Source: Ascidia mentula (taxonomy: Eukaryota > Chordata > Ascidiacea > Phlebobranchia > Ascidiidae). Taken from it: a DNA stretch of 64,000 nt. The stretch's first letter is position 1. The number at the start of each line of letters is the position of its first letter. Made by a program: the position numbers and the translations under genes. The DNA is taken from contig OX387205.1 in assembly GCA_947561715.1 (NCBI GenBank), forward strand, positions 5,337,001-5,401,000, written 5' to 3'. The notes beneath the pieces are model-generated. The model did not search any database, had not been told where the DNA came from, and saw only the letters and a list, made by a program, of their open reading frames with translations. Shown here piece after piece: positions 1-64,000 of the stretch.

Positions 1-507
1 CTTAGAGACTTTAAGTTTTCCTCGTCTTTCAGTAACCGACTTTTCTTTAATGTCCGCTGACCTTAGCTTTCTTTCATCGTCCTTCTTTTCACAACAGTTC
101 GATCGCTATGTTTCTCTCCGATTTAAATAATGTAACTTTCCGTGTGCGTTTAGCTGAGGCGGGCTGAGGAAGGACAGCGCAGCTGTACTGTGCTTACCTC
201 AGTTCATTGGTTTTGTGATTGGTCAATTCTATCTGAGCGTTTGTGCGTAAATTCACTCAGTTTGACGTGGGTATAATTGCGTATGTTAATTTCGTATCCC
301 AAATTGTTCATGGTAAATTAATATTGGTGTGGTGTTTGGATCGAGTTTCCAATTTAAGTCAGGTTAGGAAAAAATAACAATTAGAACTCCCGAGCGATCT
401 TTTGTCAAATGCGTTAATTAAATAAGATTTCCCATTGATCATAAATGATGCTGTTAAGACCCGGATTGAGGCATAATTTTGACATGTAGGTCGCAACAAA
501 TATATTT
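1..507. other. Gene-free left edge
   Basis: AT-rich sequence in which I see no convincing exon, RNA gene or repeat. The signal-peptide exon and 5' half of the variable exon that should precede pseudogene copy A are not recognisable here, so that gene appears to have lost its start. Confidence 0.5.
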
Positions 508-1434
508 TAATCAACTGTCTTTCGATACAACCATAGAACGTGTGAATAGTTCTGTTGGATAGAATTAAACTTCTGTTACTGTCAAATGGAAGAATTATTA
601 AAACAGCAGCAAGGCTATGAATAGGAATAAATGTTTATTCCAATGCTTCAAATAACTTTGGGAACAGCTTAGAAAGGAAACAGTGTCATTGGTGAAAAAT
701 TATGCCTTTCCTGATTTTCTCTGGTGCATATAAAGTTAATTTCGTTGTTCAACTGCCTAAGAAAAGCTTTGTAAAGTTAAAATTAAAAAACTAGGCTTTT
801 CAAATTAAATTTTTTCCAAGTCAACATCTGTTGATATTGACCACTTTGCATACATCATCATATCTATTTAATTTTATCAGATTTTGAAAAGAATGAAAGC
901 AACGGAATGTATCATCTTCGTTACATTTACCTTGAAGAGAACATTACTTGGGATGGAGCAAGAACTCATTGCAAAAAAAAACACGAATACAGACCTTTGC
1001 AACAGAACCTAAATTTGCCAAATAAAGAGAGTTCTTTCTACAGGAACCACTTGGGGAATTAATTGGACCCATATAAATCACTTGGTTTTACTTTGACAAT
1101 AGCCCAATTAATTACATTGATCGCTATAGCAGTGATTTCCAAATGTTTCATTTGAGAATATCTATAAAATGGTGTTCTAAATTAGGAATTTTACAGTTAC
1201 ATCAAAAAACAGTTACATCTGATTGCAACTACTTACAGAGACCAAGTGGGCGACTGGATGTCAATTGGTGATGACAACATAGTAAACTCAGCAGGACTTT
1301 GTGAGCGTTACTCTGTGTTGCATAGCAAGCTGTCAAGCTGGGGAAACACAACTGGTCCTTGTCCACCTCTTACTGCAACGTACAACCCTTGTTACGTTAA
1401 AGGAAATGTGTTTTGCTGCAAGCATATAGCTTAA
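508..1434 (+). pseudogene. Copy A: decayed member of the four-exon secreted family
   Basis: Three recognisable pieces remain. At 508-608 is the 3' half of exon 2, very close to the same part of copy H (17.36-17.47 kb), but with in-frame TAG and TAA codons and no GT donor. Exon 3 is at 881-1077: it is 197 nt where every other full copy has 196 (copy C has 195), because an A-run is one base longer, which shifts the frame, and a TAA replaces the Gln codon of the SQIC motif. Its donor position reads TC instead of GT. Exon 4 (1239-1434, 196 nt, acceptor ACAG) is still fully open and ends in the family's FCC motif and a TAA. No signal exon is found. Exon 4 is better preserved than the rest, as expected if it decayed late or was refreshed by gene conversion. 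The 3' flank to about 1630 matches the flank of copy G. Confidence 0.85.
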
Positions 1435-1630
1435 TGCGAATGTAAAAAGTGTGCATAACCGCCTGTCATCAATTATTATTTTGTATCAATGTTTTTTTTA
1501 TCGCAAATGAAACTCAGTTTCATATCCAAGCATTTCACAATCTGCGCTTTTCAAAAATGTTTATCATGTATAAAATCCACGTTAAATTCCGCTGAGCATT
1601 TCTGGTATTGCCTAGAATTCGGTTAAGTGC

Positions 1631-1690
1631 ATGTGTCACGCCATGTTCGGATCATTCGATTTACTGCGAATAAAGAGCAAGCACGCCACA
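1631..1690 (+). repeat. 5' terminal repeat of the gypsy-type fossil
   Basis: About 57 bases ending GCACGCCACA match the last part of the 3' LTR with about four differences. The left edge is placed where similarity to the 3' flank of copies G and A (the conserved GAATTCGGTTAAGTGC) stops. Confidence 0.8.
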
Positions 1691-2989
1691 TTTTGGTGAC
1701 CCCGAGCGTCAAGAAACGATATTTCTTCGACAATGCAGGATCGAGAAGAAGTACTACACACTGCTGTTTCTTTGAAACTACCGACGTTCTGGACTGAACA
1801 ACACCGAGTGGAACAAACCGAAGCACAATTTACGCTGCGCAAAATATCTTGCGATAGAACGCAGTATTATTATGTGGCGTCAGCATTGGACCAACTAACA
1901 GCAAGCCGCCTTTTGGATCTACTTGAAAGTCCGCCTGAGCAGAACAAATACGCAACAATTAAGGAATGCTTGCTTAGAACATTTGGACTTACGGAGTATG
2001 AAAGAGCTGCACGCTTGCTTTACATTACCGAGCTTGGAGACCGATCACCATCGCAGCTCATGAATGAAATGTTGTCCCTGATGGCCGGTCATAAACCATG
2101 TTTTTTGTTTCACTACATTTTTCTTGGAACCTTGCCAGAAAAAATTCGGCTCGTGTTGACAAAAGAGACGTTGGTCGAACCAAGGCAATTAGCACAACGT
2201 GCCGACGTAGTTTGGAAGTCAAGAAACAGCGAGCAATTTTTCGTTTCAAAAGTCCGCAAGCGTGAAATGCCTTCAGCAAGACCAGCGCAGCAATCAAGTA
2301 AGAACGGTTTCTGCTTTTATCACCAACGCTTTGGCGACCGTGCCCTTAAATGCCAGGAACCAGATTTAGTTGCCGTCAAGTTTTCTTGGAAGTTTGTTTT
2401 AGCCAACGTGCCCAGGCCGCTTCTCGGAGCAGATTTCCTGCGCGCAAATTCCTTGCTTGTCGACCTGAGGCACAAATGCTTGTTAATTGCTCGTTCCTTT
2501 GCGAGTGCACCACTTCATTGTACCAATCACTCACCAATGCAACTCAAAGACAAGTAACAACATTTACGCACAATTGCTAACGCAGTTTCCTTCCATAACT
2601 ACTCCCAAGTTCTCCGCAGCAACACCAAAACATCAGGTGGAACACTACATTCCGATTGTCGGTCCACCAGTTCACGCAAAAGCACGACGCTTGTCGCCAG
2701 AAAAATTGCAAATAGCAAAACGCGAGTTTTCTAAAATGTTGCAACTGGGTATTATTCGCAGATCTTCGATCACCATTACATATGGTGCCGAAATCATCCG
2801 GTGATTGGCGACCGTGTGGCGATTATCGCCGTCTGAATGAGAAGGGGCTGTAACGTTACGGCTAACATAGGTAAGCGTCCAAGATCAGTAAACTAGACAA
2901 AATCGGTAACCCAAACACGTGACTGCAGCGGCAACCAGGGAGGGTACATATTTTCATCCAAGGGGGGTAATTGAAATCATTTACTTTAT

Positions 2990-3430
2990 ACCTTGTACTG
3001 TGTCCACGATAGGTAACTTTGTTATACGTTAGAGTAGTCACGCTATACCTTGCACTATGTCCATGATGGGTAAGTTTGTTAAACGTTAGAGTAGTCACGC
3101 TATACATTGCACTATGTCTATGATAGGTAAGTTTGTTAAACGTTAGAGTAGTCACACTATACCTTGCACTATGTCCATGATAGGTAAGTTTGTTAAACGT
3201 TAGAGTAGTCACGCTATACCTTGCACTATGTCCATGATGGGTAAGTTTGTTAAACGTTAGAGTAGTCACGCTATACCTTGCACTATGTCCATGATAGGTA
3301 AGTTTGTTAAACGTTAAGGTAGTCACGCTATACCTTACACTATGTCCATGGTAGGTAAGTTTGTTAAACGTTAAGGTAGTCACGCTATACCTTGCACTAT
3401 GTCCGTGATGGGTAACTTTGTTAAACGTTG
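2990..3430 (-). repeat. 57-bp tandem repeats, left arm (about 8 units)
   Basis: Same unit as the right arm but inverted. It has no stop codon in one frame on the minus strand, giving a 199-codon open frame (2862-3461) that also runs through the unique terminal part. Units differ by a few substitutions. The arm is about six times shorter than the right arm. Confidence 0.9.
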
Positions 3431-3439
3431 AACAATTAA

Positions 3440-6250
3440 CGAACTTACCTATGATGGGCATAGTGCAAGGTATAGCGTGGCTAATCTAACGTTTAACAAA
3501 CTTACCTATCATGGACATAGTGCAAGGTACAGCGTGACTACCTTAACAATTAAGAAACTTACCTATGATGGACATAGTGCAAGGTATACCGTGACTACCC
3601 CAACGTTTAACAAACTTACCTATCATGGACATAGTGCAAGGTATAGCGTGACTACCCTAACGTTTAACAAACTTACCTATCATGGACATAGTGCAAGGTA
3701 TAGCGTGACTACCCTAACAATTAAGAAACTTACCTATCATGGACATAGTGCAAGGTATACCGTGACTACCCCAACGTTTAACAAACTTACCTATCATGGA
3801 AATAGTGCAAGGTATAGCGTGACTACCCTAACGTTTAACAAACTTACCTATCATGGACATAGTGCAAGGTATAGCGTGACTACCCTAACAATTAACAAAC
3901 TTACCTATCATGGACATAGTGCAAGGTATACCGCGACTACCCCGACGTTTAACAAACTTAGCTATCATGGACATAGTGCAAGGTATAGCGTGACTACCCT
4001 AACGTTTAACAAACTTACCTATCATGGACATAGTGCAAGGTATAGCGTGACTACCCTAACGTTTAACAAACTTACCTATCATGGACATAGTGCAAGGTAT
4101 AGCGTGACTACTCTAACGTTTAACAAACTTACCTATCATGGACATAGTGCAAGGTATAGCGTGACTACCCTAACGTTTAACAAACTTACCTATCATGGAC
4201 ATAGTGCAAGGTATAGCGTGACTACTCTAACGTTTAACAAACTTACCTATCATGGACATAGTGCAAGGTATAGCGTGACTACTCTAACGTTTAACAAACT
4301 TACCTATCATGGACATAGTGCAAGGTATAGCGTGACTACCCTAACGTTTAACAAACTTACCTATCATGGACATAGTGCAAGGTATAGCGTGACTACTCTA
4401 ACGTTTAACAAACTTACCTATCATGGACATAGTGCAAGGTATAGCGTGACTACCCTAACGTTTAACAAACTTACCTATCATGGACATAGTGCAAGGTATA
4501 GCGTGACTACTCTAACGTTTAACAAACTTACCTATCATGGACATAGTGCAAGGTATACCGTGACTACCCCAACGTTTAACAAACTTACCTATCATGGACA
4601 TAGTGCAAGGTATAGCGTGACTACTCTAACGTTTAACAAACTTACCTATCATGGACATAGTGCAAGGTATACCGTGACTACCCCAACGTTTAACAAACTT
4701 ACCTATCATGGACATAGTGCAAGGTATAGCGTGACTACCCCAACGTTTAACAAACTTACCTATCATGGACATAGTGCAAGGTATAGCGTGACTACCCTAA
4801 CGTTTAACAAACTTACCTATCATGGACATAGTGCAAGGTATAGCGTGACTACCCTAACGTTTAACAAACTTACCTATCATGGACATAGTGCAAGGTATAG
4901 CGTGACTACTCTAACGTTTAACAAACTTACCTATCATGGACATAGTGCAAGGTATAGCGTGACTACCCTAACGTTTAACAAACTTACCTATCATGGACAT
5001 AGTGCAAGGTATAGCGTGACTACCCTAACGTTTAACAAACTTACCTATCATGGACATAGTGCAAGGTATAGCGTGACTACTCTAACGTTTAACAAACTTA
5101 CCTATCATGGACATAGTGCAAGGTATAGCGTGACTACTCTAACGTTTAACAAACTTACCTATCATGGACATAGTGCAAGGTATAGCGTGACTACTCTAAC
5201 GTTTAACAAACTTACCTATCATGGACATAGTGCAAGGTATAGCGTGACTACCCTAACGTTTAACAAACTTACCTATCATGGACATAGTGCAAGGTATAGC
5301 GTGACTACTCTAACGTTTAACAAACTTACCTATCATGGACATAGTGCAAGGTATAGCGTGACTACCCTAACAATTAACAAACTTACCTATCATGGACATA
5401 GTGCAAGGTATAGCGTGACTACCCCAACGTTTAACAAACTTACCTATCATGGACATAGTGCAAGGTATAGCGTGACTACCCCAACGTTTAACAAACTTAC
5501 CTATCATGGACATAGTGCAAGGTATAGCGTGACTACCCTAACGTTTAACAAACTTACCTATCATGGACATAGTGCAAGGTATAGCGTGACTACTCTAACG
5601 TTTAACAAACTTACCTATCATGGACATAGTGCAAGGTATAGCGTGACTACTCTAACGTTTAACAAACTTACCCATCATGGACACAGTGCAAGGTATAGCG
5701 TGACTACCCTAACGTTTAACAAACTTACCTATCATGGACATAGTGCAAGGTATAGCGTGACTACTCTAACGTTTAACAAACTTACCTATCATGGACATAG
5801 TGCAAAGTATAGCGTGACTACTCTAACGTTTAACAAACTTACCTATCATGGACATAGTGCAAGGTATAGCGTGACTACCCTAACGTTTAACAAACTTACC
5901 TATCATGGACATAGTGCAAGGTATAGCGTGACTACTCTAACGTTTAACAAACTTACCTATCATGGACATAGTGCAAGGTATAGCGTGACTACTCTAACGT
6001 TTAACAAACTTACCTATGATGGACATAGTGCAAGGTATAGCGTGACTACTCTAACGTTTAACAAACTTACCCATCATGGACACAGTGCAAGGTATAGCGT
6101 GACTACCCTAACAATTAAGAAACTTACCTATCATGGACATAGTGCAAGGTATAGCGTGACTACTCTAAAGTTTAACAAACTTACCTATCATGGACACAGT
6201 GCAAGGTATAGCGTGATTCCCGTAACAATTAATGAAGTTACCTATCGATG
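3440..6250 (+). repeat. 57-bp tandem repeats, right arm (about 49 units)
   Basis: The unit contains CATGGACATAGTGCAAGG and is 57 bp (3 x 19), so a frame free of stops in one unit stays open across the array. The resulting 924-codon frame (3477-6251) encodes a 19-residue repeat (NKLTYHGHSARYSVTTL core). Variants include ACTCTA/ACCCTA, GTTTAAC/AATTAAG and TATAGC/TATACC. I read this frame as a by-product of unit length and not as a gene. Confidence 0.92.
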
Positions 6251-8442
6251 ACGCAGTACAGGTTAAATGATTTTAATTACTCCCCTTGGATGAAAATATG
6301 TACCCTCCCTGTTTTCCGCTGCAGTCACGTGTTTAGGTTACTGATTTTGTCCAATTTACTGATCTTGGACCCTTACCTATGTTAGCCGTAACGTTACAGC
6401 CCTATATGGTCTGAATGCTGCCACAATACCAGACCGCTACAATATACCGCACATTCAGGACTTTAGTTCTCGTCTTGATGGAGCAAAAGTGTTTTCAAAA
6501 ATTGATTTGGTGCGTGGATACCATCAGGTGCCAGTTGCTAAAACCGACATTCCAAAGACAGCCGTCATCACCCCCTTTGGTTTATTTGAGTTTCTTCGCA
6601 TGCCTTTTGGATTAAAGAACGCTGCTCAAGCTTTTCAAAGACCTATGGATTCTGTTTGTCAATCATTAGATTTCACCTTTGTTTACCTAGATGACATACT
6701 GGTTGCGAGTTCCTCGTTAAAGGTTCACCGCACACATCTCAAACAACTATTTCAACGACTTGCAGACAATGGCCTTGTCATTAACGTGAATAAATGCGTT
6801 TTCGGAAAAACGCAAATTGATTTTCTGGGACATCGAATCGATTGCAACGGTGCTCAGCCACTTCCTGACAAAGTTTTAGCCATTCAACGTTTTCCGCCAC
6901 CAATTACGATTAAGAGCCTACAAGAGTTTGCTGGTATGATTAATTTTTATCATCGCTTCATTCCTGCGGCTGTTAAAATCATGTCCCCAATCTTTCAACA
7001 ATTTTCTGGTAAAAATTTACAGCTGCAGTGGACACCTGAATTAAATGCCTCCTTTGAAAACACAAAAATGGCTCTGCAACGTGCAACCATTTTGTGCCAT
7101 CCGCAACCACGGGCTCCAACGGCATTAACCATGGATGCGTCGGATAAAGCTATTGGCGCGGTATTGAAGCAGCAAATCAATGGAATTTGGAAGCCGTTGA
7201 CTTTCTTTAGCAAGCATCTGCGACCCGCAGAAACAAAATACAGCACTTTTAATCGTGAGCTTTTGGCGTTGAATCTTTCTGTTCGCCACTTTCGAACTTT
7301 TCTTGAAGGTCGAACGTTCACCGCGTACACTGATCACAAGCCTTTAACGTTCGCTCTGAAGAAGCAGTCGGAACCTCTTTCTGCTCGACAGCAACGCCAT
7401 TTAACTGCTGTATCCGAATTTACAACGGATGTTGGACACATAGAGGAAAAACAAAATGTTGTTGCAGATGCATTGGCCCGGTCGTTCATTGCCTCTGCAG
7501 ATCAAGCATATATTGACCTTGATTACACGCCCTCGCTGCTGCTCAACAAGAAGTACAAGCATACCGCACAGCGCCTACCAAGTTAAAGCTTCAAGACATA
7601 AAGTTTGAACCTGGTTTAACGCTCTTATGTGACATGTCAACCGGTTCCCCTCGACCAATCATTCCACAACCATGGCAACGTCGTGTATTTGATGTGATTC
7701 ACGGGTTGGCGCATCCTTCTGTTCGAACCACACATGATAGCCCGATTTGGCGTTCCATCTCAAGTTACCTCCGATAGAGGTTCGCAATTTACATCGGATC
7801 TGTTGGTGATTGTTACCAATGTTATTGGTATTAAGCGAAACTGCACAACAGCTTTCCGCCCTCAAGCAAATGGTCTTGTGGAACGTTTTCACCGACACTT
7901 AAAAAGTTCCTTAATGGCCAGACTGAACTCTTCAAATTGGATAGATGAGGTGCCATGGGTGTTGCTGGGAATCAGGGCCATGCCGAAAGATGATCTTCAA
8001 TCCTCCAGCGCTGAGCTGGTATATGGCGAACTGATCACTGTACCGGGTGATTGCATTCCGCACACCACCACTGCCGTTAAACCCTAGCAATTTCTTAAAA
8101 CGCTTCGCAGTTCCGTTTCCCGTGTTCTACCTGTACCAATGTCCCGCCATCGAACTTATCGTACTTTTGTTCCTGATTTGCTTTTTACTTGCGAGTATGT
8201 GTTTGTTCGGAAAGATGGATACCGTCCTCCTTTAAATTCACCATATCAGGGACCTTTTCATGTTGTAAACCAAAACGACAAATATTTTGTGTTAGATATT
8301 TTTGGAACTCGGCAAACAGTCTCCATTGATCGCCTTAAGCCGGCCTTTATTGATGCAACACAGCCAGTTACACAAAAGCCTAAAAAAAGAGGCCGACCTC
8401 CAAAAAGTGCAAAACCCGCTTCTGGGGGGGGGGGGGGAGTAA

Positions 8443-8563
8443 TGTAGCGACATAATATGTTGTAAAGATGTACCGTCGCGGGTTGTGTAAGTTTTAGTGC
8501 GTGTTGTGTCACGCCATGTTCGAATCATTCGATTTACTACGAATAAGGAGCAAGCAAGCCACA
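8443..8563 (+). repeat. 3' LTR of the gypsy-type fossil
   Basis: About 121 bases starting TGTAGCGACA and ending AGCAAGCCACA, directly after a run of 14 or so G residues that acts as the expected polypurine tract. Its last 57 bases match the repeat at 1631-1690. Confidence 0.8.
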
Positions 8564-8723
8564 ATGCTATATTTAATTCATATACGTATACGGATAATAC
8601 GCCCAAGTTAGGCAGGTTGGTAAGTTGTTCATAAGTTTATTAGTATAAAGCTTCGTGACACTGTATCACCGAAACCCAATGAAACGAATAAACTTCAAAC
8701 AAAATCGTTACTAAAATACATAT

Positions 8724-8781
8724 CTTGACAGACAGTCGTAAAAGTGACAACTAGTAAAAGACTTACTGCGATCAAACGCAT
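8724..8781 (-). pseudogene. Orphan signal-peptide exon (exon 1 only)
   Basis: ATG at 8781-8779 opens a 58-nt exon whose product (MRLIAVSLLLVVTFTTVCQ) is identical to exon 1 of copies D and E. The splice donor has changed from GT to AT, and no exons 2-4 follow downstream on the minus strand, where pseudogene A and the gypsy insertion now lie. The remainder of this gene has been lost. Confidence 0.85.
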
Positions 8782-8789
8782 GTCACCTT

Positions 8790-9690
8790 GCAAAAAAAAT
8801 CACGCTAAAGGTAATTTTCTGTTAGTAATGTGCCGTTATGTGCGTAATTGCCGATTTATCTAAAGCTATTTAATAATTCATCAACATATTTTAGGTTTTC
8901 AAAACTCACAAAGGGACGCAACTAAAAACGTTTTGGCAATGCAGCGCTTTGTTTGGGAAAAACATGCAACGACCATTAACATGTCTAAAAAAGACTTATC
9001 GGTAGTGGCAACAATTCTACTAATCGTTCGGTAAGTTAATGTCTGCATGTGTTCATACAACATGCTTATGTAATGTTGACAATGTCAAGTTGAAACGACA
9101 AAATTAATCAAAAAACAACATCAAAGGGGAAACTGCTAACACGAGCATCCTGCTTTCATCACAGTTTCCTGTGATTGTGTGTTAACATACCGCGCTGCTA
9201 CGTATACGCACAGTAAGTTGCTGCGGGCATGCAAAATATAAAACATGTGCAAATAACGACGTGTAGTTCATTGACATGGCACAAACGCCGTAACTGTGTA
9301 CAAAGCTAATACAATGCCACTAGAATAAAAAACAATTACAAAATGACCCAACAAATGTTTCCATTGGTATCAATTTAAAGCATGGACATTTTCCTTTTTG
9401 AAAACTAAGATACACTAATCAAGTTTATTTATGAAAACACACTTTAATTAACAAAATCGAAGTTGCAACTTACGGTGATGTCGTATGCAACGTGCAACGT
9501 GTATTATTGAATTTGAAAACAATAACATTGCAAGCAATACGATAAAATTCCATGAGTAAATTCTGTTGTAGTAAGACATAATGTTTGTTGTTTCCTTACA
9601 CTCGGGATATAACATCCATGCTTAATGACAAATAGTAAATCCACCACTTATTATCACTTAAAATTGTTACTTGTTTATTTACATGTTAAC
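8790..9690. other. Spacer between orphan exon and copy B
   Basis: Diverged duplicate of the spacers at about 25.3-26.3 and 27.8-28.8 kb (shared blocks such as AAACATGCAACGACCATTAACATG cores and GCGTATACGTAG-like sequence). The short frame seen in those two spacers is not maintained here. No gene seen. Confidence 0.6.
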
Positions 9691-9696
9691 ATCACA

Positions 9697-11302
9697 TTAC
9701 GGAACAGGTCCGCAACAAAACACATGTCCTTTAACGTAACAAGGGTTGTACATTGCAGTAAAAGGTGGACAAGGACCAGTTGTGTTTCCCCAGCTTGGCA
9801 GCTTGTTATACAACACAGAGTAACGCTCACAAAGTCTTGTTGAGTTCACTATGTTGTCATCACCAATTGACATCCAGTCGCCCACTTGGTCTCTAAAACG
9901 TTTTGTACAGGTAAATCGAAAAAAATATTTTAAGTACAAAAAAGGCCTGTATAAACCCACTTTTATATACAAGGAACTTTTCAACAAAGTTGTGTAGTTA
10001 AAATTTAATTGCACTATACGTCAAAGTGCAATAAGACCGTAGTGCGTGGATAAATTTGATAATTCACATTAACTTCACAGCCGAGACAATGCTGTATAAT
10101 AAGATAAGTGTAATAGCTCTGATATTTTACACAGGGCAGCCATCATATACCTTACAGGTGTCCAATTGTTGCCAAAGGTGGTTTCAGTAATAAGGACTTT
10201 CTTGTTTTGGCAAATTTGTGTGCTGTTGCAAAGATCCCTTGTAGGTCTTGCATTACAAACAGCCCTTGCACTTTCCCATGTCAAGTTCTTGGCAATATAG
10301 TGGGAGTAGATTTTGTATGATCCGTAGGTTTCGTTTTTGCCCAAACCTATTAAAATCAATTTTTATTTTCAGAACATTAAAGATTGGAAATATTGGGAAA
10401 TAATATGTTGAAACTTTACTTTGGCCACATGTAGCCGCTATTTTTAGGCATGGAATTAACGCCCAGTAACGGACGTGACTTCATCGGTTAAAATAACCTC
10501 TTAAATTATAGCTCTTTAAAAAACAAACACAGACGTACTGCCGTTAAAGTAACGCTTCCAATAGACATCAATAGATGTTTGATTCCACCCAGAAGTGCTA
10601 TTCGTTCTTGTTATAGTGGCTTCAAAAGATTGAAGGTGAACTTCGAAGACGTAGATGTCAAGTTTCAGTGATGACGATTTGGTCGTGTTTGCTCTCGCAT
10701 CCACGTGCTTTGCGATTTGTCTGAAGCATCTTTGATATGCTACAGTGACGTTGATGCTATTGGCCGTTGTACCAACGTCGAAAGTGGTTTTACGGCCTGA
10801 AGATGATGATCCAATTACTGTTTTGATTAACTAGATGCTTTGGCAATTTTGTAATTAGATCTAAATTATTATATTATGCTCTAAGGATGGTTCGTAAAAG
10901 TGTTGCGGTTGTGGTAATTACCCGGAATGGATTTCGTTGGTACGAATCATGACAATAGAACCGCAGACAGTTCAACTTGTGTCTACCCATGGTTTTAGTA
11001 ACCTGCTGGCCAGATGAAAACAAATCCTCGAAGTGGTGACTGTGCAGTCACTGTCATTCCATTTTGGCATCATAACATTATAGGTACCAGCATCCGGAGA
11101 CAAATAACGGTAGAATCCGCTCTGGGCAGCAGGTCAGTCAAACCGTTAGCAGTCACAATTTTGTATTTAAATTTGTAAACCATCTGTCGTTAATCTTATC
11201 TGAATCCAAGTAATAATTCCAACAACTACTTCCAGTTTACGTACCTTGACAGATGGTGGTCAAAGGGACAAAAAGCAAAATCTCAACCACATCCAAACGC
11301 AT
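9697..11302 (-). CDS. Copy B: intact four-exon secreted Cys-rich protein
   Basis: Exons on the minus strand: 11302-11245 (58 nt, signal peptide MRLDVVEILLFVPLTTICQ), 10796-10539 (258), 10346-10151 (196), 9892-9697 (196, TAA). All junctions are GT-AG and phases 1, 1, 2 join into one frame of 708 nt, 235 residues. After the signal peptide comes a variable domain (GTTANSINVTV near its start, SGWNQTSIDVYWKRY near its end). Exons 3 and 4 form a Cys-rich domain with NLTWESARAVC, LCNSTQIC, NNWTPV, GDWMSIGDD, SWGNTTGPC and a final FCC. Many N-glycosylation sequons fit an extracellular protein. From memory, the pattern LC..QIC / WTPV / W..IGD / SWG / CC resembles an uncharacterised domain in secreted proteins of marine eukaryotes. 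Function unknown. It is head to head with copy G. Confidence 0.85.
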
Positions 11303-12394
11303 TGCTATCTTGTTATTCGTCAGTGACGGGTAACATAATGCCGTTGTCGATTGTTTGTGCAATTTACTCACGGCAAAACCAACTTCCGCTCATTTGCAAC
11401 GCATAATCCCATGTTGACATATGCGAAATCCATGCTCTGTACTATAGGATAAATTGTTGTTAAGCTACAAAATTACAGAAAAACATTTCTAAGTTTTTCC
11501 ATTATAGTAATTTCCAACAGTTCTGTTCAAGTATTTTTCAACTAACATGAGACATTTGATTGTGAAATTGAACGTAATTAGCGATTTGTCCAAGAGAAAA
11601 TTTATTCTGTTTCGACCCTTGTGGCTTGTGAATTTCCATGGAACTATTAGATACCATAGCGTTGCTTGTTCCTGGAAGTTGGAACCAAACTGTATTGAGA
11701 TGAATACACAGTGACCACAACTTGGAGTGGTTTTCATCTGGCCGTCATTTAACCGCATCCGTTGTTATGCAAATATTGCAATTTAAAGTGTTATGTTAAA
11801 AAAAATAAGCCAAAACTTATTCTTCAGTCAAACAAAATACAATATAAGACTCAATCATGTCATTTTTTTGCAATCATGTCATTTTCATTTGTCGTTTTTG
11901 TAATCAGTAAAACTGCCAACAAATAAAATGTTTTTGCAATATCGCCACACCAGTGGGTCGGTTTCAGATAACCAATTGCAGTTTTTACCGGCCCCTCGTT
12001 ACTATCCAATCTGTTTCATTTATCATTTTTAACTCTGCGAAGTTTTCTGGTTTAGTTAAGCGGCAACGCTACAAGATGACAAGTATTCAGTGTACTCAAT
12101 AATACTGTTTGGACTGTGTGAGCGGTCTCAAATTTGATTCATCGTTTCCGTAGATTGGCATACTGATTGAATGAGCTTTTTTGCCACATTTATGTCAAAT
12201 TGTGTTTCGCTTATGGGAGTATTTTCTTTGGTGCTTCACGAAGCAAACAAACAGGTTTAAATTGGAAGTTTGTTCAGTCATCCTGGGATGTACAGTATTA
12301 CGATAATGTGGAAGTCCGCTATGCTGTGATTGATTTACACCAACAATCGACAGCACCAATGCATTACCAGTCACTGGCGGTTTACAAGATAGCA
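11303..12394. promoter_or_regulatory. Shared divergent promoter region of copies B and G
   Basis: The 1.1 kb between the two outward-facing signal exons. The ends are inverted repeats of each other: just before each ATG stands ACAAGATAGCA, preceded by a related block (GTCACTGACG versus GTCACTGGCG). No other gene was seen; frames here are short and not conserved. The minus side also matches the sequence upstream of the orphan exon at 21.1 kb. Confidence 0.6.
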
Positions 12395-14232
12395 ATGCCT
12401 TTGGCTGTAGTCGGTATTTGGGTTCTTGGTCTTTTTCATCGTTTGCCAAGGTACGTAAATAAGTAATTGTTCTTAAAAATTATAAAAAGTGTAGTTCGAT
12501 TGAGGTGATGTAGACAGAGACCATTGAAATACAAACAATGGTAATTAAGAACCAATTACTTTATGGTTAGGAATAATTACCGCCATCAATCAAATAAATC
12601 CATGGACCTATGCCAAAACGTTAAAACAGTACGTGTTTTTGTCTATTATCTACAGGTCGAACTCCTACGAGAAAAACCAGATTCGATGTTGGTACAACTG
12701 CCGATAGCATAAACGTCACTGTGCCATATCAAAGATGTGCAATTAAAGTCGCAAAGCACGTGGATGCGAGAGCAAGACCAAATAAACCGTCTTCACTAAA
12801 GTTTAATATTTTTGTCTTCGAAATTTACCTTCAGTCTTTTGAAGCCACAATAACAAGGGCGAATAGCAATTCAGGATGGAAGCAAAAGCCTATTACTGTT
12901 TCTTGGAAGCGTTACTACAACAGATGTAAGTTTGTGTTGGTGGTTTAAAGTAGACCCATAAGCTTAATAGAGTATTTGCATTACACCGTGTTCCATGAAA
13001 CCAATATACGGTAACAAATTTAAACAGGAATTGGATTGTTTTAGACCAGAAGATCTTAACCTGCGGGAACTTTTCCACCAGTGTGAAATTATGGTGTTGT
13101 CGGCACCGAAATATACAAGAGTAGCTGAAAAAGAAATTTTATATTTTGTATTCACTGTGTTTCGTACCTTAATTTGCCAATTGGTCACGCAATGCGGCCT
13201 AAAAAGTTAAAAAACTATACCAGATAAGCGAAAATGCAATAATTAAATTCTCAGTTAAAATGTTTTAATACCAGTTGGAAAAAAGTGTTCCGTTTAAAAT
13301 GAAAGTTAGAAATGAGATAAAAGGTTAGGAACCATTGTTTTAGACAAAGTCTAATTTACAAAAGGCTTCAAGAGCTTAGTAGTCCTTTAGTGGAATATAT
13401 TTTGGTGGAGCAGTTAACTGTATTTTTTATCGATCAATTTTGTTCCAAAAAAAATCTTTAAATGTTTTTAGTTTTGCAGAAGAACCAAACATACGGATCA
13501 TACAAACTACAATATTACCACCTTGGCTATAACTTGACATGGGATAGTGCCAGAGCTGTTTGCAAGTTGAAAAAGAAATTTAAACTTTGCAACAGCACAC
13601 AAATTTGCCAAAACAAGAAAGTTCTTGTAACTGAAACCACTTTTTGCAACAATTGGACACCTGTAAAGTATGTGGTATCCAATAACTGATAGCAAACGTG
13701 CGAGATGTTCGCAATTATTGCAATCATTTTTGCGAAATCCTTCGAAACCTCTTAAGAATACAAGAAAGTTTTTTGGTTTCGTATGCTGCACATAACCTCG
13801 TATAATGGGAGGGGGGGTATTTTAAAAATTTGTAGTAATATATCATAATATACTATCAGTAATATAGTGGTACAACTTCCAAAAACTTTGTTTTAAAGGT
13901 AAGTGATATTAGTTCTAATGAGGTAGGATATTTTAAATTCGTCGATATCCTATTTGTTGCAACATGTCCAACACATGCATGGGTTTGGATGTTCATTACA
14001 GCAATTAATTTGAACTGTTATCTGAGTTGTTTTCAGGGATCTAGCGGGCGACTGGATATCAATTGGTGATGACAATGTAATCAACTATACAAGACTTTGT
14101 GAGCGTTACTCTGTGTTGTATAACAAGCTGCCAAGCTGGGGAAACACAACTGGTCCTTGTCCATCTTTTACTGCAATGTACAACCCTTGTTACATTAAAG
14201 GACACGTCTTTTGCTGTAAACCTAAAGCTTAA
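12395..14232 (+). pseudogene. Copy G: nearly intact family member with damaged signal exon
   Basis: Exon 2 12656-12925 (270 nt), exon 3 13472-13667 (196) and exon 4 14037-14232 (196, ends TAA) are open and have canonical GT-AG borders in the family phases. The product has RFDVGTTADSINVTV, SGWKQKPITVSWKRY, NLTWDSARAVC, LCNSTQIC and FCCKPKA. Exon 1 at 12395-12450 is recognisable (ACAAGATAGCA before its ATG, CCAAG/GTACG donor) but is 56 nt instead of 58. The ATG frame is therefore out of phase with exon 2, and the frame that fits exon 2 (FLVFFIVCQ, a good signal-peptide core) meets a TAG before any ATG. Either a recent 2-nt loss killed the gene or another first exon exists. Codon GAT-CTA-GCG at the exon 4 start differs from the GACCAAGTG of its relatives. 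Confidence 0.7.
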
Positions 14233-14554
14233 AAGTGTGAAAGTGTAAAAAGTGTGCATAGAACCGTCTGTCGTCTATTATTTTATATCAATGTTTTTTT
14301 ATCGCGAATGAAAATCAGTTTCATATCCAAGCATTTCACAAACAACTGCGCTTATCAGAAATCTTCATCATCCATAAAATCTATGTTAATGTCCGCTGAG
14401 CATTCCTGGTAATGCCTAGAATTCGGTTAAGTGCGTTCGTATATTATAGGGATATGCTGGAACGTATTTGAATACGTAAAACGATTCAAAAACGACGAAT
14501 TACGCATTGAATTGCATTAAGTGTGTTTAACTCGAATGTAAACTATGTTGCTTG
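14233..14554 (+). other. 3' flank of copy G
   Basis: Sequence also found after copies A and H and after the scrap at 22.9 kb, including GTGTGCATAGAACCG, TTTCATATCCAAGCATTTCAC and CCTAGAATTCGG. It is presumably 3' UTR and downstream sequence. No separate gene. Confidence 0.6.
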
Positions 14555-14790
14555 CAATTGTACAACGTGTTCAGCGCTGAAAATTCTACAAACAATATCA
14601 ACAATAACGAATATCAACAAGCGATAAGTGTGAAATATTACGTCATGGACGCGAAAGAAAACGGAACAAATTTTTTTTGAAACAACTTTGAAATCAAAAC
14701 ATACCAGCTTATTTTTAAGGTATCATTACGGACCCCTGAGAATTTATTGTGTCCTCCCAAGTCCCACGGACCCCGGTTTGGAACCCCTGT
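14555..14790 (-). mobile_element. Truncated hAT-like non-autonomous element (copy 1)
   Basis: Shares GTTCAGCGCTGAAA, AACAATATCAACAATAACGA and the A/T-rich segment after it with 22.56-22.75 kb. Its right end, read on the minus strand, begins CAGGGGTTCCAAACCGGGG, the style of terminal repeat typical of hAT elements. The other end is missing: left of 14555 the host 3'-flank sequence stops abruptly. It encodes nothing. Confidence 0.6.
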
Positions 14791-15031
14791 CATAGACAAT
14801 GAACGTTGAATGCTGTTAGAAATGACTCTATTGCGTCACTGTGTCAACAACATAGGATATTATGTACAAGTAATAAACAGAACGTATATTACTTTTGGTG
14901 AGCTAGTTTCAACTTTCATGGGGTACACTAAACTAGCAGTATTCCTTTTATATGATATATAAAACCACCAAGAGCCAACTCATCTTCATTTGTTTTATAA
15001 TTTTGCAAGACATCGTGTTGTTTTTCGACAG

Positions 15032-15063
15032 GTCGATATAATAGTGGACAGATTACCATCGAC
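15032..15063 (+). pseudogene. Scrap of exon 2 start (plus strand)
   Basis: The end of intron 1 (TTTTTCGACAG acceptor) and the first about 30 nt of exon 2 (GTCGATATAATAGTGGACAG) match copy H at 17.05-17.23 kb, including about 130 bases of intron. The match ends at a junction with an inverted segment, so this is a rearrangement breakpoint and not a gene. Confidence 0.75.
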
Positions 15064-15470
15064 TACACAAAGTTTTTATTGAAAAATAATATCTCCATTT
15101 GATAACAATAGAGGTGTCGCCAAGCTGACACACGCCGTGAACCGAAAAATCTGAGGAAAACACTGCTTCAAAGTACAGTTCATTTAATAGTTCGATTGGT
15201 TGACAGTATTTTCGTCACAATGTCGTTTTTATGAAACCATTACTTAACATTATCTGCAAAGCATACCTTGACAAACTGACTTCAAAGCAATAACAAGAAA
15301 TATTGCAATAAAAAGCGAACTCATGTCTATTTAGTGAAGCCGACAGCAACAAGTGTTGCCAAAAAGTTGCCGATTCCATGGATACACATACTTCCTGTTT
15401 ATGAGAGTTCTCGAAAAAAAATGACCGTCTAATAGCAGTAATTTCCTCATCAAAACTTTATGGTTGCTTA
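15060..15470 (-). repeat. Inverted-repeat arm (left) around divergent first exons
   Basis: Reverse complement similar to 16500-16907 over about 410 bases (for example CATGGATACACATACTTCCTG and GGTGTCGCCAAGCTGACAC). It contains the orphan exon at 15267-15324. Identity by eye is around 85-90%. Confidence 0.75.
15267..15324 (-). pseudogene. Orphan signal-peptide exon facing copy H
   Basis: A 58-nt exon with ATG at 15324-15322, product MSSLFIAIFLVIALKSVCQ, and an intact CAAG/GTATG donor. It is the sister of copy H exon 1, on the opposite strand. About 200 bases into intron 1 the sequence breaks off at 15060, and no exons 2-4 follow. The promoter and exon look healthy, so transcription into unrelated sequence is possible. 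Confidence 0.8.
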
Positions 15471-16499
15471 TTAAGACACACTGCAAATCGTAATTGCGCA
15501 GTTTTTGTCAAATAACCCCAAGCTATTGCACACTTGTGAAGACAAATGGTTTTACACAATAAAAACAACCAATTTTATCAGCAACCTTGTATTACAACGC
15601 TTATAAATGTTTTGCGTCGTGTTGGCCTTCAACGACTAATAACCGTTGTTTCAATGCATATCGTGTGCTTGATAGGGTTTCAGTGCCCCACACCAGTTAT
15701 AAACTGTGCGCCCTGTAAAGTTTTTAACAATAAATTGGTATAATAATGCATAAAATTGTAAATCGGAACATGTTATGTTGGCAATACAAAATTATTTCGG
15801 CTTTTGGTTTTCTACGCAATCACGATTTGCAGTGTAAATGTGGATATACTGCGGTCTTTATGTTGCATGTTGAAGCTATAATTTATCGCAAAACGCTCAA
15901 GCAATCGATTTTGTAGATATCACCATTTTAGTATTTAAATCCACTGAATATACAAGAAAAGTGCCTCATAAGAAGTCCTATGCCGTGTCTTTGATGAACT
16001 AGACCTACATTAACATACTTTCTCGGACATAACAAAATCACTTTTTTATGCATACTTGCTGGGCCAAATAATGTAGCTGCAAAAAAACACTCGAAACATA
16101 ACTAAAGGAAGTTCGTTGACACGAGACTGAATGTTATTGGAAGTGATCTTCAAACCCACGTATTGGAATATCTATAGTAAAAACAACGATGGTGGCTCCT
16201 GGCTACTACTTGTTACAGTGGGGAGAGCACGAAGCCAACCACAAGATCTTTATTGGTTGACATGTACATGATTTTTGTTGAAGTGAGTGTATCTAAATAC
16301 GTCAATGTTTACCAATGGCTGTAATAAGTTGCAATAAAATCACTTCGCCGTCTACTGTGCCTGAATCTGCAGACTATATATATATAAATACATATATATA
16401 AAAGTTTTCAATTCTGTTTTACAAAGATGAAAACATTATTATTTTACACACTAATGCTTATGACTTTACCTTTAGGGCTGTTGGGTTACCATGTAGGAA
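15471..16499. other. Spacer between divergent first exons
   Basis: AT-rich. The only notable feature is a TATATA run at about 16373-16402 some 240-265 bases upstream of copy H's ATG. The 65-codon frame at 15546-15743 has no support. No gene seen. Confidence 0.5.
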
Positions 16500-16907
16500 A
16501 CAACCGCAAAGTTTGATGAGGAAGTCACTGCTATTAGACAGTCATTTTATCTTAACTCTGATAAACAGGAAGTATGTGTATCCATGGTATAGACAACGTT
16601 TTAGCAAAACTAGTTGCTGTCATCTTCACTAAATAGACATGCTGAGTTGTCTTGTTATCGCAATATTTCTTGTTATTGCTTTGGAGTCAGTTTGTCAAGG
16701 TATGGTTTACAGTAAATGTTAAATAATATATCAGAATGAAAGTGTAAAAAAATACTATGTAAACGAATCGAACTATTAAATGGACTTTACTTTAAAGCAG
16801 TGTTTCCTCATATGGCTCGGTTCACTGCTGTGTGTCAGCTTGGCGACACCTCTATTGTTATCAAATCGAGATGTTATTTTGCACTCAAAACTTTATGTAG
16901 TCGACAG
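16500..16907 (+). repeat. Inverted-repeat arm (right), holds copy H exon 1
   Basis: Partner of 15060-15470. Exon 1 of copy H lies at 16639-16699. The arm extends from the promoter through exon 1 into intron 1, so the divergent pair arose by an inverted duplication. Confidence 0.75.
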
Positions 16908-18403
16908 AAAACACTCCACCAAAAAAAGGGATTGTTTGTGCAGCGCCCTGCCTAATAAATACAAAAACATAATTATAATAATTGGCTACAGCTATGCGAT
17001 CCAAAAGGGTGGGTTTAGTAGATTAGAGTTAACTGTTCTTGGACGGTACGTTTGGTGAGCTAGTACCAACTTTGATGGGATACACTTAAAAAACCGTATT
17101 CCTTTTATATCATATATAAAACCACAAAGAGTTTCAACACCAAATTATTTTCATTTGTATCATAATTTTGTAAGACATCGCGCTCTTTTTCGACAGGTCG
17201 ATATAATGATGGAAAAAGTACCTTCGATATTGGCACAACCACAAATGCAATAAACGTCACAGTGGCCTTTGAAGCATGTTTTGGTTCAGTTCCTAAACAT
17301 GTGGATGCGAAAGTGTCGACAACTATACAGTCTTCACTTCAGCTTGACATACACATCTACCAAGTTAATCAACTGTCTTTCGATACAACCATAGCACGTG
17401 TGAATAGTTCTGTTGGATGGAATCAAACTTCTATAACTGTCAAATGGAAGAATTATATGAACAACAGTAAGTCTATGAATAGTAATAAGTTATGTGTAAT
17501 GCTTCAAAATACTTTGTATACAGCTTGGTAAGGAAATGGGGTTGAACAAATAATATGAATTGACCCCGTTAACCACACCTGAGTCAATTATCTTTCTTTG
17601 CAGATTTTCTCTGGTGCATATACAGTTTTTCATCAACCGACTAAATTAAAGATAAACTTTGAAAAGTGTGAAATTTAAAAACTAGGCTTCTCAAATAAAG
17701 TTATGTCAAAGTCGACATCTGTTTATACAACTATTTATTTTTTTTATCAGATCTTAGAAAGAATGAAAGCAACGGACTTTATCAACTTCGTTACATTTAC
17801 CTTGGAGAGAACATTACTTGGGATAGCGCAAGAACTCGTTGCAAAAAATACACGAATAGAGACCTTTGCAACAGAAGCCAAATTTGCAAAAGCCAGAAAG
17901 TTTTTTCTACAAGAACCACTTGGGGAATTAATTGGACCCCTATAAAGCACGTGGTTTTACTTTCACGTTGACAATAGACCGATTAATTACATTGATCACT
18001 TATATAACTACAAACATATTTGTAATTTACGTCGTTACTTTTGTTTGGCGGTGGACAGTAATTTCAAATTAACAGTGATTTTCAAATGTTTCATTTAAGA
18101 CTATCCATAAAATGGTGTTCTTAATTTAGAATTTTACAGTTACATCCAAAAATGTTTAGGAAGTTCATTAATTTCAACAATTTAAATCCGATTGCACCTA
18201 CTTGCAGAGACCAAGTGGGCGAATGGATGTCCATTGGTGATGACAACATGGTGAACTCAACGAGACTTTGTGAGCGTTACTCTGTGTTGTATAACAAGCT
18301 GCCAAGCTGGGGAAACACAACTGGTCCTTGTCCACCTTTTACTGCAATGTACAACCCTTGTTACGTTAAAGGACACGTGTTTTGTTGTAAACCTGTAACT
18401 TAA
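16639..18403 (+). CDS. Copy H: four-exon secreted Cys-rich protein with a GC donor
   Basis: Exons 16639-16699 (61 nt, signal MLSCLVIAIFLVIALESVCQ), 17197-17466 (270), 17751-17946 (196) and 18208-18403 (196, TAA): 723 nt, 240 residues, phases 1, 1, 2. Exon 2 carries STFDIGTTTNAINVTV and SVGWNQTSITVKWKNY. Exon 3 has NITWDSARTRC, LCNRSQIC and GINWTPIK. Exon 4 has GEWMSIGDD, PSWGNTTGPC and FCCKPVT. Introns 1 and 2 are GT-AG. Intron 3 would have to start with GC (AA/GCACGT), because the only nearby GT gives the wrong frame. GC-AG introns exist but this one is a weak match, so the gene may be mis-spliced or dying. Exon 3 is closest to copy A, exon 4 to the minus-strand copies. Same family function, unknown. 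Confidence 0.75.
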
Positions 18404-19675
18404 ATTCCAGTGTAAAAAGTGTGTATATAACCGCCTGTCATCTATTATTTTGTATAAATGTTTTTTTTTATCGCGAATGCAAACTATATTCAAGCATATT
18501 GACCGCGAATTATACATTGAAAAACATTAAGTGTGTTTAACTCAAATGTAAGATGTTGCTTGGAATCGTGCAATTTGTACTGGGATTTATACACGAAATT
18601 AAGATTGTGTATGGCCAATACTATGGGTTGGATCACTAAACTTATTAAATTATCTTTGTGTCTTTGTTACCTTATTGATAAATTGTGCCATTAGCATGTG
18701 ATATTAAGCTGTTTGAGTTTATGAACATACAAAGTTGGTGGATTTTTACGGTACGTGAAAGTTTGTGACAATTGCCTTGTCAAATACATGACCACAGCGT
18801 CGACGAAGAACATGACAGACTTTTGCGTGTGGCAGTTGGAAGGTTCCCAGCTAAGGCATATAGTCATGAAAAATCACAATTCTTCGGCAACAAGTTGCTC
18901 CAAATTTAACCAAACATAGCTGAGCCGACCAAAATATTAGTTGACTCCCATTGGTCTTACAGGTTTGGTTTGTTGAAGTCACGTTACAACAAACACTAAT
19001 TTTTTCGGCATGATTCTAGTACTGTTGTTTATTGCAAGAATTAAATATTGTAAACATAGTTACTCCTTCTTTTAAATCATTTTTATTATGTGCTTAACCG
19101 TACACTTGTAGTGGCAAGGTCATTTATGTCTGTCTCATCAGTGTGTTTGCACAGTACAGAAGCTTACCCTGGTTGGCTTAACCCTTTCATGATAGAACAG
19201 TGTATAGCATTTAGTTATTGTAAAAAATTAAACATTTTTTAACATAGCCAGAGGAGGATCTTTTATGGTTTTTAGATTTGCATTAGTACTTATTGTCTAT
19301 AAAAAATACAGAAGCCTTTTAATCGCAATTATGAAATCTTTTGAAAAACAGCAGGTGTAATTAATTTGATTTGCAATTCTGTCCGAAGGGATGGATTGAG
19401 AAAGGTATACTTGTCCAGAAACATTCAAAAAGTTGGGCAAGTAATTCCAAGCAACGTATTACCTCGCAAAACAAGCACAAATTAAACTTACATATGGTGC
19501 AAATTACCATTTAAATAGTGAGTGATACATTTAAATAGTGTTTATTATTTGATTCCAAACTACTCTTTTGGTTAAAGTATTTAATTTTACATCCAACATA
19601 GGCTGAAAATTTAGGTTCTCATCAGAGCGAATTTGCACAACAAATAATTCTTATTCACATGGAAAGCATCTGAAT
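18404..19675. other. Tail-to-tail spacer between copies H and C
   Basis: Holds the 3' flanks of a plus and a minus gene. It is duplicated in diverged form at 22.93-23.88 kb (shared CTATGGGTTGGAT, CATTGATAAATTGTG-like and GAAGCTTA..CCTG blocks in the same order). I see no exon or RNA gene. Confidence 0.6.
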
Positions 19676-20619
19676 TTACTGAGCGGGTTTGCAACAAAAC
19701 ACATGTCCTCAAACGTAGCAAGGGTTGTACATTGCCGAAAAAGGTGGACATGGACCAGTTGTGTTTCCCCAACTTGGCAGCTTGTTATACAACACAGAGT
19801 AACGCTCACAAAGTCTTGTTGAGTTTACTACGTTGTCATCACCAATTGACATCCATTCGCCCGCTTGGTTTCTGCAAAGAGCAGATTAAAATTATTTGTT
19901 GTGATTAAATGAACATATGAATTCCTGTATATACCCAAGGCACGGCAAACTTTAATACAAATCTATACCGGATGTCAAAAAACATAACGCGAACATCGAT
20001 CAGTTATTACGTGGTTTTGGTAAACTGTAATCAGTGCATGTTTGTGTTTTCCGTTTTTCAAGAAAATCGAAATCATAATCACACGACGTACCCTATAGGT
20101 GTCCAATTGTTGCCAAATGTGGTTTTAGTTAGAAGAACTTCCTTGCTTTGGCAAATTTGTGTGCTGTTGCAAAGACCCCCTTCGGTTGCAAGTTGTTGCA
20201 AACAACCCTGGCGCTTTTCCACGTCAAGTTCTCGCCAAGGTAATAATAGTTAATATAGTAAGGTCCAAACGTATCCTTCCTGATAACTGAGAAAAATACA
20301 AAGAATCCTTTTGAAAAATTTAAGATAAAGTTCTGTGTAGTCGGTAGTGAGGTTGTAGCATATTATGTAATGCATTTTTTATAGCTTTTAATTGCTTTAA
20401 CCAACATTCATTCATCAACGAACGCCTCTTTACGATACTCGTGCGATTTTAATCCGATAAGTTTATGAGTTTATTAGTAAGGCTTCGTGACACTGCATCA
20501 CTAAAACCCAATAAATCAAATCACATTTAACTTCAAATAAAATTATTTCTAAAACTTATGCCTTGACAGACAGTCGTGAAAGTGACAACTAGTAAAAGAC
20601 TTACTGCGGTTAAACGCAC
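19676..20619 (-). pseudogene. Copy C: decayed family member lacking exon 2
   Basis: Exon 4 (19871-19676, 196 nt, acceptor TTGCAG) carries a TGA where relatives have the Lys codon of YVKGH. Exon 3 (20286-20092) is 195 nt: one base is missing in GGGGATCTTTGC, shifting the frame before the LCNSTQIC motif. No exon 2 exists between exon 3 and the next exon 1-like block at 20619-20562, whose ATG has become GTG and whose donor has become GC. Exon 3 still resembles copies D and E (TFGPYY, GENLTW). Clearly non-functional. Confidence 0.85.
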
Positions 20620-20639
20620 GTTACCTTGCAAAGCAGTCA

Positions 20640-21126
20640 CCCAAAAAGTAATTCTATGTTTAATAATGTATCGTAATGTGCAGTGAATTCGTAAACGTAA
20701 TAATTCATATACTTAATTTAAACTTTATTCCAGCTTTTATTTAAATCACCTATTCTGGTTAGACCCAACTGTTTGTGATTCGCAATTACTTTTTGGACGC
20801 AACTCAAAACATTTTGACAAGAGCACTTTGTTGGGGTAGCTGTATATAAAGCTAAAAATGTAAGAAGAAAAACAAGCAATGACGAAAATGTCACTAAAAA
20901 GGTTTTTATTGTAAAAATTTACAACATTTAAATATTCCTTTTCCAAGAAAATCAACATACTTTAAGGAAGTGAAAATTAATTATAAAAAATAGAGTTTGG
21001 TGCAAATACCTGGGGTCAGTCAAACCGTTGGCAGTAACAATTTTGTATTTAATCTTGTAAACCATCTGTCGTTATTCTTATCTCAGTCCAAGCAATAATT
21101 CCAAGAACTACTCCCAGTTTACGTAC
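20640..21126. other. Deletion junction region
   Basis: Starts with sequence like the upstream region of minus-strand copies, then (20880-20990) a block like the region downstream of copies E and F (GTCACTAAAAAGGTTTTTATTG). It then switches near 20990-21015 to intron 1 of a copy B-type gene (TCAGTCAAACCGTTGGCAG). Exons 2-4 of the gene starting at 21184 were deleted here. The 70-codon frame at 20746-20958 is not supported. Confidence 0.6.
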
Positions 21127-21184
21127 CTTGACAGATGGTGGTCAAATGGACAAGAAGCAAAATCCCAACCACAGCCAAACGCAT
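21127..21184 (-). pseudogene. Orphan signal-peptide exon, copy B type
   Basis: A 58-nt exon, ATG at 21184-21182, product MRLAVVGILLLVHLTTICQ, donor CAAG/GTACG intact. The 450 bases upstream match the promoter side of copy B (11.30-11.79 kb), including the ACAAGATAGCA before the ATG. Its downstream exons are gone. Confidence 0.85.
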
Positions 21185-22471
21185 TGCTATCTTGTTAATC
21201 GTCAGTGATGGGTAACATAATGCCGTTGTCGATTGTTATTGCAATTTACTCACGGCAAAACCGACTTCCGCTCGTTTGTAACGCATAATCCCATGCTGAC
21301 ACATGCGAAATCCATGCTCTGTACCATAGGATAAATTGTTTAAAATCCAAAAAATTACAGTAAAGCATTTGTAAGTTTTATCTCTTATATTAATTTTTAA
21401 CAGCTCCATTTTACTAAAATGAGACAATGATTATGAAATTGGACGTGATTAGCGATTTATTTGAAGAGAACATTCACTTGTTTCGACCCTTAGCTTAATT
21501 ATGACTTTCCACGGAACTATTGGATACTGCCGCGTTGTTTGTTCCTGGGAGTTGGTACCAAACTGTATTGAGATGACTGCACAGTGATTACAACGTGGAA
21601 TCGTATTCAACTGACCATCATTACAACCAACCGCATCGGTTGCTATACAAATATAACAATTTAAAGTGCTACGTTAAAAATAACCCTAAAACTTGTTCTT
21701 CACTCAAACCAAATACAATATAAGAGCAAGGAAAGTAAATTACAAATCTTTCACTGTTTTGTCACCGTGCAATCTCATTTTTTCTTCAATATAAACAAGA
21801 TGGCCCATACAATGGTGGAGAACCTCATACCGACGTTTCGATTGTTTTCTACAATTATTTTCAATCAAATCATTTACATAAACTCTCGAATATTATTGGC
21901 TATTTTTGTTTGTATTTAAGATTTACAAAACTGTCAGTTATGTCTATAGTTTTATTCTGAACCGAAAGCGTTTGACATTTTAATTTTTGTTGTGAAACCA
22001 CCCAAAAGAATCACTCGAGATAAAACCAAACTGTTGTTAGGTCATCAAATAATTTGGACGTGGTTTTGCAGCAGTGAGTAGGTTTAATCTTACTCATGAC
22101 AAAAGGTTGGCACGCTTCTTTTGGGCACTTGATATTTCATATACAGTAAAATACTGGTTGAAACGTTGCAAATACTGCTCCCACAATTTTTCAAATTTGG
22201 TTGCTATTCTCTATTGCACAGGTTGCACGTTATGAGTTGCCTTTAGAAGCTTCAGCATCAATTTTTGTTGCTTTGCGATCGACTGCATAATAGCTGTGAC
22301 TTCGGCGTCGCTTGACATGTTGTTTCTGATTCCCTGTCACCACTGTTACGAATTTAGCCTTGTGTTGTTAGACTGTTTGATTGTGGCGGATAAGTTGTCA
22401 AGTCAACGTTTAATGCAAAGTATAACGTCCACACAGTTAGTTGCCACTCAAACATAGAATGAATCATGGAC
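21185..22471. other. Upstream region of orphan exon and unassigned spacer
   Basis: 21185-21720 duplicates 11.30-11.85 kb. From 21720 to 22471 I recognise nothing: no splice-flanked exon, no RNA gene. Confidence 0.5.
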
Positions 22472-22754
22472 CAGGGTTTTCCAAACTTTTTTGGCCGCGG
22501 ACCCCATTTTGTGAACCTGTTTTTTCTTGGACCTCCTGTCTTACGTCACATCATTTCGCAACGTATTCAGCGCTGAAATTTCTACAAACAATATCAACAA
22601 TAACGAATATCAACAAGCGATAAGTGTGAAACCATACGTCATAGTCGCGTAGCGAAAGAAAGAAAAAATTTTTGAAACAACCTTAAAATCAAAACATACG
22701 AGTTTTTTTTGAGGTATTATTAAGGACCCCTGAGAACTTGTTGTGGACTCCCAA
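22472..22754 (+). mobile_element. Truncated hAT-like non-autonomous element (copy 2)
   Basis: Begins CAGGGTTTTCCAAACTTTTT followed by GGCCGCGGACCCC, a hAT-style end, and shares its interior with the element at 14.6-14.8 kb. Its far end stops at about 22754, where intron 1 of a family gene resumes without a matching terminal repeat. Together the two copies show both ends of one element. Non-coding. Confidence 0.6.
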
Positions 22755-22785
22755 TTTTGCAAGACATCGCGGTGTTTTTCGACAA

Positions 22786-22922
22786 GTCGATATAATACTG
22801 GACAGATTACCTTCGATATTGGCTCAACCGCAAATAAAATGAATGTCACAGTGGTCCTTAAAAATTGCTTTGGTTCATTTCCAAAACATGTGGATGCGAA
22901 TGCGTCGACAACCTCATAGTCT
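22786..22922 (+). pseudogene. Scrap of exon 2 fused to 3' flank
   Basis: The first about 135 nt of an exon 2 of the copy H type (GQITFDIGSTANKMNVTV, PKHVDANASTT) behind an acceptor changed from ACAG to ACAA and ended by TAG. The sequence then jumps directly to the family's 3' flank (GTGTGCATAGAACCG), so the rest of exon 2 and exons 3 and 4 were deleted. Confidence 0.8.
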
Positions 22923-23887
22923 GCGTAAAAAAGTGTGCATAGAACCGTCTGTCATTTATTATTTTGTATAAATGTTTTTTATCGCGAATGAAAATCAGTT
23001 TCATATCCAAGCATTTCACAATCAGATATCTTCATAATCCATAAAATCCTCGTTAATATCCGCTGAGCATTCCTGGTAATGCCTAGAATTCGGTTGAGCA
23101 CATTCATATATATTATTTGGATATGCTGGAACGTATTGGAATATGGAAACCTAAAATATTGACCGTGAATTATATATTGAAATATATTAAGTGCGTTTAA
23201 CTCGAATGTAATCTGTTGCTTGGAATTCGAGCATTATTCCATAGAATTTACGCATGAAAAATAGATAGCAAACACTATGGGTTGGATTACTGAAATTCTT
23301 TTTTAAGATATCTTTGTGTCTGTGCCACCTCATTGATAAATTGTGTCAATATTATGTAAAAATAGGCAGTTTAATTTCTGGACTTACAAAGTATATGCAT
23401 GGCACAGAAGCTTATACCCTGTTTGGCTTAAAAGTAAAAAAATATTTTCAAGGTAGGACAGTTTTATAATGTTTGTTATTCGGGAAAGTTAAACATGTTG
23501 TGACTTTGCCAAAGGAAGATATTTTATGGTTTTCAGAATTGCATTAGCACTTATTGACTATATCCTAAAAATACAGAGGCTAATAAATCTCAATTATAGA
23601 ATCTTCAAAAAAACAGTTTTAAATATTTTTATTTGCAATTCAGACCAAAGGGATTGATTAATTTGTAGAAAAAAAGCAACATATTACTTTGCAAATCATG
23701 AATATGTACAAATTGAACTTACAGATGGTGCAATTACCATTGACCAAACGGAGTAGTTTGGAATCAAATTATCACTCACTATTTTAAAGTGTTTGATTTT
23801 ACATGAAACACAGACTGATAATTGAGGTTCTCGACAGAGTGCATTTCAAAAACAGATAATTCTTATTCACATGAAAAACATCTAAAT
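22923..23887. other. Tail-to-tail spacer, duplicate of 18.4-19.7 kb
   Basis: Plus-type 3' flank followed by minus-type 3' flank, in the same order as between copies H and C. No gene seen. Confidence 0.6.
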
Positions 23888-25293
23888 TTACTGAGCAGGT
23901 CTGCAACAAAAAACATGTCCTTTAACGTAGCAAGGATTGTACATTGCCGTAAAAGGTGGACATGGACCAGTTGTGTTTCCCCAACTTGGCAGCTTGTTAT
24001 ACAACACAGAGTAACGCTCACAAAGTCTTGTCGAGTTTACTACGTTGTCATCACCAATTGACATCCAGTCGCCCACTTGGTTTCTGCAAAGAGTTTAGAT
24101 TCAAATTAGATGTAGTGATTAAATGAACATCGAAACTCCTGCATGTGATGCCAACTAACATACGCACTGACAAAGCAAACCCCAAAAAATTCGATAAACA
24201 AATACAAGAATTTCGTACACCAACAGTCATAAGCACCTTTTACAAGAGAATTTTTCAGATTTGGTGGGATGCCCACATTACAATTCGATGGATATTAAAG
24301 TGAACCATCACACGACGTACCCAATAGGTGTCCAATTGTTGCCAAATGTGGTTTCAGTTACAAGAACTTCCTTGTTTTGGCAAATTTGTGTGGTGTTGCA
24401 AAGATCCCCTTTTGGTTGCAATTTGTTGCAAACAATCCTGGCGCTTTCCCATGTCAAGTTCTCGACAAGGTGATAATAGTAAATATAGTAAGACCCAAAC
24501 GTATTCACTTTTTCAACTGAGAAAAATAAAAGATTGTTTTTGAAAGTTAAAGACAACGTTCAATGTAGTCTGTAGTGAAAATGTACTATATTGTGTAATG
24601 CATTTTTTATCGCTTTGATTTGTTTCAACCAACATTCATTCATCAACGCACGTCACTATGAAAATCGACTCCTCACGTATATAAAACGCGAACAAACTTA
24701 CCGTGATTGACGTAACGCTTCCAAGAAACAGAAACAGACGTTTGATTCCATCCTGAAGTACTGTTCATCCTCACAATAGTGGCATCGAAAGAAAGTACGT
24801 TATTTTTATAGACATGGTTGTTAAACTTTATTGATGACGTTGGCGTTGTTCTTGCTATTGCATACATGTACTTCGCCGCTTTATTGTAACACTTTTCATA
24901 AACCACAGTTACGTTGATACTATTTGCAGTTGTTCCGAGATCAAGATACTTTTTCTCAAACGACGTCGGCCTGTTGAAACAGCAAGAAAAATCATGAGAA
25001 GATCTGGATTAGATTTATAGATCCTTCAGCCCATTGCTCTTCAAATGTATTGTTACGTATATATTGATGATCTTAAATAAATATATTTAATTGGGATAAA
25101 ACTTGTTCACGGATAATATGCCAAGGTTAGGTAGCTCGGTAAGTTGTTAGAAAGTTTTATTAGTAAGGTTTCGTGACACTGCATCGCCAAAACCAAATAA
25201 ATCACATTTAACAAAATTGTTACTAAAATACATACCTTGACAGACAGTCGTGAAAGTGACAACTAGTAAAAGACTTACTGCGATCAAACGCAT
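23888..25293 (-). pseudogene. Copy D: family member with a single frameshift
   Basis: Exon 1 25293-25236 (58 nt, MRLIAVSLLLVVTFTTVCQ), exon 2 24970-24702 (269), exon 3 24516-24321 (196), exon 4 24083-23888 (196, TAA). All borders are GT-AG. Exon 2 is one base shorter than the 270 nt of copy E: near 24951 a run of three T is two, shifting frame before the DLGTTANSINVTV motif. Everything downstream is open (YEKCYNKAAKYMYA, SGWNQTSVSVSWKRY, NLTWESARIVC, LCNTTQIC, NNWTPIG, FCCRPAQ). With only one defect, this is either a young pseudogene or a base-calling error, so the intact alternative is a 239-residue secreted protein. Exon 2 and 3 sequence is closest to copy E; the duplication unit is about 2.47 kb. 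Confidence 0.75.
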
Positions 25294-26345
25294 GTTACCT
25301 TGTAAAACTATCCACTAAAAATAAATCTCTGTTAATATTGTACCGTAATGTGCAGTGAATACGTAATTGTCCGATTTATTTGAAGCTATCAAATAAATCA
25401 TAAACATATTTTAGGTTTTCAAAACGCACAAAGTTATTTTGCGCCCAAAAGCACACAAAGTTGTATTCAAATACCTAATTTCAACAATTATTCCAGCTTT
25501 TGATTAAATCACACATTCTGGTAAGACCCAACTGTTTGTGACTAGCAAGTACTTATTGGACGCAACTCAAAACATTTTGACAATGTAGCAATTTTTTGGG
25601 GATAAACATGCAACGACCATTAACATGTTTCAAAAAGACTTGTCGGCAGTGGTACAAATTCTGCTATGGTATGTTTATGTGTGCTTGTGTTTATACAACA
25701 TCCTAAAGCTGAGTATTTAGTTACTTGTTTAATGTTGACAATGTCAAGTTGTAAAGACAAAATGAATCAAAAAACAACATCAAATGGGAAACTGCTAACA
25801 CGAACATCCTGTTTTCACCAGTTTCCTGTGATAGTGTGTTAACATACCGCGCTGCAGCAACGTATACGCACAGTAAGTTGCATGAATGCTGTAACTGGCT
25901 TGCAAAATATGAAAATGTGCAAATAACCCCGTGTAGTTTATTGACATGACACAAGTGCCGTAACTGCATGCAAAGTTCAAAGAAAGCCAGTGGAAAAATA
26001 AGCAATGACATAAGTGTCACAAAAACGTTTTATTGATATAAATTTAAACCATGGAAATCAAGGCAGTATAAATTAATTATAAATATACACATTAATCTGC
26101 AAAACCAAAGTTGTAACCTACGGTGATGTCGTGTGTAAAGTGCATCGCGTGTATTGTTGATTACAAAAACAATAACATTACAAACATACAATAAAATTCC
26201 ATGAGTGAATTCTGTTCTAGTCAAACATATTATCCGTTGTCAGTTCAGACTCAGGGTTTAACATCCATGCCCGACATTCAGGACAGATATTCACTTTAAA
26301 TTGTTTTCACTTGTTTATTTACATGTCAGCCTGAGACACATGACT
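25294..26345. other. Spacer between copies D and E
   Basis: Duplicated at 27772-28818. It contains a minus-strand frame (26020-25721, 99 codons, MTLMSLLIFPLAFFELCMQL start) that is also open in the second spacer for 77 codons (28491-28258). The start is hydrophobic and a GTATG donor-like site follows, so a small exon cannot be excluded, but recent duplication alone would explain the shared frame. Confidence 0.4.
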
Positions 26346-27771
26346 TTACGGAGCAGGTGTGCAACAAAACACATGTCCTTTAACGTAACAAGGGTTGTAC
26401 ATTGCAGTAAAAGGTGGACATGGACCATTTGTGTTTCCCCAGCTTGGCAGCTTGTTATACAACACAAAGTAACGCTCACAAAGTCTTGTTGAGTTCACTA
26501 TGTTGTCATCACCAATTGACATCCAGTCGCCCACTTGGTCTCTAAAAAGTCTTGTACATAGGTAAATCGGAAAAAACATTATTTCAAGTACAAAGAAAGC
26601 ATACATAATCCCACTTTAAAATATAAAGAACGTTTGAAACAGAGATGTGTAGTTAAAATTTAAATGTGCACTATGACTGTAGCCATACCCGAAAAAATGC
26701 TGTATCGTTGAATTAATGTGACAACTGAGACTGCATGATATTTCTTTAAATATTTTACGCCAGGCAGTTAGCACATACCTGACAGGTGTCCAATTGTTGC
26801 CAAAAGTGGTTTCAGTAATAAAGACTTTCTTGTTTTGGCAAATTTGTGTGCTGTTGCAAAGATCCCCTTTTGATTGCAACTTGTTGCAAACAACCCTGGC
26901 GCTTTCCCATGTCAAGTTCTCGCCAAGGTAATAATAGTAAATATAGTAAGGCCCAAACGTATTCACCTTTAAAACTGAGAAAAATATAAAGATTGTTTTT
27001 TAAAGTTAAAGACAAAGTTCAATGTAGTCTGTAGTGAAAATGTACTATATTGTGTAATGCATTTTTTATCGCTTTGATTTGTTTCAACCAACATTCTTTC
27101 ATCAACGCACGTCACTATAAAAATCGACTCCTCACGTATATAAAACGCGAACAAACTTACCGTGATTGACGTAACGGTTCCAAGAAACAGCAACAGACGT
27201 TTGATTCCATCCTAAAGTACTGTTCATCCTCACAATAGTGGCATCGAAAGAAAGTACGTTACTTTTATAGACATAAATGTTAAACTTTATTGATGACGTT
27301 GCAGTTGTGCTTGCTATTGCATATATGTACTTTGCCGCTCTATTGTAACATTTTTCATAAACCACAGTTACGTTGATACTATTTGCAGTTGTTCCGAGAT
27401 CAAAGATACTTTTTCTCAAACGACGTCGGCCTGTTAAAATAGCAGGGAAAACCATATGGAGATTTTGATTAGATTTATAGATACTTTAACCCATTGCTCT
27501 TTAAATGTAGTGTTACGTATATATTGATGACATTATATGCTATAGCATGAATATATATATTTAATTGGCATAAAACTAGTTTACGGATAATATGCCAAGG
27601 TTAGATAGCTCGGTAAGTTGTTTAAAAGTTTATTAGTAAGATTTCGTGGCAGTGCATCACCAAAACCAAATAAAACAAAACACATTTAACAAAATCATTA
27701 CTAAAATACATACCTTGACAGACAGTCGTGAAAGTGACAACTAGTAAAAGACTTACTGCGATCAAACGCAT
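26346..27771 (-). CDS. Copy E: intact four-exon secreted Cys-rich protein
   Basis: Exons 27771-27714 (58 nt), 27430-27161 (270), 26974-26779 (196), 26541-26346 (196, TAA); GT-AG borders; phases 1, 1, 2; 720 nt, 239 residues. Signal peptide MRLIAVSLLLVVTFTTVCQ. The variable domain begins GRRRLRKSIFDLGTT and ends LGWNQTSVAVSWNRYVNH. The Cys-rich domain has TFGPYYIYYYYLGENLTW, VVC, LCNSTQIC, NNWTPV, GDWMSIGDD, LCERY, SWGNTNGPCPP and VFCCTPAP. The C-terminal domain has eight cysteines, three from exon 3 and five from exon 4. Numerous NxT/S sequons. Probably secreted; role unknown. It is almost a duplicate of copy D over exons 1-3, while its exon 4 and 3' flank match copy F. Confidence 0.87.
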
Positions 27772-28818
27772 GTTACCTTTTAAAACTATCCCCTAAAATT
27801 AAATCTCTGTTAATATTGTACCATAATGTGCAGTGAATACGTAATTGTCCGATTTATTTGAAGCTATCAAATAAATCATTAACATATTTTAGGTTTTCAA
27901 AACGCACAAAGTTATTTTGCGCCCAAAAGCACACAAAGTTGTATTCAAATACCTAATTTCAACAATTATTCCAGCTTTTGATTATATCACACATTCTGGT
28001 TAGACCCAACTGTTTGTGACTAGCAAGTACTTTTTGGACGCAACTCAAAACATTTTGACAATGTAGCAGTTTTTTTGGGAAAAACATGCAACGACCATTA
28101 ACATGTTTCAAACAGACTTGTCGGCAGTGGTACAAATTCGGCTATGGTATGTTTATGTGTGCTTGTGTTTATACAACATCCTTAAGCTGAGTATTTAGTT
28201 ACTTGTTTATTGTTGACAATGTCAAGTTGTAAAGACGAAATTAATCAAAAAACTTCATCAAACTGCTAACACGAACATCCTGTTTTCACCAGTTTCCTGT
28301 GATTGTGTGTTAACATACCGCGCTGCAGCTACGTATACCCACAGTAAGTTGCATAAATGCTGTAACTGGCTCGCAAAATATGAAAATGTGCAAATAAGCC
28401 CGTGTAGTTTATTGACATGACACAAGTGCCGTAACTGCATGCAAAGTTCAAAGAAAGCCAGTAGAAAAATAAGCAATGACATAAGTGTCACAAAAAAGTT
28501 TTTATTGATATAATTTAAACCATGGACATTAAGGAAGTAGAAATTAAATACAAAATATACACATTAATCTGCAAAACCAAAGTTGTAACTTACGGTGATG
28601 TCGTATGTAAAGTACATCGCCTGTATTGTTGAATATAAAAACAATAACATTACAAACAATACGATAAGATTACTTGAGTGAGTTCTATTCTAGTGAAACA
28701 TATTGTCTGTTGTCTGTTCAGACTCAGGGTTTAACATCCATACCCGACATTCAGGACAGATAGTCACTTTAAATTGTTTAAACTTGTTTATTTACATTTT
28801 AGCCTGAGACACATGACT
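27772..28818. other. Spacer between copies E and F
   Basis: Near-identical duplicate of 25294-26345, shifted by about 2.47 kb, with small indels. Same possible small minus-strand frame (28491-28258). Nothing else seen. Confidence 0.5.
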
Positions 28819-30340
28819 TTACGGAGCAGGTGTGCAACAAAACACATGTCCTTTAACGTAACAAGGGTTGTACATTGCAGTAAAAGGTGGACAAGGACCA
28901 GTTGTGTTTCCCCAGCTTGGCAGCTTGTTATACAACACAGAGTAACGCTCACAAAGTCTCGTTGAGTTTACTATGTTGTCATCACCAATTGACATCCAGT
29001 CGCCCACTTGGTCTCTAAAAAGTGTTGTACAGGTAAATCGGAAAATCATTATCTTAAATACAAAGAAAGCATACATAAACCCACTTTAAAATATAAAGAA
29101 CTTGTTTGAAACAGAGATGAGTTTTAAAAATTTAATTGTGCACTATGACTGTAGTCATACCCGAAAGAATGCTCTATCATTAGATTAATTTGATAACTGA
29201 GACTGCATGATATTTCTTCATATATTTTTCGCCAGGCAGTTAGCACATACCTGACAGGTGTCCAATTGTTGCCTAAAGTTGTTTCAGTAATAAGGACTTT
29301 CTTGTTTTGGCAAATTTGTGTGCTTTTGCAAAGATCCCTTGTCGGTTTTACTTTGCAAACAGCCCTTGCACTTTCCCATGTCAAGTTCTTGGCAATATAG
29401 TACGAGTAGATTTTGTATGATCCGTAGGTTTCGTTTTCCCTTAAACCTGTAAAAATCAATTATTATTTTCCGAACATTAAAGATTTAAATTATTGGTAAA
29501 AAATATGTTGAAGCCTTACTTGCCACATGTAGCCGCTAATTTTATGCATAGACTTAACGCCTTTTAAGGGCGAGACTGCAGTAAAATACTCTCATACTTT
29601 AGCGTTCTTAATAAACATAGACGTACTGCTGTTAAAGTAACGCTTCCAATAGACATCAATAGATATTTGATTCCACCCTGAAGTGCCATTCGTTCTTGTT
29701 ATAGTGGCTTCAAAAGATTGAAGGTGAACTTCGAAGACGTAGATGCCAAGTTTCAGTGATGACGAAGTAGTAGTGTTTGCTCTCGCATCCACGTGCTTTG
29801 CGATTTGTCTGTAGCATCTTTGATAGTCTACAGTGACGTTGATGCTATTGGCCGTTGTACCAACGTCGAATGTGGTTATACGGCCTGTAGATGATAATTT
29901 TAATACTGTTATAATAAACTGGATGTAAATTACTATGCACTAAGGCAATGTATTTCAACCTGTTGGACTGTCCGCACTATTTCATTATGATAATTTGTTG
30001 TGTGTATGAGTGACATGGTGCGGATGAGTGCGGATGACAATTGCCCGATAAATAGTCTTTTAAGTTTCGTTTGAATCATGCCCGTTGATTTGATGCCATA
30101 TTGTTAATTTAAGTTTATTGTAAGAGTTATTGGAGTAGTTGTAATTATTCTGGTGGGTTTATCAAGCTGATTCTTTTGTTTGTCTCGTTTCATTACAATG
30201 TCGAACAAAAAATAACTGTAATGTAAATCTAACATGCTTTTATAACTATAAATTATCACACAAAAATCACAAAAACACATACCTTGTGTAAAAGTCGTCA
30301 AAGCTGCAGAGAGGAAAATATTGACTGCAGTCAAGTCCAT
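28819..30340 (-). CDS. Copy F: intact four-exon secreted Cys-rich protein
   Basis: Exons 30340-30283 (58 nt), 29884-29627 (258), 29446-29251 (196), 29014-28819 (196, TAA); GT-AG borders; 708 nt, 235 residues. The signal peptide MDLTAVNIFLSAALTTFTQ is unlike all other copies. Exon 2 (TTFDVGTTANSINVTV, SGWNQISIDVYWKRYFN) and exon 3 (ENETYGSYKIYSYYIAKN) are copy B type, while exon 4 and the 3' flank match neighbour E (ending FCCTPAP). The protein is therefore a mosaic of the two subfamilies. It is the last family member; beyond 30340 no further copy is seen. Secreted, glycosylated, function unknown. Confidence 0.87.
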
Positions 30341-32151
30341 TGCTGCTAAGTTATACAAAAACCTTTAGCAATGCTTTTTATAGTAAAAGGACAACCACAG
30401 TCAAAGCTTCCGCCTTTTTTGCATTATCCTGCAAACACAAATGAATGATAATAAATCGACGAATGGTGTAAGTGGTGGATAATTAGTTTTGTAATTAATT
30501 CATGACGTATGTATTATTTGTGTTTTGTAATCTGTTACTTGTTTTTTAATGCCGAAACTAGAAGTATATTTTAGTAAAATCAATTGAATTTATAATTTAT
30601 ACAAAAAAAATGGCCAAGAGTTGTCTTGGATTATATCATTAGCAAAAGAATTGATCCAAATCTGAATAAGCATAATTTGCCTTTGTACTGCAAACTTCTC
30701 TTTCGTGTAAAAATATAAGATATTGCTTCACGAACCAGGTTGGAAATATGTTTGGTGCTACAATAAAGGATTCTAAGACTTCGCTTTTAAATACCTGGTC
30801 CCACAAACAAAATATGATAGGAATATGGCAAGGTAAGGTAAAGTTAACCATAATACTGATGGATTAAATCTGCTGACTACAAATGTAAAAAAGCCGAAAG
30901 AAATCCTTCCGGCAGGAATCAGGATCTGCATCTGTGGTTTCCACACCTTGGTTGGTCGAGAAATGAAACCACTGAGTTAGTTTGGGTTATACCGAATTTT
31001 TAAGGCTACGTTACATATGGTCCTGGTTTAGTGAACAAATTGCTTTGATTCGGGGCAACCTGCCGGCAATTACCTGGCTCTGAGTAATGTGCGATACAAA
31101 AGTTTTTTTAAATGATGCAAAAGCATGCAGTAAAAAAAGGGCTCCTCAAAATTTTTTTTTGATCAATGGTTGTGTTGAAAGTGACGATTTCACTTAATAC
31201 TTAAAGTGAACATTTTTCTGTAAATTTTCCAAAATTTTGTTTTTTCCACAATGTTTAGTATAAAATTGATGCTTCACAATGTGTCATTGAATTTGGTCCA
31301 AAATAATGTTATTAGCTGCGTCGAGTTGAAGGTATTATTATGAAAATACATCAACTTAGCAAACAGTGATCTGCGTCACACGACAGAACAGCGTTCTGCT
31401 TTGGGACTATCCTGGTTTTGTGTTAGTGGCATTATGTCGTCATGCAAAGCTGCCAAATACTTTTGTAGAAGTCGCTGAGCGCTCAGCAATATATTTGGTT
31501 TCCGAATAAATGCAATCATATGACGTAATAAAGGTGAAAAATAGAAACAAACAAAAAACAGACAAGTTACACTGAAATGCAGTAATGTTTCATGCTGCCA
31601 ACCATGCTATTGTATGAAACATTACTGCGTTGTCAGGTTATAGTGGTAGAGATGTCCTTCGTATATGTGAAGATCGCCTGGAAAGTTGTGCTCCATAGTG
31701 TACCTTGGCCACAATATACCCCTGCAAAGCCGCTGAGCTCTCGCACCGACTTGTCAGGAAAAAGTGGCTGATCCAGCTAGGATGCCACTTCTGTGCTGCG
31801 CAGCCAGAAAAATCAATTGAAATGAATACGAAAGCACGAAATACAAGTGATGAAGAAACACATGCAACTTTACACCGTAATGAATGTAAAATTATTAGGA
31901 ATCCAAGTAAAAAATCACAACAATATGTGGTTTGATTGCAACGAATTAATAAAACTACTAAAAACTACAAAAAAATCAGTATAGTTACGGCATTCCAAGA
32001 ACCGAGAATATAATCAAACCAAAAGCTGATTTTTCGCCTTTGTTTATTTGGTGCAATGTTACGTTCAATGCTTGAGAATTGATTCTGGGAATCATTTCCC
32101 ATTCTGTTGCAATTTGGCCCTGAAGATTTCCACCTTATTATATATATAACA
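30341..32151. other. Intergenic region right of the gene array
   Basis: AT-rich, with short unsupported frames (30639-30851 minus, 31705-31935 plus). I found no splice-supported exon. It contains one perfect hairpin at 31579-31628. Confidence 0.5.
31579..31628. repeat. 15-bp perfect inverted repeat (hairpin)
   Basis: GCAGTAATGTTTCAT at 31579-31593 and ATGAAACATTACTGC at 31614-31628, separated by 20 bases. It could be the remains of a small palindromic transposon or a structured RNA. There is no T-run or flanking duplication to decide. Confidence 0.6.
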
Positions 32152-33540
32152 ACTGTCTAGGAAACTTTCGTTTCAGGTTAAAATCTTTCAGTTTTCTTTA
32201 ATTAGACATATATATTTCGCTTCGTTAAAAGCATCATCAGTGTCTATAAAAGCAAATTAAGAATTAGGTATAAATAAAATAAAGTAAAGGCTCTCCACTA
32301 CCTCACAACACTCCCTTTACACAACTAAAAACCTGCCACATGCAACGGGTGGAAGCGTTGAGAAACCACGGATAAGATAAGGACACAGAAAAAAAAATAA
32401 AATAAAAACACGGGAAAGATAAAGAAACAGTATCTGCTTAAAGCAAAAAAATGTAAACAAAAAAACATCATTTGCACCGCGGTAAAATCATTTTTTGTAT
32501 ATTAATTTTAGCGTTTATTTTATTTAACCATTTATCTTCAGCCATGTCCAAATCTGCGGTGCGTGGTTGTTCAACGAAAGTGACTTCGTAACATTGTTCA
32601 ATGGGTGGATGTTGAGAAAACGAGCGTGGATGGCAATCTTTAAAATGATGCAAAAGCGCTGTTCCATCGTTGCGCTGTGAAACGTCGAACTTGGACCATG
32701 TGGCACGGTGACCCGACCAACGAGTGGCAAACCTGTTTTTCGTTTGTCCCACGTATTGTTCCTTACATATGTTGCAAGTAGCAACGTATATACCACAACT
32801 TTTGCATGTTAAGTTTTGAATAGTCTTAACTGTGCCAGTTGGAGTTTGTAAACATGTTGATGGTTTAACCATGCTTGTTCTATGTCGACCGTGGTTGCCA
32901 CATAAGGCACAATGCCCGCAGGGATATGATCCTGTTGCAGAGCTATCTGCAGATTTTCCAATGGCAATTTGCCTAGGGCGTATCAGAAGGTTTTGGAGAG
33001 ATGGTGGTCTCTTGTATGTCACCATACAGTTTGGTTTAAGTTGTTTTTCTTTTTCTGAAAGTTGTAGTAGCGCTGGAAACTGCGAGGCCCAATTGATTTT
33101 CTTAATATTTGCCTTTGCCTCTAGTCCGTCAATGCTGTTGTTATAATCGATTTGTAGCTGATTGAGGTATCTCAATCTCATTGTTGGGTGGTGTGATGTT
33201 GCATTGAGGTACAATCGATTAAAGCTAGTTGGCTTAGTGTAACTACACGTCACAAATCGAAACGGATGCAATGGTGTAGTTCTATGGAGCACATCCAAAA
33301 ATTCCAGGCTTTTGTTTTCTTCCCTTGTGTTCAACGAGCGCCAGGTTAACTTTAGTCCGAAGCGTGCAAATTGCTTTATAAGCTCTTTGGTGATTTGCTC
33401 GGACAAAGTTTTGCCAATGCAGATAAAAATGATATCATCAATAAATCTCTTGAACATTTCGGCCTGACGTAACACATGTGCCACTCCGGAAACAACATGA
33501 TGTATTGCTATATTTGCAATAGCAACTGAGTGGTTGTCAC
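32152..33540 (-). mobile_element. Penelope-like element, inverted 3' part
   Basis: The open frame 33484-32468 (338 residues) begins inside the reverse transcriptase (FKRFIDDIIFI box near its start) and continues through the Cys/His linker (YPCGHCALCGNHG) to a GIY-YIG endonuclease (CGIYVATC, EQYVGQTKNRFATRWSGH) and a 38-residue tail ending ILPRCK. Compared with the plus copy it lacks a short stretch after the TSHHPT motif. RT joined to C-terminal GIY-YIG is diagnostic of Penelope-like elements. The 3' UTR and terminal segment (GAAACTTTCGTTTCAGG near 32160-32175) match the far end of the plus copy in inverse orientation. Left-truncated at the junction with the plus copy near 33540. Confidence 0.88.
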
Positions 33541-35957
33541 CACATTGGTTAACGCTTAAAACCTGTCACATTGGTCAAACAAAGAATACCAGAGATGGCA
33601 AAAGATATAGAAACAGGAAAAAGTTATCAATGCGCCTTAACAAACAGCAGGTAGCTGAAGCTTCGGTGCTCAACAAATCAGACATTATGCTGACATCGAC
33701 AGACAAGGTTTTACTGGCTCGTGGTTTAAACTTTGTTCCCACGCCACGCTGGACAGCTTCGTTGGAATCAACTGAATGGCTGGAGGCGCTAAAACATGTG
33801 AGGAGGGTTAAATGGGACTTCATTTTTTCCGGAAAAGAATATGAGGAATCAAAACACATCTTTTCAGGCAAGCTTGCAATTCCACATTTTTCGAGACTAA
33901 ATACTGAATGCTTAGATGAACAGACAAAGACATACACGGAATCAAAATTTGCTAAACTACGTAATCTGGAAGTAAAGGTGCAGCAATTGTTCAAAAGAAA
34001 AAACAATCTTTCCTATGACCTCCGGTGCAGTTTACGGAAAATTTTAAGTTTGGTAATGAACAATGATATTGTGATATGCAAATCCGATAAAGACGGCAAA
34101 GTGGTAGTTCTCAACGAAGCATCGTACTTTGCGATTATGGAAAGAGAGCTACAGCAATTGCACAGGTTAGACTTAAACCAACAGTCTATCAAACCTCATT
34201 TAGAAAATATCAAAAGCAAGTGTGAAGAATGGATGACAAGTCTCCACCGATCTGGTGCGATAGACGATGCAACGCTGAAACATGTAACAGGTATGAAGAT
34301 TGTGGATGGAAACTACCAACATATTCCTGGTTATATTGCCAAATTTTTTGCTTGTCAAGAACCTGCCTATACCTATCCGCTTTTTAAAACTCATAAGCTG
34401 GAAGCAACACAGCTAAACCCTACGCAAATTGAAGATATACCGGTCAGACTGACTGCAGGAAACATAACCACAACACGTGTTACTGCGTTTCTCCAGTACA
34501 TTCTGCAGCCCATAAGTGAAGATTTTTGTCGCACTACTGTAAATGAATTTTGTAAGGATAGCAGACAATACATCAGCAATCTGCTTGAATGGGAAGAGGC
34601 CAACGTTAACACCTTACCAGCGCAGTTGGAAGCACACCCGCTGTATATTGTTGCGGCTGACGTTGTGTCGCTGTATCCGAATATACAACACTCCCTAATA
34701 AAATCTTCACTAAAAAACGCGCTTGATCATCACTCTAAATATTCACCAAAAGTAAAGCGTATCATCATCCAACTCACGATTTTCACGGTTGGAAATGTTG
34801 TCACACAGTTCAAGGAAAGGTTTTATGAAATAACCAATGGTATAGCAACTGGTGACAACCACTCAGTTGCTATTGCAAATATAGCAATGCATCATGTTGT
34901 TTCCGGGGTGGCACATGTGTTATGTCAGGCCGAAATTTTCAAGAGATTTATTGATGATATCATTTTTATCTGCATTGGCAAAACTTTGTCCAAGCAAATA
35001 ACCAAAGAGCTTACAAAGCAATTTGCACGCTTCGGGCTAAAGTTAACCTGCCGCTCGTTGAACACAAGGGAAGAAAACAAAAGCCTGGAATTTTTGGATG
35101 TGCTCCATAGAACTACACCATTGCATCCGTTTCGATTTGTAAAGTGTAGTTACACTAAGCCAACTAGCTTTAATCGATTGTACCTCAATGGAACATCACA
35201 CCACCCAACTGCCATTTTCAAGTCCATTGTGCTCTCTGAAGCAATGAGATTGAGATACCTCAATCAGATACAAATCGATTATAACAACAGCATTGACAGA
35301 CTAGAGGCAAAGGCAAATATTAAGAAAATCACTTGGGCCTCGCAGTTTCCAGCGCTACTACAACTTTCAGAAAAAGAAAAACAACTTAAACCAAACTGTA
35401 TGGTGACATACAAGAGACCACCATCTCTCCAAGACCGTCTGATACGCCCTAGGCAAATTGCCATTGGAAAATCTGCAGATAGCTCTGCAACAGGATCATA
35501 TCCCTGCGGGCATTGTGCCTTATGTGGCAACCACGGTCGACATAGAACAAGCATGGTTAAACCATCAACATGTTTACAAACTCCAACTGGCACAGTTAAG
35601 ATTATTCAAAACTTAGCATGCAAAAGTTGTGGTATATACGTTGCTACTTGCAACATATGTAAGGAACAATACGTGGGACAAACGAAAAACAGGTTTGCCA
35701 CTCGTTGGTCGGGTCACCGTGCCACATGGTCCAAGTTCGACGTTTCACAGCGCAACAATGGAACAGCGCTTTTGCATCATTTTAAAGATTGCCATCCACG
35801 CTCGTTTTCTCAACATCCACCCATTGAACAATGTTACGAAGTCACTAATTCTTAATTTGCTTTTATAGACACTGATGATGCTTTTAACGAAGCGAAATAT
35901 ATATGTCTAATTAAAGAAGACTGAAAAATTTTAACCTGAAACGGAAGTTTCCTATAC
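33541..35957 (+). mobile_element. Penelope-like element, long copy (RT plus GIY-YIG)
   Basis: The open frame ending at 35855 runs about 770 codons, but it has no proper ATG at the junction with the inverted copy; the first Met in element sequence is in KKLSMRLNKQQ. The order is: N-terminal region with LLARGLNFVPTP; RT motif A (AADVVSLYPNI), motif B (NGIATGDNHSVA) and motif C (FKRFIDDIIF, about residue 470 of the frame); the CxxC linker; and a GIY-YIG nuclease (CGIYVATC to RWSGH, about residue 695 on). All RT signature residues are present. The C-terminus is about 37 residues shorter than in the inverted copy because roughly 0.3 kb of tail and 3' UTR is absent. The two copies share terminal sequence, so the pair is bounded by an inverted repeat, a known Penelope arrangement. 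Confidence 0.9.
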
Positions 35958-36892
35958 AGATGTTACGTTCAATTTAGAAATATGCTGCGATAACTAAGAT
36001 AGCCGTAGTTGTGAGAAGATCAAAAATTTTTCGCTGGGCTGAACAAATGTTATTCATTGTAAGATTCAAACAAATGTATACTTTATTGCCTAGCAAAACT
36101 GAACTCATGCCATGAAATTTGGTTGTCGATTTGGTTTCGGGTTGCGATCTCCAGTTTTCAAAACCCTGGTACATGGTATGTGGCTTTTAGGGCGTAGACT
36201 TTACTCACATATTGGTTATCCGAATGCTGAGTACGATTACGCAAATGGCAGTCACTGTTGGTTCATTGGAAAACAAGGCGCACGGCAGTTTTTGGTTTAG
36301 ATTGAAAAACCAAGCGGTCAAAAGTGCGACAGTAGGATGGTTTATCAGTGTTCAGGATGGTAATCATGGGGTCTGCTGTTACTGTTAACGGATTTTGATC
36401 TCTTTAATTTCGTTTTACACGTACTTCTGGAATATGCAAAGAACAAACCTAAACTTCCATCCACGGGAAATTATAAAAATACGGAAGAAGCAAAATTCAT
36501 ACTTTTCATAGAAACAGGTGACAGGCTTCATTACATTTTTCTACATGTATTATACTATATATATATATTTAAACACCGATATTGACAAACAGAGTTAAAG
36601 CAATTAGTAAGTGAATGGAAGCAATAAGCCAGTACATTATAGCAAGAAAAATGCATTGAGAACGTAAAGTAAACATAAGTTAAGTGCATGCGACAATGGT
36701 ACGAATAAACACTTCAAAAAACACAGTGCTTGATTCAAACCAATGCATGTTTCATACAAAGTAAGATTAGACACGGTGCTTGTTCGTAAGATTAGGCAAT
36801 AAAAGTTCTTTAATCATAGCATAAAATAATTACCTTAAAATTTTTGTTTTTATAAATTGCGGCAACAATATAAAACATACGATTACAAAGAT
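35958..36892. other. Intergenic region left of the peptidase-like gene
   Basis: No gene. A segment around 36716-36800 (AACACAGTGCTTGATTCAAACC) is a diverged duplicate of 36973-37045, that is, of the tail region of the peptidase-like gene, which suggests a small local duplication. Confidence 0.5.
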
Positions 36893-37108
36893 TTAAGGAC
36901 GGTTTTCCAATTTAACACCTCCAGGATAGGTGGCGTTCCCAGCAATGTTGCAGTTGGTACAATTATATATTTCACGAAAAACACAGTGCTTGATACAAAA
37001 CCATGTATAATCATAGAAAGTATGTACATGCGATTAGAGCATAAAATCTCTTTAGCCTTCGATCCTTGACTATTTTCTTGAAACCTGATTTTTCTCCTTC
37101 ACTGTCAA
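36893..37108 (-). pseudogene. C1A-like C-terminal remnant out of frame
   Basis: Behind the last acceptor the minus strand contains, in a frame one base off the spliced frame, SEGEKSGFKKIVKDR, which resembles the segment after the catalytic Asn in papains (WGEKGYFKI). Further on (36963-36893) stands CTNCNIAGNATYPGGV followed by TAA, like the papain C-terminus (CGIA..ASYP). Neither can be joined in frame with the upstream exons using the GT-AG sites I can see. Probably decayed coding sequence, or exons reached by splicing I could not find. Confidence 0.5.
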
Positions 37109-40100
37109 TCTGCCACCACAAAACAAATATATTAAGTTATTTTGAACTAGTTTGAAACCATGTTGTTGTGTGTTGTTTTCATTATTTTAACCACAAATGT
37201 GTTGTTGAAGTCAGCTTGTTAGGTCATCGGCAGCTTAATGCGTGTTTTAGCTTACCTGTCTTTGATTATCCGGAACTTTCTCTTTTCAGTTTTACCATAA
37301 ACCACAACCAACACTGAATGGAGCATGACATCAGGATTCTCTTTCAAAAAGTCTTCGCGAGTTTTACCTTTGAGACCATCAAGGGATGTTTTAGCCGCTT
37401 CCCGATCATCGTCACAAAATATGTCTAAAAAGAAAGGATGTTTTAACCTAATTCTAAGGTGAGTTTATCACCAAATACCGTTGTACGTGGTACTTTTGTA
37501 CGCCCTTTTCTTGGAGCTAATCAGGCAAACCTTGCCAGGTCCTATGTTTGCAAAAATTCTCTCCAATTCACTTGTCGATGTCTCCCCTACCTTCTTTCCA
37601 ACATCTCTGAATCCTTGAATTTTCACAAGCGGCCTAGTGTATTCATTACGTTCGTGGCTTTCGTTTCTCTACAACAGATTTGTCGGTCTTTTGATTAAGG
37701 GTATTATATTAATCAAATTCAATTCCGGATAGAGTTGTGTTGCTTTAGTGCGGCTTCGGTGAATTAAACAAAAAATATCTTATTAAGTCAATAGCCAAGC
37801 AAGACTTCATATTTGTGGTGACTATGCTGCCGCAGTAAACATTTAACTACTAAACTAGATGCTTATTGCACTGATTTGTCATATTTTTATTACAAATTCT
37901 TTCATTGTGTAAAACATAGCAGCCATACCTTTCCAATAAAAGGATATTGATCGGAGCTATTGATTTTGTTTTCCTTGATAAACTTACACGCCTCTTCTGG
38001 GTACGACCGTTTTTCATCTTTAAGATGCAAATCAACCAATTGCTGCTTGGAAAGTCCAATAGGTTGTTTTGTACGAATATATCGATATGATTCAACCGCT
38101 CCAACCTACAATCACATGAACGTAAAAGGATAAAAAAATTACTTCAAAATATTGCAACACGCCTCGAAAACTGTTTGCTAAGCCACCCACACACCACGCG
38201 CAGAGGAATTAAGAAACCCACACTGGCACTTACCGCACTGAATATCCAACAAGTAGGCAAAGGTCTTTGATCTTCTACATCTGTCACGTAACCATCTTTG
38301 TGCCAATCCACACTCCTCTCCACTCCCTCTCCCTGTCCTGGTTCCTGTCCACCTCCCAATCCTTGTCTTCGTCCAGGCCTCCCAGCCGAACCCTCTAATG
38401 GTGCCCAATTCATTCCCTGTCCTCGACCCTGTCCCTGACCCCCGCTCTGTCTCCGCCCACGTCTGTGTCCAGGATTTCTTCCAGGTCCCCGTGTTTTTCC
38501 CAATCTTCCATCCTCGTACTCTCCGAGTTCCTCATCCCGACCATCGCAGCTTCCTCCGTCCTCATCCTCGTCCCCGCTCTCATCCCGACCATCTACGTCC
38601 ATTTCCTCATCATCTGATTCATTGCCTGAAGCAAAATCGACGCCATTCTGCAAAAGCATTTTTGTACTTCAAAGACAAATATAAACCAGCAATGAGCCAA
38701 TAATGATCAGTGAGCTGCAGACAGTTGTGCTTCGACCAATCAGGTCTCATCAATGCAGCTTAACTGATGACAAAAACAAATATAATTTAAGAACCATTTT
38801 CAGAATCAAAACAAATCAATTCAAATTTAAAATGAGCATTAATTTCCGGTTAAAAGATTAAAAATAAGGTAATTCTCGCCTGGTCGCTGAACGGAGTCAA
38901 ACCAATACTGAAGGTAAACCCTCCGTTCGCATATTTTATATTGTGTTCAGCAACTTTCATTTTGTTTTCCTCCCAAATTTCCTCCCGCCTTTCTTCCTCT
39001 TTTCCATCCACGTACAATTTTTCTGCAATGAATGAATACTGACATGTAGCGGTTTGTGGTAACGGTAATAACGAAGTTTTGACACTACAACCACCGTATA
39101 TTTCTCACCTCCTGGTAGGTCGTCAACTAATTGTTGGCTCGAAAGTTTTACCAAGTTATCATTTATGAGAGGGGAAAAAGTTTCGCTGATTTTAATTTTC
39201 TAATATAAAATATTTGTGGTAAACATTGCAGTGTATGTGGGGATTATTAAAGAATTCCCACTATATCAAAATCTAACATTTTCGTTGACATATTCTGCTA
39301 ACTAAAAACATAGTGTCGTACACGTTTAAACTGGGCAGACTTGTTTCTTGGTTCTTGCTCAACTTTCGGACTCATCAAAAGACAGTGACAAGGAAAACTA
39401 TGCATAACACTGGTGCTCTGAGATCTTTTAAATTATAAGCGAAAATGCACCACATGCATTGTAAGGTAACAAACGTTTCATAAACATATTATTTCATATC
39501 GGATGAAAGCTTTGCTATCTCCTAGCTTGCGACTTATTGTTTTAAATTGAATCACGAGAATGGAAAACTTTAAACGCAAAGAATGTTTACCGTCACTGCG
39601 GCCAAATAATCGTTTGAGCGTGGAAAAAAATTAACTGTTCCTACAATTCTAACTGATAACGTTTCTCGTATCTCGATCGTAAAATTTTATCTTCTCGTTA
39701 AACCCGTCGTTCAACTAGTTGCCGTTCCACCTTCCTAACTATTCTATTCCCCTCTCTTGGTTTCTACGAGTTTTCTATTTTAACTTGGATGGACATACCT
39801 TCACTGTAGTAGTTTTGGGTTATGTTGACATTTATTTGAACTCCAGCAATGCTGTCAGATATGCTTGTCCCCTGTGCTGCTATTTGCTGCGAAGGACCTC
39901 GAAAAATAAAAACTTTTTTACTTAGCTTAAAAATAAGTTTTTTTTTATATTTGCTGCCAAAAGAGCTTGGAATTCATTAGTCTAATAATATTCACCAGCA
40001 TACAGGGAAAATTACAGAGATTTCATATTTCAGTGTTTTCTATTTTGGTTTCTGATCATAGCAATAATGTAAAAGAAAAAATATAAAAGTTTTGCCAAAG

Positions 40101-40277
40101 AGCTGTGTTTATTACTGCCAGCTTATTGAATTTAAGTGTTGTTTGAACTACTTGCAATATGCCAACCAAACAACGTTGAATGTGTTTTTAGATGTGGATA
40201 TCAAAACTCTTCCTACCTGGTTTCTGTTTCTTAATTTGAGAATCATTCTGACATTTTGTGTCAGACGTTTTTTTCAT
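37070..40277 (-). CDS. Divergent papain-family (C1A) cysteine-peptidase-like protein
   Basis: Ten exons join in one frame: 40277-40217, 39897-39799, 39634-39591, 39199-39109, 39022-38880, 38647-38234, 38105-37929, 37668-37479, 37424-37256, 37109-37070 (1428 nt, 475 residues). Borders are GT-AG except a GC donor after exon 5. The start MKKTSDTKCQNDSQIKK is hydrophilic, so there is no signal peptide. Residues about 99-146 resemble the I29 propeptide (EEERREEIWEENK, AEHN, LTPFSD). Residues about 150-255 are an acidic stretch followed by Gly/Arg/Gln-rich sequence. The peptidase part starts near SVDWHKDGYVTDVEDQ: Gln273, Cys279 (LPTCWIFSA instead of CGSCWAFSA), LSKQQLVDL, DQYPF, and His442 (LHSVLVVVYG). 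The usual KNSWG is replaced by KDRLTVKEK and an early stop. It is probably intracellular and either an altered or an inactive enzyme. The start is the only ATG in the first exon; an upstream exon is possible. Confidence 0.8.
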
Positions 40278-41090
40278 CTTGCTTTCTCTGTTGATACTTG
40301 TTGGTTTTAAGCTTCTCTCAGAAAGAAAATCACAATTTAACAAAAAGTAACAAACAATTCAACTGTCAACAAAATCACATCACTGTAAAGGTTTAGTCAA
40401 ACAATGTCTATATAAATCCTAATGCTGTACAGATTAGGTCAACAAGGTCATGGACACACTTTGCCAAACATATTAACATGTCAGGACCCTTTAATAGGTT
40501 TTATCGGTTGCCATGTCATTATTGTTTTGAAATATTCGCTTCGTATTTTTTATGTTTATTCCTGAAAATCAAAATAATTTCATTATTTCCTGGCCTTGTG
40601 TTTTTGATGACCATGCGGAAAACATGTGGCGACCCAGGGCATTGGTCGGTTTGCAGTAGTTCTGAGCGCATGGTGAATTCTACTATGAATTATATTTTTG
40701 CGGAAATAAATGAAAAATGCAGAAAAAATTATACAAACACGTTTATGCAAAAGAAAATTGCATTCGTCAAATGGTTTTCATTTAAGCGTTGTGCATCAAG
40801 CTAGGGAAAATGTCATAAATGGCCACAAAATTCAGCCTGTGCCTGTGCAAGTCAGATCAAGCACTGGCTGCTGATCATCTGTTGTTCTCTTTTAAGTTTC
40901 CGGAATGGTGTGCATTAATACAGGTATGTCAGCTCTTAGCTATTATATTCTTTATTTGACGGAGTAAGCATAAGCGGAATAATTAGGCTACCGCAAAAAA
41001 GACAAACAACAATATGCGTTTCCTATGCTGTATTTTGGGTAAGGTACACTCCATCCAACATATGACTGTGAGCACGAACATGCGGAGATA
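40278..41090. other. Region between peptidase-like gene and satellite
   Basis: Upstream side of the peptidase-like gene. One plus-strand frame (40478-40804, 108 codons) has a hydrophobic middle and a Cys/Asn-rich end (GDPGHWSVCSSSERMVNS, EINEKC, FKRCASS). I do not recognise it, see no splice partners, and give it low weight as a gene. Confidence 0.4.
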
Positions 41091-43099
41091 CATTGAACAC
41101 AAAGAAACAGTGGAGATACTCTCAACACTAAGCCCAAAAAACAGTGGAGATACTCTCAACACTAAACGAAAAAAACAGTGGAGATACTCTCAACACTAAA
41201 CGCAAAAAACAGTGGAGTTACTCTCAACACTAAGCCTAAAAAAACAGTGGAGATACTCTCAACACTAAACGCAAAAAACAGTGGAGATACTCTCAACACT
41301 AAACGCAAAAAACAGTGGAGTTACTCTCAACACTAAACGCAAATAACAGTGGAGATACTCTCAACACTAAACGCAAAAAACAGTGGAGTTACTCTCAACA
41401 CTAAACGCAAAAAACAGTGGAGATACTCTCAACACCAAACGCAAAAAACAGTGGAGATACTCTCAACACTAAACGCAAGAAACAGTGGAGATACTCTCAA
41501 CACTAAAAGCAAAAAACAGTGGAGATACTCTCAACACTAAACGCAAAAAACAGTGGAGTTACTCTCAACACTAAACGCAAAAAACAGTGGAGATACTCTC
41601 AACACCAAGCGCAAAAAACAGTGGAGATACTCTCAACACTAAACGCAAAAAACACAGTGGAGTTACTCTCAACACTAAACGCAAAAAAACAGTGGAGATA
41701 CTCACATCAGTAAACGCAAAAAACAGTGGAGATACTCTCAACACTAAACCCAATAAAACAGTGGAAATACTCTCAACACTAAACGCAAAAAAAACAGTGG
41801 AGATACTCACAACACTAAACGCAAAAAAACAGTGGAGATACTCTCAACACTAAACCCAATAAAACAGTGGAGATACTCTCAACACTAAACGCAAAAAACA
41901 GTGGAGTTACTCTCAACACTAAGCCCAAAAAACAGTGGAGATACTCTCAACACTAAACGCAAAAAAACTGTAGAGATACTTTCAACACTAAACGCAAAAA
42001 AACAGTGGAGATACTCTCAACACTAAGCCCAAAAAACAGTGGAGATACTCTCAACACTAAACGCAAAAAACAGTGGAGATACTCTCAACACTAAACGGAA
42101 AAAACAGTGGAGATACTCTCAACAGTAAACGCAAAAAACGGTGGAGATACTCTCAACACTAAATGCAAAAAACAGTGGAGATACTCTCAGCAATAAGCCC
42201 AAAAAACAGTGGAGATACTCTCAACACTAAACGCAAAAAAACAGTGGAGATACTCTCAACACTAAACGCAAAAAACAGTGGAGCTACTCTCAGCACTAAG
42301 CCCAAAAAACAGTGGAGATACTCTCAACACTAAACGCAAAAAACAGTGGAGATACTTTCAACACTAAACGCAAAAAACAGTGGAGATACTCTCAACACTA
42401 AACGCAAAAAACAGTGGAGATACTCTCAACACTAAACGCAAAAAACAGTGGAGATACTCTCAGCACTAAGCCCAAAAAACAGTGGAGATACTCTCAACAC
42501 TAAACGCAAAAAACAGTGGAGATACTCCCAACACTAAACGCAAAAAAACAGTGGAGATACTCTCAACACTCAGCCCAAAAAACAGTGGAGATACTCTCAA
42601 CACTAAACGGAAAAAACAGTGGAGATACTCTCAACACTAAACGCAAAAAACAGTGGAGATACTCTCAACACTAAACGCAAAAAACAGTGGAGTTACTCTC
42701 AACACTAAACGCAAAAAACAGTGGAGATACTCTCAACACTAAACGCAAAAAACAGTGGAGATACTCTCAACACTAAACGCAAAAAACAGTGGAGATACTC
42801 CCAACACTAAACGCAAAAAAACAGTGGAGATACTCTCAACACTCAGCCCAAAAAACAGTGGAGATACTCTCAACACTAAACGGAAAAAACAGTGGAGATA
42901 CTCTCAACACTAAACGCAAAAAACAGTGGAGATACTCTCAACACTAAACGCAAAAAACAGTGGAGTTACTCTCAACACTAAACGCAAAAAACAGTGGAGA
43001 TACTCTCAACACTAAACGCAAAAAACAGTGGAGATACTCTCAACACTAAACGCAAAAAAACAGTGGAGATACTCTCAACACTAAGCCCAAAAAACAGTG

Positions 43100-44270
43100 G
43101 AGATACTCTCAACACTAAACGCAAAAAACAGTGGAGATACTCTCAACACTAAACGCAAAAAACAGTGGAGATACTCTCAACACTAAACGCAAAAAACAGT
43201 GGAGATACTCTCAGCACTAAGCCCAAAAAACAGTGGAGATACTCTCAACACTAAACGCAAAAAAACTGTAGAGATACTTTCAACACTAAACGCAAAAAAC
43301 AGTGGAGATACTCTCAACACTAAGCCCAAAAAACAGTGGAGATACTCTCAACACTAAACGGAAAAAACAGTGGAGATACTCTCAACACTAAACGCAAAAA
43401 AACAGTGGAGATACTCTCAACAGTAAACGCAAAAAAACAGTGGAGTTACTCTCAACACTAAGCCCAAAAAACAGTGGAGATACTCTCAACACTAAACGCA
43501 AAAAAACAGTGGAGATACTCTCAACACTAAACCCCAAAAAACAGTGGAGATACTCTCAACACTAAACGCAAAAAAACAGTGGAGATACTTTCAACACTAA
43601 ACGCAAAAAACAGTGGAGTTACTCTCAACACTAAGCCCAAAAAACAGTGGAGATACTCTCAACACTAAACGGAAAAAAACAGTGGAGATACTCTCAACAC
43701 TAAACGCAAAAAACAGTGGAGATACTCTCAACACTAAACGCAAAAAACAGTGGAGATACTCTCAACACTAAACGCAAAAAACAGTGGAGATACTCTCAGC
43801 ACTAAGCCCAAAAAACAGTGGAGATACTCTCAACACTAAACGCAAAAAAACTGTAGAGATACTTTCAACACTAAACGCAAAAAACAGTGGAGATACTCTC
43901 AACACTAAGCCCAAAAAACAGTGGAGATACTCTCAACACTAAACGGAAAAAACAGTGGAGATACTCTCAACACTAAACGCAAAAAAACAGTGGAGATACT
44001 CTCAACAGTAAACGCAAAAAAACAGTGGAGTTACTCTCAACACTAAGCCCAAAAAACAGTGGAGATACTCTCAACACTAAACGCAAAAAAACAGTGGAGA
44101 TACTCTCAACACTAAACCCCAAAAAACAGTGGAGATACTCTCAACACTAAACGCAAAAAAACAGTGGAGATACTTTCAACACTAAACGCAAAAAACAGTG
44201 GAGTTACTCTCAACACTAAGCCCAAAAAACAGTGGAGATACTCTCAACACTAAACGGAAAAAAACAGTGG
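43100..44270 (+). repeat. 585-bp tandem duplication inside the satellite
   Basis: Rare variants recur at a constant 585-base spacing: the CTGTAGAGATACTTTC unit at about 43264 and 43849, and the ACCCCAAAAAACAG unit at about 43530 and 44115. Boundaries are approximate. Confidence 0.75.
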
Positions 44271-44959
44271 AGATACTCTCAACACTAAACGCAAAAAACA
44301 GTGGAGATACTCTCAACACTAAACGCAAAAAACAGTGGAGATACTCTCAAGAGATACTTTCAACACTAAAGAGATACTTTCAACACTAAACGCAAAAAAC
44401 AGTGGAGATACTCTCAACACTAAGCCCAAAAAACAGTGGAGATACTCTCAACACTAAACGGAAAAAACAGTGGAGTTACTCTCAACACTAAGCCCAAAAA
44501 ACAGTGGAGATACTCTCAACACTAAACGGAAAAAAACAGTGGAGTTACTCTCAACACTAAACGCAAAAAACAGTGGAGATACTCTCAACACTAAACGCAA
44601 AAAACAGTGGAGATACTCTCAACACTAAACGCAAAAAACAGTGGAGATACTCTCAACACTAAACGGAAAAAACAGTGGAGATACTCTCAACAGTAAACGC
44701 AAAAAACGGTGGAGATACTCTCAACACTAAATGCAAAAAACAGTGGAGATACTCTCAGCAATAAGCCCAAAAAACAGTGGAGATACTCTCAACACTAAAC
44801 GCAAAAAAACAGTGGAGATACTCTCAACACTAAACGCAAAAAACAGTGGAGATACTCTCAGCACTAAGCCCAAAAAACAGTGGAGATACTCTCAACACTA
44901 AACGCAAAAAACAGTGGAGATACTCTCAACACTAAACGGAAAAAACAGTGGAGATACTC

Positions 44960-47900
44960 TCAACACTAAACGCAAAAAACAGTGGAGATACTCTCAACAC
45001 TAAACGCAAAAAACAGTGGAGATACTCTCAGCACTAAGCCCAAAAAACAGTGGAGATACTCTCAACACTAAACGCAAAAAACAGTGGAGATACTCCCAAC
45101 ACTAAACGCAAAAAAACAGTGGAGATACTCTCAACACTCAGCCCAAAAAACAGTGGAGATACTCTCAACACTAAACGGAAAAAACAGTGGAGATACTCTC
45201 AACACTAAACGCAAAAAACAGTGGAGATACTCTCAACACTAAACGTAAAAAACAGTGGAGTTACTCTCAACACTAAACGCAAAAAACAGTGGAGATACTC
45301 TCAACACTAAACGCAAAAAACAGTGGAGATACTCTCAACACTAAACGCAAAAAACAGTGGAGATACTCCCAACACTAAACGCAAAAAAACAGTGGAGATA
45401 CTCTCAACACTCAGCCCAAAAAACAGTGGAGATACTCTCAACACTAAACGGAAAAAACAGTGGAGATACTCTCAACACTAAACGCAAAAAACAGTGGAGA
45501 TACTCTCAACACTAAACGCAAAAAACAGTGGAGTTACTCTCAACACTAAAGGCAAAAAACAGTGGAGATACTCTCAACACTAAACGCAAAAAACAGTGGA
45601 GATACTCTCAACACTAAACGCAAAAAACAGTGGAGTTACTCTCAACACTAAGCCCAAAAAACAGTGGAGATACTCTCAACACTAAACGCAAAAAAACAGT
45701 GGAGATACTTTCAACACTAAACGCAAAAAACAGTGGAGTTACTCTCAACACTAAAGGCAAAAAACAGTGGAGATACTCTCAACACTAAACGCAAAAAACA
45801 GTGGAGATACTCTCAACACTAAACGCAAAAAACTGTGGAGATACTCTCAACACTAAACGCAAAAAAACAGTGGAGATACTCTCAACACTAAACCCCAAAA
45901 AACAGTGGAGATACTCTCAACACTAAACGCAAAAAAACAGTGGAGATACTTTCAACACTAAACGCAAAAAACAGTGGAGTTACTCTCAACACTAAGCCCA
46001 AAAAACAGTGGAGATACTCTCAACACTAAACGGAAAAAAACAGTGGAGATACTCTCAACACTAAACGCAAAAAACAGTGGAGATACTCTCAACACTAAAC
46101 GCAAAAAACAGTGGAGATACTCTCAAGAGATACTTTCAACACTAAACGCAAAAAACAGTGGAGTTACTCTCAACACTAAGCCCAAAAAACAGTGGAGATA
46201 CTCTCAACACTAAACGGAAAAAAACAGTGGAGATACTCTCAACACTAAACGCAAAAAACAGTGGAGATACTCTCAACACTAAACGCAAAAAACAGTGGAG
46301 ATACTCTCAGCACTAAGCCCAAAAAACAGTGGAGATACTCTCAACACTAAACGCAAAAAACAGTGGAGATACTCCCAACACTAAACGCAAAAAAACAGTG
46401 GAGATACTCTCAACACTCAGCCCAAAAAACAGTGGAGATACTCTCAACACTAAACGGAAAAAACAGTGGAGATACTCTCAACACTAAACGGAAAAAACAG
46501 TGGAGATACTCTCAACACTAAACGTAAAAAACAGTGGAGATACTCTCAACACTAAACGCAAAAAACAGTGGAGATACTCTCAACACTAAACGCAAAAAAC
46601 AGTGGAGATACTCTCAACACTAAACGCAAAAAACAGTGGAGATACTCCCAACACTAAACGCAAAAAAACAGTGGAGATACTCTCAACACTCAGCCCAAAA
46701 AACAGTGGCGATACTCTCAACACTAAACGGAAAAAACAGTGGAGATACTCTCAACACTAAACGCAAAAAACAGTGGAGATACTCTCAACACTAAACGCAA
46801 AAAACAGTGGAGTTACTCTCAACACTAAAGGCAAAAAACAGTGGAGATACTCTCAACACTAAACGCAAAAAACAGTGGAGATACTCTCAACACTAAACGC
46901 AAAAAACAGTGGAGTTACTCTCAACACTAAGCCCAAAAAACAGTGGAGATACTCTCAACACTAAACGCAAAAAAACAGTGGAGATACTTTCAACACTAAA
47001 CGCAAAAAACAGTGGAGTTACTCTCAACACTAAAGGCAAAAAACAGTGGAGATACTCTCAACACTAAACGCAAAAAACAGTGGAGATACTCTCAACACTA
47101 AACGCAAAAAACAGTGGAGTTACTCTCAACACTAAAGGCAAAAAACAGTGGAGATACTCTCAACACTAAACGCAAAAAACAGTGGAGATACTCTCAACAC
47201 TAAACGCAAAAAAACAGTGGAGTTACTCTCAACACTAAGCCCAAAAAACAGTGGAGATACTCTCAACACTAAACGCAAAAAAACAGTGGAGATACTTTCA
47301 ACACTAAACGCAAAAAACAGTGGAGTTACTCTCAACACTAAGCCCAAAAAACAGTGGAGATACTCTCAACACTAAACGGAAAAAAACAGTGGAGATACTC
47401 TCAACACTAAACGCAAAAAACAGTGGAGATACTCTCAACACTAAACGCAAAAAACAGTGGAGATACTCTCAAGAGATACTTTCAACACTAAAGAGATACT
47501 TTCAACACTAAACGCAAAAAACAGTGGAGATACTCTCAACACTAAGCCCAAAAAACAGTGGAGATACTCTCAACACTAAACGGAAAAAACAGTGGAGTTA
47601 CTCTCAACACTAAGCCCCAAAAACAGTGGAGATACTCTCAACACTAAACGGAAAAAAACAGTGGAGTTACCCTCAACACTAAACGCAAAAAACAGTGGAG
47701 ATACTCTCAACACTAAACGCAAAAAACAGTGGAGATACTCTCAACACTAAACGCAAAAAACCGTGGAGATACTCTCAACACTAAACGGAAAAAACAGTGG
47801 AGATACTCTCAACAGTAAACGTAAAAAACGGTGGAGATACTCTCAACACTAAATGCAAAAAACAGTGGAGATACTCTCAGCAATAAGCCCAAAAAACAGT

Positions 47901-50900
47901 GGAGATACTCTCAACACTAAACGGAAAAAAACAGTGGAGTTACTCTCAACACTAAGCCCAAAAAACAGTGGAGATACTTTCAACACTAAACGCAAAAAAC
48001 AGTGGAGATACTCTCAACACTAAGCCCAAAAAACAGTGGAGATACTCTCAACACTAAACGCAAAAAAACAGTGGAGATACTCTCAACAGTAAACGCAAAA
48101 AAACAGTGGAGTTACTCTCAACACTAAGCCCAAAAAACTGTGGAGATACTCTCAACACTAAACGCAAAAAAACAGTGGAGATACTCTCAACACTAAACCC
48201 CAAAAAACAGTGGAGATACTCTCAACACTAAACGCAAAAAAACAGTGGAGATACTTTCAACACTAAACGCAAAAAACAGTGGAGTTACTCTCAACACTAA
48301 GCCCAAAAAACAGTGGAGATACTCTCAACACTAAACGGAAAAAAACAGTGGAGATACTCTCAACACTAAACGCAAAAAACAGTGGAGATACTCTCAACAC
48401 TAAACGCAAAAAACAGTGGAGATACTCTCAACACTAAACGCAAAAAACAGTGGAGATACTCTCAACACTAAACGCAAAAAACAGTGGAGATACTCTCAGC
48501 ACTAAGCCCAAAAAACAGTGGAGATACTCTCAACACTAAACGCAAAAAACAGTGGAGATACTCCCAACACTAAACGCAAAAAAACAGTGGAGATACTCTC
48601 AACACTCAGCCCAAAAAACAGTGGAGATACTCTCAACACTAAACGGAAAAAACAGTGGAGATACTCTCAACACTAAACGCAAAAAACAGTGGAGATACTC
48701 TCAACACTAAACGTAAAAAACAGTGGAGTTACTCTCAACACTAAACGCAAAAAACAGTGGAGATACTCTCAACACTAAACGCAAAAAACAGTGGAGATAC
48801 TCTCAACACTAAACGCAAAAAACAGTGGAGATACTCCCAACACTAAACGCAAAAAAACAGTGGAGATACTCTCAACACTCAGCCCAAAAAACAGTGGAGA
48901 TACTCTCAACACTAAACGGAAAAAACAGTGGAGATACTCTCAACACTAAACGCAAAAAACAGTGGAGATACTCTCAACACTAAACGCAAAAAACAGTGGA
49001 GTTACTCTCAACACTAAAGGCAAAAAACAGTGGAGATACTCTCAACACTAAACGCAAAAAACAGTGGAGATACTCTCAACACTAAACGCAAAAAACAGTG
49101 GAGTTACTCTCAACACTAAGCCCAAAAAACAGTGGAGATACTCTCAACACTAAACGCAAAAAAACAGTGGAGATACTTTCAACACTAAACGCAAAAAACA
49201 GTGGAGTTACTCTCAACACTAAAGGCAAAAAACAGTGGAGATACTCTCAACACTAAACGCAAAAAACAGTGGAGATACTCTCAACACTAAACGCAAAAAA
49301 CTGTGGAGATACTCTCAACACTAAACGCAAAAAAACAGTGGAGATACTCTCAACACTAAACCCCAAAAAACAGTGGAGATACTCTCAACACTAAACGCAA
49401 AAAAACAGTGGAGATACTTTCAACACTAAACGCAAAAAACAGTGGAGTTACTCTCAACACTAAGCCCAAAAAACAGTGGAGATACTCTCAACACTAAACG
49501 GAAAAAAACAGTGGAGATACTCTCAACACTAAACGCAAAAAACAGTGGAGATACTCTCAACACTAAACGCAAAAAACAGTGGAGATACTCTCAAGAGATA
49601 CTTTCAACACTAAACGCAAAAAACAGTGGAGTTACTCTCAACACTAAGCCCAAAAAACAGTGGAGATACTCTCAACACTAAACGGAAAAAAACAGTGGAG
49701 ATACTCTCAACACTAAACGCAAAAAACAGTGGAGATACTCTCAACACTAAACGCAAAAAACAGTGGAGATACTCTCAGCACTATGCCCAAAAAACAGTGG
49801 AGATACTCTCAACACTAAACGCAAAAAACAGTGGAGATACTCCCAACACTAAACGCAAAAAAACAGTGGAGATACTCTCAACACTCAGCCCAAAAAACAG
49901 TGGAGATACTCTCAACACTAAACGGAAAAAACAGTGGAGATACTCTCAACACTAAACGGAAAAAACAGTGGAGATACTCTCAACACTAAACGTAAAAAAC
50001 AGTGGAGATACTCTCAACACTAAACGCAAAAAACAGTGGAGATACTCTCAACACTAAACGCAAAAAACAGTGGAGATACTCTCAACACTAAACGCAAAAA
50101 ACAGTGGAGATACTCCCAACACTAAACGCAAAAAAACAGTGGAGATACTCTCAACACTCAGCCCAAAAAACAGTGGCGATACTCTCAACACTAAACGGAA
50201 AAAACAGTGGAGATACTCTCAACACTAAACGCAAAAAACAGTGGAGATACTCTCAACACTAAACGCAAAAAACAGTGGAGTTACTCTCAACACTAAAGGC
50301 AAAAAACAGTGGAGATACTCTCAACACTAAACGCAAAAAACAGTGGAGATACTCTCAACACTAAACGCAAAAAACAGTGGAGTTACTCTCAACACTAAGC
50401 CCAAAAAACAGTGGAGATACTCTCAACACTAAACGCAAAAAAACAGTGGAGATACTTTCAACACTAAACGCAAAAAACAGTGGAGTTACTCTCAACACTA
50501 AAGGCAAAAAACAGTGGAGATACTCTCAACACTAAACGCAAAAAACAGTGGAGATACTCTCAACACTAAACGCAAAAAACAGTGGAGTTACTCTCAACAC
50601 TAAAGGCAAAAAACAGTGGAGATACTCTCAACACTAAACGCAAAAAACAGTGGAGATACTCTCAACACTAAACGCAAAAAACAGTGGAGTTACTCTCAAC
50701 ACTAAGCCCAAAAAACAGTGGAGATACTCTCAACACTAAACGCAAAAAAACAGTGGAGATACTTTCAACACTAAACGCAAAAAACAGTGGAGTTACTCTC
50801 AACACTAAGCCCAAAAAACAGTGGAGATACTCTCAACACTAAACGGAAAAAAACAGTGGAGATACTCTCAACACTAAACGCAAAAAACAGTGGAGATACT

Positions 50901-51720
50901 CTCAACACTAAACGCAAAAAACAGTGGAGATACTCTCAAGAGATACTTTCAACACTAAAGAGATACTTTCAACACTAAACGCAAAAAACAGTGGAGATAC
51001 TCTCAACACTAAGCCCAAAAAACAGTGGAGATACTCTCAACACTAAACGGAAAAAACAGTGGAGTTACTCTCAACACTAAGCCCCAAAAACAGTGGAGAT
51101 ACTCTCAACACTAAACGGAAAAAAACAGTGGAGTTACCCTCAACACTAAACGCAAAAAACAGTGGAGATACTCTCAACACTAAACGCAAAAAACAGTGGA
51201 GATACTCTCAACACTAAACGCAAAAAACCGTGGAGATACTCTCAACACTAAACGGAAAAAACAGTGGAGATACTCTCAACAGTAAACGTAAAAAACGGTG
51301 GAGATACTCTCAACACTAAATGCAAAAAACAGTGGAGATACTCTCAGCAATAAGCCCAAAAAACAGTGGAGATACTCTCAACACTAAACGGAAAAAAACA
51401 GTGGAGTTACTCTCAACACTAAGCCCAAAAAACAGTGGAGATACTTTCAACACTAAACGCAAAAAACAGTGGAGATACTCTCAACACTAAGCCCAAAAAA
51501 CAGTGGAGATACTCTCAACACTAAACGCAAAAAAACAGTGGAGATACTCTCAACAGTAAACGCAAAAAAACAGTGGAGTTACTCTCAACACTAAGCCCAA
51601 AAAACTGTGGAGATACTCTCAACACTAAACGCAAAAAAACAGTGGAGATACTCTCAACACTAAACCCCAAAAAACAGTGGAGATACTCTCAACACTAAAC
51701 GCAAAAAAACAGTGGAGATA
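44960..51720 (+). repeat. About 3.47-kb tandem duplication inside the satellite
   Basis: Private variants recur about 3467-3468 bases apart: GTGGCGATACTC near 46708 and 50175, GAGTTACCCTC near 47665 and 51132, AAAACCGTGG near 47758 and 51225, AAACTGTGG near 48136 and 51603. Similarity ends near 48.25/51.72 kb, so the two blocks are adjacent, each about 100 units. Confidence 0.8.
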
Positions 51721-54700
51721 CTCTCAAGAGATACTTTCAACACTAAAGAGATACTTTCAACACTAAACGCAAAAAACAGTGGAGTTACTCTCAACACTAA
51801 GCCCAAAAAACAGTGGAGATACTCTCAACACTAAACGGAAAAAAACAGTGGAGATACTCTCAACACTAAACGCAAAAAACAGTGGAGATACTCTCAACAG
51901 TAAACGCAAAAAACGGTGGAGATACTCTCAACACAAAATGCAAAAAACAGTGGAGATACTCTCAGCAATAAGCCCAAAAAACAGTGGAGATACTCTTAAC
52001 ACTAAACGCAAAAAAACAGTGGAGATACTCTCAACACTAAACGCAAAAAACAGTGGAGATACTCTCAGCACTAAGCCCAAAAAACAGTGGAGATACTCTC
52101 AACACTAAACGCAAAAAACAGTGGAGATACTATCAACACTAAACGCAAAAAACAGTGGAGATACTCTCAACACTAAACGCAAAAAACAGTGGAGATACTC
52201 TCAACACTAAACGCAAAAAACAGTGGAGATACTCTCAGCACTAAGCCCAAAAAACAGTGGAGATACTCTCAACACTAAACGCAAAAAAAACAGTGGAGAT
52301 ACTCTCAACACTAAACGCAAAAAACAGTGGAGATACTCCCAACACTAAACGCAAAAAAACAGTGGAGATACTCTCAACACTCAGCCCAAAAAACAGTGGA
52401 GATACTCTCAACACTAAACGGAAAAAACAGTGGAGATACTCTCAACACTAAACGGAAAAAACAGTGGAGATACTCTCAACACTAAACGCAAAAAACAGTG
52501 GAGTTACTCTCAAAACTAAACGCAAAAAACAGTGGAGATACTCTCAACACTAAACGCAAAAAACAGTGGAGATACTCTCAACACTAAACGCAAAAAACAG
52601 TGGAGATACTCCCAACACTAAACGCAAAAAAACAGTGGAGATACTCTCAACACTCAGCCCAAAAAACAGTGGAGATACTCTCAACACTAAACGGAAAAAA
52701 CAGTGGAGATACTCTCAACACTAAACGCAAAAAAACAGTGGAGATACTCTCAACACTAAACGCAAAAAACAGTGGAGTTACTCTCAACACTAAACGCAAA
52801 AAACAGTGGAGATACTCTCAGCACTAAGCCCAAAAAACAGTGGAGATACTCTCAACACTAAACGCAAAAATCAGTGGAGATACTCTCAACATTAAACGGA
52901 AAAAACAGTGGAGATACTCTCAACACTAAACGCAAAAAACAGTGGAGATACTCTCAACACTAAACGCAAAAAACAGTGGAGATACTCTCAGCACTAAGCC
53001 CAAAAAACAGTGGAGATACTCTCAACACTGAACGCAAAAAAAACAGTGGAGATACTCTCAACACTAAACGCAAAAAACAGTGGAGATACTCCCAACACTA
53101 AACGCAAAAAAACAGTGGAGATACTCTCAACACTCAGCCCAAAAAACAGTGGAGATACTCTCAACACTAAACGGAAAAAACAGTGGAGATACTCTCAACA
53201 CTAAACGCAAAAAACAGTGGAGATACTCTCAACACTAAACGCAAAAAACAGTGGAGTTACTCTCAACACTAAACGCAAAAAACAGTGGAGATACTCTCAA
53301 CACTAAACGCAAAAAACAGTGAAGATAAACGCAAAAAACAGTGGAGATACTCTCAGCACTAAGCCCAAAAAACAGTGGAGATACTCTCAACACTAAGCCC
53401 AAAAAACTGTAGAGATACTTTCAACACTAAACGCAAAAAACAGTGGAGATACTCTCAACACTAAGCCCAAAAAACAGTGGAGATACTCTCAACACTAAAC
53501 GGAAAAAACAGTGGAGATACTCTCAACACTAAACGCAAAAAACAGTGGAGATACTCTCAACACTAAACGCAAAAAAAACAGTGGAGATACTCACAACACT
53601 AAACGCAAAAAAACAGTGGAGATACTCACAACATTAAACGCAAAAAACAGTGGAGTTACTCACAACACTAGACGGAAAAAACAGTGGAGATACTCTCAAC
53701 ACTAAACGCAAAAAACAGTGGAGATACTCTCAACACTAAACGCAAAAAACAGTGGAGATACTCTCAACACTAAACGCAAAAAACAGTGGAGTTACTCTCA
53801 ACACTAAACTCAAAAAACAGTGGAGATACTCTCAACACTAAATGCAAAAAACAGTGGAGATACTCTCAGCAATAAGCCCAAAAAACAGAGTTACTCTCAA
53901 CACTAAACGCAAAAAACAGTGGAGATACTCTCAACACTAAACGCAAAAAACAGTGGAGATACTCTCAACACCAAACGCAAAAAACAGTGGAGATACTCTC
54001 AACACTAAAGGCAAAAAACAGTGGAGATACTCTCAACACTAAACGCAAAAAACAGTGGAGATACTCCCAACACTAAACGCAAAAAACAGTGGAGATACTC
54101 CCAACACTAAACGCAAAAAAACAGTGGAGATACTCTCAACACTCAGCCCAAAAAACAGTGGAGATACTCTCAACACTAAATGCAAAAAACAGTGGAGATA
54201 CTCTCAGCAATAAGCCCAAAAAACAGAGTTACTCTCAACACTAAACGCAAAAAACTGTGGAGATACTCTCAACACTAAACGCAAAAAACAGTGGAGATAC
54301 TCTCAACACTAAACGCAAAAAACAGTGGAGATACTCTCAACACTAAACGCAAAAAACAGTGGAGATACTCCCAACACTAAACGCAAAAAAACAGTGGAGA
54401 TACTCTCAACACTCAGCCCAAAAAACAGTGGAGATACTCTCAACACTAAACGGAAAAAACAGTGGAGATACTCTCAACACTAAACGGAAAAAACAGTGGA
54501 GATACTCTCAACACTAAACGCAAAAAACAGTGGAGATACTCTCAACACTAAACGCAAAAAACAGTGGAGTTACTCTCAACACTAAAGGCAAAAAACAGTG
54601 GAGATACTCTCAACACTAAACGCAAAAAACAGTGGAGATACTCTCAACACTAAACGCAAAAAAACAGTGGAGATACTCTCAACACTAAGCCCAAAAAACA

Positions 54701-57239
54701 GTGGAGATACTCTCAACACTAAACGCAAAAAACAGTGGAGATACTCTCAACACTAAACGCAAAAAACAGTGGAGATACTCTCAACACTAAACGCAAAAAA
54801 CAGTGGAGATACTCTCAGCACTAAGCCCAAAAAACAGTGGAGATACTCTCAACACTAAACGCAAAAAAACTGTAGAGATACTCTCAACACTAAACGCAAA
54901 AATAACAGTGGAGATACTCACAACACTAAACGCAAAAAAACAGTGGAGATACTCACAACACTAAACGGAAAAAACAGTGGAGATACTCTCAACACTAAAC
55001 GCAAAAAACAGTGGAGTTACTCTCAACACTAAGCCCAAAAAACAGTGGAGATACTCTCAACACTAAACGCAAAAAAACAGTGGAGATACTTTCAACACTA
55101 AACGCAAAAAACAGTGGAGTTACTCTCAACACTAAGCCCAAAAAACAGTGGAGATACTCTCAACACTAAACGGAAAAAAACAGTGGAGATACTCTCAACA
55201 CTAAACGCAAAAAACAGTGGAGATACTCTCAACACTAAACGCAAAAAACAGTGGAGATACTCTCAAGAGATACTTTCAACACTAAAGAGATACTTTCAAC
55301 ACTAAACGCAAAAAACAGTGGAGATACTCTCAACACTAAGCCCAAAAAACAGTGGAGATACTCTCAACACTAAACGGAAAAAACAGTGGAGTTACTTTCA
55401 ACACTAAGCCCCAAAAACAGTGGAGATACTCTCAACACTAAACGGAAAAAAACAGTGGAGTTACTCTCAACACTAAACGCAAAAAACAGTGGAGATACTC
55501 TCAACACTAAACGCAAAAAACAGTGGAGATACTCTCAACACTAAACGCAAAAAACCGTGGAGATACTCTCAACACTAAACGGAAAAAACAGTGGAGATAC
55601 TCTCAACAGTAAACGTAAAAAACGGTGGAGATACTCTCAACACTAAATGCAAAAAACAGTGGAGATACTCTCAGCAATAAGCCCAAAAAACAGTGGAGAT
55701 ACTCTCAACACTAAACGGAAAAAAACAGTGGAGTTACTCTCAACACTAAGCCCAAAAAACAGTGGAGATACTTTCAACACTAAACGCAAAAAACAGTGGA
55801 GATACTCTCAACACTAAGCCCAAAAAACAGTGGAGATACTCTCAACACTAAACGCAAAAAAACAGTGGAGATACTCTCAACAGTAAACGCAAAAAAAAGT
55901 GGAGATACTCTCAACACTAAACGCAAAAAACAGTGGAGATACTCTCAACACTAAACGCAAAAAACAGTGGAGATACTCCCAACACTAAACGCAAAAAACA
56001 GTGGAGATACTCTCAACACTAAACGCAAAAAACAGTGGAGATACTCTCAACACTAAACGCAAAAAACAGTGGAGATACTCTCAACACTAAACGCAAAAAA
56101 CAGTGGAGATACTCCCAACACTAAACGCAAAAAAACAGTGGAGATACTCTCAACACTCAGCCCAAAAAACAGTGGAGATACTCTCAACACTAAACGGAAA
56201 AAACAGTGGAGATACTCTCAACACTAAACGCAAAAAACAGTGGAGATACTCTCAACACTAAACGCAAAAAACAGTGGAGTTACTCTCAACACTAAACGCA
56301 AAAAACAGTGGAGATACTCTCAACACTAAACGCAAAAAACAGTGGAGATACTCTCAACACTAAACGCAAAAAAACAGTGGAGATACTCTCAACACTAAGC
56401 CCAAAAAACAGTGGAGATACTCTCAACACTAAACGCAAAAAACAGTGGAGATACTCTCAACACTAAACGCAAAAAACAGTGGAGATACTCTCAACACTAA
56501 ACGCAAAAAACAGTGGAGATACTCTCAGCACTAAGCCCAAAAAACAGTGGAGATACTCTCAACACTAAACGCAAAAAAACTGTAGAGATACTTTCAACAC
56601 TAAACGCAAAAAACAGTGGAGATACTCTCAACACTAAGCCCAAAAAACAGTGGAGATACTCTCAACACTAAACGGAAAAAACAGTGGAGATACTCTCAAC
56701 ACTAAACGCAAAAAACAGTGGAGATACTCTCAACACTAAACGCAAAAAAAACAGTGGAGATACTCACAACACTAAACGCAAAAAAACAGTGGAGATACTC
56801 ACAACACTAAACGGAAAAAACAGTGGAGATACTCTCAACACTAAACGCAAAAAACAGTGGAGTTACTCTCAACACTAAGCCCAAAAAACAGTGGAGATAC
56901 TCTCAACACTAAACGCAAAAAAACAGTGGAGATACTTTCAACACTAAACGCAAAAAACAGTGGAGTTACTCTCAACACTAAGCCCAAAAAACAGTGGAGA
57001 TACTCTCAACACTAAACGGAAAAAAACAGTGGAGATACTCTCAACACTAAACGCAAAAAACAGTGGAGATACTCTCAACACTAAACGCAAAAAACAGTGG
57101 AGATACTCTCAAGAGATACTTTCAACACTAAAGAGATACTTTCAACACTAAACGCAAAAAACAGTGGAGATACTCTCAACACTAAGCCCAAAAAACAGTG
57201 GAGATACTCTCAACACTAAACGGAAAAAACAGTGGAGTT

Positions 57240-60200
57240 ACTCTCAACACTAAGCCCCAAAAACAGTGGAGATACTCTCAACACTAAACGGAAAAAAACA
57301 GTGGAGTTACTCTCAACACTAAACGCAAAAAACAGTGGAGATACTCTCAACACTAAACGCAAAAAACAGTGGAGATACTCTCAACACTAAACGCAAAAAA
57401 CCGTGGAGATACTCTCAACACTAAACGGAAAAAACAGTGGAGATACTCTCAACAGTAAACGTAAAAAACGGTGGAGATACTCTCAACACTAAATGCAAAA
57501 AACAGTGGAGATACTCTCAGCAATAAGCCCAAAAAACAGTGGAGATACTCTCAACACTAAATGGAAAAAAACAGTGGAGTTACTCTCAACACTAAGCCCA
57601 AAAAACAGTGGAGATACTTTCAACACTAAACGCAAAAAACAGTGGAGATACTCTCAACACTAAGCCCAAAAAACAGTGGAGATACTCTCAACACTAAACG
57701 CAAAAAACAGTGGAGATACTCTCAACACTAAACGCAAAAAACAGTGGAGATACTCTCAAGAGATACTTTCAACACTAAAGAGATACTTTCAACACTAAAC
57801 GCAAAAAACAGTGGAGATACTCTCAACACTAAGCCCAAAAAACAGTGGAGATACTCTCAACACTAAACGGAAAAAACAGTGGAGTTACTCTCAACACTAA
57901 GCCCCAAAAACAGTGGAGATACTCTCAACACTAAACGGAAAAAAACAGTGGAGTTACTCTCAACACTAAACGCAAAAAACAGTGGAGATACTCTCAACAC
58001 TAAACGCAAAAAACAGTGGAGATACTCTCAACACTAAACGCAAAAAAACGTGGAGATACTCTCAACACTAAACGGAAAAAACAGTGGAGATACTCTCAAC
58101 AGTAAACGTAAAAAACGGTGGAGATACTCTCAACACTAAATGCAAAAAACAGTGGAGATACTCTCAGCAATAAGCCCAAAAAACAGTGGAGATACTCTCA
58201 ACACTAAACGGAAAAAAACAGTGGAGTTACTCTCAACACTAAGCCCAAAAAACAGTGGAGATACTTTCAACACTAAACGCAAAAAACAGTGGAGATACTC
58301 TCAACACTAAGCCCAAAAAACAGTGGAGATACTCTCAACACTAAACGCAAAAAAACAGTGGAGATACTCTCAACAGTAAACGCAAAAAAAAGTGGAGATA
58401 CTCTCAACACTAAACGCAAAAAACAGTGGAGATACTCCCAACACTAAACGCAAAAAACAGTGGAGATACTCTCAACACTCAGCCCAAAAAACAGTGGAGA
58501 TACTCTCAACACTAAACGGAAAAAACAGTGGAGATACTCTCAACACTAAACGCAAAATACAGTGGAGATACTCTCAACACTAAACGCAAAAAACAGTGGA
58601 GTTACTCTCAACACTAAACGCAAAAAACAGTGGAGATACTCTCAACACTAAACGCAAAAAACAGTGGAGATACTCTCAACACTAAACGCAAAAAAACAGT
58701 GGAGATACTCTCAACACTAAGCCCAAAAAACAGTGGAGATACTCTCAACACTAAACGCAAAAAACAGTGGAGATACTCTCAACACTAAACGCAAAAAACA
58801 GTGGAGATACTCTCAACACTAAACGCAAAAAACAGTGGAGATACTCTCAGCACTAAGCCCAAAAAACAGTGGAGATACTCTCAACACTAAACGCAAAAAA
58901 ACTGTAGAGATACTTTCAACACTAAACGCAAAAAACAGTGGAGATACTCTCAACACTAAGCCCAAAAAACAGTGGAGATACTCTCAACACTAAACGGAAA
59001 AAACAGTGGAGATACTCTCAACACTAAACGCAAAAAACAGTGGAGATACTCTCAACACTAAACGCAAAAAAAACAGTGGAGATACTCACAACACTAAACG
59101 CAAAAAAACAGTGGAGATACTCACAACACTAAACGCAAAAAAACAGTGGAGATACTCACAACACTAAACGGAAAAAACAGTGGAGATACTCTCAACACTA
59201 AACGCAAAAAACAGTGGAGTTACTCTCAACACTAAACGCAAAAAAACAGTGGAGATACTCACAACACTAAACGGAAAAAACAGTGGAGATACTCTCAACA
59301 CTAAACGCAAAAAACAGTGGAGTTACTCTCAACACTAAGCCCAAAAAACAGTGGAGATACTCTCAACACTAAACGCAAAAAAACAGTGGAGATACTTTCA
59401 ACACTAAACGCAAAAAACAGTGGAGATACTCTCAACACTAAGCCCAAAAAACAGTGGAGATACTCTCAAAAATAAACGGAAAAAACAGTGGAGATACTCT
59501 CAACACTAAACGCAAAAAACAGTGGAGATACTCTCAACACTAAACGCAAAAAAAACAGTGGAGATACTCACAACACTAAACGCAAAAAAACAGTGGAGAT
59601 ACTCACAACATTAAACGCAAAAAACAGTGGAGTTACTCACAACACTAGACGGAAAAAACAGTGGAGATACTCTCAACACTAAACGCAAAAAACAGTGGAG
59701 ATACTCTCAACACTAAACGCAAAAAACAGTGGAGATACTCTCAACACTAAACGCAAAAAACAGTGGAGTTACTCTCAACACTAAACTCAAAAAACAGTGG
59801 AGATACTCTCAACACTAAATGCAAAAAACAGTGGAGATACTCTCAGCAATAAGCCCAAAAAACAGAGCTACTCTCAACACTAAACGCAAAAAACAGTGGA
59901 GATACTCTCAACACTAAACGCAAAAAACAGTGGAGATACTCTCAACACCAAACGCAAAAATACAGTGGAGATACTCTCAACAATAAGCCCAAAAAACAGT
60001 GGAGATACTCTCAACACTAAACGCAAAAAACAGTGGAGATACTCTCAACACTAAACGCAAAAAACAGTGGAGTTACTCTCAACACTAAGCCCAAAAAACA
60101 GTGGAGATACTCTCAACACTAAACGGAAAAAACAGTGGAGATACTCTCAACACTAAACACAAAAAACAGTGGAGATACTCTCAACACTAAACGCAAAAAA

Positions 60201-63200
60201 ACAGTGGAGATACTCTCAACACTAAACGCAAAAAACAGTGGAGATACTCTCAACACTAAACGCAAAAAACAGTGGAGATACTCTCAACACTAAACGCAAA
60301 AAACAGTGGAGTTACTCTCAACACCAAACTCAAAAAACAGTGGAGATACTCTCAACACTAAACGCAAAAAACAGTGGAGTTACTCTCAACACCAAACTCA
60401 AAAAACAGTGGAGATACTCTCAACACTAAACGCAAAAAACAGTGGAGTTACTCTCAACACCAAACTCAAAAAACAGTGGAGTTACTCTCAACACTAAACG
60501 CAAAAAACAGTGGAGATACTCTCAACACTAAACGCAAAAAACAGTGGAGATACTCTCAGCACTAAGCCCAAAAAACAGTGGAGATACTCTCAACACTAAA
60601 CGCAAAAAACAGTGGAGATACTCTCAACACTAAACGCAAAAATCAGTGGAGATACTCTCAACACTAAGCCCCAAAAACAGTGGAGATACTCTCAACACTA
60701 AACGGAAAAAAACAGTGGAGTTACTCTCAACACTAAACGCAAAAAACAGTGGAGATACTCTCAACACTAAACGCAAAAAACAGTGGAGATACTCTCAACA
60801 CTAAACGCAAAAAACCGTGGAGATACTCTCAACACTAAACGGAAAAAACAGTGGAGATACTCTCAACAGTAAACGTAAAAAACGGTGGAGATACTCTCAA
60901 CACTAAATGCAAAAAACAGTGGAGATACTCTCAGCAATAAGCCCAAAAAACAGTGGAGATACTCTCAACACTAAATGGAAAAAAACAGTGGAGTTACTCT
61001 CAACACTAAGCCCAAAAAACAGTGGAGATACTTTCAACACTAAACGCAAAAAACAGTGGAGATACTCTCAACACTAAGCCCAAAAAACAGTGGAGATACT
61101 CTCAACACTAAACGCAAAAAACAGTGGAGATACTCTCAACACTAAACGCAAAAAACAGTGGAGATACTCTCAAGAGATACTTTCAACACTAAAGAGATAC
61201 TTTCAACACTAAACGCAAAAAACAGTGGAGATACTCTCAACACTAAGCCCAAAAAACAGTGGAGATACTCTCAACACTAAACGGAAAAAACAGTGGAGTT
61301 ACTCTCAACACTAAGCCCCAAAAACAGTGGAGATACTCTCAACACTAAACGGAAAAAAACAGTGGAGTTACTCTCAACACTAAACGCAAAAAACAGTGGA
61401 GATACTCTCAACACTAAACGCAAAAAACAGTGGAGATACTCTCAACACTAAACGCAAAAAAACGTGGAGATACTCTCAACACTAAACGGAAAAAACAGTG
61501 GAGATACTCTCAACAGTAAACGTAAAAAACGGTGGAGATACTCTCAACACTAAATGCAAAAAACAGTGGAGATACTCTCAGCAATAAGCCCAAAAAACAG
61601 TGGAGATACTCTCAACACTAAACGGAAAAAAACAGTGGAGTTACTCTCAACACTAAGCCCAAAAAACAGTGGAGATACTTTCAACACTAAACGCAAAAAA
61701 CAGTGGAGATACTCTCAACACTAAGCCCAAAAAACAGTGGAGATACTCTCAACACTAAACGCAAAAAAACAGTGGAGATACTCTCAACAGTAAACGCAAA
61801 AAAAAGTGGAGATACTCTCAACACTAAACGCAAAAAACAGTGGAGATACTCCCAACACTAAACGCAAAAAACAGTGGAGATACTCTCAACACTCAGCCCA
61901 AAAAACAGTGGAGATACTCTCAACACTAAACGGAAAAAACAGTGGAGATACTCTCAACACTAAACGCAAAATACAGTGGAGATACTCTCAACACTAAACG
62001 CAAAAAACAGTGGAGTTACTCTCAACACTAAACGCAAAAAACAGTGGAGATACTCTCAACACTAAACGCAAAAAACAGTGGAGATACTCTCAACACTAAA
62101 CGCAAAAAAACAGTGGAGATACTCTCAACACTAAGCCCAAAAAACAGTGGAGATACTCTCAACACTAAACGCAAAAAACAGTGGAGATACTCTCAACACT
62201 AAACGCAAAAAACAGTGGAGATACTCTCAACACTAAACGCAAAAAACAGTGGAGATACTCTCAGCACTAAGCCCAAAAAACAGTGGAGATACTCTCAACA
62301 CTAAACGCAAAAAAACTGTAGAGATACTTTCAACACTAAACGCAAAAAACAGTGGAGATACTCTCAACACTAAGCCCAAAAAACAGTGGAGATACTCTCA
62401 ACACTAAACGGAAAAAACAGTGGAGATACTCTCAACACTAAACGCAAAAAACAGTGGAGATACTCTCAACACTAAACGCAAAAAAAACAGTGGAGATACT
62501 CACAACACTAAACGCAAAAAAACAGTGGAGATACTCACAACACTAAACGCAAAAAAACAGTGGAGATACTCACAACACTAAACGGAAAAAACAGTGGAGA
62601 TACTCTCAACACTAAACGCAAAAAACAGTGGAGTTACTCTCAACACTAAACGCAAAAAAACAGTGGAGATACTCACAACACTAAACGGAAAAAACAGTGG
62701 AGATACTCTCAACACTAAACGCAAAAAACAGTGGAGTTACTCTCAACACTAAGCCCAAAAAACAGTGGAGATACTCTCAACACTAAACGCAAAAAAACAG
62801 TGGAGATACTTTCAACACTAAACGCAAAAAACAGTGGAGATACTCTCAACACTAAGCCCAAAAAACAGTGGAGATACTCTCAAAAATAAACGGAAAAAAC
62901 AGTGGAGATACTCTCAACACTAAACGCAAAAAACAGTGGAGATACTCTCAACACTAAACGCAAAAAAAACAGTGGAGATACTCACAACACTAAACGCAAA
63001 AAAACAGTGGAGATACTCACAACATTAAACGCAAAAAACAGTGGAGTTACTCACAACACTAGACGGAAAAAACAGTGGAGATACTCTCAACACTAAACGC
63101 AAAAAACAGTGGAGATACTCTCAACACTAAACGCAAAAAACAGTGGAGATACTCTCAACACTAAACGCAAAAAACAGTGGAGTTACTCTCAACACTAAAC

Positions 63201-64000
63201 TCAAAAAACAGTGGAGATACTCTCAACACTAAATGCAAAAAACAGTGGAGATACTCTCAGCAATAAGCCCAAAAAACAGAGCTACTCTCAACACTAAACG
63301 CAAAAAACAGTGGAGATACTCTCAACACTAAACGCAAAAAACAGTGGAGATACTCTCAACACCAAACGCAAAAATACAGTGGAGATACTCTCAACAATAA
63401 GCCCAAAAAACAGTGGAGATACTCTCAACACTAAACGCAAAAAACAGTGGAGATACTCTCAACACTAAACGCAAAAAACAGTGGAGTTACTCTCAACACT
63501 AAGCCCAAAAAACAGTGGAGATACTCTCAACACTAAACGGAAAAAACAGTGGAGATACTCTCAACACTAAACACAAAAAACAGTGGAGATACTCTCAACA
63601 CTAAACGCAAAAAAACAGTGGAGATACTCTCAACACTAAACGCAAAAAACAGTGGAGATACTCTCAACACTAAACGCAAAAAACAGTGGAGATACTCTCA
63701 ACACTAAACGCAAAAAACAGTGGAGTTACTCTCAACACCAAACTCAAAAAACAGTGGAGATACTCTCAACACTAAACGCAAAAAACAGTGGAGTTACTCT
63801 CAACACCAAACTCAAAAAACAGTGGAGATACTCTCAACACTAAACGCAAAAAACAGTGGAGTTACTCTCAACACCAAACTCAAAAAACAGTGGAGTTACT
63901 CTCAACACTAAACGCAAAAAACAGTGGAGATACTCTCAACACTAAACGCAAAAAACAGTGGAGATACTCTCAGCACTAAGCCCAAAAAACAGTGGAGATA
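57240..64000 (+). repeat. 3414-bp tandem duplication inside the satellite, cut by window end
   Basis: Variants such as CTAAATGGAAAAAAACAG (about 57559 and 60973), the truncated CAAGAGATACTTTC unit (about 57757 and 61171), and open frames at 58392/61806, 59488/62902 and 60238/63652 repeat exactly 3414 bases apart. The junction is near 60650, and the second block continues past 64000. Confidence 0.85.

Follow-up and report, generated by a model that had tools for sequence, protein, structure and literature searches.

The fourth exon of a large tandem gene family in the ascidian Ascidia mentula is homogenized across otherwise divergent subfamilies, synonymous sites included. The genes probably encode secreted two-domain glycoproteins whose evolution proceeds by duplication of segments, decay of copies, and gene conversion in certain regions; judging from the sequence, birth, decay, and exon exchange within the array are real.

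Extent, decay, and gene plan of the array

The window, that is, the whole stretch of 64,000 nucleotides analyzed here, lies on A. mentula chromosome 9 (C73:5,337,001-5,401,000), and a genome profile search identified it as the core of an array that spans C73:5.270-5.554 Mb, roughly 284 kb. The first-pass annotation had proposed a tandem, two-strand family of at least eight loci between positions 508 and 30340; the array is real, but that span is about a tenth of it. In agreement with the proposed count, the profile search found eight exon-4 loci in the window (minus strand, five; plus strand, three), and the nhmmer exon-4 matches had E-values down to 6e-59, far beyond chance. The array scripts covered 261 kb (positions 5,401,001-5,441,000, where the genome search listed no match, were left out) and yielded 43 exon-4 matches and 15 open gene models. 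Exons were chained by proximity, with introns of up to 3.6 kb, into 50 chains (15 open, 35 not open; 14 are single exons); given the proximity chaining and some long introns, a few models may fuse neighboring copies.

Twelve chains, single-exon fragments included, fall within the window (Table 1). Four of its exon-4 loci have open, splice-consistent models, and the remaining four are broken or incomplete. The donor survey of the 15 models makes three window genes intact with GT-AG introns and the fourth intact only with a GC-AG intron, which agrees with the three intact copies and one nearly intact copy (H) reported at first, the letters of that report not being mapped one-to-one. The C-type copy at 12656-14232 matches an open C gene beyond the window at 94.4% over 2,693 nt. 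The exon-1 remnant of the decayed D-type copy at 508-1434 lies 731 bases upstream of the window start, and its exon-2 remnant was recognized by eye, being absent from the profile-search output. Some duplicated blocks in the array are nearly identical, such as one of 4,439 nt (95.7%) and one of 2,526 nt (99.2%). As read from these letters, the array is growing as blocks of several genes are duplicated in either orientation, and many copies decay.

Table 1 Copies and fragments of the gene family in the window, with the switch interval of the chimeric gene
Feature	Position	Strand	Exons	Remarks
Decayed D-type copy	508..1434	+	exon-2 remnant ~508-607; exon 3 881-1077; exon 4 1239-1434	Exon 3 broken; exon 4 open
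Exon 1, isolated	8724..8781	-		No donor at expected border
Open gene, subfamily F	9697..11302	-	11302-11245, 10796-10539, 10346-10151, 9892-9697	GT-AG throughout; open frame, 235 aa
C-type copy	12656..14232	+	12656-12925, 13472-13667, 14037-14232	Exons 2-4 open; no exon 1 found
D-type exon 1, isolated, broken	15267..15327	-		Head to head with D gene at 16639
Open gene, subfamily D	16639..18403	+	16639-16699, 17197-17466, 17751-17946, 18208-18403	Open only with GC-AG intron 3
Decayed copy	19676..20619	-		Remnants of exons 1, 3, 4; exon 2 not found; TGA inside exon 4
Exon 1 (signal-peptide exon), isolated	21127..21184	-		Open; candidate GT donor
Exon-2 fragment, isolated	22808..22924	+		nhmmer, exon-2 positions 11-127
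Decayed E-type copy	23888..25293	-		Exons 1, 3, 4 consistent; exon 2 without open splice-consistent frame
Open chimeric gene, exon 1 to mid exon 3 of E type, remainder to stop of F type	26346..27771	-	27771-27714, 27430-27161, 26974-26779, 26541-26346	GT-AG throughout; mosaic diagnostic sites
E-to-F switch interval within exon 3 of chimeric gene 26346-27771	26823..26867	-		Last E-type diagnostic site 26867; F-type run starts 26823
Open gene, subfamily F	28819..30340	-	30340-30283, 29884-29627, 29446-29251, 29014-28819	GT-AG throughout; 235 aa; DUF7495 47.5 bits

The open models follow a four-exon plan in which exon 1 measures 58 nt (9 of 15) or 61 nt (6 of 15), exon 2 measures 270 nt (11 of 15), 258 nt (3 of 15), or 252 nt (1 of 15), and exons 3 and 4 measure 196 nt each in all 15. 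The plan described earlier holds for exons 1, 3, and 4, and its range of 258-270 nt for exon 2 is right for 14 of 15 models, the 252-nt exon falling outside it. All acceptors are AG, and the splice phases are constant, as had been claimed, although the donors are not all canonical: eight models use GT throughout, and seven need one GC donor. The GC donor is at intron 3 in six models, namely, all six of subfamily D, including the window gene 16639-18403, and at intron 1 in one. The encoded proteins comprise about 235-240 residues, with signal peptides judged by inspection from the hydrophobic first exon. The sequons and the terminal cysteine pair noted at the outset recur throughout, with 7-11 N-glycosylation sequons per protein and Cys-Cys at the end; mature cysteines number 9 in 14 of the proteins and 10 in the other.

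Domains of the encoded proteins

The first-pass annotation correctly guessed a tunicate source but did not recognize the family by name. Exons 3 and 4 can be named: in the one full protein scanned, that of gene 28819-30340, residues 125-231 match Pfam DUF7495 (PF24325) at 47.5 bits against a cut-off of 27 (E 2.4e-12), covering profile positions 10-107 of 109. DUF7495 is itself a family without stated function, to which the array proteins add an N-terminal domain, encoded by exon 2, that lacks a Pfam match. At least seven other places in the same genome carry DUF7495, in some cases linked with kringle and CUB domains. The Cys/Trp framework of the domain was derived from an alignment of nine DUF7495 domains of the genome, three of them from the window, and not from the Pfam page; it has 14 invariant columns, among them C and W columns and the CC at the end. 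In the literature searched, subscription journals being outside the scope, no paper contained the name DUF7495 or the accession PF24325, and searches for ascidian tandem, secreted, converted, or concerted families brought up no entry on this one. A PDB profile match of DUF7495 to part of trypsin chains (E 0.0049) was judged to be a chance match over a short, cysteine-driven stretch, and kinship with trypsin was set aside.

The exon-2 domain is also found beside EGF domains in a C69 cluster. Structure prediction for five window exon-2 peptides gave a mean pLDDT of 46.6 and was discarded. H-type lectins, such as Helix pomatia agglutinin and the discoidin C-terminal domain, are trimers of six-stranded beta-sandwiches and have a GF...W...W motif resembling exon 2. 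The motif falls into the same hhalign register, but without statistical support (probability 0.4%, E 0.17), and the H-type lectin assignment (PF09458) was dropped. A whole-genome search with PF09458 to E 10 gave 13 weak matches, none above the cut-off and none at an exon-2 locus, and PDB profile searches with exon 2 gave no lectin match.

Exon-4 homogenization and exchange between copies

The sequence analyzed is one haplotype, and the copies compared are paralogues; the alternate haplotype assembly of A. mentula (GCA_947561685.1) and the RNA-seq data set ERR10378036 are named in PMC11109543. Over 77 pairs from different subfamilies, mean nucleotide identity is 90.0% in exon 4, compared to 65.2% in exon 2 and 68.8% in exon 3. 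Between-subfamily pS reaches 0.611 for exon 2 and 0.527 for exon 3 but 0.238 for exon 4 (codon bootstrap 0.161-0.326), a difference above zero in 5,000 of 5,000 bootstraps. For example, identity between subfamilies D and F rises from 49% in exon 3 to 91% in exon 4, and their similar stretch, 208 nt at 93%, begins 2 nt ahead of exon 4 and runs 10 nt past its stop. In exons 2 and 3, the subfamilies are about as divergent as paralogues located on another chromosome, and DUF7495 genes outside the cluster, used as a control, show no exon-4 excess (e.g., 55% and 47%).

Exchange between copies is also recorded directly in the chimeric gene, where nearly all diagnostic sites are of the E type to alignment position 441 and all are of the F type from position 485; this gene and its F-type neighbor also have an intron and 600 nt of 3' flank in common, at 91%. 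In a recombination walk, 141 of 2,002 triplets reached p of 1/2001 (uncorrected), with about one expected by chance. Every subfamily forms one clade in the tree of exons 2 and 3 (bootstrap 99-100%); the best exon-4 tree breaks the subfamilies, and AU tests on exon 4 alone did not reject the subfamily clades (p = 0.47, 0.30, and 0.15). Regional gene conversion is recognized by lowered synonymous divergence together with tree conflict or mosaics, and both the drop in pS and a mosaic gene were found. Because copies exchange segments, exon 4 stays nearly uniform across subfamilies and chimeric genes arise. GC3 of exon 4 differs from that of exon 2 (p = 0.006) but is not raised over that of exon 3 (0.417 versus 0.404, p = 0.53), so that exon 4 lacks the GC-biased signature applied to protocadherins, and GC-biased conversion is unsupported.

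Selection, competing explanations, and known systems

When paralogues are pooled, dN/dS stays under 1 for exons 1 to 4 (0.57, 0.34, 0.38, and 0.24), and within each of the three subfamilies with at least two open models, pN is below pS (omega 0.44, 0.34, and 0.38). A codon-site mixture test, our own implementation of M1a/M2a applied to three exons, gave omega of 0.32-0.45 per exon and no positively selected codon class in exons 2 and 4 (p = 0.91 and p = 0.38, respectively). Exon 3 reached a nominal p of 0.016, with two sites at posterior >0.8 in a class of omega 5, a signal confounded by recombination, since the switch inside exon 3 may mimic selection. Of the rapid birth-and-death evolution proposed initially, birth and death fit the 15 open models among 50 chains, the duplicated blocks, and the exchange; rapid diversifying evolution is not supported, the dN/dS values being below 1.

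Each gene joins a signal-peptide exon to exon 2, which encodes an N-terminal domain that looks beta-rich, and to exons 3 and 4, across which a disulfide-rich DUF7495 domain is split; the product would be a soluble or matrix-bound extracellular protein. The choice of binding partner may lie with the divergent N-terminal module, whereas the C-terminal half, being uniform, may provide for a common fold, partner, or assembly step. A covalent dimer would be possible through the odd ninth cysteine, which lies in the N-domain. The similarity of exon 4 could instead come from constrained synonymous sites, through an RNA-level function or overlapping information, as the GC3 values without sign of GC-biased conversion and the end of the similar stretch close to the exon borders would allow. 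Such a constraint is very unlikely, however, given the equal divergence of exons 3 and 4 in DUF7495 genes outside the array, the mosaic gene, and the likeness of neighboring genes in intron and 3' flank. Still less probable is a mostly dead array that makes no product and in which the open frames are duplicates too young to have been broken: 35 of 50 chains are not open, and 7 of 15 open models require a GC donor, but pN is below pS in three subfamilies and the cysteines are conserved in all 15 open models.

Compatible with purifying selection and the uniform C-terminal half is amplification for dose of structural or secretory proteins made in bulk for tunic, egg coat, mucus, or hemolymph and kept interchangeable by homogenization. 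The EGF domains beside the exon-2 domain elsewhere and the kringle and CUB domains beside DUF7495 are contexts typical of extracellular proteins, yet subfamily exons 2 and 3 have diverged like paralogues elsewhere, which dose alone does not call for, and we consider this explanation rather unlikely. Diversifying selection on a recognition repertoire (immune, allorecognition, or gamete recognition), with N-terminal variants binding different ligands and selected for novelty, appears less likely again. For it speak the large lineage array with its decayed copies, products that are secreted and glycosylated, the divergence of the N-terminal module, the chimeras, and two exon-3 sites; against it are omega below 1 in all exons, the null result for exon 2, where variability would be expected, and an exon-3 signal that recombination can mimic and that came from three tested exons. 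Any role in immunity or between gametes is conjecture. Even more doubtful is a self-renewing recognition repertoire of a solitary ascidian, in which a divergent N-terminal module and a C-terminal exon kept uniform by exon-sized conversion, with exchange at exons 1, 3, and 4 making chimeras, would serve recognition of self or microbes; gene by gene, the uniform exon would then correspond to the constant part that clustered protocadherins share.

Regional gene conversion is reported to have homogenized the 3' coding part of vertebrate clustered protocadherins, with the 5' part divergent and GC3 elevated in the converted parts (PMC1852091). The two systems have in common tandem paralogues with a homogenized 3' and a divergent 5' coding part, whereas protocadherins are transmembrane cadherins without kinship to the array proteins, their variable exons are single and divergent, and array exon 4 has no GC3 rise over exon 3. 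Among multi-copy or variable secreted recognition proteins of tunicates are v-Themis/s-Themis of Ciona, which act in self-incompatibility, and the VCBP immune lectins, with fibrinogen-like, PKD1-like, V-type Ig, and chitin-binding hallmark domains. These hallmarks are missing from the one full array protein scanned: a Pfam scan of this window protein to E 10 gave DUF7495 alone and no fibrinogen-like, V-type Ig, or chitin-binding domain.

The array gives DUF7495 a concrete animal setting, large and partly intact, and reveals an unnamed N-terminal domain employed by two large arrays. It offers a clear case of conversion limited to one exon, in which whether homogenization is functional or a by-product becomes a testable question. 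If expression showed a recognition role, the array would constitute a new tunicate recognition family.

Content and organization of the array

The window occupies C73:5337001-5401000 in a genome of 195.8 Mb (79 contigs), whose glycosyl hydrolase 6 matches, a hallmark of tunicates among animals, fit a tunicate origin. An nhmmer search was run over 261 kb of the array region (C73:5,260,001-5,401,000 and 5,441,001-5,561,000) with queries taken from all four exons of the 28819-30340 copy and, for exon 1, with four exon-1 queries. It yielded 33, 31, 32, and 43 matches to exons 1 to 4, respectively. The matches were grouped into 50 exon chains, 14 of them single-exon and 43 with exon 4, and 15 chains gave open four-exon models. 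The exon-4 matches are split between the minus (n = 23) and plus (n = 20) strands with 23 strand switches, in agreement with the two-strand array proposed in the first-pass annotation. The window accounts for 12 chains, of which 4 are open and 8 carry exon 4, bearing out the earlier count of at least eight family loci.

Six of the open copies belong to subfamily D, five to E, three to F, and one to C; D, E, and F are each a single clade on exons 2 and 3 combined (bootstrap, 99 to 100). Duplicated blocks occur in both orientations, with lengths of up to 4,439 nt (95.7% identity) and 2,526 nt (99.2% identity). Five pairs of D-type first exons lie head to head, with partners 1.1 to 4.0 kb apart. 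Mobile elements, repeats, and a neighboring frame are listed along with these pairs.

Coordinates of paired first exons, mobile elements, repeats, and a neighboring frame
Feature	Location	Orientation	Remarks
D-type exon-1 pair 1	C73:5305605/5307145	head to head	neither partner open
D-type exon-1 pair 2	C73:5311692/5313894	head to head	one open, one broken
D-type exon-1 pair 3	C73:5332312/5336269	head to head	one open, one broken
D-type exon-1 pair 4	C73:5352327/5353639	head to head	one open, one broken
D-type exon-1 pair 5	C73:5474051/5475197	head to head	one open, one broken
Broken Gypsy-like element	window ~1640-8560		reverse transcriptase and RNase H, 6363-7586; DUF7041 frame, 1700-2557
Insert (~3.5 kb) interrupting it	window ~2847-6410		inverted ends (by eye); two opposed 57-bp repeat arrays, 2987-3429 and 3436-6246
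Penelope-like frame	window 33501-35855		784 residues; reverse transcriptase and GIY-YIG matches below cut-off
Penelope-like frame	window 32468-33565	inverted	365 residues; GIY-YIG match below cut-off
34/68/239-bp satellite	window 41096-64000		inside the gene array, reaching the window end; strongly strand-asymmetric (AT skew ~0.5, GC skew ~-0.2)
Ornithine decarboxylase-like frame	C73 ~5.2655 Mb (L019:5417-5755, a stretch of C73)	-	near the array's left end; possible partial resemblance

Predicted proteins and their relatives

The predicted products have ~234 to 240 residues. Their first exon is hydrophobic, exon 2 encodes a domain with a single cysteine, and exons 3 and 4 together contribute eight; 14 of the 15 open models have nine mature cysteines and one has ten. 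The many N-glycosylation sequons noted previously recur in every open model (7 to 11 per protein). From what is established for such architectures, the products would be exported, folded extracellularly with many disulfides, and N-glycosylated.

DUF7495 was the sole Pfam match up to an E value of 10 (47.5 bits) in the one window protein scanned. The exon-2 domain has no Pfam name, and sequence-profile searches found no convincing solved-structure relative for either domain. The same two-domain combination is present in a gene on another contig (C2:3.17 Mb), and further DUF7495 exons lie on C67, on C72, and elsewhere on C73. At C2:10.83 Mb, a single frame scores for DUF7495 and CUB, and probably for a second DUF7495 start; an upstream frame has a partial kringle match below the cut-off. 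The exon-2 domain is reused in a second array (C69, ~13.4 to 18.2 Mb, densest at 14.7 to 15.5 Mb), where the genome search found no DUF7495 match. There, 8 kb (C69:15117501-15125500) holds six exon-2-type domains among EGF-like frames; the single frame that was scanned there scores for EGF.

Homogenization of exon 4 and coding constraint

Across the 77 between-subfamily pairs, pS falls from 0.611 in exon 2 and 0.527 in exon 3 to 0.238 in exon 4, and nucleotide identity averages 65.2%, 68.8%, and 90.0% in these three exons, respectively. D and F share 49% of residues in exon 3, close to the 42 to 47% that either shares with the C2 gene, but 91% in exon 4, and DUF7495 pairs outside the array show no such exon-4 excess; the uniformity of exon 4 is therefore not a general property of DUF7495. 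The D-F similarity is limited to 208 nt, starting 2 nt upstream of exon 4 and ending 10 nt downstream of the stop codon. In the chimeric gene at 26346-27771, sites diagnostic for E or F are nearly all of the E type as far as window position 26867, with three single F sites among them, and of the F type from 26823 onward. Exon 1 is exchanged as well: an E gene outside the window carries an F/B-like exon 1, and the C gene an E-like one.

Two results count against homogenization: exon 4 has no higher GC3 than exon 3, and AU tests on exon 4 alone (196 nt) do not reject the subfamilies, so that tree conflict by itself is weak evidence for exchange. The case thus rests on synonymous divergence, the outside-array control, and the mosaic gene.

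All acceptors of the 15 open models are AG, and only 8 models have GT at every donor. A GC donor is required in intron 3 of all six open D models, including the window gene at 16639-18403 (intron between 17946 and 18208), and in intron 1 of one E model. Because several broken D-like copies carry the same GC, the intron 3 donor is an old feature of D. Within D, pN (0.054) is below pS (0.117), which argues that these genes have been kept as coding. Pooled dN/dS for exons 1 to 4 is 0.57, 0.34, 0.38, and 0.24 (Nei-Gojobori, all 105 paralogue pairs). Codon-site models among paralogues (M0/M1a/M2a, in our own implementation on an IQ-TREE topology with jointly scaled branch lengths) gave M0 omega values of 0.448, 0.430, and 0.320 for exons 2 to 4; M2a against M1a gave P values of 0.91, 0.016, and 0.38. 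We do not trust the exon 3 value as a sign of selection, because that exon contains the mosaic point.

Proposed function

At the level of sequence, these comparisons demonstrate gene structure, domain content, constraint, and homogenization. As to function, our guess is that the divergent N-terminal module would choose a partner and the uniform C-terminal half would serve a shared fold or assembly, with the unpaired cysteine perhaps linking two chains into a dimer. The main rival to this guess is a structural or bulk-secretion role, followed by a role in recognition.

DUF7495 is already in Pfam, with no assigned function, and none of the papers searched names it. Homogenized 3' parts next to divergent 5' parts, as in the array, are described for clustered protocadherins (PMC1852091). 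Given both precedents, the array is a further case of a known pattern, joined to an unnamed second domain.
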